From Psychroserpens burtonensis DSM 12212 (GTDB taxonomy: Bacteria; Bacteroidota; Bacteroidia; Flavobacteriales; Flavobacteriaceae), in contig NZ_AUDE01000019.1 in NCBI RefSeq assembly GCF_000425305.1, forward strand, positions 1 to 64,000: a DNA stretch of 64,000 nt, read 5' to 3'. The notes beneath the pieces were generated by a model. That model did no database searches, had not been told where the DNA came from, and was given only the letters and a program-made list of their open reading frames with translations. Of this stretch, positions 1 to 64,000 are shown in pieces (positions within the stretch are counted from its first letter, which is position 1; each line of letters begins with the position of its first letter). The translations under genes and the position numbers were made by a program.

Positions 1-1436
1 TAGAGAATACAGGAAATGTAACATTAAACAATGTAGGTATCGCAGATACACTAACAGACCTTGATGGAAACATATTAGCCTTAACAGCAGGACCAATATT
101 TGATAGCTCAGATGCAGGAAGTACAGAGGGGACACTATTAGTTAATGAGACTGTAACGTACTTAGCAACATATGTCATCACACAAGATGATGTAGATGCA
201 GGAGGTGTTAGTAATACAGTATTGGCAGATGGAGATAGTCCAGATGGTACTAATGTTACCGATGTTAGTGATGATCCAAATGATACAGATAATGTCGATC
301 CAGATAATGATGGAGATCCAGATGACCCAACAGATACGGTAATTTCAAAAGATCCAAGTATCCTAGCAGAGAAGAGTGCCACAATCACAGATAATGGAGA
401 TGGTGTAATTGGTGTAGATGACGTAATTAATTATTCTATTACAATAAAAAACACAGGGAATGTTACTTTAAATAATGTGATTATAATTGATGTATTTACT
501 GATATAGACGGAAATGTGTTAACCTTAACAACCGGTCCAACATATGATAGTGCAGATCAAGGTAGTATAGAAGGAACTTTATTAGCAGGTGAAATAGCGA
601 CGTATATAGCTACTTACATAATTACGCAAGATGATGTAGATGTTGGAGGTGTTAGTAATAGTGTAGTAGCAATTGGAGACGATCCAGAAGGTGATACAGT
701 TACAGATATCAGTGACGATGGTGACGATACAGATGGCAATACTGACGATGATTCAACAGATACATTTACAGAGACAGTTTTCGAATTATCAGTTATTAAA
801 GAAGTGGATATAACTCAACCATTAATTGGAGATAACGTAACATTTACAATAACAGTTTCAAACGAAGGTTTTGTTACTGCTACAGGAGTAACTGTTGAAG
901 AGTTTATACCGAGTGGATATACATTTGTTTCTTATGCTGCTACAACGGGTACAAATCCAGATACTTATTTCGAGTCTACGGGAGAATGGGTTGTTGGTCA
1001 ATTAAATCCAGGACAAGTTCAAGTTTTAGCAATCACTGTAGAAGTTTTAGGATTTGGTGACTATCTAAATACTGCTTCTATTTCATACTTTGTAGGTGGA
1101 GATGATCAAAATGAGGATAACAATACCGATTCAGCTGGTGTGGACCCCATATGTTTAACAATCTATAATGAGTTTTCTCCTAATGGTGATGGCGTAAATG
1201 ATGTATTTGTAATAGATTGTATCGAGAATTATCCTGATAACTCTATAGAGATTTATAATAGATGGGGTAATATAGTTTATGAAACTAAAGGATATAGAAA
1301 TGACTTTGACGGCACTTCAAACGGACGAGCAGTCTTAGGTGAAGGTGATAAATTACCAGTAGGTACATATTACTACGTTATAGACTTAGGGAATGGTTCA
1401 GAGCCTCGAGTAGGTTGGTTATACATAAACAGATAG
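1..1436 (+). CDS. Secreted adhesin with DUF11-like repeats and T9SS C-terminal domain (5' truncated)
   Basis: The reading frame is open from base 3 and has no start in the window, so the gene begins upstream. Two copies of a repeat of about 125 residues are visible, each with an NTGNVTLNNV strand, a YITQDDVD segment and a very Asp-rich linker that probably binds calcium. A different DUF11-like domain follows (about 785-1140). The last 90 residues, from EFSPNGDGVNDVF through YNRWGN to GWLYINR, match the gliding motility-associated CHU_C (type B) sorting domain that directs export by the type IX secretion system. The next gene is a PorP/SprF protein, the usual partner of type B substrates. The product is inferred to be a large cell-surface or secreted adhesin; its ligand is unknown. 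Confidence 0.9.
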   Translation, partial: ENTGNVTLNNVGIADTLTDLDGNILALTAGPIFDSSDAGSTEGTLLVNETVTYLATYVITQDDVDAGGVSNTVLADGDSPDGTNVTDVSDDPNDTDNVDPDNDGDPDDPTDTVISKDPSILAEKSATITDNGDGVIGVDDVINYSITIKNTGNVTLNNVIIIDVFTDIDGNVLTLTTGPTYDSADQGSIEGTLLAGEIATYIATYIITQDDVDVGGVSNSVVAIGDDPEGDTVTDISDDGDDTDGNTDDDSTDTFTETVFELSVIKEVDITQPLIGDNVTFTITVSNEGFVTATGVTVEEFIPSGYTFVSYAATTGTNPDTYFESTGEWVVGQLNPGQVQVLAITVEVLGFGDYLNTASISYFVGGDDQNEDNNTDSAGVDPICLTIYNEFSPNGDGVNDVFVIDCIENYPDNSIEIYNRWGNIVYETKGYRNDFDGTSNGRAVLGEGDKLPVGTYYYVIDLGNGSEPRVGWLYINR

Positions 1437-1469
1437 TATTAATAAGGCAAGATTAAAAACGATATTAAA

Positions 1470-2405
1470 ATGATACAGAAAACATCATTGTTAAAAGGAT
1501 TAATACTGTTAGTGTTTGTAGCATTAACTGTTAATACAAGTAGTTTTGCGCAGCAAGACCCGCAGTATACGCAGTACATGTATAATACCATGAGTGTAAA
1601 TCCAGCCTATGCTGGTCAACGAGAGGTGCTAAGTGTCACAGGATTACATCGTACACAATGGGTGGGAATAGATGGAGCGCCACAAACCCAAACATTAGGT
1701 ATTCATGCACCACTTAGAAATGACAGAATAGGCTTAGGTTTATCTATTGTTAATGACGCATTAGGTCCTGTAAATGAATATTATATTGACGCTAATTTTT
1801 CCTATACAATTCCGGTTAGTGATAACAACACAAAATTATCATTTGGATTAAAAGCAGGTTTACATAGCTTAACTTCAGATTGGAGTGAAGGTGTGATTCA
1901 ACAACTCGGTGATCCAACTTTTGCAGATAATCTAAGTGTTTTTTCTCCAACTATAGGAGCTGGTTTATATCTTCATAACCGCAAATGGTATGTAGGTTTG
2001 TCTGCCCCTAATTTTTTGAGGACAGAACATTTTGATGATAATCAAGTGTCTATTGCAAAAGAACGCATGAACTACTATCTGATAGCAGGTTACGTGTTTG
2101 ACTTAAGTGCCAAAACGAAGTTTAAACCTGCGGCATTGGTGAAAGCAATAGCAGGTGCACCAATTATAGCAGATGTATCAGCAAACTTTTTATTCAATGA
2201 TAAGTTCACGCTAGGTGTGGCGTGGCGATGGGATGATTCCGTAAGTGGACTAGCCGGATTTCAAGTGACAGATGGATTGTATATTGGTTATTCATATGAC
2301 GCGACCACAACAAATCTAAACAACTATAACAGCGGTTCACATGAGATCATGTTACGCTTTGAGTTACAAAAAGTAGGTAGAATATTATCACCAAGATTCT
2401 TCTAA
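1470..2405 (+). CDS. PorP/SprF family type IX secretion membrane protein
   Basis: 311 residues with a signal peptide ending near SSFAQ. The mature N-terminus, QDPQYTQYMYNTMSVNPAYAG, is the signature of the PorP/SprF family, and the rest alternates short beta strands as in an outer-membrane barrel. These proteins are thought to help surface attachment or export of CHU_C-type T9SS substrates. The gene follows the adhesin by 33 bp and precedes the OmpA/PD40 gene by 10 bp, which suggests one operon and that this copy serves the upstream adhesin. The product is about the usual family size and looks intact. Confidence 0.93.
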   Translation: MIQKTSLLKGLILLVFVALTVNTSSFAQQDPQYTQYMYNTMSVNPAYAGQREVLSVTGLHRTQWVGIDGAPQTQTLGIHAPLRNDRIGLGLSIVNDALGPVNEYYIDANFSYTIPVSDNNTKLSFGLKAGLHSLTSDWSEGVIQQLGDPTFADNLSVFSPTIGAGLYLHNRKWYVGLSAPNFLRTEHFDDNQVSIAKERMNYYLIAGYVFDLSAKTKFKPAALVKAIAGAPIIADVSANFLFNDKFTLGVAWRWDDSVSGLAGFQVTDGLYIGYSYDATTTNLNNYNSGSHEIMLRFELQKVGRILSPRFF

Positions 2406-2415
2406 AAAAAAGATT

Positions 2416-4383
2416 ATGAAAACACATAAAATTATATATATCCTGGCGTTAAGTTTAGTTTTCTCATCAGGTTATGCACAAAAAGGAAAAATACGACAAG
2501 CAACAAAAGAGTATGATAATCTAGCGTATTTAAAGACCAGTGAGATCCTATTGGAAGTTGCAGAGAAAGGATATACCTCCGTTGATTTACTTCAGAAATT
2601 GGCCAACTCCTTTTACTTCAACAATCAAATGGAAGAGGCCGCCAAGTGGTATGGAGAACTAATGACAATAAACGAAAATATTGATTCTGAATACTACTTT
2701 AGATATGCACAAGCATTGAAATCTGTAGAAAATTATACGGAGTCTGATAAATGGATGAAAAAATTCGCAGATTCAGATCGTAGTGATTTACGAGGACGCG
2801 CATTTAGTTCAACCGTAGATTACCTAGCACTGATTGATGAGGTGAGTAGAGCTTTTGAAGTTAATAACTTAGATCTGAATACTGATGTTTCCGATTTTGG
2901 AACCACGCAATACCAAAACCAATTAATTTTTGCATCCTCACGTGGAGGCGGAAAGAACTACGGATGGAACGAGCAACCCTTTTTAGATTTGTTTTCCGCA
3001 GAAAAACAAGAGAATGGTACGTATGGAAATGTTGAGAATTTAGATTCAAATATAAATACAAAATACCATGAATCTACTGTAGCATTTACACCAGATGACA
3101 AAGTGATGTATTTTACACGAAATAACTATTTCAATAAAAAATATAAAAAGGATGAAGATGGTACAAATCGGTTGAAAATTTTTAAAGCAACATTAAATGA
3201 TAATAACCACTGGGATGACGTTGAATCTATTCATTTTAATAGTGATGCTTATAGTACCGCACACCCAACAATTAATGTTCAAGGAACTAAAATGTATTTT
3301 GCGTCAGACATGTTAGGTACTTTAGGAATGTCAGATATTTTTGAAGTAGACATCAAAGAAGATGGTTCATTAGGAGATCCTATAAATTTAGGACCATCAG
3401 TAAACACAGAAGGTCAAGAGACGTTCCCTTTTATCAATTCGGAGGGTGACTTGTATTTCTCATCTAATGGATTTAATGGATTAGGAGGACTAGATGTTTT
3501 TGTCGTTAGAGATTTTGAAAATAAAAGAGAACTAAAACAGCCAATGGCATTAGAGAATATTGGACGACCAATTAACAGTCCTATGGACGATTTTGGTTAC
3601 TATGAGAATTTAGGTACCAAAGAAGGTTTTTTTACATCAAATAGAGATGGTGGAAAAGGAGATGATGATATTTATAGTTTTACAGTGCCAGAATGTGAGC
3701 AAACTGTAGAAGGTGTTGTGAGAGACCGAGAAACAGAAGCCCCAATTGTAGGAGCTAAGGTTACCCTGTTGGATGCCGATATTAATGCGCTTAACCAACA
3801 AATAGTTGGTGCAGATGGAGTCTATAAGTTTGAAAAGTTAGCGTGTGAAAAAGAGTATCTCATAAGAATTGAAGCAGATACTTATGCTACGGTAGAACAA
3901 CGATTTACAACACCTAATAAACGACAAAAACTGGAGTTGAAGTCAGTGTTAGTTAAAGACGAAATAGAATTAGAGCCCTGTGCAGATTTAGCTAAGATTT
4001 TAGATATCCCAATCATATACTTTGATTTCGATAAATTCAATATAAGAAGAGATGCGGAGTTAGAGTTACAAAAAGTATTGGCAGTGTTAAATAAATACCC
4101 AACAATGACAATTGATATTCGTAGTCATACAGATTGTAGAGCAACAGCTGCCTATAATGAACGCTTATCTGAGAATAGAGCAAAATCAACACGGCAATAT
4201 TTAATTGATAATGGTATTACAGCAGTTCGTTTGACAGCTAAAGGTTATGGAGAGTCACGATTAGTGAATGATTGTGGTTGTGAACCAACAAATGATTCTG
4301 CTTGTAGTGAAGCAGAACACCAACTTAACAGGCGTAGTGAATTTATAATTACAAGCCTTAATGGGAAGAAGTGTCCTGAATGA
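2416..4383 (+). CDS. OmpA family protein with TPR-like, PD40 and carboxypeptidase-regulatory-like domains
   Basis: 655 residues with a signal peptide (cleavage near SGYAQ). In order: a helical TPR-like region (about 25-140), WD40-like PD40 beta-propeller repeats (about 165-420, with recurring FASSRGG, YFASDM, YFSSNGF and FTSNRDGG strands), a carboxypeptidase-regulatory-like beta sandwich (about 425-510) and an OmpA peptidoglycan-binding domain (about 530-650, with IIYFDFDKFNI, SHTD and LSENRA). This architecture is typical of flavobacterial proteins encoded with PorP/SprF and resembles PorE-like periplasmic components linking the T9SS to peptidoglycan. It is the last gene before a strong terminator, so adhesin-PorP-OmpA is probably one transcription unit. 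Confidence 0.92.
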   Translation: MKTHKIIYILALSLVFSSGYAQKGKIRQATKEYDNLAYLKTSEILLEVAEKGYTSVDLLQKLANSFYFNNQMEEAAKWYGELMTINENIDSEYYFRYAQALKSVENYTESDKWMKKFADSDRSDLRGRAFSSTVDYLALIDEVSRAFEVNNLDLNTDVSDFGTTQYQNQLIFASSRGGGKNYGWNEQPFLDLFSAEKQENGTYGNVENLDSNINTKYHESTVAFTPDDKVMYFTRNNYFNKKYKKDEDGTNRLKIFKATLNDNNHWDDVESIHFNSDAYSTAHPTINVQGTKMYFASDMLGTLGMSDIFEVDIKEDGSLGDPINLGPSVNTEGQETFPFINSEGDLYFSSNGFNGLGGLDVFVVRDFENKRELKQPMALENIGRPINSPMDDFGYYENLGTKEGFFTSNRDGGKGDDDIYSFTVPECEQTVEGVVRDRETEAPIVGAKVTLLDADINALNQQIVGADGVYKFEKLACEKEYLIRIEADTYATVEQRFTTPNKRQKLELKSVLVKDEIELEPCADLAKILDIPIIYFDFDKFNIRRDAELELQKVLAVLNKYPTMTIDIRSHTDCRATAAYNERLSENRAKSTRQYLIDNGITAVRLTAKGYGESRLVNDCGCEPTNDSACSEAEHQLNRRSEFIITSLNGKKCPE

Positions 4384-4412
4384 TAGGTAACAATTTATCT
4401 TAAATAATAGTT

Positions 4413-4445
4413 AAAAGCTGCCTTTCTTAAGGCAGCTTTTTTTAT
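4413..4445 (+). terminator. Rho-independent terminator after the T9SS operon
   Basis: A 10-bp perfect stem (4413-4422 with 4431-4440, AAAAGCTGCC/GGCAGCTTTT) with an 8-nt loop is followed by a T run. It lies 30 bp after the OmpA stop and separates this operon from idi. Confidence 0.92.
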
Positions 4446-4473
4446 TCGTGATGGTTTTATGAAATATAGTTGT

Positions 4474-4481
4474 TATTTTTG
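4474..4481 (+). promoter_or_regulatory. Probable -7 box for idi
   Basis: TATTTTTG matches the Bacteroidota TAnnTTTG -7 element. It ends only 6 nt before the idi ATG, so the transcript would be leaderless or nearly so. I see no clear TTG element at the expected upstream distance, so the assignment rests on the -7 box and the preceding terminator. Confidence 0.5.
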
Positions 4482-4487
4482 TAAACT

Positions 4488-5012
4488 ATGATTGAAGAAC
4501 AAGTAATTCTAGTTAACGATAAAGATGAGCAAATAGGTACTATGCCTAAATTAGAAGCTCATGAGAAGGCCTTATTGCATCGTGCATTTTCCATATTTAT
4601 ATTTAATGATCAAAATGAATTGATGGTGCAGCAACGGGCTAAACACAAATACCATTCACCACTATTGTGGACCAATACATGCTGCAGTCATCAAAGAGTT
4701 GGTGAAAGTAATTTGCAGGCAGGAAAACGTCGATTAATGGAAGAAATGGGTTTCGCCGTTGATTTAAAAGAGACCATATCATTCATTTATAAAGCGCCCT
4801 TTGATAATGGCTTAACAGAACACGAATTTGACCATGTCATGGTAGGGCATTTTAATAGCGAGCCAAGCATTAATCCAGAAGAAGTTGAAGCATGGAAATG
4901 GATGACTTTAGAAGCTGTTAAAATCGATATAGAATTAAACCCAGAACTCTATACAGAATGGTTTAAAATCATTTTTGATAAGTTTTATGAACATATAAAC
5001 ATCACGAAATAA
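4488..5012 (+). CDS. idi: Isopentenyl-diphosphate delta-isomerase, type I
   Basis: 174 residues with a Nudix-fold IDI layout. The catalytic cysteine lies in WTNTCCSH (about 64-71), the Nudix-like helix in AGKRRLMEEMGF carries the metal-binding Glu residues, and the EHEFDHVMVG segment is characteristic of the family. The enzyme interconverts IPP and DMAPP, the building blocks of isoprenoids such as menaquinone, carotenoids and undecaprenyl phosphate. Its stop codon overlaps the start of the next gene (TAATG), which indicates translational coupling in an idi-queD-manA operon. The length is normal for bacterial type I enzymes. Confidence 0.95.
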   Translation: MIEEQVILVNDKDEQIGTMPKLEAHEKALLHRAFSIFIFNDQNELMVQQRAKHKYHSPLLWTNTCCSHQRVGESNLQAGKRRLMEEMGFAVDLKETISFIYKAPFDNGLTEHEFDHVMVGHFNSEPSINPEEVEAWKWMTLEAVKIDIELNPELYTEWFKIIFDKFYEHINITK

Positions 5013-5422
5013 TGAGAGTTACCGTAAGTAGAAAAGCACATTTTAATTCAGCACATCGCCTATATCGCAAAGATTGGAGTTTTGAGAAAAACGATGAAAT
5101 TTTCGGGAAATGTAATAATCCAAACTATCATGGTCATAATTACGACCTTATCGTAAGTGTTACAGGAGAAATAGATCCAGAAACGGGATACGTCATGGAT
5201 GTAAAAATATTAAAGGATCTTATCAAATCTGAAGTTGAAGATGCTTTTGATCATAAAAACCTTAATGTTGATGTTCCAGATTTTAAGGACCTTAATCCAA
5301 CAGCAGAGAATATTGTGGTCGTCATTTATAACAAACTTAAATCTAAATTAAATGCAGATTTGGATATGGAAGTAACACTTTATGAAACACCTCGAAATTT
5401 TGTAAGTTATTCTGGAGAATGA
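5012..5422 (+). CDS. queD: 6-pyruvoyl-tetrahydropterin synthase/QueD family (6-carboxytetrahydropterin synthase)
   Basis: 136 residues. Zinc ligands are visible as the His of HFNSAHRL and the HGH of YHGHNYDL; the catalytic Cys is in GKCNNPN and the conserved Glu in LYETPRNF. Members with this compact layout make 6-carboxytetrahydropterin from dihydroneopterin triphosphate for queuosine synthesis, but eukaryote-type PTPS activity cannot be excluded from sequence alone. No other queuosine gene is nearby. The start overlaps the idi stop, and its own end overlaps the manA start (ATGA), so expression is coupled within the operon. Confidence 0.88.
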   Translation: MRVTVSRKAHFNSAHRLYRKDWSFEKNDEIFGKCNNPNYHGHNYDLIVSVTGEIDPETGYVMDVKILKDLIKSEVEDAFDHKNLNVDVPDFKDLNPTAENIVVVIYNKLKSKLNADLDMEVTLYETPRNFVSYSGE

Positions 5423-6390
5423 AAGAAATGCTCTATCCACTAAAGTTTGAACCGATATTAAAAGATAAAATTTGGGGAGGGCAGAAGTTGAAAGCCTTAC
5501 TTAATAAAAGGTCTAACTTGCCAAATATTGGTGAGAGTTGGGAGATAAGTGATGTGGAAGGAGATACCTCTATTGTTGCTAACGGGAACTTAAAAAACCA
5601 ATCACTTAAAGAGCTCTTAGAAACCTATAAATCAGATTTAATAGGAAAAAAAAATTATAATATCTTCGGAAATAAATTTCCTTTACTTATAAAATTTATT
5701 GATGCTAAAAAAGACTTGTCTATTCAATTGCATCCAAATGATGAGTTAGCAGCTGAGCGCCATGATTCCTTCGGAAAGACAGAAATGTGGTACGTTATGC
5801 AAGCTGATGATGATGCTAATTTGATTGTTGGATTCAATCAGGAAATGACACCAGAAAAGTATCTTAGACATCTCGAGGATAAAACGCTTACCAAAATTCT
5901 TAATTTTGATAAGATAAAAACAGGAGATACTTATTTTATAGAAGTTGGTCGATTGCATGCTATTGGAGCAGGGGTTATGCTTACTGAAATACAGCAAACA
6001 AGTGACATTACGTATAGAGTTTATGATTGGGATCGTGTTGATGATGAGGGCAACGAGAGAGAGTTGCATAATGATTTAGCTATTGATGCCTTTGATTTTA
6101 ATATGCCAGACAACTTTAGAGTACAATATAAAATAGAAGAAAACACATCAAATGGTATGGTAAGCTGTCCATATTTTACGACTAATTTTTTGCACATTAC
6201 AAAGCCTATTTTAAAACAAAACACTAAGGATTCGTTCTTTATCTATATCTGTGTTGAAGGAGAAGCAATGATTGAAACCGAAACAGGTACAGAGTTAATT
6301 AAAAAAGGAGAAACAGTATTACTTCCAGCAACTATAGAAACGTATAAAATAACTTCTCCTAATGTGAGACTTTTAGAAGTTTATGTTTAA
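5419..6390 (+). CDS. manA: Mannose-6-phosphate isomerase, class I (short bacterial type)
   Basis: 323 residues, the size of the short Bacillus-type ManA rather than the longer E. coli enzyme. A cupin with the metal-binding signature QLHPNDE (about 102-108), the EMWYV strand and the RLHAIGAGVMLTEIQQTSD catalytic region is visible; the C-terminal half is a second cupin-like fold. It interconverts mannose-6-phosphate and fructose-6-phosphate, feeding GDP-mannose and surface polysaccharides. The ATG overlaps the queD stop by 4 nt. A second in-frame ATG three codons downstream is an alternative start. Confidence 0.93.
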   Translation: MKEMLYPLKFEPILKDKIWGGQKLKALLNKRSNLPNIGESWEISDVEGDTSIVANGNLKNQSLKELLETYKSDLIGKKNYNIFGNKFPLLIKFIDAKKDLSIQLHPNDELAAERHDSFGKTEMWYVMQADDDANLIVGFNQEMTPEKYLRHLEDKTLTKILNFDKIKTGDTYFIEVGRLHAIGAGVMLTEIQQTSDITYRVYDWDRVDDEGNERELHNDLAIDAFDFNMPDNFRVQYKIEENTSNGMVSCPYFTTNFLHITKPILKQNTKDSFFIYICVEGEAMIETETGTELIKKGETVLLPATIETYKITSPNVRLLEVYV

Positions 6391-6421
6391 TTTTGTCTCA
6401 AATTAATATAAGATTAAGATT

Positions 6422-6691
6422 ATGGCAAATATTAGAGACCTTAAAAAAGACATAAATTTTGTTTTAGGTGATATTATTGAAGCAGTTTATGTTTGGGAAT
6501 ATACAAACACAGATAAAGACACTAAGAAAAGTGAAGCTATTATTGACGAAGCAATTGAGACTTTTGATGGGTTAATTGCAAGAGTAAATGATAGAAGTGC
6601 AGAAAATAAAAAGGCACATTTTAAAGCGATTAATAGCGATCTTGAAACACAAGGAAGAGCGCTAATCGAGAAATTGAATAAATTAGCTTAA
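6422..6691 (+). CDS. Small conserved flavobacterial protein of unknown function
   Basis: 89 residues, almost entirely alpha-helical, with an acidic first half (FVLGDIIEAVYVWEYTN) and a more basic C-terminal half. There is no signal peptide or membrane segment, so it is probably cytoplasmic. I recognise it as the type of short protein conserved among Flavobacteriaceae but know no function. It starts 31 bp after manA and could be the last gene of that operon; the tRNA promoter lies just after it. Confidence 0.75.
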   Translation: MANIRDLKKDINFVLGDIIEAVYVWEYTNTDKDTKKSEAIIDEAIETFDGLIARVNDRSAENKKAHFKAINSDLETQGRALIEKLNKLA

Positions 6692-6708
6692 TTTATTCAA
6701 AGAGTGTT

Positions 6709-6737
6709 TGGAAATTACAATAGCAATATTATATTTG
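6709..6737 (+). promoter_or_regulatory. Promoter of tRNA-Thr
   Basis: TTTG (6709-6712) followed by a 17-nt spacer and TATATTTG (6730-6737) fits the Flavobacterium consensus TTG-N17-23-TAnnTTTG. The mature tRNA starts 13 nt after the box. Confidence 0.75.
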
Positions 6738-6750
6738 CCAACGCTTAAAA

Positions 6751-6824
6751 GCCGATGTAGCTCAGCTGGCTAGAGCAGCTGATTTGTAATCAGCAGGTCG
6801 TGGGTTCGAGTCCCTCCATCGGCT
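6751..6824 (+). tRNA. tRNA-Thr (anticodon TGT)
   Basis: A full cloverleaf is visible: acceptor stem GCCGATG/CATCGGC, D arm with AGCTCAGCTGG, anticodon stem GCTGA/TCAGC around loop TTTGTAA (anticodon at 6785-6787) and a T arm with GGTTCGAGTCC. Discriminator T at 6824; the CCA end is not encoded. Confidence 0.97.
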
Positions 6825-6835
6825 CTATTTTATTT

Positions 6836-6868
6836 AAAAGTCTTGATCTTTATGATGGAGACTTTTTT
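6836..6868 (+). terminator. Terminator after tRNA-Thr
   Basis: Stem AAAAGTCT (6836-6843) pairs with AGACTTTT (6859-6866), and the T run continues to 6868. The loop is 15 nt. It lies 12 bp after the tRNA. Confidence 0.75.
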
Positions 6869-6896
6869 GTTTTATAGTGGTAATAAATAAAAAATC

Positions 6897-6921
6897 CTAA
6901 ACGTGAAGTTTAGAGTTTTTT
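6897..6921. terminator. Weak bidirectional terminator
   Basis: CTAAAC/GTTTAG (6897-6902 with 6908-6913) is flanked by an A run on the left and a T run on the right, so it could end transcription both from the tRNA side and from the leftward DUF4369 gene. The stem is only 6 bp. Confidence 0.45.
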
Positions 6922-6949
6922 GTCTGTCTTTAAGAATAGAAGAATAAAA

Positions 6950-7639
6950 TTATTCTGCTTTGCGTTCTTCAATCATGTCTTTAAGTTGTACGCCGTATTT
7001 TGATGCTTTGACTTTGTCACTTAAAGCATTATAAATTTCTTCTAAAAACTTTACACTTGTATTCGGGACTTCACTTATAGCTAAATAAGGAGAGACTTCG
7101 CTATCTGGATGATTTACAGCAAAGTTAATTGTGTATAAATACTTACGTTTAATAAGTTTGTTATAATTGTCTTCAAATGAAACAGTAGTGTCGTTAGCTT
7201 TACTCGCTTCTAAGCTTTCTTGAATAAGTTCTAAATTCTTATCGCTAAATTTTGACATCATAAGTAAGTACTCTTCTAATGTTTCATGTTGTTTAGAACC
7301 TTTTACAGTAGCGTCGTAATTAAAGTTTTTTAATGTCGAATTAATTTCAGTAACCCCTTTATCTGCAAAAAACACGACTGTTCCTTCATCATTATCGTTT
7401 TTGTCTAATTTTAAGAACAGCATTTCAGGTTCTGAGAGTGCAGCATGTAATTCAAAGTTTGGGCTCCCATTGACTTCTAATGAATCGATGGTTTCCATAA
7501 GCGTATCATTCTGTCGCTGGAGGTATACGGTTCCTTTTTTTAGGCCTTTGACATAACCTTTAAGTGTAAAATCTTGAGTTGGTCCATTTCCGCAGGAAAA
7601 AAATAAAAGTGTTATTAATAGGACAATAATCTGCTTCAT
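6950..7639 (-). CDS. DUF4369 domain lipoprotein
   Basis: 229 residues. The N-terminus is a lipoprotein signal peptide with a hydrophobic core and lipobox-like FFSCGN, so the mature protein should be lipid-anchored at Cys16. Residues about 24-110 (FTLKGYVKGLKKGTVYLQR) match the DUF4369 beta-sandwich often found at the N-terminus of Bacteroidota thioredoxin-like proteins. The rest is helical and carries no CxxC motif, so no thiol-redox activity is expected. The function is unknown. It probably has its own promoter, because it is 49 bp downstream of the DUF819 gene. Confidence 0.82.
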   Translation of the reverse strand: MKQIIVLLITLLFFSCGNGPTQDFTLKGYVKGLKKGTVYLQRQNDTLMETIDSLEVNGSPNFELHAALSEPEMLFLKLDKNDNDEGTVVFFADKGVTEINSTLKNFNYDATVKGSKQHETLEEYLLMMSKFSDKNLELIQESLEASKANDTTVSFEDNYNKLIKRKYLYTINFAVNHPDSEVSPYLAISEVPNTSVKFLEEIYNALSDKVKASKYGVQLKDMIEERKAE

Positions 7640-7688
7640 TTTGTGAGTTTTTAATGTGCGTAAATATCTTATAAAAATCTTTGAAATA

Positions 7689-8999
7689 CTAACTCACAGC
7701 TGCCAATTCCATTAAAATTGTACAACCTATGGCAGCAATGGTACCAATAGCATAACCAAAAACAGCAAGTAGTACTCCAACAGTAGCCAAAGAGGGGTGA
7801 AATGCTGATGCTACTATGGGTGCAGAAGCTGCTCCACCAACATTAGCTTGACTCCCTACAGCTAAGAAAAAGTAAGGTGCTTTGATTAGTTTTGCGACTC
7901 CAATAAGCATGAGAGCATGGATAGTCATCCAGATAACACCAATTGCTATTAGTCCCATATTATCAAAAATTAAGGTTAAGTCCATTTTCATACCAATGGA
8001 AGCAACTAGAATATAGATAAATACACTTCCAAATTTACTAGCACCTGCGCCTTCGTAATTTTTAGCTTTTGTGAAAGAAAGTACAATTGCAATTAATGTA
8101 GAAATGCTAATCATCCAAAAGAAAGAAGATCCTAAAAAAGTAAAAATATTACGTGTGGTTGGTGATTCTATGCCAGCAACTAGCTTATCAAAGAAGGGTG
8201 CTAAATATCCAGCACATAAATGTGCTGTGCCAACAGCACCAAATGCAATAGCGCCGATAATCATTATATCTGTAAGTGATGGGTTTCGTTTTACTTTTTC
8301 AGAAAAAGTAGAGACCTTTTCTTTTAATTCTTCAATAGATGATGTATCTGCTTTTAACCATCTATTGATGCGGTCACGTTTTCCAATACCAATTAAAATA
8401 ATAGCCATCCAAATATTGGCAACAACAATATCTACAAAAACCATAGCGCCATATTTTGCTTGGTTGTATTCATAAATTTCAAGCATGGCTGTTTGGTTGG
8501 CGCCACCACCAATCCAGCTTCCAGCTAAGGTTGATAATCCTCTCCATACCGCATCTGGACCAATACCTCCAACTGTACTTGGAGAAAAATAGGCAATTAT
8601 TAATATGGCAATTGGTCCGCCTATGACAATACCTATTGTCCCTGTGAAAAACATAACGAGCGCTTTCCAACCCAAATTGAATACTGCTCGCAAATCAATA
8701 CTTAGAGTCATTAAAACCAAAGCTGCCGGCAATAGGTATCGACTTGCAACGTAATATAAACTGGAACGGCCTTCGGTTTCTATACCAGCCTCTGAAACGG
8801 ATGTCCATTCTGGAGAGATTAAACCTACAGTTGTTAGTATCGCAGGAACCATATACGCCATAAAAAGTCCGGGAACTATTTTATAGAATTTTGACCAAAA
8901 TCCTGTTTTGATAGATTCTGTAAAAAATACAAAACCCAATGAGAGCATTAAGAGACCAAAAACGATGGTGTCATTTGTGAAAAGAGGCGTCGTGTCCAT
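7689..8999 (-). CDS. DUF819 family integral membrane protein (YjcL-like)
   Basis: 436 residues with about 11-12 hydrophobic segments. Features that point to DUF819 are the Gly-rich GSWIGGGANQTAMLEIY loop and the duplicated NVGGAASAPIVASAFHP loop near the C-terminus, re-entrant elements suggestive of a transporter fold. The substrate is unknown. A TAATTTTG -7-like box is present in the 61-bp upstream gap. The ORF is intact and its length is normal for the family. Confidence 0.87.
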   Translation of the reverse strand: MDTTPLFTNDTIVFGLLMLSLGFVFFTESIKTGFWSKFYKIVPGLFMAYMVPAILTTVGLISPEWTSVSEAGIETEGRSSLYYVASRYLLPAALVLMTLSIDLRAVFNLGWKALVMFFTGTIGIVIGGPIAILIIAYFSPSTVGGIGPDAVWRGLSTLAGSWIGGGANQTAMLEIYEYNQAKYGAMVFVDIVVANIWMAIILIGIGKRDRINRWLKADTSSIEELKEKVSTFSEKVKRNPSLTDIMIIGAIAFGAVGTAHLCAGYLAPFFDKLVAGIESPTTRNIFTFLGSSFFWMISISTLIAIVLSFTKAKNYEGAGASKFGSVFIYILVASIGMKMDLTLIFDNMGLIAIGVIWMTIHALMLIGVAKLIKAPYFFLAVGSQANVGGAASAPIVASAFHPSLATVGVLLAVFGYAIGTIAAIGCTILMELAAVS

Positions 9000-9042
9000 A
9001 TTGATATATTAATTGTGTTGCAAAATACCAAAATTAAACTGC

Positions 9043-9074
9043 ATAAAAAAAGCGATTCAATTAAGAGTCGCTTT
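9043..9074 (-). terminator. Terminator of the SPFH operon, overlapping the end of the RHH gene
   Basis: On the minus strand AAAGCGACTC pairs with GAATCGCTTT (9065-9074 with 9049-9058, one G-U) and is followed by a T run. The 5' arm lies inside the last codons of the ribbon-helix-helix gene. Confidence 0.8.
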
Positions 9075-9249
9075 CGTTGTTATTATTGGGTTTTTTAGGC
9101 ATTGGTTGCCTTTTTTGTTCTTTGAGATATTGCATGAGCATCCATTCCATCTGTCCGTTAGTACTTCTAAACTCGTCAGAAGCCCACTTCTCGATTGCTT
9201 TGAGCATATCTTCATTGATACGTAAGGCAAATGCTTTTTTCTTGGCCAT
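9061..9249 (-). CDS. Arc-like ribbon-helix-helix DNA-binding protein
   Basis: 62 residues. Residues 4-47 (KKAFALRINEDMLKAIEKWASDEFRSTNGQMEWML) form one strand and two helices as in Arc/MetJ-type repressors; the strand residues A-A-R-I would contact DNA. The tail is hydrophilic, rich in Lys, Pro and Asn. It is the last gene of the SPFH/small membrane protein operon. Such small RHH proteins often control their own operon, and a 12-bp palindrome sits on the operon promoter at 10401-10412. Repression of that promoter is an inference. Confidence 0.85.
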   Translation of the reverse strand: MAKKKAFALRINEDMLKAIEKWASDEFRSTNGQMEWMLMQYLKEQKRQPMPKKPNNNNESDS

Positions 9250-9312
9250 TTTATTTTTTTACAAAGGTTTCAATTTCAGAAACTCGTTCTGTTGCTTTTC
9301 ATATTTTCAGAA

Positions 9313-9498
9313 TTATTCGTTCTTGGATTCATCGTCTCTAAAAATCACTAAAGCTAGTATGACGCCTATTATAGTTCCTATTCCAGAACCATAAACAATT
9401 CCCATGGCAACATCACCAATGACAGCTCCAACAGTCGTTCCAATACTTATGCCTAGTGCGACACCCATGGCAATACTATAGGTTTGTTTTGTATTCAT
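9313..9498 (-). CDS. Small glycine-rich membrane protein
   Basis: 61 residues with two hydrophobic segments rich in evenly spaced Gly/Ala (GVALGISIGTTVGAVIG and GIVYGSGIGTIIGVILAL), which resembles a glycine-zipper hairpin, and an acidic C-terminal tail. It begins 1 bp after the SPFH stop and is therefore co-translated with it. Function unknown; a partner or regulator of the SPFH protein assembly is plausible from position alone. Confidence 0.75.
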   Translation of the reverse strand: MNTKQTYSIAMGVALGISIGTTVGAVIGDVAMGIVYGSGIGTIIGVILALVIFRDDESKNE

Positions 9499-9499
9499 T

Positions 9500-10360
9500 T
9501 TAATGATTTAAAGTACCTGTATTCAAAACTGGTGATGCCTCTTTATCTCCACAAAGAATCACCATTAAATTGCTAACCATGGCAGCTTTACGATCTCCAT
9601 CTAATTCAATAATTTGCTTTTTTTCAAGTGCTTCAATTGCCATTTCTACCATGCTTACAGCGCCTTCTACAATTTTGTGTCTTGCAGCAACTATTGCAGT
9701 AGCTTGTTGGCGTTTCAACATGGCGTTTGCTATTTCTTGAGCATAAGCAAGATATCCAATACGAGCTTCGAGTACTTCAATACCTGCAATAGATAGACGT
9801 TCATCAATTTCTTTTTCTAGGGCAGTACTTACTTCGTTAACACTAGATCGTAATGTGATGTCTTCATCAACTCCTTCATCTGCAAAATTGTCATAAGGAT
9901 ACATACTCGCGAGCTTACGTACAGCAGCATCAGTTTGAACTCTAACAAAGTTTTCATAAACGTCTACATCAAATGCCGCTTTATAGGTGTCTTGAACTCG
10001 CCAAACTAAAATCGTACTGATCATAATAGGATTGCCAAGCTTGTCATTTACTTTTAAACGCTCACTATCAAAGTTCCTGGCACGTAGCGAGATTTTCTTT
10101 TTTGTATAAAATGGATTTACCCAATAGAAACCATTCAGTTTTACTGTGCCAATATATTTACCAAAGAGAAGCAATACGCGAGACGCATTAGGTTGTACCA
10201 TTATAAATCCAGGGGCTATAAAGATAGCAAAGAGTATAGATAGGAGAAAAATTGGGTTTTTTAAATAGATCATTACAACAATGCTTCCGAAGAATAAAAT
10301 AAGGACTACAAAGAGCATAAGGTATCCATTTGCTGGAACGATGATTTTTTCTTCTTTCAT
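9500..10360 (-). CDS. SPFH/stomatin-like membrane protein
   Basis: 286 residues. Two closely spaced hydrophobic segments at 12-55 anchor the protein, followed by an SPFH/band-7 domain (about 55-240) with the recurring ARNFDSERLKVNDKLGNPI and helical AQEIANAMLKRQQATAIVAARHKI segments. Family members oligomerise into membrane microdomain scaffolds, often modulating proteases or channels. It is the first gene of a three-gene operon with a small Gly-zipper protein and an RHH regulator. A well-formed promoter (TTG-N20-TATATTTG) lies about 50-80 bp upstream. Confidence 0.9.
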   Translation of the reverse strand: MKEEKIIVPANGYLMLFVVLILFFGSIVVMIYLKNPIFLLSILFAIFIAPGFIMVQPNASRVLLLFGKYIGTVKLNGFYWVNPFYTKKKISLRARNFDSERLKVNDKLGNPIMISTILVWRVQDTYKAAFDVDVYENFVRVQTDAAVRKLASMYPYDNFADEGVDEDITLRSSVNEVSTALEKEIDERLSIAGIEVLEARIGYLAYAQEIANAMLKRQQATAIVAARHKIVEGAVSMVEMAIEALEKKQIIELDGDRKAAMVSNLMVILCGDKEASPVLNTGTLNH

Positions 10361-10400
10361 TGGTTTTATATTTTAGTTAAATAATTCAATATGATATTAT

Positions 10401-10439
10401 TTTGATATCAAATATACATCAAAAATTTATATGACACAA
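10401..10439 (-). promoter_or_regulatory. SPFH operon promoter with overlapping palindrome
   Basis: On the minus strand TTG (10437-10439), a 20-nt spacer and TATATTTG (10409-10416) form a good Flavobacterium promoter. The palindrome TTTGATATCAAA (10401-10412) overlaps the end of the -7 box and the start site, where a repressor would act; the operon's own RHH protein is the obvious candidate. Confidence 0.6.
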
Positions 10440-10447
10440 ATGAAGTT

Positions 10448-10463
10448 TGGCACGCCATTTGCT
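10448..10463 (+). promoter_or_regulatory. Sigma-54 (-24/-12) promoter
   Basis: TGGCACG-CCAT-TTGCT fits the sigma-54 consensus TGGCACG-N4-TTGCW at every defined position. Transcription would start near 10474 on the plus strand. No plus-strand gene follows; a strong terminator does, about 110 nt downstream. Confidence 0.7.
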
Positions 10464-10473
10464 TTAAATAAAT

Positions 10474-10592
10474 TGTAAGTGATTATGATGATCTTAGAAG
10501 AGGAGTGATTACCTCGCATAACGGAGTAACATTTACATTTGGTTGGTTAGTTAATAAAAACGCATCTCTTTTGAGATGCGTTTTTTATTTGA
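10474..10592 (+). ncRNA. Candidate sigma-54-dependent small RNA
   Basis: The interval is bounded by a consensus sigma-54 promoter (10448-10463) and a perfect 13-bp terminator hairpin (10556-10585) with a T run, giving a predicted transcript of about 115-120 nt. It holds only a 7-codon ATG ORF (MMILEEE) and an open frame that would have to read through the terminator. It contains short inverted elements such as GAGG/CCTC. It lies between two leftward genes, so no plus-strand gene explains either signal. Confidence 0.5.
10556..10590. terminator. Strong hairpin terminator, usable on both strands
   Basis: A 13-bp perfect stem (10556-10568 with 10573-10585, AAAAACGCATCTC/GAGATGCGTTTTT) with a TTTT loop. 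A runs and T runs on the two sides make it bidirectional: it can end the leftward hydrolase gene (stop at 10610) and the rightward sigma-54 transcript. Confidence 0.9.
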
Positions 10593-10609
10593 ATAGGTTG
10601 TTGTTACCT

Positions 10610-11536
10610 CTATTTCAGGATAAAACTAGAGATTATAGAAATGAGTTTTTCCGAAATTTTACGAGACGACTCATTGTAGCTTTTTGAATTGACTAATTGA
10701 TTCCCTTCAATTATGAAAAGAACATGGTTCATTTTCTCAATGATATTAATTTCAGAATCTTTTGAAGCAACTTTAAGTAATTGTGCTTCATCAACAGAAA
10801 CTTGAAGATCGTTTGTTCCATTTATAATAAGAACAGGAATATCTAAAGACTTAATAACCTCTTGTGGATTATACTGCATCCAATTCATAATAAAGGGTTG
10901 CACATCTGCTCTAAATACAGGAGCAAGTGGAGGAGGATAATCTGTTGTTGTTTTTCCAGATTTTAAGCTTTCAAACGCTTTTTTTGTGGCCTCAAGAAGC
11001 GAGGGATCCATAGCGCCAATTTGTTCTGTGATGACTTTATCTATAGATTGTCCTGAACCCGCAAGTGAGATAAACCCATCTGCTCTGTCTTTTGCAGCAA
11101 GCATACCAATTAAACTGCCTTGACTATGTCCAATCACATAAATACTAGAGTACGTATTGTCTTTTTTAAAATAATCAACTACAGAAATAGCATCAGTCAC
11201 AAAGTCATCAAACTTAATATTAGGATCTACATTATTTTTTCTAATTTGTTTTACAATACGTTTATCATATCTAAAAGTTGCAATACCCTTATTAGTTAAA
11301 GCTTCAGCAAGCTTTTTAAGAGAGTTGTTTCTTAAAAAATTCTGGTTTCCATCTCTATCTGTTGGTCCAGAATCAGCGATAATAACGGCGAGCCTAGGTT
11401 TGTCTCCATCATTTGGAGTTAACAGTGTGCCATCGATGAGGTTGTTGATTGCAATATCTTGAGTGCTATAACTCAGTTCTTGACTGTTTGTAGTGAAACT
11501 GAAACAAATTAATAAAAGGTTTAAACAATAATTCAT
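10610..11536 (-). CDS. Secreted alpha/beta hydrolase
   Basis: 308 residues with a short signal peptide (NSQ near 18-20). The alpha/beta-hydrolase fold shows the nucleophile elbow GHSQGS (Ser about 143), an Asp in the INGTNDLQV strand and a late His in EKMNHVLF, which complete a plausible Ser-Asp-His triad. The N-terminal DSGPTDRDGN motif is common in Bacteroidota esterase-like members of the family. The substrate is unknown. The gene is monocistronic with a strong terminator 20 bp after its stop. Confidence 0.87.
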   Translation of the reverse strand: MNYCLNLLLICFSFTTNSQELSYSTQDIAINNLIDGTLLTPNDGDKPRLAVIIADSGPTDRDGNQNFLRNNSLKKLAEALTNKGIATFRYDKRIVKQIRKNNVDPNIKFDDFVTDAISVVDYFKKDNTYSSIYVIGHSQGSLIGMLAAKDRADGFISLAGSGQSIDKVITEQIGAMDPSLLEATKKAFESLKSGKTTTDYPPPLAPVFRADVQPFIMNWMQYNPQEVIKSLDIPVLIINGTNDLQVSVDEAQLLKVASKDSEINIIEKMNHVLFIIEGNQLVNSKSYNESSRKISEKLISIISSFILK

Positions 11537-11869
11537 GTGTTGTATTTCTGATTTTTAACGATGACACGCCCTTTGTATGTAACATACTCGTTTCATGTTT
11601 TTTTTGCTAGGCTTCAATGTAGATATTTCAAAGTTAATCAAATTTAAAACAGGTTTTTTGATTTTTTAGTATCATAATTTCCTTAAAATTTAAATTTAAA
11701 AATATGTATTTAATCGATAAAATAGACTATTTCATCTATATATGTTAAAATTAAGTGTATTTCATCGATTAATAGTGTATTTTGACTTGTACATCCAAAT
11801 AGAGTTATATATTTGAAGTGTACTAGAATTTAGTTTTTAGTTCAATGGATTAATTAATTAATATTTGCA

Positions 11870-11950
11870 TGTGTTATGAATTAGAGACCCTAAATCTACC
11901 ACATATAAAAAGCAAATTAAGAAGAACCAAGGTTGAGGGACCTTGGTTTT
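11870..11950 (+). ncRNA. Possible small RNA ending in an orphan terminator
   Basis: A plus-strand terminator has no plus-strand gene upstream. A weak -7-like AATATTTG (one mismatch) lies about 60-65 nt before the hairpin, which would give a short RNA. The 5' boundary is uncertain; the degenerate sigma-54-like element at 11562 is an alternative source. Confidence 0.3.
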
Positions 11951-11952
11951 TT
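11925..11952 (+). terminator. Orphan rho-independent terminator
   Basis: AACCAAGG (11925-11932) pairs with CCTTGGTT (11941-11948) around an 8-nt loop and is followed by TTTT. The minus strand has no T run after the stem, so it works only rightward, where no gene precedes it. Confidence 0.75.
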
Positions 11953-12022
11953 CGTATCTACTATTCTGTAATAATTTGATGATTTCTACATTTCAACTAA
12001 CTCAGTTCATAATATTTTATAA

Positions 12023-12622
12023 TTATAGTATCGTTCTAAAGGTGAGGTTGATGCGCTCTCCAATGGTCTTTTTTGTCTTAGCAATTTGATGTAGCCAATA
12101 GTGCTGCATTTCTCCACGCATCAATAATAAACTCCCATGATTGAGATTTATTTTGTGTCGTTCGTCTTTTATGTGACGATGTTTAAAATGAAATGGTCTT
12201 GTTTCGCCAAAACTTAGCGAGGCAATTACAGGATTTTTCCCTAACGCTTTCTCATTGTCGGCATGCCATCCATTACTATCGTTTCCATTGCGATACAAAT
12301 TGAGTAAAACAGACGTGAATTGATGCTCAACCTCTTGTTCGATATCTGATTTAATCTGCTGCAATTCCGAAGTGAAAATAGTAGGTTGCATTGTAATATT
12401 TGAGTAGCTGTAAGGCTTACTATTATTAGCATACAATGAAGTGAGCCTTGGCTGCTTGTAGGTTTTGCCGAAGAGGGTAATGTCATCTTGTTGCCAGTTT
12501 ACAGTCTTTTTCAGAATGTCAAAATAGTACTCTGCGTTTGTCGCATTATAAAAGTTTTCGATATAAAGTAATTCGGCATTTGGTAGATTAAAATGCTTTT
12601 TTTCTGCGGAAAATAAGTCCAT
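12023..12622 (-). CDS. AlkB-like 2-oxoglutarate/Fe(II) dioxygenase
   Basis: 199 residues. The iron-binding triad is visible as HxD in GWHADNE (about 118-124) and a distal His in MQHYWLHQI, followed by the Arg-containing INLTFR strand that binds 2-oxoglutarate (two Arg residues within six positions, as in AlkB). PRLTSLY and the NLYRNGNDSNGWHAD segment are typical of the AlkB/ALKBH2-3 group that removes 1-methyladenine and 3-methylcytosine lesions. It is monocistronic and divergent from the M15 peptidase gene. Confidence 0.92.
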   Translation of the reverse strand: MDLFSAEKKHFNLPNAELLYIENFYNATNAEYYFDILKKTVNWQQDDITLFGKTYKQPRLTSLYANNSKPYSYSNITMQPTIFTSELQQIKSDIEQEVEHQFTSVLLNLYRNGNDSNGWHADNEKALGKNPVIASLSFGETRPFHFKHRHIKDERHKINLNHGSLLLMRGEMQHYWLHQIAKTKKTIGERINLTFRTIL

Positions 12623-12684
12623 CGCGTAATTTTTATCTAATTTAGTGTCTGATGTTAAACAGATTCTTTTTATAATTTAAATTG

Positions 12685-12753
12685 TTTTTGATGCCTTTTC
12701 ATGAGTTGATAGCTTAGCGTCAGATTAAAAATAAATTGAAAGGGCATCAAAAA
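12685..12753. repeat. 17-bp inverted repeat with a 35-nt loop
   Basis: Left arm 12685-12701 (TTTTTGATGCCTTTTCA) pairs with right arm 12737-12753 with a single G-U. It lies between the divergent AlkB and M15 genes and does not resemble a terminator, since neither gene ends here. It may be a paired regulatory site or a small palindromic element. Confidence 0.75.
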
Positions 12754-12806
12754 GAAATAAATTTAATGTTGTTATGTTTTCGACCAGCCACTAATTTAGC
12801 TATATC

Positions 12807-13490
12807 ATGAAGATTCACAAAATATTACTGCTGGTAAGTGTAATTATTACCTTTGTATTTTCTCTGCAAGAGCAAAAAAGGCTACCAGACGGGTTTGTTT
12901 ATGTGAAGGACATTATTCCAGACTTGAATGTGCAGTTACGCTATTTTTCGACACATAATTTTGTAGGTGATACTATTGCCGGTTATAAAGGCAATAGATT
13001 GATATTGACAAAGCAATCTGCAGAGGCTTTAAAAAAAGTTCAAAATGACTTACAAGATCAAAATTTATGTTTGATGGTTTATGATGGCTATCGTCCTCAG
13101 CGAGCTGTGAACCATTTTTCACGATGGGCAAATGACTTAAATGATACATTACAAAAACGAGAATTTTATCCAAAGGTGAATAAACGTCACCTATTTAGAG
13201 ATGGTTATATCGCGTCACGTTCTGGTCATAGTCGTGGAAGCACATTAGATCTCACCATTATTGATGGAAACACAAACGAGCCGATAGATATGGGTAGTCC
13301 GTATGATTTCTTCGGAAAAGAATCGTGGGTAGATTATCCAGATCTTACAAAAATACAATTAGCTAACAGACAATTATTACAAAATATAATGCTGAAACAT
13401 AACTTTAGAAATTATCCTAAAGAGTGGTGGCATTTTACTTTGCGCTGGGAACCATTTCCAGAAACGTTTTTTGATTTTGAGGTGGAGTAG
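12807..13490 (+). CDS. M15 family D-alanyl-D-alanine dipeptidase (VanX/DdpX-like)
   Basis: 227 residues with an N-terminal hydrophobic segment that could be a signal peptide. Zinc-binding residues typical of M15D enzymes are present: His and Asp in SGHSRGSTLDLTI (about 139-150) and His in the KEWWHFTLRWEP motif (about 206-216). The DGYRPQRAV motif supplies the conserved Arg. Such enzymes hydrolyse D-Ala-D-Ala and act in cell-wall turnover or dipeptide recycling. No vancomycin-resistance genes are nearby, so a resistance role is not supported. Confidence 0.92.
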   Translation: MKIHKILLLVSVIITFVFSLQEQKRLPDGFVYVKDIIPDLNVQLRYFSTHNFVGDTIAGYKGNRLILTKQSAEALKKVQNDLQDQNLCLMVYDGYRPQRAVNHFSRWANDLNDTLQKREFYPKVNKRHLFRDGYIASRSGHSRGSTLDLTIIDGNTNEPIDMGSPYDFFGKESWVDYPDLTKIQLANRQLLQNIMLKHNFRNYPKEWWHFTLRWEPFPETFFDFEVE

Positions 13491-13653
13491 GTGAGATGAG
13501 TGGTTATTCCCGCGCAGAAATTGTAAATTGTATAACAAGTAAAGAGTTATTTGTTGAGTTAAATTATCAGTACATCAAATTCAGTAATAACCAACAGTTT
13601 CTCATTTTTGTAAAAATTAGTAAAATAGAGTTCCACTTTTGTGAAAAATAAAT

Positions 13654-14454
13654 ATGAAAAAAATACTACAAATAAGTAATGGAGTTGCCTTAATAGCCAC
13701 TATTTTTATGAATTATCTATCCAATACGGGTTTTATGAATGACACTACTATTGGTGAAATTTCAGGTGGATTACGAACGTTATTAACGCCTGCAGGTTAT
13801 GCATTTTCTATTTGGGGAATTATATATCTTCTACTTCTAGGTTTTGGTATCTATCAAGGTAGAAGTTTGTTTGTTAAAGTTCGTGATGATGATTTTGTGA
13901 TTCGGGTAGGTTGGTGGTTTATATTGTCATGTATCGCAAATAGTTGTTGGGTCGTGAGTTGGGTTTATGGATATACAGGCTTATCATGCTTTTTTATTTT
14001 CTTACTCTTGTACTCATTGCTTAAAATAGTGTGGAATAATCGCATGGAATTATGGGATGCACCAATATCTATTATAGCATTTTTATGGTGGCCATTTGTC
14101 ATTTACAGTGGTTGGGTCACTGTGGCGAGTATTGCAAACGTCTCGGCTTATTTAGTAAAAATAGGTTGGGATGGTTTTGGGATTTCTCCAATAACTTGGA
14201 CCCTCATTATGATAGTTATCGCTACACTACTAAACCTTATAATTACTTGGAAACGTAACATGCGTGAATTTGCACTCGTAGGTGCCTGGGCTTTGATTGC
14301 GATTGGAGTAGCAAATCACGATATTCAAACTACGATTGCATATACTGCCTTTACTGCTGCAGGTATTTTAGTTGTAAGCAGTAGTCTTCATGCTGCTAAA
14401 AACAAGGATACGAATCCTTTTGTAAAGTTTTTGGAATTTAAGATGGGAAAGTAA
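13654..14454 (+). CDS. Tryptophan-rich membrane protein (TspO/MBR-related)
   Basis: 266 residues with about 7-8 transmembrane segments and an unusually high Trp content (over ten Trp in membrane segments, e.g. GWWFILSCIANSCWVVSW and FLWWPFVIYSGWV). The pattern TPAGYAFSIWGIIY matches the first helices of TspO/MBR-family proteins. It is longer than canonical five-helix TspO (about 160 residues), as in the extended flavobacterial type. Ligand and role are unknown; TspO proteins bind porphyrins. Confidence 0.8.
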   Translation: MKKILQISNGVALIATIFMNYLSNTGFMNDTTIGEISGGLRTLLTPAGYAFSIWGIIYLLLLGFGIYQGRSLFVKVRDDDFVIRVGWWFILSCIANSCWVVSWVYGYTGLSCFFIFLLLYSLLKIVWNNRMELWDAPISIIAFLWWPFVIYSGWVTVASIANVSAYLVKIGWDGFGISPITWTLIMIVIATLLNLIITWKRNMREFALVGAWALIAIGVANHDIQTTIAYTAFTAAGILVVSSSLHAAKNKDTNPFVKFLEFKMGK

Positions 14455-14517
14455 TGTATAAAGGTAGACTGTAAATCGTGCTTAGGGTTTTATACATTCT
14501 GAGATAATCAATTAAAT

Positions 14518-15057
14518 TTAAAGCATAAAAGATGTCGCGTGTTCTCTTAAAAAGCTGAGAGCTTTAGACATATGATTTTCTACAGTCTTTATTGAAATCC
14601 CTAAATCATTAGCAATCTCTTTATATTTTCGACGCTCCAGTTTGTTAAGGATGAAAACCTCTTTACATCGAGGAGGTAGTTGGTCAATAAGCTTATTTAG
14701 AATTTCGATTCGGTTAGATTCAGGTGTTTTTTCTTCTTCATAAACTGCTGTCAAAGCATCCCAACGAACTTGGTCTAAAAAGTCTACTTTAATCTTTTTT
14801 TTACGAATGTGTTGTAAAAATTCATTGTGACAGGTTCTAAAGAGATAATTTTTTAAAGATATTTTTACGATAATTTTTTTACGCTTTTCCCAAAATTTTA
14901 TCATGGTTTCTTGCGCAAGATCTTCCGCAAGTTCGGGATCATTGCATAAACTACAAACATAATTACAGAGCCAGATATAATAGGTGTCAAATAATAATTT
15001 GTAGGCGGAAGCGTCGTTTTTACTCAGGCGTTCAAGAAGTTTTGACTCATTGATCAT
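14518..15057 (-). CDS. ECF RNA polymerase sigma factor (FecI-like)
   Basis: 179 residues. Region 2 (about 23-90) includes DPELAEDLAQETMIKFWEKR, which binds core and the -10 region; region 4 (about 120-170) carries the helix-turn-helix YKEIANDLGISIKTVENHMSKAL. It belongs to the Bacteroidota sigma-70 family expansion that pairs with FecR anti-sigma factors. The FecR gene is transcribed divergently from the other side of a 108-bp gap, followed by a TonB receptor. That layout implies signal-dependent activation of the receptor. Confidence 0.93.
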   Translation of the reverse strand: MINESKLLERLSKNDASAYKLLFDTYYIWLCNYVCSLCNDPELAEDLAQETMIKFWEKRKKIIVKISLKNYLFRTCHNEFLQHIRKKKIKVDFLDQVRWDALTAVYEEEKTPESNRIEILNKLIDQLPPRCKEVFILNKLERRKYKEIANDLGISIKTVENHMSKALSFLREHATSFML

Positions 15058-15165
15058 TGTTCAATGTATAATTAAATTATTAATAAATGATAAATAAGTA
15101 GGGGTTTTTTGAAAAGTATGCATCTATTTATCAGAGAAGCGTGCAAAACTTTACGAATTATTGAA

Positions 15166-16329
15166 ATGAAAAACCTGATTAAAAAATATCTAGAAGAATC
15201 GATTTCTCCTGATGAACAAGAGCGTTTAAAAACCTGGGTACAGGAGTCTGATGAAAATAGGAATCTATTTGAAAAAGAAATCATAGCCTGTGACGCACGG
15301 TCTGAATTTGATTTTGATACCAAAGTCGCTTTAGAGCGTTTTAACCATAGCATCTCTCAAAAGCGTTCTGCTTCTAAAGTACGCAGACTAAATATAATTT
15401 ATAGATATGCTGCTGTTTTTATAGGTATCTGTGCTTTGGGCTTCATAAGCAGAGCCTTAATTTTGGATTCAGGAGTGAAAATCGAGAATTCAATTGTTAC
15501 TGCAGAGTCTTCTCAGGACGTTGACGCAATTGTAATCAAGCTAGCGGACGGCACAATTCAAATTCTCGACGAAGACGAAGAAGTCGGTATTACAGATGCT
15601 CAAGGTAATTTGGTGGCTAGCAAGAAAGACGCCACACTCCGATTTGAAAAGTCGAGTTCTTCCGTTACGGAATTAGTTTATAATGAGATTACTATTCCTA
15701 ATGGCAAAAAACTCAAACTAGAACTTTCTGATGGTTCTGTAGTTTGGTTAAATTCAGGTACGTACTTTAAATTTCCGCAGCAATTCATATCATCTAAAAA
15801 AACACGTTCTGTATTCTTAGTTGGAGAAGCTTTTTTTGAAATAGCAAAAGATAAAACACTTCCATTTATAGTAAACGCAGGGGAACTCGATGTAAAAGTT
15901 TTGGGAACTAAATTTAATGTCTCTGCTTACGAGGCAAACGATGCTGTTGCCACAACACTAGTAGAGGGATCTGTATCAGTTTGTACTGATTTGGTTCCAG
16001 AAATAAAAACTGTTTTAGTACCTAACGAACAATTGCGCTACAATATTCAGTTAAAAAGTATGACTAAAGAGATTGTGGAGGTTACAATTTATACAGCATG
16101 GATGGAAGGCAAATTAATCATAAACAATTTAAGATTTAAAGAAATCTTAAGAAGGCTAGAGCGCAGGGATGATATTACGATTATCAATAAAGCCAAAAAT
16201 TTAGATAATGAGATGTTTAGGGGAGCATTCAAAAACGAATCTGTAGAAGAGATTCTTCAAACGATGGCTATAAGCACGCCATTTAATTATAGTATAAACA
16301 ATAAAATAATCACGATTACCAATAAATAA
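15166..16329 (+). CDS. FecR family anti-sigma factor
   Basis: 387 residues from the ATG at 15166, chosen because MKNLIKKYLEESISPDEQERL matches the usual FecR start; a TTG 57 bp upstream would add 19 poorly conserved residues. An N-terminal cytoplasmic sigma-binding region (about 1-75) is followed by one transmembrane segment (about 80-105, RYAAVFIGICALGFI), the periplasmic FecR domain (about 165-265, IPNGKKLKLELSDGSVVWLNSG) and a C-terminal DUF4974 (about 315-387). It would hold the divergent ECF sigma factor inactive until the downstream TonB receptor signals. Confidence 0.93.
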   Translation: MKNLIKKYLEESISPDEQERLKTWVQESDENRNLFEKEIIACDARSEFDFDTKVALERFNHSISQKRSASKVRRLNIIYRYAAVFIGICALGFISRALILDSGVKIENSIVTAESSQDVDAIVIKLADGTIQILDEDEEVGITDAQGNLVASKKDATLRFEKSSSSVTELVYNEITIPNGKKLKLELSDGSVVWLNSGTYFKFPQQFISSKKTRSVFLVGEAFFEIAKDKTLPFIVNAGELDVKVLGTKFNVSAYEANDAVATTLVEGSVSVCTDLVPEIKTVLVPNEQLRYNIQLKSMTKEIVEVTIYTAWMEGKLIINNLRFKEILRRLERRDDITIINKAKNLDNEMFRGAFKNESVEEILQTMAISTPFNYSINNKIITITNK

Positions 16330-16375
16330 AGCGGGACGTGTTCGGCGCAAAATCTTGCTTTTTAACTAATTATTA

Positions 16376-19300
16376 ATGTCTAACAAAAACCAAAAAATCA
16401 TGACAAATTTAATTAAACAGTTATTTGATTCCTTTAAGGGAAGCTCAAATCCCATCAGTTTTAAGATGCGGTTGAGTTTTGCCTTTTTACTGCTTCTAGC
16501 TATGCAGGTTTCAGCAAATAATGTGTTTTCGCAAAACGAGATTCAGCTCGACATGAAGAACACATCTTTAAAGTTAGTTCTTGATGAAATCAAAGAACAA
16601 ACTGGGTATAGTTTTTTCTACAACGTAAACGAGGTTCAGGATCAAATGAACCTTAGTATCGTTGCAAAAAAGGAAACTTTAGAGCAGGTGCTCAAAAAGA
16701 TCTCTGCAAAACTACCTATAGACTATACTATTAATGAAAAACAAGTAGTGCTTACTCCTAAGGTAGTGATGAAGCCTACAAATATGGCAATTCAACAGGT
16801 GCTTAAAGGGACTGTTACAGATATTGCTGGCGTACCACTTCCTGGTGCAAATATTTTGGTAAAAGGAACTACTGTAGGAGCGCAAACTAATTTCGATGGA
16901 GAATTTACTATTGATGTTCCAGAGGGAAGTACTATTCTTGTTGTGTCTTACATAGGTTTTAAAAGCACAGAAGTTGATGTGACAGGAAAATCTGAGGTTA
17001 CCATACAGCTACAAGAAGATGCAGGACAGCTTGATGCTGTAGTGGTAGTTGGAAGTAGAGGTAAGCCCAGAACAGCGATGGACTCTCCTGTGCCAGTTGA
17101 TAACTTAAGTACTGCAGATTTAGCTCTAACAGGTCGAGGCGTTCTTGACCAGCAGTTAATGTTTAAAGTGCCTTCATACAACTCAACACAACAGCCTATC
17201 TCTGATGCAGCAGCACATTTTAGTCCAGCAGATCTAAGAGGTTTATTACCTTCTAGAACTTTGGTTCTTGTCAACGGAAAACGTAAAAATGCGAGTGCTT
17301 TAGTGTATAGTTATGTGACTCCAGGACGAGGAGAAGTAGGTGTTGATATGAAATCTGTACCAACAGCCGCCTTAGAGCGTGTTGAGGTCTTGAGAGATGG
17401 TGCAGCAGCGCAGTATGGTTCTGACGCTATCGCAGGTGTTATTAATCTTGTACTCAAGAAAAAATCAGATCCTTTTATAAACACGAGTTTTAGCACCACT
17501 ACAGAAGGTGATGGTGAGCAATATCAGCTTGAAGCAGGTTTTGGAATGGATATTACTGAAAAAGGTTATGCTAATTTTACATTTAATTATTTTGACCAAA
17601 AAAGATCGCAACGAGCAGGTACAGTTAGTAGTGTGCAGGATGAGGCAGATTATTGGGGTGTTACAGATACAAGTGATTTTAATACTACCGATTTAGAAGG
17701 GTTTTTAGACCGAAATCCTAGTGCAGGATTTCAAGTTGGTTTACCCGATATGAAGATTACTAACTTTTCATATAATATGGGATATACGCTTGATGAAGAA
17801 TCACAAACTGAAATATACTCTTTTGGTACCCTTACCAATCGTAGTGGTTCTGCTCCACAGTTTGCACGAGTGCCATATTGGGTCTCCGGTTTTGAGCAAA
17901 TTTATCCAGGACAAGAATTTTTCTTAGCAGAAATGTCTCCACAAATTGTTGATAATACGTTTTCATTAGGATTAAAAACTGTTTATAACGAATGGAACTT
18001 CGACTTGAGTTCTACAATGGGTAAAAACCGAATCGATTATTACATCACTAATTCATTCAACCAGTCATATGGAGCTTCTAGTCCATCAGACTTTTACAAT
18101 GGTGCGCATCAGTTTAGCCACGTCGTAAATAATCTAGATGTGGTACGTACATTTGAAGATGCAGGAATCAATGCATTAACTGTAGCCTTTGGTGCTGAGC
18201 ACAGAACTGAGCGTTTTGTGACCGAAGCAGGTGAGGTTGCCTCTTATGCAGATGGTACTCCTGACGATCCTACAGATCGAACGGGCTCTGAATCTTTTGG
18301 TGGTTTTAAACCAGAAAACGCTTCAGATGACTACCGAAGTAATTTAGGTATTTATGCAGATGTCACAGCAGATCTTACAGAAAGTTTCTTAATAGGTGGC
18401 GCCCTTCGTTTTGAGGATTATAGCGATTTTGGAACACAAGTAAGCTGGAAGTTAAGCTCTCGTTATAAGCTTTTAGATAATAAATTAAGTATCAGAGGGT
18501 CATTGAGTAGTGGGTTTAGAGCACCATCTCTACACCAGTTATTTTATACTGCAGTTACTACGACACTTACAGAAAACGGGATTCAGCAAAACGGAATTTT
18601 AAATAATTCTGATCCTGCATTACGCGCTTTAGGGATTCCTGAACTTGATGCTGAGACCGCTTTTAATATCGGTTTAGGTGCGACCTACCGTATTAACAAA
18701 CATATGGGAATTACTATTGATGCGTATCAAATTGATGTAGATAATCGCATCGTATTGTCTGGACAGGTAACACCTACAGGAGATCCTAGTAATCCCATTG
18801 ATCAAACTTTGAGTAGCGTGAATGTTGGTGCCGCAGGTTTTTTCTTAAATGCAATCAATACGCGTACACAAGGGATAGATATCGTATTTACATACGATAA
18901 TATAAAGCTTGGTAGGGGTGTCTTAGGAGGTAGTGTTGCAGCTAACTTTAATAAGACGGAGGTGAGTGAATTAAACTTTCCTGATTTTATTGATCAAAAT
19001 GACTTGGGAGATGCTTTGTTTTCAAGAGAAGATATCTCACGTGTTGAAACATGGAGACCTAGACAAAAGATCGTCGCTACAGTAAACTATGCTTTAGAAC
19101 GTTTCTCCACCAATCTTTCGTTTTTAAACTACGGAAAAGTGACGTATAGACATCCATCAGATCCTATTAATGACGCAACTTATGGAGGAAAGACACTTAC
19201 AGATTTAAGTTTCTCTTATGAATTTACAGATAAGCTTAATTTCACGATAGGAGCAAACAATCTCTTTAACATATATCCAGACACATTTGCAGATGCTTAT

Positions 19301-19429
19301 TCGTCTACAGGTGGCGTACCTAGTGATCGTAACCTTGATTTTGTTGGAAGATTCAAATACCCATGGCAAACAACACAGTTTGGTATAGATGGTACACGTA
19401 TCTTTAGTAGATTAACTTTCAATTTTTAA
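16376..19429 (+). CDS. TonB-dependent receptor with STN signalling domain
   Basis: 1017 residues. The N-terminus carries a signal peptide (MQVSANNVFSQ), then an STN domain (about 60-125, LDMKNTSLKLVLDEI...) that contacts FecR, a carboxypeptidase-regulatory-like domain (about 144-215, GVPLPGANILVKGTT), the plug (about 220-345, ending near DAAAQYGSDAIAGVINLVLK) and a 22-strand barrel to the C-terminal RLTFNF. It imports a large ligand through the outer membrane. It lies 46 bp after fecR. No SusD gene follows, so a siderophore, cofactor or small organic ligand is more likely than a polysaccharide. An internal ATG at 16400 is an alternative start. Confidence 0.92.
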   Translation: MSNKNQKIMTNLIKQLFDSFKGSSNPISFKMRLSFAFLLLLAMQVSANNVFSQNEIQLDMKNTSLKLVLDEIKEQTGYSFFYNVNEVQDQMNLSIVAKKETLEQVLKKISAKLPIDYTINEKQVVLTPKVVMKPTNMAIQQVLKGTVTDIAGVPLPGANILVKGTTVGAQTNFDGEFTIDVPEGSTILVVSYIGFKSTEVDVTGKSEVTIQLQEDAGQLDAVVVVGSRGKPRTAMDSPVPVDNLSTADLALTGRGVLDQQLMFKVPSYNSTQQPISDAAAHFSPADLRGLLPSRTLVLVNGKRKNASALVYSYVTPGRGEVGVDMKSVPTAALERVEVLRDGAAAQYGSDAIAGVINLVLKKKSDPFINTSFSTTTEGDGEQYQLEAGFGMDITEKGYANFTFNYFDQKRSQRAGTVSSVQDEADYWGVTDTSDFNTTDLEGFLDRNPSAGFQVGLPDMKITNFSYNMGYTLDEESQTEIYSFGTLTNRSGSAPQFARVPYWVSGFEQIYPGQEFFLAEMSPQIVDNTFSLGLKTVYNEWNFDLSSTMGKNRIDYYITNSFNQSYGASSPSDFYNGAHQFSHVVNNLDVVRTFEDAGINALTVAFGAEHRTERFVTEAGEVASYADGTPDDPTDRTGSESFGGFKPENASDDYRSNLGIYADVTADLTESFLIGGALRFEDYSDFGTQVSWKLSSRYKLLDNKLSIRGSLSSGFRAPSLHQLFYTAVTTTLTENGIQQNGILNNSDPALRALGIPELDAETAFNIGLGATYRINKHMGITIDAYQIDVDNRIVLSGQVTPTGDPSNPIDQTLSSVNVGAAGFFLNAINTRTQGIDIVFTYDNIKLGRGVLGGSVAANFNKTEVSELNFPDFIDQNDLGDALFSREDISRVETWRPRQKIVATVNYALERFSTNLSFLNYGKVTYRHPSDPINDATYGGKTLTDLSFSYEFTDKLNFTIGANNLFNIYPDTFADAYSSTGGVPSDRNLDFVGRFKYPWQTTQFGIDGTRIFSRLTFNF

Positions 19430-19502
19430 AATGAATTTGCTAGCTAAAGGGTAGGCTTATTTTTAAACTTTCCTTTGGTATTTTTATATTACATTTGAGT
19501 TT

Positions 19503-19540
19503 AAATGGGCCTTGTACTTCGTGTGCAGGCTCATTTTTTA
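19503..19540 (+). terminator. Terminator after the TonB receptor
   Basis: AAATGGGCCT (19503-19512) pairs with AGGCTCATTT (19527-19536), 10 bp with one G-U, followed by T residues. It sits 74 bp after the receptor stop. Confidence 0.75.
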
Positions 19541-19726
19541 TTTTATATGTTCTTCGGAAATGTGTACAACTTTGAATTCTAGATTTTAATCAAGATATGC
19601 GAAATGCGATTACTTATACTGATTTTGTAGCTGCAGAAATTTTAGTATTTAGTAATTATACTGATGCGCTGTAAGTTGAACTACGCATCCTTTTGTTAAG
19701 TTTTTGAGTTTAAGAAACAGAAGTAG

Positions 19727-19840
19727 TTTTATTAAATATCGTTTCTCAACAACTAAAACTTTATATCCTTTTTTTGATAATCTTAAGGCGCTAACCGAGC
19801 CTCCAAAGCCACTTCCTACTATAATATAATCGTATTCCGT
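19727..19840 (-). pseudogene. Remnant of a GMC-family FAD oxidoreductase
   Basis: Minus-strand translation gives [20 protein letters not shown] followed by [14 protein letters not shown]. This is the dinucleotide-binding N-terminus (GxGxxG plus the acidic end of strand 2) of GMC/cholesterol-oxidase-like flavoproteins. There is no start codon: an in-frame TAA lies two codons before it. After VVEKR the similarity ends, and no other part of the roughly 500-residue enzyme is present. It is a clear decayed fragment, left by deletion. Confidence 0.8.
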
Positions 19841-19963
19841 TTTTTATTTATAAGGACGTGTTAAGAGATCAGCTGTTATGAGAATGAAAAGCCACATGTT
19901 TTCAAAGTTCGCTAATTTTCACGAGAAGCCAAACTTTAATCTACTTACCAAATTTATTAGTAT

Positions 19964-19971
19964 TACCTTTG
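19964..19971 (+). promoter_or_regulatory. Probable -7 box of the DEAD-box helicase gene
   Basis: TACCTTTG matches TAnnTTTG and lies 68 nt before the ATG, giving a 5' untranslated region of about 60 nt. I see no clear upstream TTG element at the right spacing. Confidence 0.5.
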
Positions 19972-20039
19972 CGAACAACAAAAAATGACGCTTAATACAC
20001 AGTAGGTCATTTAAACACTAATTTGACCAAAATATATAT

Positions 20040-21347
20040 ATGTCATTTAAATCTTTAGGCCTATCTGAGCCTTTACTTAAAGCTATTAGTAAAAAAGGAT
20101 ACACAACTCCAAGTCCAATTCAAGAAAAAGCAATTCCTCTAGTAATGGATGGGCGAGATGTATTGGCTTCGGCTCAAACAGGAACAGGTAAAACCGCAGG
20201 TTTTACCTTACCATTATTACATTATTTATCTGAGAATCCAAAGGAAAAATTTAGACCAATACGTGCATTAATCTTAACACCAACGCGTGAGCTTGCAGCT
20301 CAAGTACATGAGAGTGTTAGAGATTATAGTGAGTTTTTAGATATTAGAAGTACTGTGATTTTTGGTGGCGTTAATCAAAAGCCACAAGCAGCTGCGATTC
20401 GTCGTGGTGTTGATATATTGGTGGCAACGCCAGGCCGCCTATTAGATTTACATAATCAAAATCTACTATCTTTAAAACGTGTTGAGGTTTTTATATTAGA
20501 TGAAGCAGATCGTATGCTAGACATGGGGTTTCTAAGAGATATAGAGCGCGTCATGAATGCCATGCCTGCAAAACGTCAAAATTTAATGTTCTCTGCAACC
20601 TTTTCAAAAGACATTAAAAAGCTTGCCAAAGGAATTTTAAATAATCCTGTACAGGTAGAAGCAACTCCAGAAAATACGACCGTAGAAGCTATTTCTCAAA
20701 AAGTATATCGTGTTGCTAAAGCAAAAAAGCCTGATTTGCTAATTAAGCTCATTTCCGAAGGGAAGTGGAAACAAGTGCTTGTATTTAATAGAACGAAACA
20801 TGGTGCGAATAAGTTAACAAAGAAACTTATTTCTTCAGGAATCAGTGCGGCAGCAATTCATGGTAATAAAAGTCAGGGTGCTCGAACAAAAGCTCTTGCT
20901 GGTTTTAAAAATGGAAGTGTGAAAGTATTGGTTGCTACAGATATTGCAGCTCGTGGTTTGGATATTCCATTGTTGCCACATGTTGTTAATTTTGAGTTGC
21001 CTAATATTTCTGAAGATTACGTGCATAGAATCGGTAGAACTGGTAGAGCAGGAGCTAACGGGAAAGCAATCTCATTAGTAAGTGCAGATGAAACGACATT
21101 TTTGCGTGATATTGAAAAGTTGATTGGTGAGAAAATCGAAGTTGAAATACTTGAAGGTTTTGAACCAGATCCAAATGCATCTACTGAGCCAATTAAACAA
21201 GGTCAAGGTAGACAAGGAGGTGGGAATAGAAACCAAAGCCGAAATTCTAGTTCTAGAAACTCAGGTGGTAACTCTGGAGGTAGCAGAAGTAGTTCTAATC
21301 GAAGTAGTAGTTCTGGTCGAAGTAGTAACTCTAGACGACGTAACTAA
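20040..21347 (+). CDS. DEAD-box ATP-dependent RNA helicase (RhlE-like)
   Basis: 435 residues with all helicase motifs: Q motif ([10 protein letters not shown]), I (AQTGTGKT), Ia (PTRELAAQ), II (DEAD, about 151-154), III (SAT), V ([12 protein letters not shown]) and VI ([10 protein letters not shown]). The core ends near 375 and is followed by a low-complexity tail rich in Gly, Asn, Arg and Ser (about 380-435), typical of RhlE/CsdA-like proteins that remodel rRNA or mRNA, often in the cold. The tail has repetitive codon use (AGT, AGA, TCT). Two small genes follow in the same direction. Confidence 0.95.
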
Positions 21348-21405
21348 CTATTAGATGTGTTATCGTAGGTTTCGTTTCGCAACAAGAAATCTCTAAAATT
21401 GGAGA

Positions 21406-21621
21406 ATGACAACAATTTTAAAGCAAAAGATTATTGACGTTTGTGATAAAAAAATTGCTCAAAAAGGGGCTAATGTAGGCCTCTCGTTATATGCTTTTTT
21501 TAAGAACAAAAATGATACTCCAGAATTATTGATGGAAGTCGCTACTTGGTGGATTAAAACACACCAATTAGATCATTTTGAGAGCGCAGTAAAAATTAAA
21601 GAAATGGTAGAGCAATTGTAA
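21406..21621 (+). CDS. Small conserved protein (DUF6500-like)
   Basis: 71 residues, mostly helical, with KIIDVCDKKIAQKGANVGLSLYAFFKNKND and a Trp-Trp pair (ATWWIKTHQLDHFESA). I believe it resembles the small family DUF6500, but this is from memory of the pattern and is not certain. There is no membrane segment. Its stop overlaps the next start (TAATG), so it is coupled to the VF530-type gene. Confidence 0.75.
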   Translation: MTTILKQKIIDVCDKKIAQKGANVGLSLYAFFKNKNDTPELLMEVATWWIKTHQLDHFESAVKIKEMVEQL

Positions 21622-21845
21622 TGGAAACTCAAAAAAACAATCCGCTACACGGAATAAAATTAGAGCAAATCCTAACCGATTTAGAAGCGTATTACGGTTG
21701 GGAATATATGGGTACTATCATTAATATTAAATGTTTTAATGATAGACCATCTATAAAATCAAGTCTCAAATTTTTAAGGCGGACACCTTGGGCACGAACA
21801 AAAGTTGAATATATGTACTTAAAGATGCTTAAAAATAAACGGTAA
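21621..21845 (+). CDS. VF530 family (DUF2132) putative DNA-binding protein
   Basis: 74 residues. NPLHGIKLEQILTDLEAYYGWE, then INIKCFNDRPSIKSSLKFLR and RTPWARTKVEYMYL, match the small VF530/DUF2132 family, whose structure led to a DNA-binding proposal. The cellular role is not established. The start codon overlaps the stop of the preceding small gene, and the two form a two-gene unit behind the helicase. Confidence 0.88.
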   Translation: METQKNNPLHGIKLEQILTDLEAYYGWEYMGTIINIKCFNDRPSIKSSLKFLRRTPWARTKVEYMYLKMLKNKR

Positions 21846-21846
21846 A

Positions 21847-22509
21847 TTAATCCTCGTCGTCCTCTTCAAATTCTTGAGCAGTCGCATCAAACTCGGCGTC
21901 TTTAAATTCATCTCTACTCATCCAATATTCAGATGTCGTTAAAATGTAAGATGACGGACCAGTAGTTTTTAAATCCCAAATAATATCCTCTGCTTCCTCA
22001 AAAGATTCTTTACCTGCTAATTGATTTGAGAATAGGCGTTTTATAACATTATTACTTGCTAAGGTCTTATCTAATACTTTTAAAATCACCTCTTTGGATA
22101 CCTCCTTATTGGGGCTTATTTCAAATTCTATAAGAGTTGCTTTCGCACTGGGAAACGTTCCATTATATGCTTTATGAAGTAATTGATTAATATTAAAAAG
22201 TTGATGATGTAGGGATATATCTGCATATTCTTCGGAAATTTTATCCAACAACATATCGTGAGACATTTGTTCAATTTGATTCTCATTTAAATGATCACTT
22301 AGTTTATAATCTAAAATTAATGCTGCAGCTTCATTGGGTTCAAAATCTGAAATAGCCATAAAGAGGAGCTCTAATAATTCCGAAGGATTTGAACTTCCAG
22401 TGTCCTCCAGTCCAAAAGCATTCAATAATTGAATGTAATCTTCAGTCGTCCAAGTATTTTGTAAGACATCAACAGTGGTTACACTATTTATTATAATATG
22501 GTATTTCAT
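21847..22509 (-). CDS. Conserved hypothetical acidic protein
   Basis: About 220 residues from the ATG at 22509 (MKYHIIINSVTTVD); an upstream ATG at 22578 would add 23 residues of non-conserved character. The protein is helical and acidic, ending in an Asp/Glu-rich tail (EFEEDDED). It has no signal peptide or membrane segment. I do not recognise a family. It converges with the VF530 gene, leaving only 1 bp between the two stop codons. Confidence 0.75.
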   Translation of the reverse strand: MKYHIIINSVTTVDVLQNTWTTEDYIQLLNAFGLEDTGSSNPSELLELLFMAISDFEPNEAAALILDYKLSDHLNENQIEQMSHDMLLDKISEEYADISLHHQLFNINQLLHKAYNGTFPSAKATLIEFEISPNKEVSKEVILKVLDKTLASNNVIKRLFSNQLAGKESFEEAEDIIWDLKTTGPSSYILTTSEYWMSRDEFKDAEFDATAQEFEEDDED

Positions 22510-22592
22510 AGTTCTTAAATATAAAGTATTAATAGTCCTTGTTATTTTTGACGCTAACGAGATGTTTTTACTCGACATCGTAACCTAAACGC

Positions 22593-23504
22593 TTATGAGT
22601 TTTTTAACGGATGCGTTATTAGTTTTTTGTTTTTTTTCCTGTTAAGGTAGTGTCTTAAAACGCCTCCCTTAACATTGTTGACATCAAATTCTACTATAAA
22701 AGCGCTGTCATCAATATTAGAAATAACGCGATACATTTTCTTGATATCAATACGATTAATAATGGTGTGAATAATATCAAAATCTTCAATTTCACCCGTA
22801 CTGCCAAAGCCTATACGTCCTTTGTAAACGGTTATTCCAGCGCCAAGTTCTGTAATAATTGCAGTCTTTATCTTTTCGTAGTCTTTTGACACAATAGTAA
22901 CACCAATAAAATCTTCAAATCCTTCAATAATCAAGTCCGTCACTTTCGCGGTAATGATATAGGTAAGGATGGAGTACATCGCAATTTCTGTAGAAATCAC
23001 AAAGGCAGTAACACTAAATAAGATCACATTAAAAACTAAAATGACTTTACCTATGCTAACTCCGAATCTATCGTTAATAAATATGCCTAATATTTCTGAG
23101 CCATCTAAAACAGATCCATTTCGTATGGCAATCCCAATACCAGCTCCAACAAAAAGTCCTCCAAAAATGGAGATTAGTAATTTATCTTCTGTAATAGTTT
23201 GAAAATTTTCAAAGTGTATAAAAAGAGCTAACCCTAAGATGCTTAAAATAGATTTTATTACAATGCGTTTGGAAACTGTATAATACCCTAAAATTAAAAA
23301 AGGAATACTGAATACAACAAGTAGTAATGACACGTTAATATCAAATTGCGAATTCAATAAAATAGCAATACCTGTGACGCCTCCATCTAAAAATCCATTA
23401 GGTAATAAAAACGCCTTGAGGCCTATACTTGCGAGAATAATCCCGAGAGCAATCTGGAAATATTCTGAAAAGAGCTGATAAAATTTAGTACGTTTTGTTA
23501 ACAT
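22593..23504 (-). CDS. YitT family membrane protein
   Basis: 303 residues. Five or six transmembrane segments (about 10-190) include the YitT signature GFLDGGVTGIAILL and the GIGIAIRNGSVLDGSEILGIF loop; a soluble DUF2179 domain (about 210-290, TVYKGRIGFGSTG...) follows. The function of the family is unresolved. It lies 7 bp downstream of trmL on the same strand, so the two are probably cotranscribed. Confidence 0.92.
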   Translation of the reverse strand: MLTKRTKFYQLFSEYFQIALGIILASIGLKAFLLPNGFLDGGVTGIAILLNSQFDINVSLLLVVFSIPFLILGYYTVSKRIVIKSILSILGLALFIHFENFQTITEDKLLISIFGGLFVGAGIGIAIRNGSVLDGSEILGIFINDRFGVSIGKVILVFNVILFSVTAFVISTEIAMYSILTYIITAKVTDLIIEGFEDFIGVTIVSKDYEKIKTAIITELGAGITVYKGRIGFGSTGEIEDFDIIHTIINRIDIKKMYRVISNIDDSAFIVEFDVNNVKGGVLRHYLNRKKNKKLITHPLKNS

Positions 23505-23511
23505 ATCTTTA

Positions 23512-23964
23512 TTATTGTAGTTGTCTCAGTCCTTCATATATAACAATAGCTACTGCATTTGCTAGATTTAGACTTCTAATGTGTTTACTGTATAATGGGA
23601 TTTTGTAAAGGTGTTCTTTATGATTTTCAATTATAGATTTAGGTAGGCCAGCTGATTCTTTTCCGAAGATAAGAAACAGATTTTCCTCAAATTTAATGTC
23701 CCAATGAGGTTGTTCTCCATGACTAGAAAAGAAAGCAAACTGAGCCTCTTTATTGTCACTAAAAAAGGCGGCAATAGAATCGTAGATCACGACATCTAAA
23801 TGTTGCCAATAATCTAAACCAGCACGTTTTAAACGGCTATCACTTAATTCAAAACCAAAGGGTTTTACGAGATGTAATTTAGAACCAGATGCTAAGGCAA
23901 GTCTACCGATATTACCAGTATTATTTGGGATTTCGGGTTCAAATAAAACAATATTAAGCGCCAT
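23512..23964 (-). CDS. trmL: tRNA (cytidine(34)-2'-O)-methyltransferase
   Basis: 150 residues, the minimal SPOUT-class size. Motifs are PEIPNNTGNIGRLA (N-terminal), IFGKESAGLPKSI (motif 2) and the SAM-binding knot RSLNLANAVAIVIYEGLR (motif 3). The enzyme methylates the wobble ribose of tRNA-Leu isoacceptors. It overlaps the preceding small membrane protein gene by 11 bp and precedes yitT. Confidence 0.95.
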   Translation of the reverse strand: MALNIVLFEPEIPNNTGNIGRLALASGSKLHLVKPFGFELSDSRLKRAGLDYWQHLDVVIYDSIAAFFSDNKEAQFAFFSSHGEQPHWDIKFEENLFLIFGKESAGLPKSIIENHKEHLYKIPLYSKHIRSLNLANAVAIVIYEGLRQLQ

Positions 23965-24178
23965 GTTTTCGTGTGATTTTTATTAAAGTTAATCGAATTA
24001 ATAGTATCCATGAAAACCCATGTAATAACAGGTCAAACCAATCTCGAATTCCCATACCATTAGCGCCTCCTGCAATCCATTTTAATTTTCCCCAAATATG
24101 AGGCTCAGGAAAAAATGGTGCTAGACCCAATGTCAAACAAAGTAGAATGATGATTCTATAATCATTAAGTAGTTTCAT
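23954..24178 (-). CDS. Small conserved membrane protein
   Basis: 74 residues from ATG at 24178 (MKLLNDYRIIILL); an ATG at 24196 would add 6 residues. Two hydrophobic segments (IIILLCLTLGLAPFF and LLHGFSWILLIRLTL) flank a conserved-looking PEPHIWGKLKWIAGGANGMGIRDWFD loop. This is a compact inner-membrane protein of a type seen next to trmL in flavobacteria; function unknown. It overlaps trmL by 11 bp, which suggests coupling. Confidence 0.78.
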   Translation of the reverse strand: MKLLNDYRIIILLCLTLGLAPFFPEPHIWGKLKWIAGGANGMGIRDWFDLLLHGFSWILLIRLTLIKITRKHGA

Positions 24179-24236
24179 AAACAAAATCTTATTCAAAAGT
24201 AATGAATAGGCGTCAAGTTATAAGTCTAATTTTAAA

Positions 24237-24380
24237 TTAGCTCGTCGTTTTATTTTGTTGCTGTTTTATTGTTTTATTATCGCGGTTGAAATTATTAGTG
24301 TCTTCTTTGGTATATCCTGTTGGGTTTGTTGGATTTTTTTGTTTTATTGTTGTTTTAAATTTCTTTCTATCTTTTATCAT
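24237..24380 (-). CDS. Possible 47-residue hydrophilic protein
   Basis: An intact ATG-to-TAA frame encodes a basic, Asn/Thr/Lys/Gln-rich peptide (KNPTNPTGYTKEDTNNFN in the middle). It lies 58 bp upstream of the trmL-side operon on the same strand. The composition is what AT-rich DNA can give by chance, so this is a weak call. Confidence 0.3.
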   Translation of the reverse strand: MIKDRKKFKTTIKQKNPTNPTGYTKEDTNNFNRDNKTIKQQQNKTTS

Positions 24381-24875
24381 GCCCATAATTTACTACTGTG
24401 TTTTAGTTTAGCTCAATATGATAAAAGCAAATCGAAACACTCTTAAGAGCCCGTTAAATATCCACTATATAGTGTTAAACTATCATAAAATGAAACCCTT
24501 GAAATCAAAAAATAGAACACACGTTTTATAACCGTATTTGCCATTGGGCGATCTTCAATAATCCCTTCCAATTTGGCGAAGATATAAGACTTTTAAAAAA
24601 AAAGGAGATACCTCTAAGGTAAGGCACAATACAATGGTATTTATAAAATCGAAAATATAATATTATGCTTCTATGCTAAAGATATCTTCAACGTTATTAT
24701 AAACCAACAAGATATTTAAGTCAGTACCTTGATTGCCAGAGTCAAATTTACTATCTGTTGTGAAGAAACGAGATATCAAACATGACCAATATCCCGTTAC
24801 TTATAAAGATGACTTGTACATTGTTTTGAGCTGTAGTTTATTTTGATTTAGATCGTTCAATTTAATCATAAAAAA
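24381..24875. other. Gene-poor stretch with possible decayed coding sequence
   Basis: No intact gene. One minus-strand open stretch (24663-24800) reads GYWSCLISRFF...NILLVYNNVEDIFSIEA with a stop at its end but no start codon and a stop just before it; it may be a gene remnant. I cannot assign it to a family. Confidence 0.35.
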
Positions 24876-24899
24876 AACCTACTCTTATGGGAGTAGGTT
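24868..24899 (-). terminator. Terminator after the DUF805 gene
   Basis: AACCTACTC (24876-24884) pairs with GAGTAGGTT (24891-24899). On the minus strand it is followed by a T run (the A run at 24871-24877 on the plus strand). It lies 25 bp after the DUF805 stop. Confidence 0.9.
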
Positions 24900-24923
24900 A
24901 TATTATATTTGAAGTTGAAATTA

Positions 24924-25331
24924 TTAAATCGTTGTTGTTCCAATTGTATTAATGTCCTCATTATTTGCCGATTTAGGATCAGGACCGTATGCATTTGAAC
25001 CCGCATCACCCTCAGTAACAAATAGAATTATGAGCCAGATACTTCCTATCAATGGGATTAGTCCAATGAAATAGAACCATCCACTTTTACCAATATCATG
25101 TAAGCGTCTTACTGCGACCGCTAAACTTGGGATAAACACACCTAGTACATAAATCATGTATAGTCCCATAAATATAGGAGCATCAAGTAAACGGGCTAAT
25201 ACGCCAGATACCATCGCAATTGCAATAACAAAAATGAGGTTGAATAATACAAGCATCCAATATTATTGGCGTCTAGCTCTTCCAGTAAAATTTGCATAAT
25301 TATCGCTTACGACTTTTAAATACCACTCCAT
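24924..25331 (-). pseudogene. DUF805 membrane protein gene with an in-frame nonsense codon
   Basis: From ATG at 25331 the frame reads MEWYLKVVSDNYANFTGRARRQ, then TAA (25263-25265), then YWMLVLFNLIF and the rest of a DUF805 protein with three or four membrane segments (VRRLHDIGKSGWFYFIG is the family signature). Family members have RR-x-EYW here, so a single GAA-to-TAA change explains the stop at codon 23 of 135. The remainder is intact and keeps its terminator, which points to a recent mutation or a sequencing error. Reinitiation at the Met at 25256 could give a 110-residue product lacking the N-terminal cytoplasmic segment. Confidence 0.85.
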
Positions 25332-25371
25332 TAAATTTGGTTTCTTAGTCAGTTAACACCAACTATAAAAT

Positions 25372-26139
25372 TTAATTCCGTATCGAGCTGGTAAACGTTT
25401 TAATTTTATCGACACCGTGAGTTGATAGGTGTTTTATAAAAGCACTTCCAATAATGGCACCTTTTGCGTGTTTAGTGGCTTGAGTAAACGTTTCATTGTT
25501 AGAAATCCCGAACCCAACAATTTGCGAGTTTTTGAGATTCATATCTGCAATACGTTTAAAATAGGTTGTTTGTTCATCTCCAAAGCCAGAGTTGCTTCCA
25601 GTAACACTTGCACTACTTACCATGTATATAAATCCTTCGGAAATGGAATCAATAAAGTTAATACGCTCTATTGAGGTTTGTGGTGTGATTAAAAACACAT
25701 TGATTAAACCATATTTCTGAAAGATGGCTTTGTATTGCTCATTATAAACATCTACTGGTAAATCTGGAATGATGAGTCCGTCGATACCCGTCTCTTGACA
25801 TTTCTGACAAAAGGCTTCAACACCATACTGCAGTATGGGATTAAAGTAACCCATAATAATTAACGGTATGGAAACGGTTTTACGAATATCTTTTAATTGG
25901 TTGAAAAGAATTTCGCTAGACATACCATTTTTTAAAGCCTGAGTAGAACTTGCTTGTATAGTTGGACCATCTGCTAGGGGATCACTAAAGGGTAATCCTA
26001 TTTCTATCATATCTACTCCGTTTTTTTCCAAGTTTTCAATAATTAATTTTGTATCCTCTAGACGAGGGTAGCCTGCGGAAAAGTAAATGGATAAGAGCTT
26101 TTTGTCTTCTTTTAGTTTTTTGTTTATTCTATTCATCAT
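25372..26139 (-). CDS. trpA: Tryptophan synthase alpha subunit
   Basis: 255 residues, a TIM barrel. Catalytic Glu and Asp are in MIEIGLPFSDPLADGP (about 45-60), and the phosphate-binding GFGISN loop is near 210. It cleaves indole-3-glycerol phosphate to indole for TrpB. It is the last gene of the trp operon but is separated from trpB by two carbohydrate-related genes. Its start overlaps the end of the GH-like lipoprotein gene by 11 bp; MNRINKK one codon later is an alternative start. Confidence 0.96.
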   Translation of the reverse strand: MMNRINKKLKEDKKLLSIYFSAGYPRLEDTKLIIENLEKNGVDMIEIGLPFSDPLADGPTIQASSTQALKNGMSSEILFNQLKDIRKTVSIPLIIMGYFNPILQYGVEAFCQKCQETGIDGLIIPDLPVDVYNEQYKAIFQKYGLINVFLITPQTSIERINFIDSISEGFIYMVSSASVTGSNSGFGDEQTTYFKRIADMNLKNSQIVGFGISNNETFTQATKHAKGAIIGSAFIKHLSTHGVDKIKTFTSSIRN

Positions 26140-27220
26140 TAAATTCTTCTTTCAGTTTAATAAATACAGCTTTTTGTTCCTTACTTAAATTATCTGCGGT
26201 AAAAATGGAAACTCCTTGAGCTCCTTTCTCTTTTACCAGTCTAATGGCTTTTTCTAAATCTTTTGGATCAGCTAAAGCGGGACTATACAAACCAGCATAT
26301 AAGGGAAAGTTTACATCGTTAACACCTTGTTCAATTGCAAAACCAATCCAATTTACATTTTCTCTATAAAAATTATTATAGACCATTGGATAGGCAGCAT
26401 CTAGATTCCAGTCGTCCCACGCTTGTCTTACCATCTGACGTGACATTTCAGGAAACGGAAACACGGCAGCAGTCATTTTTTGATTACTATCGTGAGCAAT
26501 TTTTACAAGTTCATTGACTAAAGAACTCACCGCATTTAAGCGATATTGACGCCATTCCGTACTTAACTCAGGATGATCAAAATCTTGAGGGTCTTTTCCG
26601 AAAATTGCTTTAAACCCTTCCCTAGCAATTGGATGGTAGCCATAATCATATTCAGGCATTTCTGTCGATTGTACTAAATTATATTTTGGTTGTAAATCTT
26701 TACCTAAAATCACATCAACATAGCGAACATAATCTAAGTGAATAGATGCTAAGCCTTCTATTTTTGATAGCCTACGAACGTTGTTTTTTATATGAGCTCG
26801 TGCATCAGGGTGAAAGGGACTTAACCATTGGTAATAATCTACATAAGCTCTATATTCTAATGAGTTTTTCCCTGCTCTATTTACAGCATACCATTCAGGA
26901 TGTTTATTGGCAATAGTGTCATTAGGACGATTTAGTGTCCACATCCAAGCATGAATTTTTATATTTTTTTCTGAAGCTAAAGGAATTAATTTCTCATAAA
27001 ATTCTGGGCTTCCTCCAATCAAAAGTTCTGAAATGCCTAGCGAATCGTAGCTGGCTAATTTGGTTTCCCATTTAGACGCATCAAAAGTGCCTCTTGCATG
27101 AGCCCATGAAGCAAATACAAATTTATCCTCATTGGTTTTTACGACTAAGTCTTTCTCAACTATTATCTCTTTGCAAGACATGAAACATATAGCTGTTAAA
27201 AATAAGAGTGCTTTTTTCAT
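26129..27220 (-). CDS. Glycoside-hydrolase-like lipoprotein (GHL10-type TIM barrel)
   Basis: 363 residues. The signal peptide ends in a lipobox (FMSCKE), so it should be lipid-anchored. The body resembles the putative glycosyl-hydrolase-like GHL10 family: FVFASWAHARGTFD, IHAWMWTLNRPND, EGLASIHLDYVRY (with an acidic residue typical of the active-site strand), AAVFPFPE and LDAAYPMVYNNFY. The substrate is unknown. It overlaps the CBM9-like gene by 4 bp and trpA by 11 bp, so it is translated within the trp mRNA. Confidence 0.82.
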   Translation of the reverse strand: MKKALLFLTAICFMSCKEIIVEKDLVVKTNEDKFVFASWAHARGTFDASKWETKLASYDSLGISELLIGGSPEFYEKLIPLASEKNIKIHAWMWTLNRPNDTIANKHPEWYAVNRAGKNSLEYRAYVDYYQWLSPFHPDARAHIKNNVRRLSKIEGLASIHLDYVRYVDVILGKDLQPKYNLVQSTEMPEYDYGYHPIAREGFKAIFGKDPQDFDHPELSTEWRQYRLNAVSSLVNELVKIAHDSNQKMTAAVFPFPEMSRQMVRQAWDDWNLDAAYPMVYNNFYRENVNWIGFAIEQGVNDVNFPLYAGLYSPALADPKDLEKAIRLVKEKGAQGVSIFTADNLSKEQKAVFIKLKEEFNDE

Positions 27221-28311
27221 AATTTTTTTAAGGTGCCTTCTTGATTGATGATGTATGTAATATCTGTAATTGGGCTTTTAATTTTATATTCAAATCCAAA
27301 CAAGGTTTTATGAAAAATGGCTTTTACAGAATTATCTTTTGACATCGTAACATTCAATTCTTTTTTGTTGCCTTGTTGTTCATCTAATAGATACTTTAAA
27401 TTCTTGTATCTTGTTTTCCTAAATAGAGCAAATGCAGTTTGCTTGATGAGTAAATCTTCATCTTTTATGTATGGTACACCTTGTGCTGTTGACTTTTCAG
27501 TAAATTGTAATATACCCCATTTTTCAGGTTCATGCATATTGATAACTTTTTGATTACTCCAAACCCAATTGTGTTCATGTGAAAATTTACCATCTTCTTT
27601 TTTTCTATAATATTCACCATCAATAATATCGTGGTCCCACTGCACTCTAGAAAAATTAATACGCCATTGTTCTCCTTCTTTTGGTACTGATTTAGGTCTA
27701 TTTTTTAAAGCTATTAAAGGTTTTAAGGGAATTGCCATTTCTGCGGTCCACAATGAATCAATATCATTAGGATTGTTTAATGACCCATGAATTTGAATTG
27801 CTGATTTTAGCTCATTTAAATTCCATTCAAAGTTCGCATGGCCACCAATTCTGTAGGGTTTATTTAAATATAAGTCCCATACGGTATTTAGAGCATTAAT
27901 TTCAATTTCACCATAGCCAATGCCCGTTTGAGAAGGGTCAATAAATACTTCAAAATCGTTATTATAGTATATGATGGTATCTCTCTGCTTTAAGGTTCCC
28001 CAAATATGTGGTTCAGAGAGTTCAGCATACACATATAAATATTGGTCGTCCCAAAGCATCTTTGTTTTAGTCTTATACTTGGGGTCTATAACTCCTTCTA
28101 TATCGATAAAATAATCTGTAAAATCGGCATTTTCCCAACTTAACTCTGATGCTTTGCCATCGACAGTTATATTCTCAGATGTCTTGGATATAAGGTAATG
28201 TTTCGGTATCACAACTGATGCAATGACAGACACATCAATTGCTTTAGCTTTGTCTTGAGCGTGACCAGCAAAAAATACAATTCCAAAACAGATGTGAATA
28301 AGGTGTTTCAT
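27217..28311 (-). CDS. Secreted CBM9-like carbohydrate-binding protein
   Basis: 364 residues with a signal peptide (FAGHAQ). Residues about 38-250 match the carbohydrate-binding family 9-like sandwich: ITVDGKASELSWENADFTDYF, TKMLWDDQYLYVYAELSEPHIWGT, and DFEVFIDPSQTG, ending with RINFSRVQW. The C-terminal 100 residues are uncharacterised. Its ATG overlaps the trpB stop (TAATG type), and its end overlaps the GH-like gene, so the pair is embedded in the trp operon between trpB and trpA. Confidence 0.87.
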   Translation of the reverse strand: MKHLIHICFGIVFFAGHAQDKAKAIDVSVIASVVIPKHYLISKTSENITVDGKASELSWENADFTDYFIDIEGVIDPKYKTKTKMLWDDQYLYVYAELSEPHIWGTLKQRDTIIYYNNDFEVFIDPSQTGIGYGEIEINALNTVWDLYLNKPYRIGGHANFEWNLNELKSAIQIHGSLNNPNDIDSLWTAEMAIPLKPLIALKNRPKSVPKEGEQWRINFSRVQWDHDIIDGEYYRKKEDGKFSHEHNWVWSNQKVINMHEPEKWGILQFTEKSTAQGVPYIKDEDLLIKQTAFALFRKTRYKNLKYLLDEQQGNKKELNVTMSKDNSVKAIFHKTLFGFEYKIKSPITDITYIINQEGTLKKL

Positions 28312-29492
28312 TAGAGTTTAAAATAATCTATATAGTTTTGTAAATCTTTGTCACCTCGGCCTGATAAATTAAGAACGATTACATCGTCTGGTTTAAATTT
28401 TTTGTGCTCAAAAACTGCTAAAGCATGTGAGGTTTCTATAGCAGGAATAATGCCTTCTAGTTGAGATAATTCTAAACCAGCAGTCATCGCTTCATCATCT
28501 GTAATAGCAATAAATTCTGCACGACCAGTTTTATATAAATTAGCATGCATAGGTCCAACTCCTGGATAATCTAAACCTGCCGAAATAGAGTAAGGTTCCG
28601 TAATTTGTCCATCTTGGGTTTGCATCAATAAGGTTTTACTACCATGAATAATACCTTCTTTTCCTAAAACAGATGTCGCTGCACTTTCACCAGAATCTAT
28701 TCCTTTTCCTGCAGCTTCAACAGCTATTAATTTAACCTCTTCATTGTCTAAATAATGATAATAAGTACCAGCAGCGTTACTTCCTCCACCAACGCAGGCA
28801 ATGAGATAATCTGGGTTTTCTGTACCTTCTTTTTCTAGTAACTGGCTTTTGATTTCTTCTGAAACTATGGCTTGAAAACGTGCTACCATATCTGGATAGG
28901 GATGGGGACCTACAACGCTACCCACAATATAATGTGTGTTTACTGGATTATTAATCCAATCGCGCATCGCTTCATTTGTAGCATCTTTTAGAGTGCGGCT
29001 ACCTGATAATGCAGGTACCACTTTAGCGCCTAGCATTTTCATACGTGCTACATTAGGTGCTTGTCTCGCAATATCGACTTCTCCCATATAAACGATACAT
29101 TCTATACCCATTAGTGCACACACTGTTGCAGTAGCAACTCCATGTTGTCCTGCACCGGTTTCTGCAATGATTCTAGTTTTACCCAAACGTTGTGCGAGTA
29201 AAATTTGTCCAACAGTATTATTGATCTTGTGGGCTCCAGTATGGTTTAAGTCCTCTCGTTTGAGGTAAATTTTTGTGTTGTATTTTTCTGAAAGTCTTTT
29301 CGCAAAATACAGTGGAGTAGGACGACCAACATAATCCTTTAATAACTGGTGGAAATCTTCTTGGAAAGAAGGATCTGCCGTTATTGTTAAATACTTTTGG
29401 CGTAATTCTTCAATGTTAGGATAGAGCATTTCTGGAATGTATGCACCACCAAATTCTCCGTAATATCCCTTTTCGTTAATGTTATAGCTCAT
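28311..29492 (-). CDS. trpB: Tryptophan synthase beta subunit
   Basis: 393 residues. The PLP-binding Lys lies in [11 protein letters not shown] (about 86-96), the Gly-rich phosphate loop in [10 protein letters not shown] and the substrate loop in ETGAGQHG. It condenses indole with serine. The start overlaps the end of trpF by 11 bp. The length is normal, and the short TrpB1-type sequence pairs with the TrpA encoded two genes later. Confidence 0.97.
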
Positions 29493-30162
29493 TTTTAAAT
29501 GTTTTTAATTCTTTATTATTTTTCAATCCTGGTTCAATTTCAAATTTACTATTTACGTCTACAGCGTAGCAATATTTTGAAGCATCTGTGTTTTTGAAAT
29601 CTTTTAGTTTCTCAGTTTCATTTAATCCAATGCCACCGCTTAAAAAGAAGGGTTTGGTCGATGGATATTCTTTTAAAGCATCCCAATTAAATGTGTAACC
29701 GTTTCCTCCTGGTAGTTTGCCTTTAGTGTCAAACAAAAAGTAATCGCAGACCTCTTCAAAAGGTTTCAATATTGAGAAATCAAACTTGTCTTTGATACTA
29801 AATACTTTTATGACTTCTGGCATTTCTGAGGATACATGAATCTCATTGTTAGATTCTTCGTTAGCACTTAGACTGCGCTCAGTATGACACATCAACTTCA
29901 ATTCTGCACAAAAACTGACTGATTCCTCTCCGTGAAGTTGTATCACTTGTAAATTGTAATTTTTAATTTTTTCTAATATATAAGGTATTGAAGCATTTAC
30001 AAACACACCAACTTTTTTAATTGAACGTGGTAACTCCGGAATATCTCTATCAAAAAACCGACTTGATTTCTCGTAGAATATAAAGCCTAGATAATCGGGT
30101 TGCAACTGTGCAACTTCGGTTATATTATCTTTGTATTTCATTCCGCAGATTTTTAGTTTCAT
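29482..30162 (-). CDS. trpF: Phosphoribosylanthranilate isomerase with an in-frame repeat insertion
   Basis: 226 residues, longer than the usual 200-210. The start [14 protein letters not shown] and the general-acid region VIQLHGEE (about 73-80) are normal, as are the catalytic Asp strand [11 protein letters not shown] and the phosphate loop LSGGIGLNE. Between FCAELK and EVIKVFSI, residues about 91-115 are extra and read [18 protein letters not shown], which is the translation of a short palindromic intergenic-type repeat. The insertion keeps frame and lies in a surface loop, so activity may survive. It overlaps trpC by 4 bp and trpB by 11 bp. Confidence 0.94.
29818..29892 (-). repeat. Palindromic repeat inserted in trpF
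   Basis: On the minus strand TGTCATACTGAGCGCAGTC is followed by GAAGAATCT and its mirror AGATTC. This TGTCAT-CTGAGCGnAGTC-GAAGAATCT pattern is a common scattered intergenic repeat in Bacteroidota, here inside a coding region. Confidence 0.75.
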
Positions 30163-30944
30163 CGTTCTAAGTCTTTTATAAATTGTGCAGCACTTTTTCC
30201 TGCATCATTCGTTTTCATGAAATTCTCTCCAATTAAAAATCCTTTATAACCGTAAGGCTGCAATGTTTTAATGGCTTCAATACTGCTAATCCCACTTTCT
30301 GATACTTTTACAAAATCATTTGGTATGAGTTCACACAATTGTTTGCTGGTGTCCAAGTTGACTTCAAAAGTTTTTAAGTTTCTATTGTTGACACCTAGCA
30401 TGTCTAAACTTGGCATAATTGATTTATGAAGCTCATTCTTATTATGAACTTCAAGTAATACGTCTAGATGTAATTGCTTAGCTAATTCTGAAAACTGCTT
30501 GATTTCTGCCCTAGTTAAAATGGAAGCAATAAGTAAAATAACATCAGCGCCATAAGCTTTTGCTTCTATAATTTGATAGTCATCAATGATGAATTCTTTA
30601 CGTAATAAAGGCAAATTACAACTTGCTCTTGCTGTTAAAAGATCATCAAGACTTCCTCCAAAGTATTTGCCGTCTGTCAATACAGATATCCCGCAAACAC
30701 CTGCGTTTTCATAACCTCTAGCAACATCAAATACATTTAAATCATGATTGATAACTTGTTTTGAAGGCGAACGTCTTTTGTGTTCTGCGATGATTCCAGT
30801 ATCGCTTTCTCTAAGCTTTTTTGCTAATGATATCGTTTCTCTTTCAAACAGAATAGATTGCTCTAACTGCTTGACAGGAATAAGTCGCTTGCGAAGACTA
30901 ACCTCAATGCGTTTATCATTAACTATTTTTTGTAATATATCCAT
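30159..30944 (-). CDS. trpC: Indole-3-glycerol phosphate synthase
   Basis: 261 residues from ATG at 30944 (MDILQKIVNDKRIEVSLRK), chosen because the family starts this way; an upstream in-frame ATG at 31100 would add 52 residues translated from a spacer repeat. Motifs: IIAEHKRRSPSK (catalytic Lys), SVLTDGKYFGGS, LLRKEFIIDDYQI, LEVHNKNEL, GVNNRNLKTF and VSESGI. It closes the indole ring. It is the first of three overlapping genes (trpC-trpF-trpB). Confidence 0.95.
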   Translation of the reverse strand: MDILQKIVNDKRIEVSLRKRLIPVKQLEQSILFERETISLAKKLRESDTGIIAEHKRRSPSKQVINHDLNVFDVARGYENAGVCGISVLTDGKYFGGSLDDLLTARASCNLPLLRKEFIIDDYQIIEAKAYGADVILLIASILTRAEIKQFSELAKQLHLDVLLEVHNKNELHKSIMPSLDMLGVNNRNLKTFEVNLDTSKQLCELIPNDFVKVSESGISSIEAIKTLQPYGYKGFLIGENFMKTNDAGKSAAQFIKDLER

Positions 30945-30954
30945 TCTATTTTTG

Positions 30955-31165
30955 TTTCTGTTCACTTTGCCTTGGCGCAAAACGAACCAAAAGAGCATAT
31001 TGAAATGAAGCAATTCCTGCGGAACATTCTCTTCCGTAATTACGTGCTTAAAGTTTCGCTTGGCATCTTTGTTCCATCGTTCATTATTTCTGCATTTCAA
31101 GGTTCAATTCTACGAATTGATTTGGGACTCTAGCTTTTACTGTGTTTTGTTTTTATCCCAATGTT
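30955..31165 (-). repeat. Spacer repeat copy 1 (between trpD and trpC)
   Basis: Shares with 32981-33232, in the same orientation, blocks such as TTCTGTTCA-TTTGCCTTG, the CTTGGCATCT region and TGCATTTCAAGGTTCAATTC followed by GAATTGATTTGGGACTC. The TCAATTC-GAATTGA part is an inverted repeat whose 3-nt loop differs between copies. Confidence 0.85.
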
Positions 31166-31179
31166 ATTTTTTTTAACTT

Positions 31180-32172
31180 CTAACGACTCATTTCTATTAA
31201 TCGTTCTAAACTTGCTTTTGCCTTACCGCTTTCTAAACTCTCTTTTGCTAACTGAAACCCGTCTTGATGTGATATTCCATTTACGGTAGCAATTGCTAAC
31301 CCAGCATTGGCATAAACGACATTATTTTGAGCATCTGTACCTTTTCCATTAATTATGTTTTTGAAAATTTTAGCAGCAGCTCTTACTGTTGATCCTCCAA
31401 ATATTTCTGATTGTTTTACTTGATTAACATTTAAATCTGATGGACTTAACATTGTCTCAGTTGCGTTTGAAATTATTTTAGTGTTTCCTGTTAAAGAAAT
31501 CTCATCATAACCGTCTATGGCGTGTACTATGCTATAGTTCTTGTCTGTGTTTTGATATAGGTAACCGTAAATACGCTGTAATTCTAAATTAAAAACACCC
31601 ACTATTTGATTTTTAGGAAATGAGGGGTTTACCATTGGTCCCAACATATTGAAAAAGGTTTTAACACCTAATTCCTTGCGAATTGGAGCAACGTTTTTCA
31701 TTGCAGGATGAAATAAAGGTGCATGTAACACACATATTCCTGTTTGGTCTATAGCGTATTTTAAAAAATCTGATTTATTTGAGAAGTGGATACCTAAAGC
31801 TTCCATAACGTTAGATGAACCAGATGCAGAAGACACTCCGTAATTTCCGTGCTTAGCTACTTTTACTCCTGCCCCAGCAGTAACGAAAGAAGACAGGGTT
31901 GAGATGTTAAATGTGTCTTTTCCGTCACCACCTGTTCCGCATAAATCTATAGTATTAAAATCTGATAAATCGATTGGAATACAAAGTTCTAATAAAGCAT
32001 CACGAAACCCTTGTAATTCTTCTAAAGTGATACTTCGCATCATATAAATAGTAAGAAAAGATGCAATCTGGCTTTGGTTGTATTTTCCTTCGGAAATATC
32101 CACCAATACATTTTTTGCTTCTTGACTAGAGATGCTTTCGTGGTTTGTTAATCTATTTAATATGTGTTTCAT
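31180..32172 (-). CDS. trpD: Anthranilate phosphoribosyltransferase
   Basis: 330 residues from ATG at 32172 (MKHILNRLTNHESIS); an ATG 15 bp upstream lies within a degenerate repeat and is less likely. The PRPP-binding loop GTGGDGKDTFNIST (about 79-92), KHGNYGVSSASGSSNVMEALG and the NPVNP-like NMLGPMVNPS motif are present. It is preceded by a 170-bp spacer after trpG and followed by a 235-bp spacer before trpC; both are unusual inside a bacterial trp operon and consist partly of repeats. Confidence 0.96.
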   Translation of the reverse strand: MKHILNRLTNHESISSQEAKNVLVDISEGKYNQSQIASFLTIYMMRSITLEELQGFRDALLELCIPIDLSDFNTIDLCGTGGDGKDTFNISTLSSFVTAGAGVKVAKHGNYGVSSASGSSNVMEALGIHFSNKSDFLKYAIDQTGICVLHAPLFHPAMKNVAPIRKELGVKTFFNMLGPMVNPSFPKNQIVGVFNLELQRIYGYLYQNTDKNYSIVHAIDGYDEISLTGNTKIISNATETMLSPSDLNVNQVKQSEIFGGSTVRAAAKIFKNIINGKGTDAQNNVVYANAGLAIATVNGISHQDGFQLAKESLESGKAKASLERLIEMSR

Positions 32173-32357
32173 GTTTACTTTCCACAAAAATGGGAATCTC
32201 TTTAGTTCAACTTTTTTTTATTAATCAACCCTGTCGTCTTTAATTCCTTTATTGGAATCAAATTTATTTTCACTATAAATAAGCGAAGACATTTTTTAGG
32301 TGTATTACTTCTCAGTTATCTGAGTAGGCACTGCGTATTGTGACTGAATACTGCTTA

Positions 32358-32921
32358 CTAGCTCTTAATCCAGTTCTCCAAAATTTGCTTTCCATTTGGC
32401 GTTAACACACTCTCTGGATGATATTGCACACCTTTAACATCATAAAATTTATGTCTTAGTGACATTATTTGTCCGTTGCTATCAACAGAAGTCGCTTCTA
32501 AAACTTCTGGTAAATTTGGATTGACAACCCAAGAGTGGTAACGACCTACTTCTATAGTCTTATCCATATTATTAAATAGTTGCTCATCGTCAACAGTAAT
32601 CTCAACTGTAGTGGCTACTCCATGATAGACGTCTTCTAAATTAATAAGTGAACCTCCAAAAACTTCACCAATTGCTTGTTGACCAAGACAAACACCTAAA
32701 ATACTTTTGGTGGGTGCATATTTGGTAATGATAGCTTTTAGTAATCCAGCTTCATCAGGAATTCCTGGCCCAGGAGACAGTACAATCTTGTGAAAAGTAT
32801 CTAGCTCTTCAAGCGTGAGTTTGTCATTGCGTTTTACGGTTACTTCACAATTTAAATCTTCTAAATAGTGAACCAAATTATATGTAAAACTGTCGTAGTT
32901 ATCTATTACTAATACTTTCAT
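32358..32921 (-). CDS. trpG: Anthranilate synthase component II (glutamine amidotransferase)
   Basis: 187 residues. The class-I amidotransferase triad is visible: nucleophile Cys in GVCLGQQAIGE (about 79), and His and Glu in GVQYHPESVLTPNG (about 170-172). It supplies ammonia to TrpE. It may also serve p-aminobenzoate synthesis, as in other bacteria with one shared subunit; no pabB is in the window. It is separated from trpE by a 337-bp repeat-containing spacer. Confidence 0.95.
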   Translation of the reverse strand: MKVLVIDNYDSFTYNLVHYLEDLNCEVTVKRNDKLTLEELDTFHKIVLSPGPGIPDEAGLLKAIITKYAPTKSILGVCLGQQAIGEVFGGSLINLEDVYHGVATTVEITVDDEQLFNNMDKTIEVGRYHSWVVNPNLPEVLEATSVDSNGQIMSLRHKFYDVKGVQYHPESVLTPNGKQILENWIKS

Positions 32922-33258
32922 ATGTCTGTTATTTCTGCGAAGGCAGGAATCTATTTTGTTAAACTTAACTTTTTTTACTTCTGTTCATTTTGCCTTGATG
33001 CAGACTGCGCATTACATATGGGGTCTATAAAAATAAAAATGGACGAATAAACAAACCAAAAAATCGTTTTCAAATGATGAAATTCCTTCAGAACAGTGGC
33101 TTTCAGAATTATGTGCTTTAAGCTTCGCTTGGCATCTCTGATTCCTTCTCTCATTAATTCTGCATTTCAAGGTTCAATTCTTTGAATTGATTTGGGACTC
33201 GAATTTTTACCATGTTTTGTTATTCCCAATGTTCTTTTTTGTTTTTGTTGATTATTTG
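32922..33258 (-). other. trpE-trpG spacer made largely of repeats
   Basis: Holds spacer repeat copy 2 (32981-33232) and, near trpG, a short TTTCTGCGAAGGCAGGAATCT element like the TTCC-GGAATCT palindromes scattered in Bacteroidota genomes. No promoter or terminator of clear quality is visible. Confidence 0.65.
32981..33232 (-). repeat. Spacer repeat copy 2 (between trpE and trpG)
   Basis: Direct repeat of 30955-31165, longer by about 40 bp of unrelated sequence in its first half. The ends (TTCTGTTCA and the TTCAATTC-TTT-GAATTGATTTGGGACTC palindrome) are the best conserved parts. Confidence 0.85.
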
Positions 33259-34659
33259 CTAAATATCTTCTGCCATTTCAATTGCTTTTGTTAAAGCACC
33301 TAATTTGTTATATACCTCTTGTAACTCATTTTCTGGAATTGATTTTGATACCAGTCCTGCGCCTGCTTGCCAATGCAGTTCATGGTTTTTACTCATAAAG
33401 GTTCTTATCATAATCGCGTGATTATAATTACCGTTAAAATCCATGAAACCGATAGCTCCACCATAAAAAGCTCTGCTCGTTTTTTCATATTTTTCGATCA
33501 ATTGCATGGCGCTATGTTTTGGGGCACCACTTAAGGTTCCAGCAGGAAATGTATCTGCAACAACCTGCATAGTTGGAATTTTGTCATGCACCTTTCCAGT
33601 CACTTTGCTCACTAAATGAATCACATGAGAAAAGAACTGTGCTTCTCTATATGTTTCTACTTTTACTTGACTTCCATGTCGACTTAAATCATTTCTGGCT
33701 AAATCAACTAGCATAACATGTTCCGCATTTTCTTTCTCATCTTCTGCGAGTTGTTTTGCGAGTTTTTGATCTTCTTCATCGTTTCCTGTTCTTTTAAATG
33801 TTCCTGCGATGGGATGAATTTCTGCTATAGATTTATTGACTACAAGTTGTGCTTCTGGCGAGCTCCCAAAGATTTTAAAATTTCCGTAGTCAAAATAAAA
33901 CAGGTAAGGTGAAGGGTTGATACTTCGCAATGCTCTGTAGACATTGAACTCATCACCTTTAAAACCTTGTGAGAATTTTTTGGACAATACTAATTGGAAT
34001 ACATCTCCTCTAGCACAATGTTTCTTTGCTAAATCTACTTGACTCTTGTATTCGTCATCTGTAAGGTTTGATGAAATATTAGAATCTGTTTTAAAAGTAT
34101 AAGAGGCAAAGTTCTTAGAACTTATGAGTTGCAACACTTCGTCAATATTGTTTTCTGTGTCAAAGCAATGAGCAAAAACATAGGCTTCATTTTTAAAGTG
34201 ATTAATGGCAATGATGTTTTGATAAACCGCATAATAAATATCTGGAATATCTAAAGAATCTGGTTTTTTACTAATTTCAATATCCTCAAAATATTTAACA
34301 GCATCATAGGCTGTGTACCCAAAAATCCCATTATTGATGAATTTGAATTCTTCGTCAGAGTTTACTTTAAATCGTTTCGTAAACTTGTGAATTTCCTCAG
34401 TAACAGAAATATTTAAAGCACTATTGGTTTTAGAGCTGCCGTCAGGATAATGTTGTTCAATGATATCCTTATCTACTTTGATAGATGCAATAGGATTAAA
34501 ACAGATGTATGAAAAACTATTGTCACTAGCATGATAATCACTGCTCTCTAATAGAATACTATTTGGGAATTTATCTCTTATTTTAAGGTAAATACTTACA
34601 GGTGTAATAGTGTCTGCCAGTATTTTCTTGTAATGTGTGTATAGACTAAATGTTTTCAT
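33259..34659 (-). CDS. trpE: Anthranilate synthase component I
   Basis: 466 residues. The N-terminal LLESS motif (about 36-40) is the known tryptophan feedback-binding site, so the enzyme is probably inhibited by Trp. The chorismate-binding C-terminal domain shows QLVLSKKFS, GSSPEAQLVV, HPIAGTFKR, LVDLARNDL, SGAPKHSAM and RAFYGGAIG. It is the first structural gene of the operon and lies downstream of a leader peptide and attenuator. Confidence 0.97.
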   Translation of the reverse strand: MKTFSLYTHYKKILADTITPVSIYLKIRDKFPNSILLESSDYHASDNSFSYICFNPIASIKVDKDIIEQHYPDGSSKTNSALNISVTEEIHKFTKRFKVNSDEEFKFINNGIFGYTAYDAVKYFEDIEISKKPDSLDIPDIYYAVYQNIIAINHFKNEAYVFAHCFDTENNIDEVLQLISSKNFASYTFKTDSNISSNLTDDEYKSQVDLAKKHCARGDVFQLVLSKKFSQGFKGDEFNVYRALRSINPSPYLFYFDYGNFKIFGSSPEAQLVVNKSIAEIHPIAGTFKRTGNDEEDQKLAKQLAEDEKENAEHVMLVDLARNDLSRHGSQVKVETYREAQFFSHVIHLVSKVTGKVHDKIPTMQVVADTFPAGTLSGAPKHSAMQLIEKYEKTSRAFYGGAIGFMDFNGNYNHAIMIRTFMSKNHELHWQAGAGLVSKSIPENELQEVYNKLGALTKAIEMAEDI

Positions 34660-34747
34660 TTATTTTTTATAAATCCTTTCTTTAAAGCAGAAAGAATTTT
34701 TATTTATGTTGTATTAATTTCGCTAAAGCGGTTTCAGCAGAAAATGA

Positions 34748-34780
34748 AAAAAGGCTTGTCGTGAATGACAAGCCTTTTTT
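34748..34780 (-). terminator. trp attenuator terminator
   Basis: On the minus strand GGCTTGTC (34760 side 34767-34774 complement) and its mirror GACAAGCC form a stem extended by A/T pairs to about 13 bp, loop ATTCAC, followed by a T run. It lies between the trp leader peptide and trpE. The loop plus 3' arm (TTCACGAC, 34758-34765) can instead pair with GTCGTGAA in the last leader codons (34813-34820), an antiterminator. Confidence 0.9.
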
Positions 34781-34808
34781 ATATTTAGTTTTAAATATAC
34801 CTATAGGG

Positions 34809-34871
34809 TTAGTTCACGACGTTTGAGTTTCGAGAGTTCCACCACCAAGTATGATTTAAATTCGTATTCAT
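34809..34871 (-). CDS. trpL: trp operon leader peptide
   Basis: 20 residues beginning MNTNLNHTWWWNS and ending in VVN. Three consecutive Trp codons (TGG at 34839-34847) sit at positions 9-11. The frame starts 15 nt after the -7 box, so the transcript has a very short 5' end. Stalling at the Trp codons when charged tRNA-Trp is scarce would leave the distal leader codons (GTCGTGAA) free to form the antiterminator. This is the classical attenuation layout and needs no regulatory protein. Confidence 0.9.
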   Translation of the reverse strand: MNTNLNHTWWWNSRNSNVVN

Positions 34872-34886
34872 GTTTTTTCTAAAGTT

Positions 34887-34917
34887 CAAAGATATACATC
34901 ATAATTTAGTTTTCAAA
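34887..34917 (-). promoter_or_regulatory. trp operon promoter
   Basis: On the minus strand TTTG (34914-34917), a 19-nt spacer and TATCTTTG (34887-34894) fit the Bacteroidota promoter consensus fully. It lies 16 nt upstream of the leader peptide ATG. Confidence 0.88.
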
Positions 34918-34999
34918 CTTAATTTGATGAAAAAGAAAAAGATTTCTAATAATTTTGAAATATTTTTCTTCAAAAAAGGCTATTAATTTGTTTGCAATA

Positions 35000-35572
35000 T
35001 TAAAACTGTAAGGATACATTTAAGTCAAACTCATCGTAGATAGCTTTGTCTTTTAAATCATTAAAGAAGGTAGGAGAACCATATCTTACATCAAATTTAG
35101 AACGATCTACTTTAAGGTTTGCAGTGGCTGTATTATCTGCAATACTCATATTAATAGTCATAGAATTCGTTTTTGCTTTAATGGTCAAGTCTCCTGTTAC
35201 TTTATAAGCGCCTTTTTCTCCTTCTACATTTGTGATTACAAAATTAGCATTTGGATGATTTTTAATTCCAAAAAAATCATCAGATTTTAAATGTCCTTCT
35301 AATTTTTCTTTGCCTTGTCCAGCTTCTAAGTCGGTAACGGTTATTGATGTCATATCGATAGAGAAGTTTCCACCAACCAATTTGTCGTTTTCAAATATAA
35401 GTGAACCATCGTTTAAAGTTATATTACCTTCATGTGAGCCGGTAACTTTATATCCTTTCCAAGTGATAGTTGATGTTTTAACTTTTAATTCTTTTTTTAG
35501 AAGGGTAGTAAACGATGCAAATGATAACGCTAGTACTACGATAATTGCTGATTTAAAAATGTTCTTTTTCAT
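35000..35572 (-). CDS. YceI family periplasmic protein
   Basis: 190 residues with a signal peptide (LSFASFTTLLK). The lipocalin-like YceI domain covers almost all the mature protein, with the STITWKGYKVTGSHEGNI start, the DFFGIKNHPNANFVITNV strand pair and the C-terminal DRSKFDVRYGSPTFFNDLKDK. Family members bind isoprenoid quinone-like lipids in the periplasm. It is 30 bp downstream of a MarR regulator gene, probably under its control. The window's idi gene is far away, so no metabolic link is shown. Confidence 0.93.
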   Translation of the reverse strand: MKKNIFKSAIIVVLALSFASFTTLLKKELKVKTSTITWKGYKVTGSHEGNITLNDGSLIFENDKLVGGNFSIDMTSITVTDLEAGQGKEKLEGHLKSDDFFGIKNHPNANFVITNVEGEKGAYKVTGDLTIKAKTNSMTINMSIADNTATANLKVDRSKFDVRYGSPTFFNDLKDKAIYDEFDLNVSLQF

Positions 35573-35602
35573 TATTTTGTGTGGTTTAATTTATTTTAAG
35601 GT

Positions 35603-36055
35603 TTATTGTATTTTATTGAGTAATCTGTTTAATTCTTTTAATTCAATAATTGTTAATTTCGAGGTCACTTTTTGTTCTGCACCGTTTACAAGACCGTCTA
35701 ACTCTAATAATTTGTCGAGACCACTAGCCGTGATGTAAACCTCAATTTTTCTTCTGTTTTTTTTACATTCTGTACGTTTTACAAAATCTTTTAATATCAA
35801 CTTGTCAATGAGCCTAGTTGTGTTGCTCATTTTACTAACCATACGTTCTTGTATATCTTGTAAATTAAGAGGGTTCCCTTTTTGACCTCTTAAAATGCGT
35901 AATACATTAAATTGTTCAAGAGATAATTCATGAGGTTTTAAAACACTCATCAATTCAGTTTTAATTGTAATATTGGTTAAAAGCAAATTAATTACAGTTT
36001 GGCTGGCTAAAGGTAAAATAGCTTTAGTTTTTAATTTAATGTTTAACTCCTTCAT
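35603..36055 (-). CDS. MarR family transcriptional regulator
   Basis: 150 residues from ATG at 36055 (MKELNIKLKTKAILP); an ATG at 36076 lies in the operator and is unlikely. The winged helix-turn-helix shows LSLEQFNVLRILRGQ, QDIQERMVSKMSNTTRLIDKLILKDFVKR and the wing KKNRRKIEVYIT. No conserved redox Cys at the N-terminus, so not an OhrR-type sensor by eye; one Cys (TECKK) is in the wing. A 16-bp palindrome on its own promoter suggests autoregulation together with yceI. Confidence 0.92.
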   Translation of the reverse strand: MKELNIKLKTKAILPLASQTVINLLLTNITIKTELMSVLKPHELSLEQFNVLRILRGQKGNPLNLQDIQERMVSKMSNTTRLIDKLILKDFVKRTECKKNRRKIEVYITASGLDKLLELDGLVNGAEQKVTSKLTIIELKELNRLLNKIQ

Positions 36056-36062
36056 GTACAAT

Positions 36063-36081
36063 ATTTGTATATACAAATGTA
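36063..36081 (-). promoter_or_regulatory. MarR operator overlapping the marR -7 box
   Basis: ATTTGTATATACAAAT (36063-36078) is a perfect 16-bp palindrome with the TTGTATATACAA core common in MarR operators. It overlaps TACATTTG (36074-36081, minus strand), a consensus -7 box. Binding would block RNA polymerase at marR-yceI. Confidence 0.75.
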
Positions 36082-36157
36082 ATTTATTTTTATGATATAG
36101 ATTCTAATATTTTGTTAAATTTATTAATGTTCATTTTTTGATACTTAAATTTAGGAT

Positions 36158-36682
36158 ATGAATGTGAAACTTCTATCTTTAATACTTGTCTTTTTTTACT
36201 TCGGAAATGTGACCGCTCAGGTGCTTACTTCTCAAGAAAATAATAGTACCACATCCACTACAGGATTAAAAGTGTTTGATTTTAATGAACTTGAATCTTA
36301 TCTCAACTCAAAGAAAGACGGTAACACATATGTTATTAATTTCTGGGCCACATGGTGTGCACCTTGCGTGAAAGAATTACCGTATTTTGAAGCATTAAAT
36401 ACTAATTATAAAAATAAAAATGTTGAAGTTGTTTTGGTGAGTTTAGATTTTCCGAAGCAAATAGAAACAAAGCTCGTCCCTTTCTTAAAGAAAAGAGGTT
36501 TTAGAAGTGAGGTTGTCATTTTAAATGATGTGGACTCAAATACTTGGATTCCTAAAGTAAATAAAGATTGGTCTGGAGCAATACCAGCTACCCTTATATA
36601 TAATAAGAATAGAGGGGCGTTTTACGAGCGTTCGTTTAATTATCTAGAATTAGAAACTGAATTGAAACAATTTATAAAATAA
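36158..36682 (+). CDS. TlpA-like periplasmic thioredoxin
   Basis: 174 residues with a signal peptide (YFGNVTAQ). The thioredoxin fold carries the active site WATWCAPCVKELPYF (about 67-81) and the cis-Pro region AIPATLIY. TlpA-type proteins reduce disulfides outside the cytoplasm, for example in cytochrome maturation. It is divergent from marR-yceI and 16 bp upstream of a second thioredoxin-family gene. Confidence 0.92.
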   Translation: MNVKLLSLILVFFYFGNVTAQVLTSQENNSTTSTTGLKVFDFNELESYLNSKKDGNTYVINFWATWCAPCVKELPYFEALNTNYKNKNVEVVLVSLDFPKQIETKLVPFLKKRGFRSEVVILNDVDSNTWIPKVNKDWSGAIPATLIYNKNRGAFYERSFNYLELETELKQFIK

Positions 36683-36698
36683 CACTAAAAATAAACAC

Positions 36699-37307
36699 AT
36701 GAAAAACACACTTAAAACACTTTTAGTCTTGGTTGTATTTGTAACAGCTTCTGCCTTTACAACTGCAGGCACTGGATATGATATTGGTGATATTGCTACA
36801 GATTTTGAATTAGAAAATATTGATGGCACTATGGTGTCTATGGCAGATTATAATGATGCTAAAGGCTTTATTATTGTATTTACATGCAATACGTGTCCTT
36901 ATGCGGTAGCTTATGAAGATAGAGTAGAAGCATTAAATAAGAAATATGCAGCTAAAGGTTATCCCGTGATTGCGATTATGCCAAATAATACAGACGTTAA
37001 ACCTGGAGACAATATGGCAGCAATGAAAGCAAGAGCAAAGGCAAAAGGTTTTACATTTCCTTATGTAATGGATAAGGGGCAAAAAATATATCCACAATAT
37101 GGAGCAACAAAAACACCTCATGTTTATATATTACAGAAATCTAAAAATGGACCTCAAGTAAAATATATTGGTGCTATTGATGACAATTATCAAGATGCAA
37201 GTGCAGTCACTAAAACCTATGCTGAAGATGCAGTAAATGCATTATTGAATGGAAAAGAAGTTAGTGAGACAAAAACCAGAGCTATTGGTTGTTCTATAAA
37301 GGTTTAA
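36699..37307 (+). CDS. Periplasmic thioredoxin/peroxiredoxin-like protein
   Basis: 202 residues with a signal peptide (TASAFTTAGTG). An AhpC/TSA-like domain begins with IGDIATDFELENIDGTMVSMADY; the redox motif is TCNTCPYAVAYE (about 66-77), a CxxC followed by Pro. The cis-Pro region is KTPHVYIL. This family is common in Bacteroidota and is presumed to act as a periplasmic reductase or peroxidase; substrate unknown. Probable operon with the TlpA-like gene. Confidence 0.9.
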   Translation: MKNTLKTLLVLVVFVTASAFTTAGTGYDIGDIATDFELENIDGTMVSMADYNDAKGFIIVFTCNTCPYAVAYEDRVEALNKKYAAKGYPVIAIMPNNTDVKPGDNMAAMKARAKAKGFTFPYVMDKGQKIYPQYGATKTPHVYILQKSKNGPQVKYIGAIDDNYQDASAVTKTYAEDAVNALLNGKEVSETKTRAIGCSIKV

Positions 37308-37395
37308 ACGTCTTTCGTTTTTAAATTTAACGACCCGAAGTGTAACACTTTGGATTTTTTTTCGTCTTTAGTGCAAAGTTTCCATAACGAAATGT

Positions 37396-37403
37396 TAAAT
37401 TTG
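37396..37403 (+). promoter_or_regulatory. -7 box of the first rhodanese gene
   Basis: TAAATTTG matches TAnnTTTG. It ends 1 nt before an upstream in-frame ATG (37405), so that ATG cannot be translated from this promoter; the ATG at 37429 is therefore the better start. Confidence 0.6.
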
Positions 37404-37428
37404 CATGATTATTGATGTATATAGAACT

Positions 37429-37743
37429 ATGGCTGATTTGACACAACACGAATGGACCTCTAAATTATCTGTAGATGAAAACGCAGTCATTTTAGATGTA
37501 AGAACACCAGAAGAAGTAGCACAAGGTATCATACCTAACGCTATTGCAATTGATATTTATAAAGGTCAAGGATTTATCGATGATATTGGAAAATTAGATA
37601 AAACTAAAAACTATTATGTGTATTGTAAGTCTGGTGGTCGAAGCGGTCAAGCTTGTGGTGTTATGAACCAGTTAGGTTTTAAAAGCGCATATAATCTTAT
37701 TGGAGGTTTTACCGATTGGCAAGGTGAAATTGCTTCAATTTAA
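37429..37743 (+). CDS. Cytoplasmic rhodanese-like sulfurtransferase
   Basis: 104 residues from ATG at 37429 (MADLTQHEWTSKL), the start typical of relatives and required by the promoter position. The active-site Cys lies in YVYCKSGGRSGQA (about 73), with the CH2A-like VILDVRTPEEV segment. It probably transfers sulfur from a persulfide donor. It lacks a signal peptide, unlike the rhodanese encoded 13 bp downstream, so the pair may work on opposite sides of the membrane. Confidence 0.92.
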   Translation: MADLTQHEWTSKLSVDENAVILDVRTPEEVAQGIIPNAIAIDIYKGQGFIDDIGKLDKTKNYYVYCKSGGRSGQACGVMNQLGFKSAYNLIGGFTDWQGEIASI

Positions 37744-37756
37744 AAAAATAATCATA

Positions 37757-38155
37757 ATGAAAAATAAAGTATTCATCTACTGTTTCGCACTTTTTGCATT
37801 TACATTTAGTTGCGAGGACGCAACACAAACCGAAGTTATAATGGTTTCTGCAGAAGAAATGCAAGAGCTATTAGAATTAGAAGACATACAGCTTGTAGAT
37901 GTAAGAACACTAGAAGAATATAAGACAGGTTTTATTGAACAGGCACAAAACATTGATTATACATCACCAACCTTTGAAGAGGATTTGGTTAAATTGGATA
38001 AATCAAAACCAATAATGGTGTACTGCAAGTCTGGCATACGCAGTGGGAAATGTTCTAAAAAACTTAAAGAAGCTGGCTTTATAAAAGTCTACGATTTAGA
38101 AGGGGGAATTACCCAATGGAAATTTTCTGGATATGAAATAAAAGCTTTCGAATAA
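37757..38155 (+). CDS. Rhodanese-like lipoprotein
   Basis: 132 residues from ATG at 37757 (MKNKVFIYCFALFAFTFSCED), which gives a good lipoprotein signal with Cys19; upstream in-frame ATG at 37700 is inside the previous gene. The rhodanese domain has VDVRTLEEY and active-site Cys in MVYCKSGIRSGKC (about 95). It would be exported and lipid-anchored. It ends 8 bp before a strong terminator and forms an operon with the cytoplasmic rhodanese. Confidence 0.9.
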   Translation: MKNKVFIYCFALFAFTFSCEDATQTEVIMVSAEEMQELLELEDIQLVDVRTLEEYKTGFIEQAQNIDYTSPTFEEDLVKLDKSKPIMVYCKSGIRSGKCSKKLKEAGFIKVYDLEGGITQWKFSGYEIKAFE

Positions 38156-38162
38156 AAATTAT

Positions 38163-38188
38163 AAACCGAACTTTAGTTCGGTTTTTTT
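38163..38188 (+). terminator. Terminator after the rhodanese operon
   Basis: AAACCGAAC (38163-38171) pairs with GTTCGGTTT (38176-38184) around a 4-nt loop, followed by a T run. Confidence 0.92.
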
Positions 38189-38357
38189 ATGACCTAAATT
38201 GATATTTGTCAATCAAGTCCAATTGCTAACGCTTAATTCCTTTGTTTTTTCTAATTTAGCAGCTTTCTATAGCCAAATTATTTTATGTGGTATTGTAAGT
38301 AACACCTTGTATTTGCGTTTAACTACAATAGTTACATAACTAACCTAATTATTTCAA

Positions 38358-40307
38358 ATGAAAAACTTAATCATTACACTTTGTGGTTTACTTGTCTTTT
38401 CTGTTACTGCAAACGCTCAAGTTCTAGAGCCTGTTAAATGGGAAACTTCTGTTGAAAAAATATCAGATACCGAATACGACCTAATTTCTACAGCTGCTGT
38501 AGATGACGGTTGGCACTTGTATTCTCAAAGTGTACCAGATGACGGTCCAATACCTACAACATTTATTTATAAAGCAACTGCTGATTATGAATTAAACGGT
38601 ACAACACAAGAAGAAGAAGGACATACGGTTGATGATCCAGTTTTTCTAATGAAAATTAAGTTCTTTGAAGATAAAGCACAATTTAGACAACGTATCAAGA
38701 TCTTAAATCAAGAGTTATCTATTGTTGAAGGTGAAGTAGAGTTCATGGCTTGTGATGACGAGAAATGCTTGGCTCCAGAGTATATAGACTTACGTTTTGA
38801 TATAACTAAGAGTGTAGATGCAAAAGAAGGTTTAACTAATTCTTCGTCTTCCGAAAATGAAGGCAGTAAAGAGGGCTTATGGACCATTTTTATTTTAGGT
38901 TTAGGAGCAGGATTTATTGCCTTATTTACACCTTGTGTATTTCCTTTGATTCCTATGACTGTTAGCTTTTTCACCAAACAAAGTAAAACAAAAGCAGAAG
39001 GTATTAAAAATGCTGTTGTTTATGGTTTATGCATCATTGTAATTTATGTGATTCTAGGAACAGGAGTTGTCGCAATTTTTGGAGCCAGTGCAATTAATGA
39101 ATTTTCTACAAGTGTCGAATTCAATCTTGTTTTCTTTGCAGTACTTGTGGTTTTTGCGGTTTCCTTTTTAGGTGCATTTGAAATTATGCTACCCAATTCA
39201 TGGGCAAACAAAATTGACAGAAAAGCAGATAGCGGAGGATATACAGGTATCTTTTTTATGGCTTTAGCTTTAGCAATTGTGTCCTTTTCTTGTACAGGGC
39301 CTTTTGTAGGGAATATTATAGTGCTTTCTGCATCCGAAGGAGGTCTAGCGCCTATGATTGGTATGCTTGGATTTTCGTTAGCGCTAGCATTACCTTTTGG
39401 ATTATTTGCAGCATTTCCCGGTTGGATGAATTCGCTCCCAAAATCTGGAGGATGGTTAAATACAGTAAAAGTTGTTTTAGGGTTTTTAGAATTAGCTTTT
39501 GCTTTCAAATTCTTATCTCAAGCTGATTTAGTGTTGCAATTACATTGGTTAGAAAGAGAAGTCTTTATCGCCATATGGATAGCTATATTTGGCGCATTGA
39601 CCTTGTATCTCTTTGGTAAAATCCAACTACCGCACGATTCTCCGTTGAAGAACATTTCCGTAGGAAGATTATTATTAGGATTGTTGACGTTGTCATTTAC
39701 AGTTTATATGATCCCAGGACTTTGGGGAGCACCTTTAAATTTAATTAGTGCATTTCCACCACCTTTAGATTATAGCGAATCACCTTATGGCGTAGGAAAC
39801 TCGAAAACAGGGGGAGGTATTGTTGCCAATCAAAATAAAGATATTCCTGACGGGGCACATTTATTAGCGCCACATGATATTTTGGCATTTAATGATTATG
39901 ATAAAGGATTAGCATATGCTAAAAAAGTTGGAAAACCAGTAATGATTGACTTTACAGGTTGGGCATGTGTGAACTGTCGTAAGATGGAACAACAAGTTTG
40001 GGTAGTTCCTAAAGTACTTGAGAAGCTTAAGAACGATGTGGTTTTAATTTCTCTCTATGTTGATCAAAAAACAGGTTTTCCAGAAGGTGAAGCTCCAGAT
40101 TCTAAATTGAAACCAGGTAAAAAATTAAGAAATATAGGACAAAAATGGAGTGAACTTCAAACTATAAAATATAAAACGAATACACAACCTTATTATGTGT
40201 TGATAGATCATGATGAGAATAATCTAAACCCTCCTGTGGCCTATACGCCAGATGCTGACGCCTATTTTAGTTGGTTAAGTGATGGGATTGATAAGTTTGA
40301 GGAATAA
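38358..40307 (+). CDS. dsbD: Thiol:disulfide interchange protein DsbD (cytochrome c biogenesis type)
   Basis: 649 residues: signal peptide (SVTANAQ), an N-terminal DsbD-alpha-like domain (about 22-145, with Cys pair [14 protein letters not shown]), an eight-segment CcdA-type membrane domain (about 170-470, with Cys in [12 protein letters not shown] and [10 protein letters not shown]), and a C-terminal thioredoxin domain (about 510-649) with [11 protein letters not shown]. It moves electrons from cytoplasmic thioredoxin to periplasmic TlpA-like proteins such as those at 36.2-37.3 kb. Its stop is 1 bp from that of the convergent aldo/keto reductase gene, with no terminator between. Confidence 0.95.
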
Positions 40308-40308
40308 A

Positions 40309-41247
40309 CTAATTCCAAGTCAAATCACTTCTTTCGTCCCAATACGCTTTAGAATTTATTGTTAAAGCTTTTAGAAGTTCTAGATCTTTTGATAATAATT
40401 TAAAATCAAGTGCTTTTAAGTTTTGATCCAGATGATTGGAAGTTGACGCACCACTTAATACCACATTTGGTTGCAATGTGTCTATAACAAATCGCAGAGC
40501 TATAGCATCCACACCAACATCATATGTTTTTGAGAGTGCTTCTAATTGCTTTTTAGCGTGTTCGTTGGTAAATGCTCGTCCGTTGGCTAAAGCTTCTTTG
40601 ATGATAACTGTTTTGCCCATAGCTTTAAGTTGTTGTAAGGTGTTAAAAGTGGATTGTTCAAACACATTGTACGTGACTTGGAAGCTGTCAAAAAGTAAGT
40701 TATTTTTTACTGCGATGTCTTTCGCGCTATTTAAAATTTCAGACTGATTAGAACCACTTGTCGTAATCCCTATTTGTAATCCATATTGTTTTTTTAACTG
40801 AAAGAGGCGCTCATGTATAGAGTTGTCTTTTAAAATTCCACTCTCTAAAGTAGCAGAATGTACCTGATAGATTTTTAATTGCGGAAAAAGTGCTTTAGAC
40901 GTTTCCCATTGCTCATTTAGTTTTGATACCGAATGCTCTTTAATTTCATGTTTCCCTTCATACCCTAACTCCCAATTTGCCACATAAGTGTAACCCCATT
41001 TTGTACTTAACATAAGGTCTTTGTGTTGTCTGGCATTTTTCCACTCTAATAAAAATTGTTCTCCTAAACCATACGATGGCGCAGTATCAAAATAACGCAC
41101 ACCATTCTTGTAAGCAAAGTCCATAACCTCAAAGGCATTCCTTTTAAATGCGATTTTTGATTTATCAATATTAGAGTTTTGTCTAATGTTTATATAATCT
41201 GGTCGTCCTAATGCTGCTAATCCTAATCCTATTTTTGTTCTAGTCAT
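40309..41247 (-). CDS. Aldo/keto reductase
   Basis: 312 residues, a TIM-barrel AKR. Catalytic Asp and Tyr are in RYFDTAPSYGLGEQFL (about 52-57), Lys in LSTKWGY (about 81) and His in YQVHSATLE (about 128). The C-terminal LQPNVVLSGASTSNHLDQNL is the cofactor-binding region. The family reduces aldehydes or ketones with NADPH; the substrate is unknown. It lies 7 bp after a small zinc-ribbon gene on the same strand. Confidence 0.92.
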   Translation of the reverse strand: MTRTKIGLGLAALGRPDYINIRQNSNIDKSKIAFKRNAFEVMDFAYKNGVRYFDTAPSYGLGEQFLLEWKNARQHKDLMLSTKWGYTYVANWELGYEGKHEIKEHSVSKLNEQWETSKALFPQLKIYQVHSATLESGILKDNSIHERLFQLKKQYGLQIGITTSGSNQSEILNSAKDIAVKNNLLFDSFQVTYNVFEQSTFNTLQQLKAMGKTVIIKEALANGRAFTNEHAKKQLEALSKTYDVGVDAIALRFVIDTLQPNVVLSGASTSNHLDQNLKALDFKLLSKDLELLKALTINSKAYWDERSDLTWN

Positions 41248-41253
41248 TTAGTG

Positions 41254-41526
41254 TTAATCGTCATATTTAACTTGACAAGTCTTGCACGTATATGTATCTT
41301 TATGAATAGTAATTCCAGAGATATTAGTTTCTACAATCTTATTAATGAAATTATTATAAGTATCATCTCGTTTGTCGTTTTTACTACCTTTCATAACCTC
41401 ATAAAACTCATTATCCCACTGTTGCTTTCCCCAACAATTTGGGCAAATCCCCTTAGGAGCTAATCCTGTGGTTTCGTCGTTTCTTTTTTTATTAAAATAG
41501 GTTCTAATGTTATCTATTAGTGACAT
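41254..41526 (-). CDS. Small zinc-ribbon-like protein
   Basis: 90 residues with two CxxC pairs: GICPNCWGKQQWDNEFYE (about 28-31) and YTCKTCQVKYDD (about 81-84), which would bind one zinc. The linker holds a basic region (KGSKNDKRDD). No catalytic motif is visible; it is a conserved flavobacterial hypothetical, probably cytoplasmic. It sits between glutaredoxin-like and aldo/keto reductase genes in a run of redox-repair genes. Confidence 0.8.
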   Translation of the reverse strand: MSLIDNIRTYFNKKRNDETTGLAPKGICPNCWGKQQWDNEFYEVMKGSKNDKRDDTYNNFINKIVETNISGITIHKDTYTCKTCQVKYDD

Positions 41527-41566
41527 AAGTTTTGAATCGGTTGATGTGTTAAAATAATGATTTTAT

Positions 41567-41839
41567 TTAATGATTAGGAATTAACTTCTTTAGCCATCTC
41601 TCGAGATCTTGAATACTTGGATTTCTTAATTTTTTAGAACCTATAGTAATTGTAGGGAAGTTAAGTTTTCTATGTGCATAAAGTCCACGCAATTCTACTG
41701 CGTGGTCCTCATTAGTTTCAACATCTAAAAACGAATATTGCAATTTAGTTTCATCCAATAAATTGATATAAAATCGGGTTTTATGGCATCTCTTTGCACC
41801 ATAAATTTTTATTGTTGGAACAGTCTGTTTTTCATTCAA
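41567..41839 (-). CDS. Glutaredoxin-like protein with an unusual CHKT motif
   Basis: 90 residues. The glutaredoxin fold is clear (TIKIYGAKRCHKTRFYINLLDETKLQYSFLDVETNE, then KLNFPTITIGSKKLRNPS with the cis-Pro). The usual CPYC/CPDC active site is CHKT here, so the second Cys and the Pro are missing and only a monothiol mechanism is possible. It lies 12 bp downstream of msrA and could help to reduce it or handle glutathione-like mixed disulfides; that is inference. Confidence 0.85.
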   Translation of the reverse strand: MNEKQTVPTIKIYGAKRCHKTRFYINLLDETKLQYSFLDVETNEDHAVELRGLYAHRKLNFPTITIGSKKLRNPSIQDLERWLKKLIPNH

Positions 41840-41851
41840 TATGTCTATTGT

Positions 41852-42403
41852 TTATGCAACACGATTCTTCAATTTATCAGCATGTAATTTTCTGAGATTT
41901 GTCAGCTTAGGCTCAATTACATAAGTGCAATAGCCTTGTCTTTTATTATTGTTATAGAAATTTTGATGTTCAGCTTCTGCTTCAAAAAACTCGCCTAGTT
42001 CACTAACCTCTGTTACGATAGGGTTTTCAAAATAGGGCGCTATTTCTTTTACGACAACTTCTGCAATTTCTTTTTGAGCATCATCATGATAGAAAATAAC
42101 AGACCGATACTGCGAGCCTACATCTGCGCCTTGACGGTTTAGCGTAGTTGGATCATGACTGGTCATAAAAATGATTAGTAAGTCTTTATACGAAATAACA
42201 TTCGCATCAAAAGTGACTTGAACGACTTCGGCATGACCAGTTAGTCCCGAGCATATTTCTCTATAGGTAGGTCTTCCTGGAACAGTTCCTCCACTATATC
42301 CAGAAACTATTTTTTCAACCCCTTTTACATGGTCGTAAACGGCTTCAATACACCAAAAGCAACCGCATCCAACGGTTAATTGTTCTAATTTTTTATTTTC
42401 CAT
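41852..42403 (-). CDS. msrA: Peptide-methionine (S)-S-oxide reductase
   Basis: 183 residues. The catalytic Cys is in GCGCFWCIEAVYD (about 15), and the substrate-binding Glu/Asp residues are in GHAEVVQVTFD. The H-Q-N-F-Y pattern (AEHQNFYNNNKRQGYC) is typical. It lacks a signal peptide and repairs oxidised Met in cytoplasmic proteins. It overlaps msrB by 1 bp (stop/start), so the two enzymes are translationally coupled. Confidence 0.96.
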   Translation of the reverse strand: MENKKLEQLTVGCGCFWCIEAVYDHVKGVEKIVSGYSGGTVPGRPTYREICSGLTGHAEVVQVTFDANVISYKDLLIIFMTSHDPTTLNRQGADVGSQYRSVIFYHDDAQKEIAEVVVKEIAPYFENPIVTEVSELGEFFEAEAEHQNFYNNNKRQGYCTYVIEPKLTNLRKLHADKLKNRVA

Positions 42404-42864
42404 TATTTTGTTTCTTCCACTTTAGAATCTAAGGTCATAGATTCAGAATTAATACAATAGCGCAACCCGCTTGGCTCTGGTCCATCAGGAAATACATGAC
42501 CTAAGTGACCATCACAAGTATTGCACATGACTTCAACTCGAACCATCCCAAGAGATGAATCTTTATGGTATTTAATCGCTTTAGGTGCAATAGGCTGCGT
42601 GAAACTAGGCCAGCCAGATCCAGATTCAAATTTAATAGTTGAATCAAATAAAGGAGTGTCACAACAAATACAGTTGTATTGTCCTTCATCGTATATACTA
42701 CACAGTTCTCCACTATATGGTCGTTCTGTACCTTTTTGTCGCGCAATTCTAAATTGTTTTGGAGTTAATTGTTGACGCCATTCAGCATCTGTTTTTTCAA
42801 CTCTACGGTCTGGTATAGGGTTTCCTTTTACTGAGAAGTTTATGATTTCTTTCCAAGTTAACAT
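42403..42864 (-). CDS. msrB: Peptide-methionine (R)-S-oxide reductase
   Basis: 153 residues. Two zinc-binding CxxC pairs are visible (CICCDTPLF and VMCNTCDGHLGH), and the catalytic Cys is in LRYCINSESM (about 137). It reduces the R epimer, complementing MsrA. It is the first gene of an msrB-msrA-glutaredoxin-zinc ribbon-aldo/keto reductase run on the minus strand. Confidence 0.96.
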   Translation of the reverse strand: MLTWKEIINFSVKGNPIPDRRVEKTDAEWRQQLTPKQFRIARQKGTERPYSGELCSIYDEGQYNCICCDTPLFDSTIKFESGSGWPSFTQPIAPKAIKYHKDSSLGMVRVEVMCNTCDGHLGHVFPDGPEPSGLRYCINSESMTLDSKVEETK

Positions 42865-43349
42865 AGTCGTATTCTTTCTATTTTAATTAATTGTTTAACC
42901 TTAATATAAGTCGTGAATGATTCCAGTTTATTACAAAAAAAGTTCACTATAAATTTACGAGATAAATCGTTAAGGTTTCTTTATAAAATCATAAAACTAG
43001 GTTATAACATTATAAAGTTTGTCTTCTATCACATAGCCAAGTCTCAAGACTAGAGGATAACCAATAAAAAGCTATAAATTTCTTTGACGGTGATTTGTTT
43101 CAAGATGCTTCATCTATTTTGACAGCGCCATACGATGTCCTCGTACTATGATTTTAAACTTGTTTTTACAGTCAAAGTGTTAGCCATTATTACCATCACT
43201 AAAAAGTGAATTCTATGATGTGCAATTTGAGGGCACTATTTTATAATTTGGTATCTCATAAAGATAAATAGGCTTTGTTCTTAAATAAAACAGTCACGTC
43301 TATTCATGCATTTTACACGTATATAAAGGAGAACTAACTAAAACTGTTT
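42865..43349. other. Intergenic region between msrB and the PBP gene
   Basis: 485 bp with divergent promoters expected. I see no ORF, hairpin or palindrome of note. A GGAG-containing stretch (43326-43335) is about 15-20 nt before the PBP start, too far for a normal ribosome-binding site. Confidence 0.5.
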
Positions 43350-45665
43350 ATGAAATTCACTCTCAAGTCTAAATGGCTTAAACGTTTGTTATACACTATT
43401 GCTTTAGGGTTTTCTGCACTTGCCTTATTTTGGTTTTCTGTATATATAGGTCTTTGGGGAACCTTGCCTTCCGAAGAACATATAAAAGATATCAAACATG
43501 CAGAAGCGTCTTTGTTATTAGATGCTGAAAATGAACTACTCGGTAAATATTTTATTTTTGATCGACAAATTGTAACGTATGAAGATCTACCAAAGCATTT
43601 GGTTGATGCCTTGGTAGCGACTGAAGATTCTCGTTTCTATGACCATAATGGAGTGGATTATACGAGTTTATTGCGTGTCTTCTTTAAGTCTATTTTAATG
43701 CATGATAATTCTTCTGGAGGAGGAAGTACTATTAGTCAGCAATTGGTTAAAAACATCTATGGAAGAGAGCACCATGGTTGGTTTACAATGCCTGTAAATA
43801 AAGTCAAGGAGATGATTTTGGCTAAGCGTTTTGAAAACTTGTATTCAAAACAAGATATTATCGTCTTATACTTAAATACGGTACCCTTTAGTGAAAATGT
43901 CTTTGGAATAGAAAGTGCATCCCAACGCTTTTTTAGTGCAAAAACTAAAAATCTTAGTTTAGCGCAATCTGCCACTTTAGTTGGAACTTTGAAGGCTCCT
44001 CACGGGTATAATCCAAGATTGTTTCCTGAGCGAAGTCAATTACGTCGTGATGTCGTTTTACAGCAAATGGAAAAGCATGATTATATCGATAACGCGTTAA
44101 AAAAGGAAACAAGTGATACTTCATTAGAAACGGAATACAGGAAATTTAGTCATATTGATGGTGTCGCTCCTTATTTTAGAGAGAAAATACGATTAGAAGT
44201 TAAGGGGCTATTGGATAGTTTAAATGCCACTAATAAGACGTCTTACGACTTATATAAAGACGGATTAAAAATACATACCACACTTGATATTACGATGCAA
44301 CGCTATGCTGAAAACGCGATGCAGCAGCACATGAAAATAGTTCAAAAGCAATTTGAAAATGCCTACGGTAAAAATGCGCCATGGCTAAAAAACAAAACAT
44401 TAATTACAAATAAAATAAAGAGCTTACCTCTTTATAAAACACTACAAAGGCAAAAATGGAGTGACAAAGCAATCATGGATAGCCTAAATGTGACATCTAA
44501 GTTTACTGGTTTTTCCTGGGAGGACGATGCTGTTTTAGAAGGTTCTATAATTGACAGTATGATACATAATTTAAAATTCTTGAATACCGGTTTTGTCGCT
44601 GTAGATCCTCAAACTGGAGCAATAAAAGCTTATGTTGGAGGCATTGATTTTGAACATTTTAAATATGATCATGTGTCTGTTTCAAAACGACAAGTTGGTT
44701 CTACGTTTAAACCCATAGTTTATACAACTGCTTTAGAATATGGTATTGACCCTTGTGCTTATTATCCAGTTAAAGAAATAACTTATACCAATCAAAAAAA
44801 CTGGACACCTACCAATGGTGGAAAACAGGAAACGGATAGATATCTTAATTATTCGCTTGAGAAGGCATTGAGCGAATCTGTTAACACAATTGCTGTAAAA
44901 GTACTCGAAGATGTTGGCATTGACGCTGTAATCTCACAAGCTAGAAAAATGGGAATTACCTCAGTGTTACCAGAAGTACCCTCTTTAGCCTTAGGTACTG
45001 CGGAAATGTCCATGCTAGAACTCATTGGCGCATACACAAGTTTTGCTAATGAAGGCTACGTGTCAAAACCATTCTATATTACAAAAATTGCAGATAAGTT
45101 TGGAACAATTATTTACGAACGTGCAACAACAGAAACTTTACCAGAAGCCTTTTCTAAAGAAACACGACAATTGATGGTTGAAATGATGAAGTCTACCATA
45201 AATACGGGAACAGCAAGACGGATACGGACTCAATACGGACTCCAAAATGACTTAGCAGGAAAAACAGGAACTACACAAAATAATAAAGATGGTTGGTTTG
45301 TAGGTGTTAGTCCTAAATTGGTTATGTTGTCTTGGGTTGGTAATGATGATCATCGTATTGGGTTTAGTAATACCACTATTGGTCAAGGCGCAAATTCTGC
45401 ATTACCAACAGTAGCTTTGTTTTTAAAGCAAATGAATGCCGATCAAAAATTCAATACGATTACAAAAGCTAAATTTGAAATGCCTAGTGAAGAGGTTCTC
45501 AATGCCTTAGCTTGTGCTGCAGAAAAGCGTGATGGATTCTTAAAACGTATGTTCAAAAAGGATCAAAAAGAACGCGAGTTTGATACCGTTTCCGAAGAAG
45601 ATAAAAAGAAAAAGAAACGAGGACTATTTGGGTTTTTGAAGAAGAAAGAAAAGGATAATAAATAA
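43350..45665 (+). CDS. PBP1A-type bifunctional peptidoglycan synthase
   Basis: 771 residues. One N-terminal membrane anchor (about 10-35) is followed by a GT51 glycosyltransferase domain (about 55-240, with the catalytic Glu in VATEDSRFYDHNGVD and GGSTISQQLVKN) and a transpeptidase domain with SxxK in GSTFKPIVY, SxN in SESVNTIAV and KTG in AGKTGTTQNNKDGWFVG. The C-terminus is a Lys-rich tail (about 735-771). The enzyme polymerises and cross-links peptidoglycan in the periplasm. It is monocistronic and convergent with the lipoprotein gene. Confidence 0.95.
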   Translation: MKFTLKSKWLKRLLYTIALGFSALALFWFSVYIGLWGTLPSEEHIKDIKHAEASLLLDAENELLGKYFIFDRQIVTYEDLPKHLVDALVATEDSRFYDHNGVDYTSLLRVFFKSILMHDNSSGGGSTISQQLVKNIYGREHHGWFTMPVNKVKEMILAKRFENLYSKQDIIVLYLNTVPFSENVFGIESASQRFFSAKTKNLSLAQSATLVGTLKAPHGYNPRLFPERSQLRRDVVLQQMEKHDYIDNALKKETSDTSLETEYRKFSHIDGVAPYFREKIRLEVKGLLDSLNATNKTSYDLYKDGLKIHTTLDITMQRYAENAMQQHMKIVQKQFENAYGKNAPWLKNKTLITNKIKSLPLYKTLQRQKWSDKAIMDSLNVTSKFTGFSWEDDAVLEGSIIDSMIHNLKFLNTGFVAVDPQTGAIKAYVGGIDFEHFKYDHVSVSKRQVGSTFKPIVYTTALEYGIDPCAYYPVKEITYTNQKNWTPTNGGKQETDRYLNYSLEKALSESVNTIAVKVLEDVGIDAVISQARKMGITSVLPEVPSLALGTAEMSMLELIGAYTSFANEGYVSKPFYITKIADKFGTIIYERATTETLPEAFSKETRQLMVEMMKSTINTGTARRIRTQYGLQNDLAGKTGTTQNNKDGWFVGVSPKLVMLSWVGNDDHRIGFSNTTIGQGANSALPTVALFLKQMNADQKFNTITKAKFEMPSEEVLNALACAAEKRDGFLKRMFKKDQKEREFDTVSEEDKKKKKRGLFGFLKKKEKDNK

Positions 45666-45686
45666 GATTTATCTAGTCCCTTTTTA

Positions 45687-46352
45687 CTAATTAATAATGT
45701 CTTCCGCTTTTTCTTCTTTTATGACTAGAGGATTAATTAGTTGTTCTTCTTCTAGAACAACAATAGCTAATCTAACGTAATCATTTACGGTTTTTTCTAT
45801 AGATCTTGGATCTGTGATGTTGATATAGCCTTTCCAAATAAGTTCTCTGTCTTTAGTTGGACAAATACAATACATGGAGGTTTCTGCTTTATAAATTTTA
45901 AATTCCTCATAGTAGTCAGGATTATAGAACACATCTTGATGTCGCAAATACTCATCTTTAAATTTTAGATATGTTTCATCAAAATTTTCATAATCTTTAC
46001 GATAGGCTGTTTTATCTTCAACACCTACGATTTTAGTAAGTAGGATGGTGTCAAACCCCTCTACAATAAGCTGACTCTCCAGAGCATCTAAGTCGGCCTC
46101 CGTCATTTTATCAGTTTTAGTAGCATCTATGATATCTAAACTAATGACAGCTTCAGCACCTCTGAGTTCTAATTCAACTTTTAGTTTTTCTTCAAACTGT
46201 TGTCTTGCTGCTTCGTCTGAAGTTAATCCTATAACAAGAACCTTATAAGGCTCATACGTATCAATATCTGGGTTTTTCCAGCTTTCTACTAATTGAGCTG
46301 AAGAGCAGCTCATAAAAATAGTGGCTACTAGTATTAAGATTAATTTTTTCAT
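45687..46352 (-). CDS. Putative lipoprotein of unknown function
   Basis: 221 residues with a lipoprotein signal (FMSCSS, Cys16). The start of the mature protein, LVESWKNPDIDTYEPYKVLVIGLT, is typical of Bacteroidota DUF4136-like or CsgG-like lipoproteins that form a Rossmann-like fold, but I cannot assign a family. The middle is rich in Tyr and acidic residues. It lies 17 bp after a helical hypothetical gene downstream of hsp20, so it may belong to the same stress operon. Confidence 0.72.
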   Translation of the reverse strand: MKKLILILVATIFMSCSSAQLVESWKNPDIDTYEPYKVLVIGLTSDEAARQQFEEKLKVELELRGAEAVISLDIIDATKTDKMTEADLDALESQLIVEGFDTILLTKIVGVEDKTAYRKDYENFDETYLKFKDEYLRHQDVFYNPDYYEEFKIYKAETSMYCICPTKDRELIWKGYINITDPRSIEKTVNDYVRLAIVVLEEEQLINPLVIKEEKAEDIIN

Positions 46353-46369
46353 AACAATTTTTATGTCAG

Positions 46370-46819
46370 TTATTTTTTATCGATTAGGTGTCTTAATTTT
46401 TCTTCCTTTTTGATGTTTTTTATAATGCTGAAGAGTTGTGTTTTTAATGATTTATATTCTTTTAGAAAAGCTGCAATTGCAATAATTAAATCACTATGCT
46501 CTTTGGTGTATGCCTTTTCTTCTTCTAATTGATCAATTCCATCTACCATTACTTGAAGTTCATTTTCATGAATCTTAATAGCCTCTATGAGTAGGTTGTT
46601 CTGTTTTTCTGATCTATTTATAGCATCAATAATTTCCTTATTATCAGAAAATTTTCCAGATTCAATTAATTGAGTTGTAAACGTGGTTATGAGATCTTCA
46701 AAAAACAGATGTTCGTCTTTTGTGAATTTTAATTCAGATAACCATTCTTGTGAAGTATTATGCATGTCTTCTGGGCTTAGCCATTCTACATAGCGTGCCT
46801 GTGTTTGTATTGTTTTCAT
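46370..46819 (-). CDS. Helical hypothetical protein in the hsp20 operon
   Basis: 149 residues, all alpha-helical, with probable coiled-coil segments (about 60-130: EKQNNLLIEAIKIHENELQVMVDGIDQLEEE). No signal peptide or membrane segment. I do not recognise the family. It is 65 bp downstream of hsp20 and separated from it by a 10-bp stem-loop, which could tune expression. A role in the stress response is inferred only from position. Confidence 0.75.
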   Translation of the reverse strand: MKTIQTQARYVEWLSPEDMHNTSQEWLSELKFTKDEHLFFEDLITTFTTQLIESGKFSDNKEIIDAINRSEKQNNLLIEAIKIHENELQVMVDGIDQLEEEKAYTKEHSDLIIAIAAFLKEYKSLKTQLFSIIKNIKKEEKLRHLIDKK

Positions 46820-46835
46820 AGTGTGATTTTTTATA

Positions 46836-46878
46836 TAAGAAAGCAGAAAGTAATCCCTCTAATCACAATCTGCTTTCT
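46836..46878 (-). other. Stem-loop between hsp20 and the next gene
   Basis: AAGAAAGCAG (46836-46845) pairs with CTGCTTTCTT (46869-46878), 10 bp with a 23-nt loop. On the minus strand it follows the hsp20 stop by a few bases but lacks a T run, so it may be an mRNA-stabilising or partial-termination element. Confidence 0.45.
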
Positions 46879-46884
46879 TGATTA

Positions 46885-47340
46885 TTATATAATTTTAATA
46901 ACCTTTTTAGGCTTCTGTTTCGCTTCTGCTGCTTCTTTCTTTTGAAGTTTTAACCTAAGAATACCGTTTTTGTAAATAGCTTTTACATCTTGATCAGTAT
47001 TAACTAATTGCGGTAGATTTAATGATCTTTTAAATGAATTGTAATTAAACTCCTTACGAGTGTAGCCTTTAACTTTGTCTTCGGTTTCTTTTTGCTTTTC
47101 ACCGCACACATTGAGTGTGTTGTTCACAATAGTAATTTCAAAATCTTTTTTTGAGAATCCAGGAGCTGCAAATTCAATTTCAAAGTCTTGGTTGTGTTCT
47201 TTGATATTCATTGCAGGCATTAAACTGTCTTCATCTAAAAAGTCATTGTTGAAAAAATCATCGCTACCTAAAAAGTTTTTAAGATTGTCATTTGACCATG
47301 GTAATAGTCTGTTTCCGTTTTTAGATTTAATAAGTGACAT
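46885..47340 (-). CDS. Hsp20/alpha-crystallin small heat shock protein
   Basis: 151 residues. The alpha-crystallin domain (about 42-140) starts at MPAMNIKEHNQDFEIEFAAPGFSKKDFEI and ends with the conserved AxYKNGILRLKL motif (AIYKNGILRLKLQKK). The short C-terminal extension carries the K-V-I-K-I-I residues that mediate oligomerisation. It holds unfolding proteins. A Crp/Fnr-like site with a well-placed -7 box lies 38-80 bp upstream. Confidence 0.96.
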   Translation of the reverse strand: MSLIKSKNGNRLLPWSNDNLKNFLGSDDFFNNDFLDEDSLMPAMNIKEHNQDFEIEFAAPGFSKKDFEITIVNNTLNVCGEKQKETEDKVKGYTRKEFNYNSFKRSLNLPQLVNTDQDVKAIYKNGILRLKLQKKEAAEAKQKPKKVIKII

Positions 47341-47377
47341 AATTTTAGAATTTTAATGTTATACTTTATTCATGTCA

Positions 47378-47420
47378 CTAAGTTACTAATTAAGCCTGCT
47401 TTTTAAAATGATAAATATCA
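47378..47420 (-). promoter_or_regulatory. Fnr-like site and promoter of hsp20
   Basis: TGATAAATATCA (47409-47420) is a TGAT-N4-ATCA palindrome. On the minus strand the -7 box TAACTTAG (47378-47385, 7/8) starts 35 nt after the first base of the site. Confidence 0.75.
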
Positions 47421-47437
47421 GTTTCGTAACGCATTAC

Positions 47438-48811
47438 TTAAACGATTACTTTTTCAACATCTGTTAGCTTTGGAATACTCACATGCCACCCATAAACATC
47501 CTTTATCTTTACTCTAAATGCATCTAGAGCTGTAGGTTCTCCGTGGACTAAATATACTTTTTCTGGTATGTTTTTAATGGTACTCATCCAATTTATTAAA
47601 TCCTTTTGATCTGCATGAGCCGATAAACTTTCAATGCTTTTAATTGTAGCGTTTACAGGATAATATTTTCCAAAGAAACGAATTTCGTGAGCACCATCTA
47701 GAAGTTGTCTTCCACGAGTCCCCTCAGCTTGATACCCAACTATCAGTACTGTAGTTGATGGCTCATCAATGAGCTGTTGCAAATAGGTAAGTACTCTCCC
47801 TCCGGTGACCATTCCACTTCCAGCAATAATTATTTTAGACCGTTTATCATCAATTGTTTCCCAAGTTTCTTTGTAGGATTGAATGATGTTAACATGGTTA
47901 CACATCGCATTATAATCCTCTATTGGGAGTTTATGCCATGCAGGAAACCTTTTAAAAACATCTAATACATTGTTGCCCATTGGACTATCAACAAATATTG
48001 GGATATTTGGAATTTTATTCTTTTTGTATAATTTCCATAGAATATACATGAGCGTTTGTAGTCGCTCAACAGCAAAACTCGGGATAATCAGGTTGCCCTT
48101 TTTATGTAGGGTTTCTATAATGATTTCAGTGAGAAAATCTTCAGTGTTGTCTGCTGGGTGCAATTTATTTCCGTAGGTGCTTTCTATAAACAAAAAATCA
48201 GCCCATTCAGGAGTTTTTGGATCCTTGAGGAGGTGGTCATCTTGTCGACCAATATCTCCCGAAAACACAAAACGCTTTCCGTTGATGTCAATTTCTATAA
48301 ATGTTGCACCAATAATATGACCATTATATTGAAAACGATAGGAGATATGCTCAGATAACAGAATCCATTTATCGTCTAATTCTAAATTAAATAATTTTAG
48401 GGTGCTCTCAGTATCTTTAATTGTATAAAATGGTAGAGCAGGAGTATGTTTGCTATATTTTTCTTTGTTTGCTTTATGGGCTTCTTCTTCATGAATTTTA
48501 GCACTATCCTCTAATATGATTTTTGCTATAGCCAAAGTAGGTGCTGTACCAATAATTTTTCCTGTAAACCCTTGTTGTATTAATCGAGGTAAGTAACCAA
48601 CGTGGTCTAAATGACCATGTGTTAATAAAACAACATCAATAGTTGAAACGTCTACAGGGAGATCGACCCAGTTAAGTTTTCTAAGCTCTTTTAGTCCTTG
48701 GAACATACCACAATCAATAAGTATGTTTTTTTCTGAAGTTTCGATAAGAAATTTGGAACCAGTGACAACTCCTGCGGCTCCTAAAAAATTAATTTTTACA
48801 AATTTTTCCAT
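47438..48811 (-). CDS. Beta-CASP metallo-beta-lactamase-fold ribonuclease-like protein
   Basis: 457 residues from ATG at 48811 (MEKFVKINFLGAAGVV); an upstream ATG at 48850 overlaps the previous gene and is less likely. MBL motifs: LTHGHLDHVGYLP (HxHxDH), FSGDIGRQDD, and a late SAHADQ. The beta-CASP insert includes PSFAVERLQTLMYIL, and the RMMBL end has VGYQAEGTRGRQLLDGA and YLVHGEP. Proteins of this layout (CPSF73/RNase J-like, YsgF type) are RNA nucleases. It is the third gene of a Usp-linked run and lies 98 bp upstream of hsp20. Confidence 0.92.
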   Translation of the reverse strand: MEKFVKINFLGAAGVVTGSKFLIETSEKNILIDCGMFQGLKELRKLNWVDLPVDVSTIDVVLLTHGHLDHVGYLPRLIQQGFTGKIIGTAPTLAIAKIILEDSAKIHEEEAHKANKEKYSKHTPALPFYTIKDTESTLKLFNLELDDKWILLSEHISYRFQYNGHIIGATFIEIDINGKRFVFSGDIGRQDDHLLKDPKTPEWADFLFIESTYGNKLHPADNTEDFLTEIIIETLHKKGNLIIPSFAVERLQTLMYILWKLYKKNKIPNIPIFVDSPMGNNVLDVFKRFPAWHKLPIEDYNAMCNHVNIIQSYKETWETIDDKRSKIIIAGSGMVTGGRVLTYLQQLIDEPSTTVLIVGYQAEGTRGRQLLDGAHEIRFFGKYYPVNATIKSIESLSAHADQKDLINWMSTIKNIPEKVYLVHGEPTALDAFRVKIKDVYGWHVSIPKLTDVEKVIV

Positions 48812-48824
48812 TTTGATTTTTTGT

Positions 48825-49664
48825 TTAGAGACATAGTTGTGAGATTTCATTTAGAATTTTTTCTTTTCTTGTTTCAGATACTCCTAAATGATCTAAGAAA
48901 AAACTATCATTTATTAATTCGCGACAGAGTACAATATCTCTACTTAATAAAAATTGCTTTTCTCTGTTTGTAAGTTGCGTGGAGACTGTTATTGGGTATA
49001 ATCCTAATCTATCAATTCTATCTTTTAGACCGCTATTTTTTGGGTGATCCCAGCTTAATAGATATAGACCACAGCAGTTGCCATATCGCAATGCATCCTT
49101 GGTAAACCTTGTATTAGTGACAACCCAACCTGGATTGAGTGTAGTTTCCTTTTTTGAACTTTGATACCAATTGTCTCTTACATCACGATACCGTGAGTTG
49201 ATATATAAAGGGATTTTGACATTACAATTTTGACCTTGGTCACTATGAAATTTACATTCAATTATAGTTGCTTCATAGTTTTTGAAGGCTATAACATCTA
49301 TTTCATGTGATACACACTTACCTTGTAAGGTGGTGCTAACTTGAGTCTTATATCCTGAAAAATTTAAAATAGCACTCACAAAACGTTCAAAAGGAAAGCC
49401 AGTAGGTCCTAACTCATATATTGCCTTTTTGAGTTTGTATTTTGAAGCGAGATGACTTTTGTTTTTTTTAAGTAAAGCGAACGCTCTGTTGTAAATCTCT
49501 TTAGTAGAAATGCCTTGATATAACTCATCACGAACTTTGTCTAAAATTTGATTAACAATAGTATCATCTGCTCCAGTTTTTTTTAAAGACGATCGTAATT
49601 TATCGAGTGAAAATTTTACTTTTTCACCAGAAGATTTAATGACTTCTATATTTTGAATTTCCAT
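48825..49664 (-). CDS. ATP-cone domain protein with restriction-endonuclease-like (PD-(D/E)xK) domain
   Basis: 279 residues. Residues about 3-90 form an ATP-cone (EVIKSSGEKVKFSLDKLRSSLKKTGA), the regulatory domain known from ribonucleotide reductases and NrdR. Residues about 93-200 match Mrr-like nucleases: FPFERFVSAILNFSGYKTQ, HEIDVIAFK and TIIECKFH supply the D...ExK metal site. A C-terminal helical region follows. ATP-dependent nuclease regulation is inferred. It precedes the beta-CASP gene by 13 bp, which suggests a nucleic-acid processing pair. Confidence 0.85.
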   Translation of the reverse strand: MEIQNIEVIKSSGEKVKFSLDKLRSSLKKTGADDTIVNQILDKVRDELYQGISTKEIYNRAFALLKKNKSHLASKYKLKKAIYELGPTGFPFERFVSAILNFSGYKTQVSTTLQGKCVSHEIDVIAFKNYEATIIECKFHSDQGQNCNVKIPLYINSRYRDVRDNWYQSSKKETTLNPGWVVTNTRFTKDALRYGNCCGLYLLSWDHPKNSGLKDRIDRLGLYPITVSTQLTNREKQFLLSRDIVLCRELINDSFFLDHLGVSETRKEKILNEISQLCL

Positions 49665-49742
49665 ACTATTGTTTTAAAAATGGCCATACCCAATACGGGT
49701 TTTGATAGTTTAACGTCACTAACTAATTAAACATGTAGAGCT

Positions 49743-50150
49743 TTAAAGCGACACAAAAAAGTCTTTTACCCAGGCCTTTACTTGATTATCTGTCATGCTA
49801 TCAGTCTTTCTTGTGCCTTTTATTTTGGTGCTCAAAAGTGTGTGATTTTGATGTAATTCCTCACTAAATTTTTTATTTGTTCCTGCAGGACCAAAAAGGA
49901 CTAATGCATCACTATCACTAATCTTGGCAATTATATTTTTAAAATACAGCTTTAGTTGTTGCTTTTCGCGTTCTAAATATTTACTGTCTTGTACAACGTC
50001 TTGTGGGCCCCCTTTTTGACGTGTTCCTGAACCGCCACGAATATTATAATGTTCTATGTTTGATGAAACAGTTTGAAGCGTTTCCTTGTCATTCTCAATA
50101 GTTACAATGAGTGCTTTGTCTTTGTCTAACCAGATGCCTGTTTTTTTCAT
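49743..50150 (-). CDS. Hypothetical protein with possible eRF1-like N-terminal fold
   Basis: 135 residues. It starts with KTGIWLDKDKALIVTIENDKETLQTV, a pattern of an acidic strand pair seen in bacterial release-factor-like (baeRF) proteins and other RNase-H-like small proteins, followed by a Gly/Arg-rich loop (IRGGSGTRQKGG) and ALVLFGPAGTNKKFSEEL. I am not certain of the family. It starts 12 bp after a universal stress protein and is very probably in the same operon. Confidence 0.68.
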   Translation of the reverse strand: MKKTGIWLDKDKALIVTIENDKETLQTVSSNIEHYNIRGGSGTRQKGGPQDVVQDSKYLEREKQQLKLYFKNIIAKISDSDALVLFGPAGTNKKFSEELHQNHTLLSTKIKGTRKTDSMTDNQVKAWVKDFFVSL

Positions 50151-50162
50151 TTTAAATATGTT

Positions 50163-51017
50163 TTAGTTTCTTAAATCGTGCATTACTAATAGGGGTATGT
50201 TTAAGTAAAATGTGATTTCCTTTACCAAAGTATTTGTAAGGATACTTCCAAAAAAAGTATGTTTTTTGTTTGTAAATGCAACCATATCACTGCCTCTACT
50301 TTCAACAAAAATATTAATGGAACTCATTATATTATTTTGGGACAAATCATGAAATTTATAATCGTTACCCTCTAAAATATCTTCAAGTAGTTGTTTGTTT
50401 TCTTTTTGAGTTTTATCTAACTCATGTTCTTCACGTATATGGAGAACAACAATGGAGGCATTACTTTTTTTAGTTATGTGTATCAAATAGTTCAACTCTC
50501 TTCTTTTATAATTGGTTTTATAATTAGTTGGAAAAACAATTTCTTTTGGTAATTTTATTTTTGCTTTTTGAGGTACAACGATCACAGGGCAATTACGTAC
50601 TTTCTCCATCACATATATAGCTGTACTTCCAAATGCTGTTGCTCTTGAATGTGTTTCGCCTTTTGTGCCCATTATAATCATTTCAATGTCCTTTTGATCT
50701 ACAGCATTTTTAATAGCTTCAATAGGGTCGTTAAAGACAGACATTGTTTTAAATTCATGTTTTGGATTTTCATATTCAGTCATAGCAATCATATCATACG
50801 TTTTTGCTAAGCCATTTTCTGAACTTAATTTTGCGGTTTCATATAATTCACTTCCAGGCTCCATTTTGAGTATGTTTTCCATAAAATTAATTGGAGATAA
50901 GAATACATTAAGTAAGTAGAAAATACAAGTGTCATTTTTGTATAACTCTATAGCATAATGCAAAGCATGGGTAGCATTCTTTGAGAAGTCTGTTGGGATT
51001 AAAATTTTATGTTTCAT
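50163..51017 (-). CDS. Tandem universal stress protein
   Basis: 284 residues, two UspA domains in tandem. The first (about 1-145) has the ATP-binding signature GTKGETHSRATAFGSTA; the second lacks it and ends in an NKKHTFFGS segment and IPLLVM. The start IPTDFSKNATHALHYA is typical. Usp proteins bind ATP or other nucleotides and accumulate in growth arrest. It opens a run followed by the 135-residue protein, ATP-cone nuclease and beta-CASP genes. I find no exact Fnr-like site in the 120 bp upstream. Confidence 0.92.
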   Translation of the reverse strand: MKHKILIPTDFSKNATHALHYAIELYKNDTCIFYLLNVFLSPINFMENILKMEPGSELYETAKLSSENGLAKTYDMIAMTEYENPKHEFKTMSVFNDPIEAIKNAVDQKDIEMIIMGTKGETHSRATAFGSTAIYVMEKVRNCPVIVVPQKAKIKLPKEIVFPTNYKTNYKRRELNYLIHITKKSNASIVVLHIREEHELDKTQKENKQLLEDILEGNDYKFHDLSQNNIMSSINIFVESRGSDMVAFTNKKHTFFGSILTNTLVKEITFYLNIPLLVMHDLRN

Positions 51018-51137
51018 AGTATTGGTCTTTAAGACTTAGTCTAATAATTGTCGCCTTGTGAGTACTTCGATTCTGTCAAGTTATAATGACCTTAGAGTGA
51101 GCTATATGGTGATTATTTGCTATTATTATTATTATTA

Positions 51138-52724
51138 TTATTTGAAATACTTTTTTATTACAGCAAGTAATTTGACTTTATTAAACGGTTTAGAAATATA
51201 ATCGTTACAGCCTGCCTTAATTACCTTTTCATTGTCACCGTTTAGAGCAAATCCTGTTTGCGCTATTATGATAACATCTTTATTGAATTTTCTAATTTGT
51301 CTACTTGCTTCATATCCATTTAAATCAGGCATTTGAATGTCCATGAGAATTAAATCAATGTCAGGATTATCACGACAAATATCTACAGCTTCTTTACCAG
51401 TAACCGCTTTAAGAATTACCGCACTGTGGTTTTTAACTATGGTAGACATAAGTATTCTCGATATTTCATCGTCATCTGCAATTAATACTTTTAGTTTCGA
51501 AGCTTCAGGTTCAACCGTTACGCCAGAATCTTCAAACCAATCTTCATTATTATCAACAAGTTTATCTTTAAATTTAGTACGATATGGCAGTGTGAAATAA
51601 AATATAGATCCTTTCCCTTCTTGGCTCTCCATCCAAATTTTTCCACCAAGCATTTCTGCGTATGCCCTAGAAATCGACAAGCCCAAACCTGCTCCTTGAT
51701 GTGCTTTTTTATTGGCAATATCAGCTTGTATAAAACGCTTGAAAATAGCTTTTTGCCTGTCTTTGGGTATCCCAATACCTGTGTCTTTTATTTGAAATTC
51801 TAGTTCTTTGGAGTCCTTTTCTCTTTTTAGTATATATCCCAATTCTATGGTGCCTTTGTTGGTGTATTTAATGGCGTTTTTAACAAGATTAGTGAGAATA
51901 GAATACAGTTTTTCACTATCTGTTTTAATAAAGGCTTCTTTGTTTGTTAAACCTTTTTTAATTTTAAAATGTATGCCTTTAGCCTCAACTTGAGGTTTAA
52001 AGAAGGTATAAATGAATTCTATTTGCTTGTTAATATTTGCTTGTTGGATATTAACTTCCATTAGTCCTGATTCTATTTTCGAAATATTAATAATATCATT
52101 AATAATATTAAGCATTCGTAATCCGCTTTTTTTGATGATTGTAATATATTTTTGTTGCTCATCTCCGGTGAGACCTGGTTCTTTTAATAAATCGGCAAAA
52201 CCGAGTATACCATTCATCGGCGTTCGTATTTCGTGACTCATATTAGCTAAAAAAGCTGATTTTAATTTGTCGCTTTCTTCCGCGTGATCTTTAGCAATTA
52301 TTAATTCATCGGCACGTTTTTGCTTTTCTTTATTTTGGAATAGCAGTTCTCTATTAGCAATTATTAATTCATCTGCCCGTTTTTGCTTTTCTTTATTTTG
52401 GAATAGCAGTTCTCTATTAGCAATTATTAATTCATCTGCCCGTTTTTGTTTTTCTTTATTTTGAAAGCGAAGTTCTTTATTGGCAATACCTAACTCTGCT
52501 GCTCGTTTCTCCTTTTCTTCATCTTGAAACCTAATTTGTAGATTTGCAATACCTAGCGTTGTTTCATATTCGTCCTTTTCTTTATCTTGAAATTCAATTT
52601 CTGTGTTGGCAATTATTAATTTATCTGAATGTGTTTCTACTAAAAGTCTTAAAGACTTATTCTCCTTAAGTAATTCCTGTAACTGCCTTATGAGTTCTTT
52701 TTTTGTTTGGTTTTGAATATTCAT
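51138..52724 (-). CDS. Soluble hybrid histidine kinase with coiled-coil repeat and receiver
   Basis: 528 residues without membrane segments or a PAS domain. Residues about 35-150 are a coiled coil of five 21-residue repeats (pattern ELxIANxELxFQNKEKQKRAD), equal to three heptads each. The kinase core follows: H-box MSHEIRTPMNG (about 164), N-box NAIKYTN, G-boxes DTGIGIPKD and GAGLGLSISR. The receiver (about 410-528) has ADDDE, phospho-Asp in LMDIQMPD, and Lys in ISKPFN. The input is unknown; the coiled coil may be the sensor or dimerisation rod. The gene ends in a TAT microsatellite (51121-51141). An Fnr-like site lies 91 bp upstream. Confidence 0.93.
   Translation of the reverse strand: MNIQNQTKKELIRQLQELLKENKSLRLLVETHSDKLIIANTEIEFQDKEKDEYETTLGIANLQIRFQDEEKEKRAAELGIANKELRFQNKEKQKRADELIIANRELLFQNKEKQKRADELIIANRELLFQNKEKQKRADELIIAKDHAEESDKLKSAFLANMSHEIRTPMNGILGFADLLKEPGLTGDEQQKYITIIKKSGLRMLNIINDIINISKIESGLMEVNIQQANINKQIEFIYTFFKPQVEAKGIHFKIKKGLTNKEAFIKTDSEKLYSILTNLVKNAIKYTNKGTIELGYILKREKDSKELEFQIKDTGIGIPKDRQKAIFKRFIQADIANKKAHQGAGLGLSISRAYAEMLGGKIWMESQEGKGSIFYFTLPYRTKFKDKLVDNNEDWFEDSGVTVEPEASKLKVLIADDDEISRILMSTIVKNHSAVILKAVTGKEAVDICRDNPDIDLILMDIQMPDLNGYEASRQIRKFNKDVIIIAQTGFALNGDNEKVIKAGCNDYISKPFNKVKLLAVIKKYFK
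52291..52632 (-). repeat. 63-bp tandem repeats encoding a coiled coil
   Basis: Units begin at 52291, 52354, 52417, 52480, 52543 and (partial) 52606, always 63 bp apart. The 52291 and 52354 units are identical at 61 of 63 positions, so recent slippage or unequal crossover is likely; older units are more diverged. Confidence 0.9.
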
Positions 52725-52783
52725 GCCTATTTTGTTTAATTTATGAAGTGCTCATACTTTGCAATAGGTAAAGCTCGTTTCTA

Positions 52784-52826
52784 TAAAATTAAGCCATCAA
52801 TATGTAGTTTAAAATGATATATATCA
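52784..52826 (-). promoter_or_regulatory. Fnr-like site and promoter of the hybrid kinase
   Basis: TGATATATATCA (52815-52826) lies 91 bp before the kinase ATG; the -7 box TAATTTTA (52784-52791, 7/8) starts 35 nt after the first base of the site. Confidence 0.72.
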
Positions 52827-52831
52827 TATTG

Positions 52832-53662
52832 TTATGCAGGAATCACTAAAAAAGGAATTAATGGATGAAAGCCAATTTTATGTATCACTGGTTCTTTCAC
52901 GATAGTCTCTATGAAACTGTGTTTGTAGTTAATCATAGCAAGAATGTTCACGTCTGCTGATTCGATAAAATCATTGATTTCAAGAGTCTTTTTTGCATAA
53001 TTAGGCATAAAATGAAAACTAGTATTATGATTTTTTAAATGGCTCTCTAATAAGGCCATATTATACTCTTGGATACCTGTGAGTTTTTCTTTAGAAAGAA
53101 TGCAAACAGGCATAATCTTAGAATCATAAAGTTCTGCCAGATCTCTTAAAGGGTCTAATTCCTTATAATCATAACAACGACTAAAATCTGTTGGAAATCC
53201 TATTTGTTTTGGTTCAACAAAATCAAACTCATCTGGTACAATTAGAACAGGACAGTGTCTTACTTTTTTAATAATTTTAACTGTATGACTTCCGAAGAAA
53301 AACTCTTTAGCTCCTGTTGCACCTTTTGTTCCCATAACAATGAGGTCTATGTTATGTTTGTTAACAGCAGTTTCTATGCCACTTTGGACGTCTTCAGAGC
53401 TCAATATAATTTCAAAATTATGGTTGGCATTTATATTGCTGTTTTCTGCCATGTCTTTTAGTTCTATGAGCTCTTTCATAGCGTTTTCTGCCATAACACG
53501 TATTAATTTATTAGACATAGTAGACATCGTTGAAACAACCATTTTTGATGCATGTAAAAAGTAAAATGTGCAGTATTCTTTTGAATATAATTTTAAAGCA
53601 TAAACTGCTGCACTCCAAGCGTTATCTGAAAAATCTGTTGGTAATAAGATGTTTTTTTTCAT
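52832..53662 (-). CDS. Tandem universal stress protein
   Basis: 276 residues, two Usp domains. N-terminal domain start LPTDFSDNAWSAAVYALKLY, ATP-binding GTKGATGAKEFFFGSHT at about 116-132. The C-terminal half has FPTDFSRCYD and an NYKHSF segment in place of the glycine-rich signature, ending in a hydrophobic IPFLVIP strand. Only a half-site resembling the Fnr-like motif is seen upstream, with TAAATTTA as a possible -7 box. It is one of five related Usp genes in this island. Confidence 0.93.
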   Translation of the reverse strand: MKKNILLPTDFSDNAWSAAVYALKLYSKEYCTFYFLHASKMVVSTMSTMSNKLIRVMAENAMKELIELKDMAENSNINANHNFEIILSSEDVQSGIETAVNKHNIDLIVMGTKGATGAKEFFFGSHTVKIIKKVRHCPVLIVPDEFDFVEPKQIGFPTDFSRCYDYKELDPLRDLAELYDSKIMPVCILSKEKLTGIQEYNMALLESHLKNHNTSFHFMPNYAKKTLEINDFIESADVNILAMINYKHSFIETIVKEPVIHKIGFHPLIPFLVIPA

Positions 53663-53738
53663 ATCTAAAAATATCTAAATTTACTTCGGAAACTAGCGTG
53701 TATTATGATAAGCTAAAAGAATGATAATACATATTGAA

Positions 53739-54584
53739 CTATATTTTCACAGGGAGTACTAAAAACGGAATGTTTAAATGAAACCCAATTTGATTCACCG
53801 TATTCCTAAAGAATAGATTTTCATAAAATGAATGTTTATTATTAATCATGGCTAGTAAATTGATTTTATGCTTCAATTGAAATTCACTAATGGCCTCTGT
53901 GATGTTCATACTTCTAACATCATGGAATAAAAAAGCAGTGTGTTCAAAAATGGATTCTAAATTTGATTTATTGTCTTTCTGCCTTTGCGTTAAATCATAA
54001 CCTGTAGAAATATGCATCGCGTTAATTCTAGAGTGATTTGTCGCAACTATTTCTTGTAAAATATTAAGTTGTGCGTTTTTATAGTGAACTTCTAAATCTG
54101 TTGGAAATAAGATTTCATGTGGTGCTTCATATTTGAAGTGGGATGGAATAGCTAGAATTGGGCATTTTATTTCTTTGAATACATGTACTGTATTTGATCC
54201 AAATAAGACTTCTTTTGCTCCAGTAGCTCCTTTGGTGCCCATGACTAGAAGATCAATATTGTACTTGATGGCAACCTCTTTAATGCCTAAAATCAAGGTG
54301 TCAAATCTAGCTATGGTTTCAAATTTATGCTTTGTATTATTTCCAAATTCACTAGAGATTTTATCAACCAACTCTTTTAAGTTTTTTTGTGACGTATTTC
54401 TAATGGCATCACCTAAACCAAATTGTGCAGGATATCCCATGACATACTCAACATGGTAAATGACAGGCGTATAGGTGTTCAGTATATAAAAGGTGCATGC
54501 TTCCTCTTTAAAGAGATGTAAGGCATAGCTAATAGCGTTCCAAGAATTCTCAGAAAAATCAGTGGGTAATAAAATATGTTTCAT
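53739..54584 (-). CDS. Tandem universal stress protein
   Basis: 281 residues, two Usp domains, close in pattern to the neighbouring Usp genes. The first has LPTDFSENSWNAISYALHLF and GTKGATGAKEVLFGSNT (about 118-134); the second has NNKHSFYENLFF instead of the glycine-rich signature and ends IPFLVLP. A degenerate Fnr-like sequence (54625-54636, TGAA-N4-ATCA on the minus strand) lies upstream, with only a weak -7 box at the right distance. Confidence 0.93.
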   Translation of the reverse strand: MKHILLPTDFSENSWNAISYALHLFKEEACTFYILNTYTPVIYHVEYVMGYPAQFGLGDAIRNTSQKNLKELVDKISSEFGNNTKHKFETIARFDTLILGIKEVAIKYNIDLLVMGTKGATGAKEVLFGSNTVHVFKEIKCPILAIPSHFKYEAPHEILFPTDLEVHYKNAQLNILQEIVATNHSRINAMHISTGYDLTQRQKDNKSNLESIFEHTAFLFHDVRSMNITEAISEFQLKHKINLLAMINNKHSFYENLFFRNTVNQIGFHLNIPFLVLPVKI

Positions 54585-54646
54585 CTGTTGATATGTATTT
54601 ATTGATTAGTAGCATTAATTGTAATGATTCATTTCATAATAAAATT

Positions 54647-55495
54647 TTAAAATCGCGCTGTATTTTGCATGGCAAGTATTGGTATATGTAAGCCAAGACT
54701 AACTTTATCAATGGTAGATGGAAATAGCATGTCCTCTAAAAAGGAGTGTTGTGTGTTAACCATTGTAATGATGTCTACGTCATTTTCTGTTATATAAGTT
54801 TTTATCGTATCTGCTATTTTTTTACTGTCTTCCTGGATAAAATTCACCTCGTTGTTGCTAAGTGTGTTTTTTATAAAAGATTGATTATCCTCTTGTCGCA
54901 TTGATAATTTATGACTTTTTGAGACGTACAAAACATCTATTGTACTTCTATATGATTTTGCTAATTCTGACAGTAATTTTAGTTCACGACGCTTATACGG
55001 TATTAAATAGTTGGTTGGAAATAAAATATGTTTAGGTTGTGTATTGGTGTAATTAGATGGGATTGCAAGAACAGGACATTGTACATATTTAAGCACTTGA
55101 AACGTTTGGCTTCCAAATACTATATGACGCTCGTCTGATTTTCCTTTTGTCCCCATAATAATTAAATCTATGTTTTTAGCATCTGTAATCAGGTTTGCTT
55201 CTTCAACTAATGTATTATATGCCGAAATAATATGATACGTAAACCTTGGGTTTGGAGCCATGTCTTTAACCGTTTTAAGCAGTTGCTCTAAATTGGTTTG
55301 AGATTGGTGTCTAACGTTATCTAATACATCGTCAAAAACCTCGCGTGAAAGCAATTCTTCATGGTCGTAAAACTCATTTTGATAGGCATGCATAAAATAG
55401 AATTTAGTTTTTTGATATTTAAAAAACTCCAATGCATAGGTAATAGCATTCATTGCGTTTTTAGAAAAATCTGTAGGAAGTAGTATAGATAACAT
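54647..55495 (-). CDS. Tandem universal stress protein
   Basis: 282 residues, two Usp domains. LPTDFSKNAMNAITYALEFF opens the first, with GTKGKSDERHIVFGSQT at about 115-131; the second has FPTNYLIPYKRRELKLL and an NTQHSFLEDMLF segment. This copy has an exact Fnr-like site at 55552-55563 and a well-placed -7 box, so it is the best supported regulated Usp together with the one at 57047. Confidence 0.93.
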   Translation of the reverse strand: MLSILLPTDFSKNAMNAITYALEFFKYQKTKFYFMHAYQNEFYDHEELLSREVFDDVLDNVRHQSQTNLEQLLKTVKDMAPNPRFTYHIISAYNTLVEEANLITDAKNIDLIIMGTKGKSDERHIVFGSQTFQVLKYVQCPVLAIPSNYTNTQPKHILFPTNYLIPYKRRELKLLSELAKSYRSTIDVLYVSKSHKLSMRQEDNQSFIKNTLSNNEVNFIQEDSKKIADTIKTYITENDVDIITMVNTQHSFLEDMLFPSTIDKVSLGLHIPILAMQNTARF

Positions 55496-56018
55496 AGTGA
55501 TCGTTTTTAATATTCACTAGTAAAATTAAATAGTTGACTATGTAAAAACTATGATATATATCAGATACAACTTTTTAGCAATCTTAGTGTTTTGAAGCTC
55601 ATGGTTGTCGCTAAAATGTTTGTAGATGGCTGCTTTTTTGAATGTAGTGTTATCGTTTGATCTTTGATTTATTACTTGGTTAAGCAGTAAATTAAATAAA
55701 AATGGAGCGCATCAGAGGGGAAACTGCAAGGCTTTATGAGTTGGTCATAATTAACAATAAATGAGAGACATTGTCGCTAGTTCGTTCTTTTTATTTTAGC
55801 TGTTATTTAGGATTTATGGCTAATTCGTAAATTGCTGTGGGAGCATAGGTATTAAGATAATAGTGTAATAAATGCCCCAATTATAGTACCTTTAATAATG
55901 TCGATGGACTATGTTTTTAAATTGGCTTGAGTGAGTAATACTGCAATATGCTGAATTTTCGATTTGAGCAATAATTAAACGTTTTGCTTTAGACTATTTT
56001 TTTTCAAAAATTAATATG
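55496..56018. other. Intergenic region with one regulatory site
   Basis: The left end carries the Usp promoter and its Fnr-like site (55521-55563). I see nothing in 55570-56018: no ORF, no hairpin with a T run, no repeat. Confidence 0.5.
55521..55563 (-). promoter_or_regulatory. Fnr-like site and promoter of a Usp gene
   Basis: TGATATATATCA (55552-55563); -7 box TAATTTTA (55521-55528, 7/8) starts 35 nt after the first base of the site, and the Usp ATG is at 55495. Confidence 0.78.
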
Positions 56019-56288
56019 TTATTCCACTTCGTTTTTTGCCTTTTTGTATTTAGTATGTTCTACTTTTTTCTTTTCTAAAATAGCATAAAATTTACGAGGT
56101 GAGATTCTTAAGTCTTTTGTTATTTCACTTACTTTTTTCTTACTTTTTTTATAAAGTTTAAGATTTTCATTCACTTCTTTATTGAAGTAATACTCTTTCA
56201 GTTGATCAATAATTTGTAATTCTGTTACATTAGATTCTCTTGCGTAAGTTTCTAATTCTGACTTGATTTTGGATAAACTATTTTTCAT
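56019..56288 (-). CDS. Small basic helical protein, possible DNA-binding
   Basis: 89 residues, rich in Lys and Glu, all helical. The middle section KKSKKKVSEITKDLRISPRKFYAILEKKK looks like a helix-turn-helix (ITKDLRISPRKFYAIL), which suggests DNA or RNA binding, but I cannot name a family. The Fnr-like promoter at 56494-56536 reads toward it across a structured 200-nt leader containing the 56-bp palindrome. It may therefore be a leader-controlled member of the regulon. Confidence 0.72.
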   Translation of the reverse strand: MKNSLSKIKSELETYARESNVTELQIIDQLKEYYFNKEVNENLKLYKKSKKKVSEITKDLRISPRKFYAILEKKKVEHTKYKKAKNEVE

Positions 56289-56385
56289 AATTTTTGTTTT
56301 TAGGGTTTTGCGTCAATGAATGGGAAATTTATAGTATGCACATTGTTTTGGATGTAAAATACGTATTTTGGATTAGTTTTAGGGC

Positions 56386-56441
56386 CTATTAATTTTAAAG
56401 GAATCCAAATATTAATATTTGGATTCCTTTAAAATTAATAG
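56386..56441. repeat. Perfect 56-bp palindrome
   Basis: 28-bp arms meet without a spacer at 56413/56414 and show no mismatch. The core is GGAATCCAAATATTAATATTTGGATTCC. It lies between an Fnr-like promoter (56494-56536) and the small helical protein gene. RNA from either strand would form a long hairpin; the flanking T run is short, so it is a weak terminator at best. Confidence 0.95.
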
Positions 56442-56489
56442 TAAATAAATTGTTAAGAATCCCCATTCTTACTGTCATCGTTTGATGAC
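56386..56489 (-). ncRNA. Candidate structured small RNA or leader
   Basis: The predicted minus-strand start is about 56489, 5 nt after the -7 box. The RNA would begin with the hairpin GTCATC-AAAC-GATGAC (56474-56489) and then contain the palindrome. It could end there as a roughly 100-nt RNA or continue into the gene at 56288. Confidence 0.4.
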
Positions 56490-56493
56490 TTAA

Positions 56494-56536
56494 TAAATTT
56501 AATAAACTGTGAATTAAAATTAACTGATATATATCA
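56494..56536 (-). promoter_or_regulatory. Fnr-like site and promoter of the palindrome leader
   Basis: TGATATATATCA (56525-56536) sits in the larger palindrome AACTGATATATATCAGTT. On the minus strand the -7 box TAAATTTA (56494-56501, 7/8) starts 35 nt after the first base of the site. On the plus strand no -7 box is found at that distance. Confidence 0.72.
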
Positions 56537-56647
56537 GTTGGGTTATTATTTGTTTTAACTAGTTAGTATCGCCTTAGTTATTTCCTAAGCGTTTGGTTTG
56601 CTAAAAGGACTTAAAATCTATATGAGCATGTTCTTTGGTTATAAAAT

Positions 56648-57034
56648 TTATATAGTAATGATATCATAAACCACATTAAGTAAAAAGAGGCCTACCAGGA
56701 ATAATAAAGTGTAAGCCACTTGTACCAGTTTAATATTGGTGATTTCTAACCAAGCTACAGTTTTTTTTGGAAATATAAATAACACTAACCCAAGATATAG
56801 TGATGACCAACCTATTAGGGTAATAATAAGTTTATAGCTTGGTTCCCAAACATTATGAAACAAAATATTTAGCAGTCCAATAATGATAGCTAGAAAAGAA
56901 AAAAGGATTAAGAATTTTTCATCTTTAAGGTCATTAAATATTTGTTTTATACGTTTTGGGTTAAAGCTTAATATTAAAAAGAAAATAATAAGATACCAGC
57001 CCCAAAACTTTGCTAAAAAAATTGATTGATTCAT
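56648..57034 (-). CDS. Small four-helix membrane protein
   Basis: 128 residues with four hydrophobic segments (about 8-25, 43-60, 68-87, 100-124) and basic loops (NPKRIKQIFNDLKDEK). No catalytic motif is visible and I do not recognise the family. It starts 12 bp after the Usp gene at 57047, so it is cotranscribed with that Usp from its Fnr-like promoter. A function in the membrane under stress is inferred only from position. Confidence 0.75.
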   Translation of the reverse strand: MNQSIFLAKFWGWYLIIFFLILSFNPKRIKQIFNDLKDEKFLILFSFLAIIIGLLNILFHNVWEPSYKLIITLIGWSSLYLGLVLFIFPKKTVAWLEITNIKLVQVAYTLLFLVGLFLLNVVYDIITI

Positions 57035-57046
57035 AATTACTGTTTT

Positions 57047-57889
57047 TTATTCGTGTAATACTAAAAAAGGAATGTGTGTGTGATATGTTATTTTTTCAAC
57101 TCTAGTATGAAATAACATGTTTTGAAAATAATTAAGATTTTTGGCAACCATAACAATCATATCAACACCTTTGCTTTCTACAAAGCATTGTATGGCATTT
57201 TCTACATTTTTATTGGTAAGAAAATGAAAACTCGGCATAAAATCTTCGAAATAATCATTCAATACATCTTTGTTTGTGAGCTGCTCAGTATTTAGTTTGG
57301 TGTCTTTTTTATGAATATGAATAATTCTTAAATTAGCTTTAACCATACTTAAAATAGCTGTAAATGGTTGAAGTATTTTTATATCATAAGATAAGTTGTA
57401 ATCTGTTGGAAATGCAATTTCTTTTAGTTTATCATATTTTGCATGTTCTGGAACAACTAAAGTGGTACATTTTACTTTGGTAACAACATCGCCTGCATTG
57501 CTTCCAATGATATATTCTTCAAATCCTGAGGCACCTTTTGTACCCATTATTATCATATCAATTTTTTTATCATTAATATGCTTTCTAATAGACTCGACAA
57601 AAAAACTATAATCAACTATAGTATAAAATTTATGCTTTTTGTTATGCTCAAGGTGGTCGCTAATTTTTTTTAATAGAGATCTTAATTTTTTCTTGGAGGG
57701 TTTAACATAAGTGTCTTCTATAGCTTCTTGAGTAGGTATATAAATAGCATCTCCAACGATAATATTTTCTACTTTATTGATGTGAAGTACATAAAAATTA
57801 CAAGTTGTGTTTTTAAATAAGGCGAGAGCATACACAATAGCATTCCATGAGTTATCAGAAAAATCTGTTGGTAATAAAATATTCATCAT
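57047..57889 (-). CDS. Tandem universal stress protein
   Basis: 280 residues from ATG at 57889; a second ATG follows at once. Two Usp domains: LPTDFSDNSWNAIVYALALF and GTKGASGFEEYIIGSNA (about 117-133) in the first; the second has FPTDYNLSYD and a divergent end (VAKNLNYFQNMLF). It carries the strongest promoter of the set: TGACGAATATCA (one mismatch) with a perfect TAGATTTG box 35 nt on. It lies directly downstream of the receiver-cNMP-HTH gene. Confidence 0.93.
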   Translation of the reverse strand: MMNILLPTDFSDNSWNAIVYALALFKNTTCNFYVLHINKVENIIVGDAIYIPTQEAIEDTYVKPSKKKLRSLLKKISDHLEHNKKHKFYTIVDYSFFVESIRKHINDKKIDMIIMGTKGASGFEEYIIGSNAGDVVTKVKCTTLVVPEHAKYDKLKEIAFPTDYNLSYDIKILQPFTAILSMVKANLRIIHIHKKDTKLNTEQLTNKDVLNDYFEDFMPSFHFLTNKNVENAIQCFVESKGVDMIVMVAKNLNYFQNMLFHTRVEKITYHTHIPFLVLHE

Positions 57890-57908
57890 TTAAATTTCTT
57901 ATTCTAAA

Positions 57909-57951
57909 CAAATCTAAATGTAAGGGTCATAAAAACATATGATATTCGTCA
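57909..57951 (-). promoter_or_regulatory. Fnr-like site and promoter of a Usp-membrane protein operon
   Basis: TGATATTCGTCA (57940-57951, 7/8 of TGAT-N4-ATCA). The -7 box TAGATTTG (57909-57916, 8/8) starts 35 nt after the first base of the site on the minus strand. Confidence 0.75.
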
Positions 57952-57974
57952 TATTAGAAAACAATATGGAGCAC

Positions 57975-59027
57975 CTAGGAAATATCTTGTAATTTTTGAA
58001 TATCGAGGACTTTGATGTTTCTGCCTTCTAGTTCTATAAGGCCTTGTTTTTTAAAATCTGAGATCGTTCTAATTAATGTTTCAGTGGCTATTCCAGCAAC
58101 ACTAGCTAAATCATTTCTAGAGATTTTAATAGAATCTTCTGGGTTGGAATTGATTTTTTCAGCAAACCTTAGAATGGTAGAAGCGGTTTTCTTTTGTACA
58201 GAACTGTACGCCATTTGCAAAAGTTGATCTTTAACACCTGTGAGGTCATCAGTGAGTAGTTGAATCACTTCTAAAGTTACTTTATGGTTGTTATTCAACA
58301 CCTCTTTTAGCTCTGCTTTAGAAACACCTACCATTTCTAAATCCTTGATTGCTTTAGCAGTTTCCCTGTAAGGGATGTTTTGTGTAAAGGATGTATAACC
58401 AAATAGGTCATCCTCTTTATGAAGTGCTGTAGTGAGTTCTTTTCCTTTTTCGTCAAATTTATAGCACTTTACAGCACCTTTAATTATTAAATAGATGGTG
58501 TTAGAATTATGGCCTTCTTTGTAGATGGTTTCATTTTTATTGTAATTAAAAATTTTGCCATAATCATCAAAGAAATTTTTTAAATCATTTAATGTTCTTA
58601 TGTCATCTTCAGTATTAGAAGGGGCGTTTTTAAAGGAGTTTCGCTCATCTTTTAAGATAGATGCTTTGGCAATTCGACTTTCAATAGCGCTAATAATTTC
58701 ATCTTCGTTAAAAGGTTTTGTAATATAATCGTCAGCACCTAAATCCATGCCTTTTCTTACGTCTTGTCGTTCTGTTTTTGCAGATAGAAATATAAAAGGA
58801 ATAAACTTTGTTTCATCTTGTTTAGACAAACCTTCGAGCACACCGTAGCCATCAAGAATTGGCATCATGATATCACAAATAATAATATCGGGTTTATGCT
58901 TTGTAGCCATTTCTAGCCCTATTTGACCATTACTAGCCGTTAGTGTTTCATAATTGGAAAGTTCTAAAAGCTCAGCAGTATTTTCTCTTAATACACTATC
59001 ATCCTCTATTATTAGTACTCTTTTCAT
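57975..59027 (-). CDS. Response regulator fused to cNMP-binding and Crp/Fnr-type HTH domains
   Basis: 350 residues. Receiver (about 1-120) with EDD near the N-terminus, phospho-Asp in IICDIMMP (about 53), and Lys in ITKPFN. A cNMP-binding barrel (about 148-265, YNKNETIYKEGHNSNTIYLIIKGAVKCYKFDEKG) and a Crp HTH (about 280-350, SRNDLASVAGIATETLIRTISDFKKQG) follow. The recognition helix keeps the Glu and Arg that contact TGA in Crp/Fnr (E-T-L-I-R against E-T-I-S-R in Fnr). No Fnr-type Cys cluster is present, so oxygen sensing must be indirect. The PAS kinase gene precedes it. It is the best candidate to bind the TGAT-N4-ATCA sites nearby. Confidence 0.93.
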   Translation of the reverse strand: MKRVLIIEDDSVLRENTAELLELSNYETLTASNGQIGLEMATKHKPDIIICDIMMPILDGYGVLEGLSKQDETKFIPFIFLSAKTERQDVRKGMDLGADDYITKPFNEDEIISAIESRIAKASILKDERNSFKNAPSNTEDDIRTLNDLKNFFDDYGKIFNYNKNETIYKEGHNSNTIYLIIKGAVKCYKFDEKGKELTTALHKEDDLFGYTSFTQNIPYRETAKAIKDLEMVGVSKAELKEVLNNNHKVTLEVIQLLTDDLTGVKDQLLQMAYSSVQKKTASTILRFAEKINSNPEDSIKISRNDLASVAGIATETLIRTISDFKKQGLIELEGRNIKVLDIQKLQDIS

Positions 59028-59113
59028 ATGTTTATATATATTGTTTTTTAAGGCTCACATGCTGTTCGCTATGCATAATTCCCTTGAGTGATAACGTTTT
59101 TAGCATCCTCGTT

Positions 59114-60619
59114 TCATAGTTGTGCTTTGTTTGGAAGTTCTATAGTGAAAGTTGAACCTTCATATTGTTTACTTACAAATGTAATGGTGCCGTTTAAGTT
59201 TTCTAAATGATCTTTAACGATGTTTAAACCAATTCCTGTGCCTTGCAATAGCAAAGCATTTTCTGCTCTAAAATAACGATTAAATATATTTTTTTGATCC
59301 TGTTGTGGAATACCAATTCCGTTATCTGTTATTTTCAAAATAGTACTATTTTCATTTTGTGAAATATCAATATCTATGATTGTATTTTCAGAGGAATATT
59401 TAATAGCGTTGTATATAAGATTAGATAAGGCTAATTCTAAAATCTTTTCATCTTGGTATAAGGAGATTTCGTCTATGTTTTCGGGATAGTTGATTTGCTG
59501 GCCATCCTTTAGTAACATATTTGCATTGTAGATGACTTCATTTAAAACTTTACTCAATTTAAAGGTGGTAAAATTATAATTGATTTTACCTTTTTCAAGT
59601 TTTTCTACGGAAAGAAAATCATTCAGAATTTTATTTAGATATTGTACTTTATCTGTAATGGTTTTTATGTGTTTTTCTCGTTTAGTTTGTTGCTCAGTTA
59701 ATTTGTATTTATTTAATAATATAGTCGACGTCAAAATGCCACTAAGCGGAGTTTTAAATTCATGGGATACCATTGATAAGAACTTCGTTTTTAAGTCATT
59801 GAGTTCTTTTTCTGCAGATAGAGCTGTTTGTAATTCTTCAGTTCTTAAAGATACCGTTTTCTCTAGTTTTTCTGTATAGTTTTTCTGTTCTGTAATATCT
59901 AGGATAATTGCTAAAAACACATCTCTATCACCCAATTTAGAACGCTGTAGATGAACACTTACTGGATAGATGGTCCCAGATTTTCGTTTATGGACAGTTT
60001 CAAATTCAATTTTGTCAAGATTATCTTGGCTTAATATTTCAATTTCTTTTCTAAACTTTGATTCAGTATAGTCTGGTTTTATGTCTAAAGGTGTCATAGT
60101 TTTTAGTTCTTCTAAACTATATCCTATATTATTTTGGGCACCATGATTAGCATTTATAAATTTTAAGGTTTTAGTATCAAAAACATAAATTTCATTTAAA
60201 GATTCTAGAAAAATCTTAGCTAAATGATTTTTTTCTTGTTCTAATTTTTTTCGCTCAGTAATATCAATAACTAATGCCATTATGTAATTTCTACCATAAA
60301 TGGTAAAGGGATTTAAACTGGCCTCAATTGGAAAAATACTGCCATTTTTTTTTGCGCCAAAAATATCGCGTCCATGTCCCATGCGACGTTGTTTATGCTC
60401 TTTGACAAACCCTTTAAAGTGGTCGCCATGTTTTGCATGATAATTTTGCGGGATTAAAATATTAAGTGGTTGCTTATTGAGCTCATTACTATTGTAGCCA
60501 AACATTGCTTCTGCAGAGGTGTTGGCTTCAACAATAATTTGATGTTCATTAACGACTACGACGCCCTCTGAAACGGAATCTAAAAGGATATTAAAAACAT
60601 CTTGATCTTGCTTGAACAT
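59114..60619 (-). CDS. Soluble PAS-domain histidine kinase
   Basis: 501 residues without membrane segments. Two PAS domains (about 5-120 and 130-245), each ending in DITERKK or DITEQKN; the first has the FixL-like stretch RRMGHGRDIFGAKKNGSIFPIE, but at the place of the FixL haem His I read Arg, so haem binding is uncertain. A coiled linker leads to the H-box MVSHEFKTPLSG (about 290), N-box NLIYNAIKYSS, and G-boxes DNGIGIPQQ and GTGIGLNIVKDHL. It lies 86 bp upstream of the receiver-cNMP-HTH gene and probably phosphorylates it. Confidence 0.92.
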   Translation of the reverse strand: MFKQDQDVFNILLDSVSEGVVVVNEHQIIVEANTSAEAMFGYNSNELNKQPLNILIPQNYHAKHGDHFKGFVKEHKQRRMGHGRDIFGAKKNGSIFPIEASLNPFTIYGRNYIMALVIDITERKKLEQEKNHLAKIFLESLNEIYVFDTKTLKFINANHGAQNNIGYSLEELKTMTPLDIKPDYTESKFRKEIEILSQDNLDKIEFETVHKRKSGTIYPVSVHLQRSKLGDRDVFLAIILDITEQKNYTEKLEKTVSLRTEELQTALSAEKELNDLKTKFLSMVSHEFKTPLSGILTSTILLNKYKLTEQQTKREKHIKTITDKVQYLNKILNDFLSVEKLEKGKINYNFTTFKLSKVLNEVIYNANMLLKDGQQINYPENIDEISLYQDEKILELALSNLIYNAIKYSSENTIIDIDISQNENSTILKITDNGIGIPQQDQKNIFNRYFRAENALLLQGTGIGLNIVKDHLENLNGTITFVSKQYEGSTFTIELPNKAQL

Positions 60620-61013
60620 TTTGTTGAGGTTGGATTAAAGAAATTTAAAGATAACTAATCCTATTTAATAATTGTAGCTACTCTGTTAAGTTTTAATGTG
60701 TCATTCTAACTGATCTATGCTCTTCTTCAAGGTGCCTATGAAGATTATTTAAATTATAAAAATATAGCGATTTGAAAGTTATTGAAATTTTGTGGAATAT
60801 TAAAATCAATATAAAGGATATAGTCCATGAAGCTGCAAAACATTCTAATGGTATGAAGTGGGAATGTATTTAGGATTCAAGTTTGTGCAAAGGATACTCA
60901 ATTTGTTAGTAAAAACTAATGTGATTTTTTAGTAGTTAAAAATTGAAATGTCAAATATGCTATTATAAATCTTTCTTAGATAATAGCTTTGAAATGTTTT
61001 ATAATATGAGTGC
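60620..61013. other. Intergenic region upstream of the PAS kinase
   Basis: A possible kinase -7 box (TATCTTTA on the minus strand) lies near 60640-60650. One plus-strand open stretch (about 60765-60870) reads SDLKVIEILWNIKINIKDIV without a start codon; I do not consider it a gene. No other signal. Confidence 0.45.
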
Positions 61014-61451
61014 TCAGGCAGCAATACTATTTATAAATTGTTCAAACTTTTGGATTATTAATTTTTCATCTAGTTCCTCTAAATTATAAGTGCCTAAATG
61101 TTCTTCTACAGTCTCGTTTTCTATCTCGTGTGTTGCAGTGAACAAAATACGTATAGATATATTGTAAAGGCTGTTTTGTGAGAAAACAAGGGAGTAACTG
61201 GTCTTGTTGAGGCCTACATTTAAGGTATGTAGTGTGTCTAAGGGATGAGGTCTTAAGACTTGAAATGCAATATTGATATACCCTTTAGGATCTAACCATT
61301 TAAGTACTTGCATTTGACTACCCAGGCTGTGTTTTTCAAAACTATGACTAAGCATAGTTCTTATGAAATTCACTTTTTTAGAAGATGCATATTTGCTAAT
61401 AATTTTGTTGTCTAGATTTAGATAAACGCCATAATTTTTATTTTTTGCCAT
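61014..61451 (-). CDS. Hypothetical protein of the Fnr-like regulon
   Basis: 145 residues, mixed alpha/beta, with no signal peptide or membrane segment and only Lys-rich termini (MAKNKNYGVYLNLDNKII). It ends with a helical IIQKFEQFINSI. I recognise no family. It is transcribed divergently from the TerB-like operon, and both promoters share one Fnr-like site placed 51 bp from each start codon. Confidence 0.72.
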   Translation of the reverse strand: MAKNKNYGVYLNLDNKIISKYASSKKVNFIRTMLSHSFEKHSLGSQMQVLKWLDPKGYINIAFQVLRPHPLDTLHTLNVGLNKTSYSLVFSQNSLYNISIRILFTATHEIENETVEEHLGTYNLEELDEKLIIQKFEQFINSIAA

Positions 61452-61470
61452 GATTTTCGATATTTAGGGC

Positions 61471-61544
61471 TAAAATTATTACATGTATTATAATTCCCAC
61501 ATGATAAATATCATATGCGATTTTTATCAAAGCAGTTAAATTTG
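61471..61544. promoter_or_regulatory. Shared divergent Fnr-like site with two promoters
   Basis: TGATAAATATCA at 61502-61513. Leftward -7 box TAATTTTA (61471-61478, 7/8) and rightward TAAATTTG (61537-61544, 8/8) each start 35 nt after the first base of the site as read on their strand. Both start codons are 51 bp from the site. Confidence 0.82.
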
Positions 61545-61563
61545 AATCTTAAATGGTAATATC

Positions 61564-61974
61564 ATGGTAACTAAAAAGAAAATGACACTTACATTTTATC
61601 AGAATCTTGGTAAATTATTTTATGCTATTGCAGCTTCTGATGGTAGCGTTAAATCCATAGAGTTTGATAAATTAAAGGCGTTTGTAAAAAAACAGTGGTT
61701 AGAAATGGATGCCATTGAAGATTTCTTTGGCACTGATGCTGCATATCAAATAGAAGTTGTTTTTGATTGGTTAAATCGTGATGAAGAACCTGATATTAAA
61801 TTATGTTATGAAGATTTTATAAGTTATAAGAAAGAGCAAAGTCACTTATTTACTGAAGATGTAAGGCATTTAATTTTAAAAACAGCCTCTTCTATTGCAC
61901 ACGCATTTTCCGGAATCAATAAATCAGAATTGATCATGCTTGCAAAACTAGATATAGAATTAAAAAAATATTAA
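61564..61974 (+). CDS. TerB-like helical protein
   Basis: 136 residues. YQNLGKLFYAIAASDGSVKSIEFDKLKAFV has the pattern of the TerB/DjlA-like helical domain (an A-A-DG-x-v...E motif) found in tellurite-resistance and stress proteins; here the domain is followed by an acidic, less conserved half. A metal-binding role in the TerB family is known, but its function here is not. An ATG 18 bp on is an alternative start. It is the first gene of the TerB-DUF302-thioredoxin operon. Confidence 0.78.
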   Translation: MVTKKKMTLTFYQNLGKLFYAIAASDGSVKSIEFDKLKAFVKKQWLEMDAIEDFFGTDAAYQIEVVFDWLNRDEEPDIKLCYEDFISYKKEQSHLFTEDVRHLILKTASSIAHAFSGINKSELIMLAKLDIELKKY

Positions 61975-61976
61975 CT

Positions 61977-62375
61977 ATGAATTATTATTTTACTAAGATC
62001 GTAAAAGGGCCATTTGATGCTGTGGAAAATAGAGTAGTAGCACTATTAAAAAATGAAGGGTTTGGGGTGCTTACACAAATTGACATACAAACAACTTTAA
62101 ATAGTAAACTACAAGTTGACTTTAAAAAGTATAAAATATTAGGTGCCTGTAATCCATCATTTGCATATAAAGCATTACAGGTAGAGGATAAGATCGGGAC
62201 TATGTTACCTTGTAATATTATTATACAAGAGCAATCCCCTAACAGCATTGAAGTCTCTGCAATAAACCCTTTAGTATCCATGCAGGAAGTAAAAAATGAT
62301 GCACTAAATAATCTAGCACACGAAGTCAGTGCAAAACTTGAAAAGGTTATAAAAAGTATAGAAAATGAAAAGTAG
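61977..62375 (+). CDS. DUF302 domain protein
   Basis: 132 residues. The DUF302 signature is clear: FDAVENRVVALLKNEGFGVLTQIDIQTTLNSKL, then ILGACNPSFAYKALQVEDKIGTMLPCNIII. The conserved Cys residues in GACNP and LLPCN (LPCN here) are present. The family appears in stress and sulfur-related operons, but its activity is not known. It begins 2 bp after the TerB-like gene and overlaps the thioredoxin gene by 11 bp. Confidence 0.92.
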   Translation: MNYYFTKIVKGPFDAVENRVVALLKNEGFGVLTQIDIQTTLNSKLQVDFKKYKILGACNPSFAYKALQVEDKIGTMLPCNIIIQEQSPNSIEVSAINPLVSMQEVKNDALNNLAHEVSAKLEKVIKSIENEK

Positions 62376-62664
62376 TTTTAATGATATCATACAGTCTGAA
62401 ATCCCTGTTTTAGTAGATTTTTTTGCTGATTGGTGTGGACCATGTAAAATGTTGGCGCCAGTTTTAAAACAGGTAAAAGAAGAACTTGGAGATGCAGTAA
62501 AAATTATAAAGATTGATGTTGATAAAAATCAACCGTTAGCAGCCAAGTACCAAGTGCGTGGAGTTCCAACTATGCTTTTATTTAAAAATGGTGCTCAGGT
62601 ATGGCGACAATCTGGGGTGCTTCAAAAAAATGAGATTATAGAAATTATAAAATCAAATCACTAG
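62365..62664 (+). CDS. trxA: Thioredoxin
   Basis: 99 residues with the classical active site DWCGPCKMLAP (about 21-31) and the cis-Pro loop RGVPTMLLF (about 65-73). There is no signal peptide, so it is cytoplasmic. It ends the operon and provides a reductant under the Fnr-like control of the divergent promoter. The start overlaps DUF302 by 11 bp, indicating coupled translation. Confidence 0.96.
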   Translation: MKSSFNDIIQSEIPVLVDFFADWCGPCKMLAPVLKQVKEELGDAVKIIKIDVDKNQPLAAKYQVRGVPTMLLFKNGAQVWRQSGVLQKNEIIEIIKSNH

Positions 62665-62851
62665 GGTAGTGAGCGTAGCTATAGAAGTATAAAAGAAGCC
62701 ATTCTAAAATGATTTTGTTGTCTTGAGATTGTCTAAGTACTAAGTATATTGCCGAGATGTTTTTAGAAAACCGGGTATGTTATAAAGATGTTTGGTTATA
62801 AAGAGTCTGCAATTGAAAAGAGTATTTGTTTAAGGCATAGCAATACCGTGA

Positions 62852-62959
62852 GCACTAATATATGGTCATGAATTGATGAACGCATATGGTTTTAAAACTA
62901 AAAATGGAGATTATCCAACAACTGCAAGTTTTGAATTATTGAAGCAAGTAGTACTCTAA
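62852..62959 (+). pseudogene. Possible gene fragment
   Basis: An open frame after a stop reads ALIYGHELMNAYGFKTKNGD and continues PTTASFELLKQVVL to a stop, with no suitable start codon (35 codons). Its amino-acid pattern looks coding, but I know no matching family. The call is weak. Confidence 0.25.
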
Positions 62960-63010
62960 TCAATCAATACAATTTATTTGTTTTATTTGATTTAGAGTTT
63001 TAGCAGCCCA

Positions 63011-63053
63011 TGATGAATATCATTTTATAAAAAGGTGCACAATGCTAATTTTG
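63011..63053 (+). promoter_or_regulatory. Fnr-like site and promoter of the WG-repeat gene
   Basis: TGATGAATATCA (63011-63022) with the -7 box TAATTTTG (63046-63053, 8/8) starting 35 nt after its first base. The ATG is at 63081. Confidence 0.82.
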
Positions 63054-63080
63054 ACAGATCACTCTTAAAATTTTAAAATC

Positions 63081-63695
63081 ATGAAAAAAGCAATAATTTT
63101 ATTTTTTGTCATTGTAATAATTCCAATTTTTGGATTCACACAATCTATTAAAAATTTGGATTATATCTCACCTTTCTATGATGGTATTGCAGCTATCAAA
63201 AAGGGAAATCAATGGGCTTTTATTAATAATAAAGGTGCTATTATAGTCGGTTTTAGAAATGATGTAGTCACTACAAAAATGACTAACGAAAACTATCCCA
63301 TATTTAGCGATAGAAGGTGTTTAATTAAGCAAATAAAAGATGGTATTTCCTACTTTGGTTATATAGATGCTGACGGTAAAACTATTATAGAACCTCAATT
63401 TTTAAATGCCTCAAATTTTAATGGTGGTAAAGCAATTGTTTTAGAATTAGTTAAAGAAATGGTTGGTCAAAATAAAGCCTTAGGCAAAGATGTGGTTTAC
63501 TACAAATATTATGAGGTGACCATAGATACCACTGGCCAAATTAAAAATTATCTAACTCAAGAGGCTGTTAATGTTGTTTTAGATAAGGAATTTATGCGAA
63601 AGCCACCTGAAATTATATCCAAACATATTTCAGACAACCTATACGCTGTTATGTATAAAGATAATACATGGGCAATCATTATCACTAATGAATAA
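63081..63695 (+). CDS. Secreted WG-repeat protein
   Basis: 204 residues with a signal peptide (IPIFGFTQ). WG/KWG-type beta repeats are visible: QWAFINNKGAIIVGF, YFGYIDADGKTIIEPQF and a final TWAIIITNE. Such repeats form small surface-exposed strands; the function is unknown. The gene is followed immediately by the site-2 protease gene, whose upstream ATG (63688) lies inside its last codons, so the two are probably translationally coupled. Confidence 0.85.
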   Translation: MKKAIILFFVIVIIPIFGFTQSIKNLDYISPFYDGIAAIKKGNQWAFINNKGAIIVGFRNDVVTTKMTNENYPIFSDRRCLIKQIKDGISYFGYIDADGKTIIEPQFLNASNFNGGKAIVLELVKEMVGQNKALGKDVVYYKYYEVTIDTTGQIKNYLTQEAVNVVLDKEFMRKPPEIISKHISDNLYAVMYKDNTWAIIITNE

Positions 63696-63705
63696 TACTA
63701 TAAAA

Positions 63706-64000
63706 ATGAAAGCAAACTTAGATTTAGGTAGTGTCGCCGGAATTAAAATAAAAGTGCACTGGACATTTTTATTTTTAATTGTATGGATTATTTTTGATGA
63801 ACTAAAAAGAGGTGGAGGTACAGATAGTGTTCTTTTTAATATATCCTTTATATTGGCGGTTTTTGTTTGCGTTATATTACATGAATTAGGTCATGCCTTA
63901 ACAGCAAAGTATTTTGGTGTTAAAACCGAAAAAATAACATTACTCCCAATTGGAGGAATGGCAAGTTTTGATAAAATGCCAGAATCTCCAAAGCAAGAAT
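63706..64000 (+). CDS. Site-2 protease family metalloprotease (3' truncated by window end)
   Basis: 98 residues visible from ATG at 63706 (MKANLDLGSVAGIKIKVHW); ATG at 63688 is in frame and would overlap the WG gene. A first membrane segment (about 20-35) and a second carrying the zinc motif HELGHALTAKYFGV (about 61-74, HExxH) are present, followed by ITLLPIGGMASF. This is the N-terminus of a SpoIVFB-like intramembrane protease, a type often carrying C-terminal CBS domains; the end is outside the window. Confidence 0.92.
   Translation, partial: MKANLDLGSVAGIKIKVHWTFLFLIVWIIFDELKRGGGTDSVLFNISFILAVFVCVILHELGHALTAKYFGVKTEKITLLPIGGMASFDKMPESPKQE

Follow-up and report, generated by a model that had tools for sequence, protein, structure and literature searches.

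A candidate FixL-like kinase/REC-Crp pair amid class II Crp/Fnr-type promoters in a stress gene cluster of Psychroserpens burtonensis

In the present work, we examine a cluster of stress genes in Psychroserpens burtonensis DSM 12212 and the promoters that precede them. The DNA analysed, called the window below, is a single stretch of 64,000 nt. Between 47 and 63 kb, seven sites of the form TGAT-N4-ATCA give rise to eight promoters, since the site at 61502 serves both directions. A response regulator and a PAS kinase, missed by the initial annotation, lie in the middle of the cluster. The features are as follows, with the last one located at a different locus.

47378..47420, minus strand: hsp20 promoter, site TGATATTTATCA (47409-47420), box TAACTTAG (47378-47385, one mismatch); gene 46885-47340
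47438..49664, minus strand: beta-CASP ribonuclease-like gene (47438-48850) and ATP-cone/Mrr-like gene (48825-49664)
52784..52826, minus strand: hybrid histidine kinase promoter, site TGATATATATCA, box TAATTTTA; gene 51138-52724
55521..55563, minus strand: Usp promoter, site TGATATATATCA, box TAATTTTA; gene 54647-55495
56386..56441, minus strand: 26-bp perfect hairpin within the transcript of the 56525 promoter
56494..56536, minus strand: promoter of a structured non-coding leader or small RNA, site TGATATATATCA, box TAAATTTA
57909..57951, minus strand: Usp promoter, site TGACGAATATCA (one mismatch), perfect box TAGATTTG; gene 57047-57889
57975..59027, minus strand: REC - cNMP_binding - HTH_Crp response regulator (REC-Crp), candidate activator of the sites
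59114..60619, minus strand: PAS-PAS-HisKA-HATPase kinase, first PAS matching the FixL/DosP heme PAS
61471..61513, minus strand: leftward reading of the shared site with box TAATTTTA, promoter for hypothetical gene 61014-61451
61502..61544, plus strand: rightward reading of the shared site with perfect box TAAATTTG, promoter for the TerB-like, DUF302 and thioredoxin genes
61564..61974, plus strand: TerB-like protein, a target
63011..63053, plus strand: promoter of the WG-repeat gene (63081-63695), site TGATGAATATCA, perfect box TAATTTTG
L115:10376-11179: solo FNR-like factor, beside cbb3 oxidase genes

The gene names first assigned to the targets hold for Hsp20, the hybrid kinase, Usp, DUF302, thioredoxin, the WG repeat and the S2P-type peptidase, the latter being an M50 peptidase with a CBS domain that follows the WG-repeat gene just past the end of the window. 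The protein at 61564..61974, first named TerB, matches no Pfam model at E 0.001, and we use the name by resemblance only. The beta-CASP and ATP-cone genes are kept together in 15 of 37 loci of relatives, and their PADLOC matches as a defence system are weak (E 1e-5 or worse). At the 56494..56536 promoter the closest open reading frame (89 aa) begins 205 nt past the box, and an Rfam search of 45000-64000 at the gathering threshold gave no match for a structured leader. The hairpin was also considered as a repeated element, but it occurs once in the genome and is its own reverse complement.

The exact motif TGAT-N4-ATCA occurs 10 times in the window, compared to 2.19 expected, a number that was reached in none of 100 shuffles. 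Six of these sites (47409, 52815, 55552, 56525, 61502 and 63011) have a -7 box, while at four (2033, 18718, 30574 and 62520) neither strand has one at the distance described below; the site at 62520 falls within the thioredoxin open reading frame. The seventh site of the cluster, at 57940 on the minus strand, departs from the motif by one mismatch. At all eight promoters the box starts 35 nt past the first base of the site, which leaves 23 nt between site and box. Three boxes match TAnnTTTG perfectly (57940 minus, 61502 plus, 63011 plus) and five have one mismatch (the minus-strand boxes of 47409, 52815, 55552, 56525 and 61502). Our recount of sites, boxes and distances is thus identical to that of the initial annotation, apart from the four further exact sites without a box. 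The composite pattern TGAT-N4-ATCA-N23-TAnnTTTR is found six times exactly and twice with one mismatch, always at 44-64 kb; it is absent from 0-44 kb in both the exact scan and that allowing one mismatch.

PMC9723704 maps the TAnnTTTG box of primary-sigma promoters in F. psychrophilum to -12..-5. With this register, the site spans -47..-36 and is centred at -41.5, as the annotation had proposed, and what is found is the class II arrangement, i.e. a twofold site at -41.5 beside a sigma box at a fixed distance. No conserved bases were seen between composite positions 19 and 35 in the window and 37 related loci. The base preceding TGAT is C or A in 77 of 83 sites, as opposed to the T of TTGAT.

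It is important to consider that such a pattern could be a low-complexity coincidence, since the window has a G+C content of only 33%, the palindrome is AT-rich and 5 of its 10 sites have TATATA-like cores. The controls, suggested in part by the annotation itself, leave practically no room for this. In 200 dinucleotide shuffles (4-kb blocks) the exact composite never appeared (mean 0.0, max 0), and the form with at most one mismatch had a mean of 0.45 and a maximum of 2, such that the eight composites of the window are not due to chance. The organism's genome contains 13 composites, while the reversed pattern gives 0, and when the spacing was varied from 8 to 38, 13 of its 38 gapped matches had a spacing of exactly 23. 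The preference is conserved in relatives: in the window and 37 related loci (778 kb), 79 sites have spacing 23, compared to a mean of 1.0 and a maximum of 4 for the 30 other spacings, and a start codon lies less than 60 nt past the box at 68 of the 79 (median 22). Among 149 genomes of the family, 782 composites stand against 36 control matches. Chance origin is refuted by these controls, and it is supported that the sites are of the Crp/Fnr type, placed as in class II before real promoters and conserved across the family.

We now turn to the proteins that could act on these sites. In the regulator at 57975-59027, REC, cNMP_binding and HTH_Crp_2 each score above their Pfam cut-offs; the output is thus of the Crp type, and the LuxR/GerE HTH of FixJ is not present. 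E209, S212 and R213 are DNA-contact residues of FNR. The equivalents of E209 and R213 are kept in all 38 REC-Crp proteins, with Ile in place of S212 in 37 of them. The protein has no FNR-type N-terminal cysteine cluster, its only cysteines being at positions 51 and 188. It scores 77.6 bits with the NCBIfam FixK model (cut-off 300), with the Fe-S cysteines absent, and 74.8 bits with the CRP equivalog, below the cut-off of 266. REC-Crp is the most likely local activator of the sites, one that would bind them and be controlled by phosphorylation.

REC-Crp and the PAS kinase adjoin in 38 of 38 loci examined. Compared by sequence with solved structures, the first PAS domain is closest to FixL/DosP (E 5e-13), and the top 14 matches are heme PAS proteins by title; in the fold search FixL/DosP again lead, and ranks 1-19 are all heme PAS. 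The equivalent of the heme-ligating His is present in 37 of 38 kinases and that of FixL R220 in 27, while position I215 is mostly polar. The window kinase has equivalents of both the His and the Arg, together with the HisKA and HATPase domains, and probably senses oxygen through a FixL-type heme in its first PAS. That the operon of kinase and regulator controls itself was considered as a general feature and rejected, with a composite (at most one mismatch, no more than 250 nt upstream) at only 1 of 38 kinase genes.

REC-Crp is found in 66 of the 149 family genomes, which have on average 8.2 composites compared to 2.9 in those without it (p 1e-12, uncorrected for relatedness); with a genome-size cut of ca 2.5 Mb the association has p 3e-9, likewise uncorrected. 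The TerB-like gene occurs in 46 of the 149, and 45 of these 46 have REC-Crp (Fisher p 1e-20). Outside the family, composites are few in regulator-bearing genomes (52 in 27 genomes, mean 1.9, none in 5), and 16 genomes without the regulator contain 19 (mean 1.2). In 6 of 37 loci, the same stretch includes genes that agree in length with CcoI and CcoNO, ccoNO being confirmed by Pfam in one (L094). The promoter type extends beyond the cluster. A composite precedes a FixS (cbb3 oxidase maturation) gene in the organism's own genome. Of the 83 family genomes without REC-Crp, 58 carry at least one composite, and up to 18; the genes preceded include those for FixS, HemN and copper nitrite reductase and, in L220, L228 and L235, for Usp. 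Relatives also have a cytochrome c, perhaps NorC, among the targets. The proposal of a dedicated stress or dormancy regulon is upheld as regards Crp/Fnr class II sites, but "dedicated" is too strong, because promoters of this type also serve FixS, HemN and nitrite reductase genes, even where a genome lacks the regulator.

These genomes raise the option that the solo FNR-like protein is the main binder and that REC-Crp has only a modulating role or another site. All 7 solo proteins aligned agree with REC-Crp in the recognition residues E, I and R. The solo protein carries a CxxC close to its N-terminus as well as further cysteines, scores best with the NCBIfam model Fnr (75 bits, cut-off 228), and could be sufficient. 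Composite numbers and the TerB-like target, on the other hand, follow the presence of REC-Crp. Of the family genomes drawn, just one belongs to the same genus; it encodes a solo Crp protein but neither a full-length REC-Crp nor a TerB-like gene, and contains one composite. We consider this option unlikely. Another concerns the signal, which could be NO, redox, an internal cue or, through a flavin, light, making the response one to general stress instead of low oxygen. The R220 equivalent is missing from 11 of 38 kinases, LOV (flavin) PAS folds rank close behind the heme PAS, Usp, Hsp20 and thioredoxin are general stress genes, and nitrite reductase and the possible NorC are among the targets in relatives. 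However, the leading fold and sequence matches are heme PAS throughout, the heme His is nearly invariant, and FixS and HemN have the promoter type in common, so that a different signal seems rather improbable.

Class II promoters of FNR/ANR have TTGAT-N4-ATCAA at -41.5. The present ones share the core, the centre and the Glu and Arg of the recognition helix, but differ in the C or A before TGAT, the Ile for Ser212, the lack of the cysteine cluster in REC-Crp, and the Bacteroidota -7 box with no -35 element. Mycobacteria have a low-oxygen Usp/sHsp system in the DosR regulon. Related cases are the lxa locus of Burkholderia cenocepacia, a low-oxygen Usp/sHsp locus (PMC9104464, which also gives the FNR/ANR consensus TTGAT-N4-ATCAA), and the FnrN-dependent sHsp of Rhizobium leguminosarum (PMC11784457). 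All three resemble the present cluster in placing Usp and small heat shock genes under an oxygen-type regulator, but with other regulators and in other phyla, and the accessible accounts of lxa and the FnrN sHsp do not name TerB-like, beta-CASP or ATP-cone genes. A further close parallel is the microoxic FixLJ-FixK cascade of Alphaproteobacteria, which likewise has a heme-PAS-like kinase and a Crp/Fnr output, acts on stress genes, hemN and the genes of the cbb3 oxidase, and coexists with an Fe-S FNR type sharing its sites (PMC4999443). FixJ and FixK are separate there, whereas receiver and output form one chain here, and the site here lacks the outer T of TTGAT and is paired with a Bacteroidota -7 box. 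For F. psychrophilum, PMC9723704 reports induction of cbb3 oxidase and heme genes by oxygen limitation, and its main text, as far as accessible, does not contain the words FNR or CRP. Searches of an open-access library gave no description of this REC-Crp regulator or of the motif in Bacteroidota, which is weak evidence of absence.

On this basis, we propose that the PAS kinase would phosphorylate and so switch on its neighbour REC-Crp. The activator, a dimer whose recognition helix is FNR-like, would occupy [CA]TGAT-N4-ATCAT around a centre of -41.5 and bring the primary-sigma polymerase of Bacteroidota to the TAnnTTT[GA] -7 box. The composite promoters show no separate -33 element. Low oxygen would thereby turn on Usp, Hsp20, TerB/DUF302/thioredoxin, the second hybrid kinase and the small structured RNA, and the solo FNR-like factor probably shares the sites. 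We assign a probability of roughly 60% to this reading, in which a FixL-like kinase acts through REC-Crp in low-oxygen class II activation of the cluster, with sites shared with the solo FNR. The rhizobial cascade from FixL via FixJ to FixK would then be shortened to one step, because the receiver and the Crp/Fnr output are one protein. A more far-reaching version, which we offer tentatively and judge somewhat short of an even chance, is a one-step oxygen switch of Bacteroidota, present in many Flavobacteriaceae, in which a FixL-like heme kinase directly phosphorylates a Crp/Fnr factor through its built-in receiver, with an altered [CA]TGAT site and a class II grammar fixed to the base, driving a survival programme of Usp, Hsp20 and TerB together with a small RNA of low-oxygen conditions whose position is syntenic.

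The exact promoter rule of site, 23 nt and box makes FNR-type regulons readable from raw Flavobacteriaceae genomes, and the cluster, whose stress genes are otherwise uncharacterised, now has a candidate sensor and regulator. It also becomes possible to test clearly whether the steps of FixJ and FixK have been combined in a single protein in Bacteroidota.

The seven TGAT-N4-ATCA sites and eight boxes described in the initial annotation are all present in the sequence where it had placed them. The exact site alone is enriched in the window (10 against 2.19 expected, with none of 100 shuffles getting to 10), but the box is missing at four of these ten sites, so what counts is the composite of site, 23-nt spacer and TAnnTTTR box. 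The window contains six exact and two one-mismatch composites, with neither kind in its first 44 kb, and 200 shuffles of the window yielded no exact one. The genome-wide scan that had been proposed as a check (3.98 Mb in 68 contigs, with the window at the start of contig 14, up to 64 kb) gave 13 matches, nine of them on contig 14, compared to none for the reversed pattern. When the spacing was left free between 8 and 38, 38 matches were found, 13 of them at spacing 23; since the reversed control of this search gave 21, the matches at other spacings are regarded as background.

The geometry was examined across 38 loci that surround the regulator: the window itself and 37 from relatives. Here, 79 exact composites have spacing 23, compared to a mean of 1.0 and a maximum of 4 at 30 other spacings. 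The extended site reads [CA]TGAT-WWWT-ATCAT, and no conserved base was found in the spacer (positions 19 to 35) of these composites. A start codon follows within 60 nt of the box in 68 of the 79 (median 22), while in the 13 own-genome composites the distance is 5-59 nt, except for a structured leader at 205 nt. Six of 83 composites (the 79 and those of three further own-genome stretches) overlap ORF calls, and start-site errors of the simple ORF caller account for at least part of these. In F. psychrophilum, the TAnnTTTG box occupies -12 to -5 (PMC9723704), a register that puts the site at -47 to -36, centred at -41.5. The sites are thus almost certainly class II Crp/Fnr promoters.

The regulator, the kinase and the non-coding composites are located as follows (L numbers denote locus stretches from relatives or the own genome):

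57975-59027 (-): REC-Crp, mid-cluster regulator; receiver, cNMP-binding-type domain and Crp-type HTH, each over the Pfam cut-off
59114-60619 (-): kinase, domains PAS-PAS-HisKA-HATPase
56288-56536 (-): non-coding composite transcript of the window; strong hairpins, no close ORF
L112:11482, L147:8365, L149:3304, L180:8533, L185:3845, L188:4096: other non-coding composites; strong hairpins, several terminator-like

REC-Crp reaches none of the NCBIfam equivalog cut-offs, scoring 77.6 of 300 bits for FixK, 74.8 of 266 for CRP and 69.3 of 228 for Fnr. In FNR, E209, S212 and R213 are DNA-contact residues. Across the 38 REC-Crp proteins aligned, one from the window and the others from relatives, the equivalents of E209 and R213 never vary, and S212 is replaced by Ile in 37 proteins and by Thr in the remaining one. 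This pattern fits an outer site base of C or A (77 of 83 composites) rather than T (5). D9, D52 and K104 are among the invariant receiver residues. REC-Crp probably activates the cluster directly.

The kinase adjoins the regulator in the window and in all 37 relatives' loci, which were picked, mostly on similarity, from 66 regulator-bearing genomes. Its first PAS domain, compared by sequence with solved structures, matches FixL first (E 5e-13) and also DosP. A fold search with its AlphaFold model (mean pLDDT 84.7) has ranks 1-19 filled by heme PAS structures of FixL, DosP or FG214, and LOV proteins from rank 20 with similar E-values. The equivalents of FixL His200 and Arg220 are conserved in 37 and 27 of 38 kinases, respectively; the Arg is absent from a subgroup of 626-630 aa (L106-L109), in which L109 has lost the His as well. 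The window kinase is thus likely a heme oxygen sensor, but such sensing is not secure across the whole family. That oxygen is the main signal is somewhat favoured. For the joint reading of class II promoters, a REC-Crp activator and an oxygen signal, we estimate a probability of about 0.62, since its core does not need each part at full strength.

A Usp gene lies at most two genes from the regulator in 34 of the 37 relatives' loci, and their 20-kb stretches contain a TerB-like gene in 21 cases, a beta-CASP and ATP-cone pair in 15 and hsp20 in 12. Genes of CcoI and CcoNO length, assigned by length, occur in six (L094, L095, L102, L103, L104 and L125), and the fused COX1-FixO protein of L094 was confirmed with Pfam. 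The own-genome cbb3 cluster encodes COX1-FixO, FixP_N, FixG_C, an E1-E2 ATPase and FixS, with a composite upstream of FixS, and is adjoined by a solo cNMP_binding-HTH_Crp protein with CxxC.

Some further observations concern individual genes. The beta-CASP ribonuclease-like protein at 47438-48850 (-), partnered by an ATP-cone/Mrr-like protein, has type VII CRISPR Cas14 as its best NCBIfam model (E 2e-118; 396 bits, under the cut-off of 800), with aCPSF1 second. On own contig 14, another small cNMP_binding-HTH_Crp protein (L113:7000-7632; contig positions 71001-71633) has upstream a spacing-22 composite, divergent from a spacing-23 one, and an MlaE permease (lipid transport) gene (L114:8090-8872) has a composite 19 nt upstream; by eye, composites precede MlaE-like starts in several relatives too.

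The 56525 promoter has no close ORF, and its predicted transcript contains a perfect 26-bp hairpin (MFE -54.5, z -8.3, 0 of 200 shuffles). Non-coding sequence with a terminator-like hairpin follows a composite, by eye or scan, in L112, L147, L149, L151, L180, L185 and L188, the scan identifying L112, L149 and L151. A conserved stretch of ~300 nt with 91% mean column identity is common to L180, L185 and L188. The regulator and Usp genes have the non-coding composite just downstream of them in the window and L112, and probably also in L147, L180, L185 and L188. An Rfam search of 45000-64000 gave no match at the gathering threshold; the hairpin transcripts are candidates for an FnrS-like small RNA.

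REC-Crp (E <= 1e-70) is found in 66 of 149 family genomes, which carry on average 8.2 composites, compared to 2.9 without it (p 1e-12); with genomes below ~2.5 Mb removed, the means are 8.4 and 3.6 (p 3e-9). The TerB-like target occurs in 46 of the 149, of which 45 also have REC-Crp. The exception, G059, lacks a full-length REC-Crp, and its match covers only 54 residues; it is located on contig 1 (~2394000-2398600), with composites nearby before HemN and Usp, and the region is possibly a remnant of a lost cluster. The only same-genus genome among the 149, G045, has neither a full-length REC-Crp nor a TerB-like match; its one composite precedes a short membrane protein similar, by eye, to that behind the own-genome composite of L003. 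Among relatives with a name, genomes of Winogradskyella psychrotolerans come closest (84, 80 and 77% identity). Phylum-wide, REC-Crp (E <= 1e-60) occurs in 43 of 296 genomes under nine family labels. Outside the family composites are sparse, with 52 in 27 regulator-bearing genomes (none in five) and 19 in 16 compared same-class genomes without REC-Crp.

The regulon had been proposed to be a dedicated one, and this is not supported, as composites are also present in family genomes lacking REC-Crp (n = 83): at least one in 58, and five or more in 23. Among the composites listed for seven such genomes, a part of their total, the genes that could be read behind them include ones for HemN and copper nitrite reductase (both above the NCBIfam equivalog cut-off), a cytochrome c, perhaps NorC, and S30AE ribosome-hibernation-type, FixS-like (in L230 by eye), Rrf2 and Usp proteins. 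The promoter grammar is therefore that of FNR-type factors in general, and REC-Crp most likely joined it when it already existed. Likewise, PMC4999443 proposes that FixK bound existing FnrN sites in Caulobacterales. The S30AE protein lies behind a composite in L216 (G062), and similar starts are seen, by eye, in L117 and L120. If this likeness holds, the regulon would be tied to translation shut-down.
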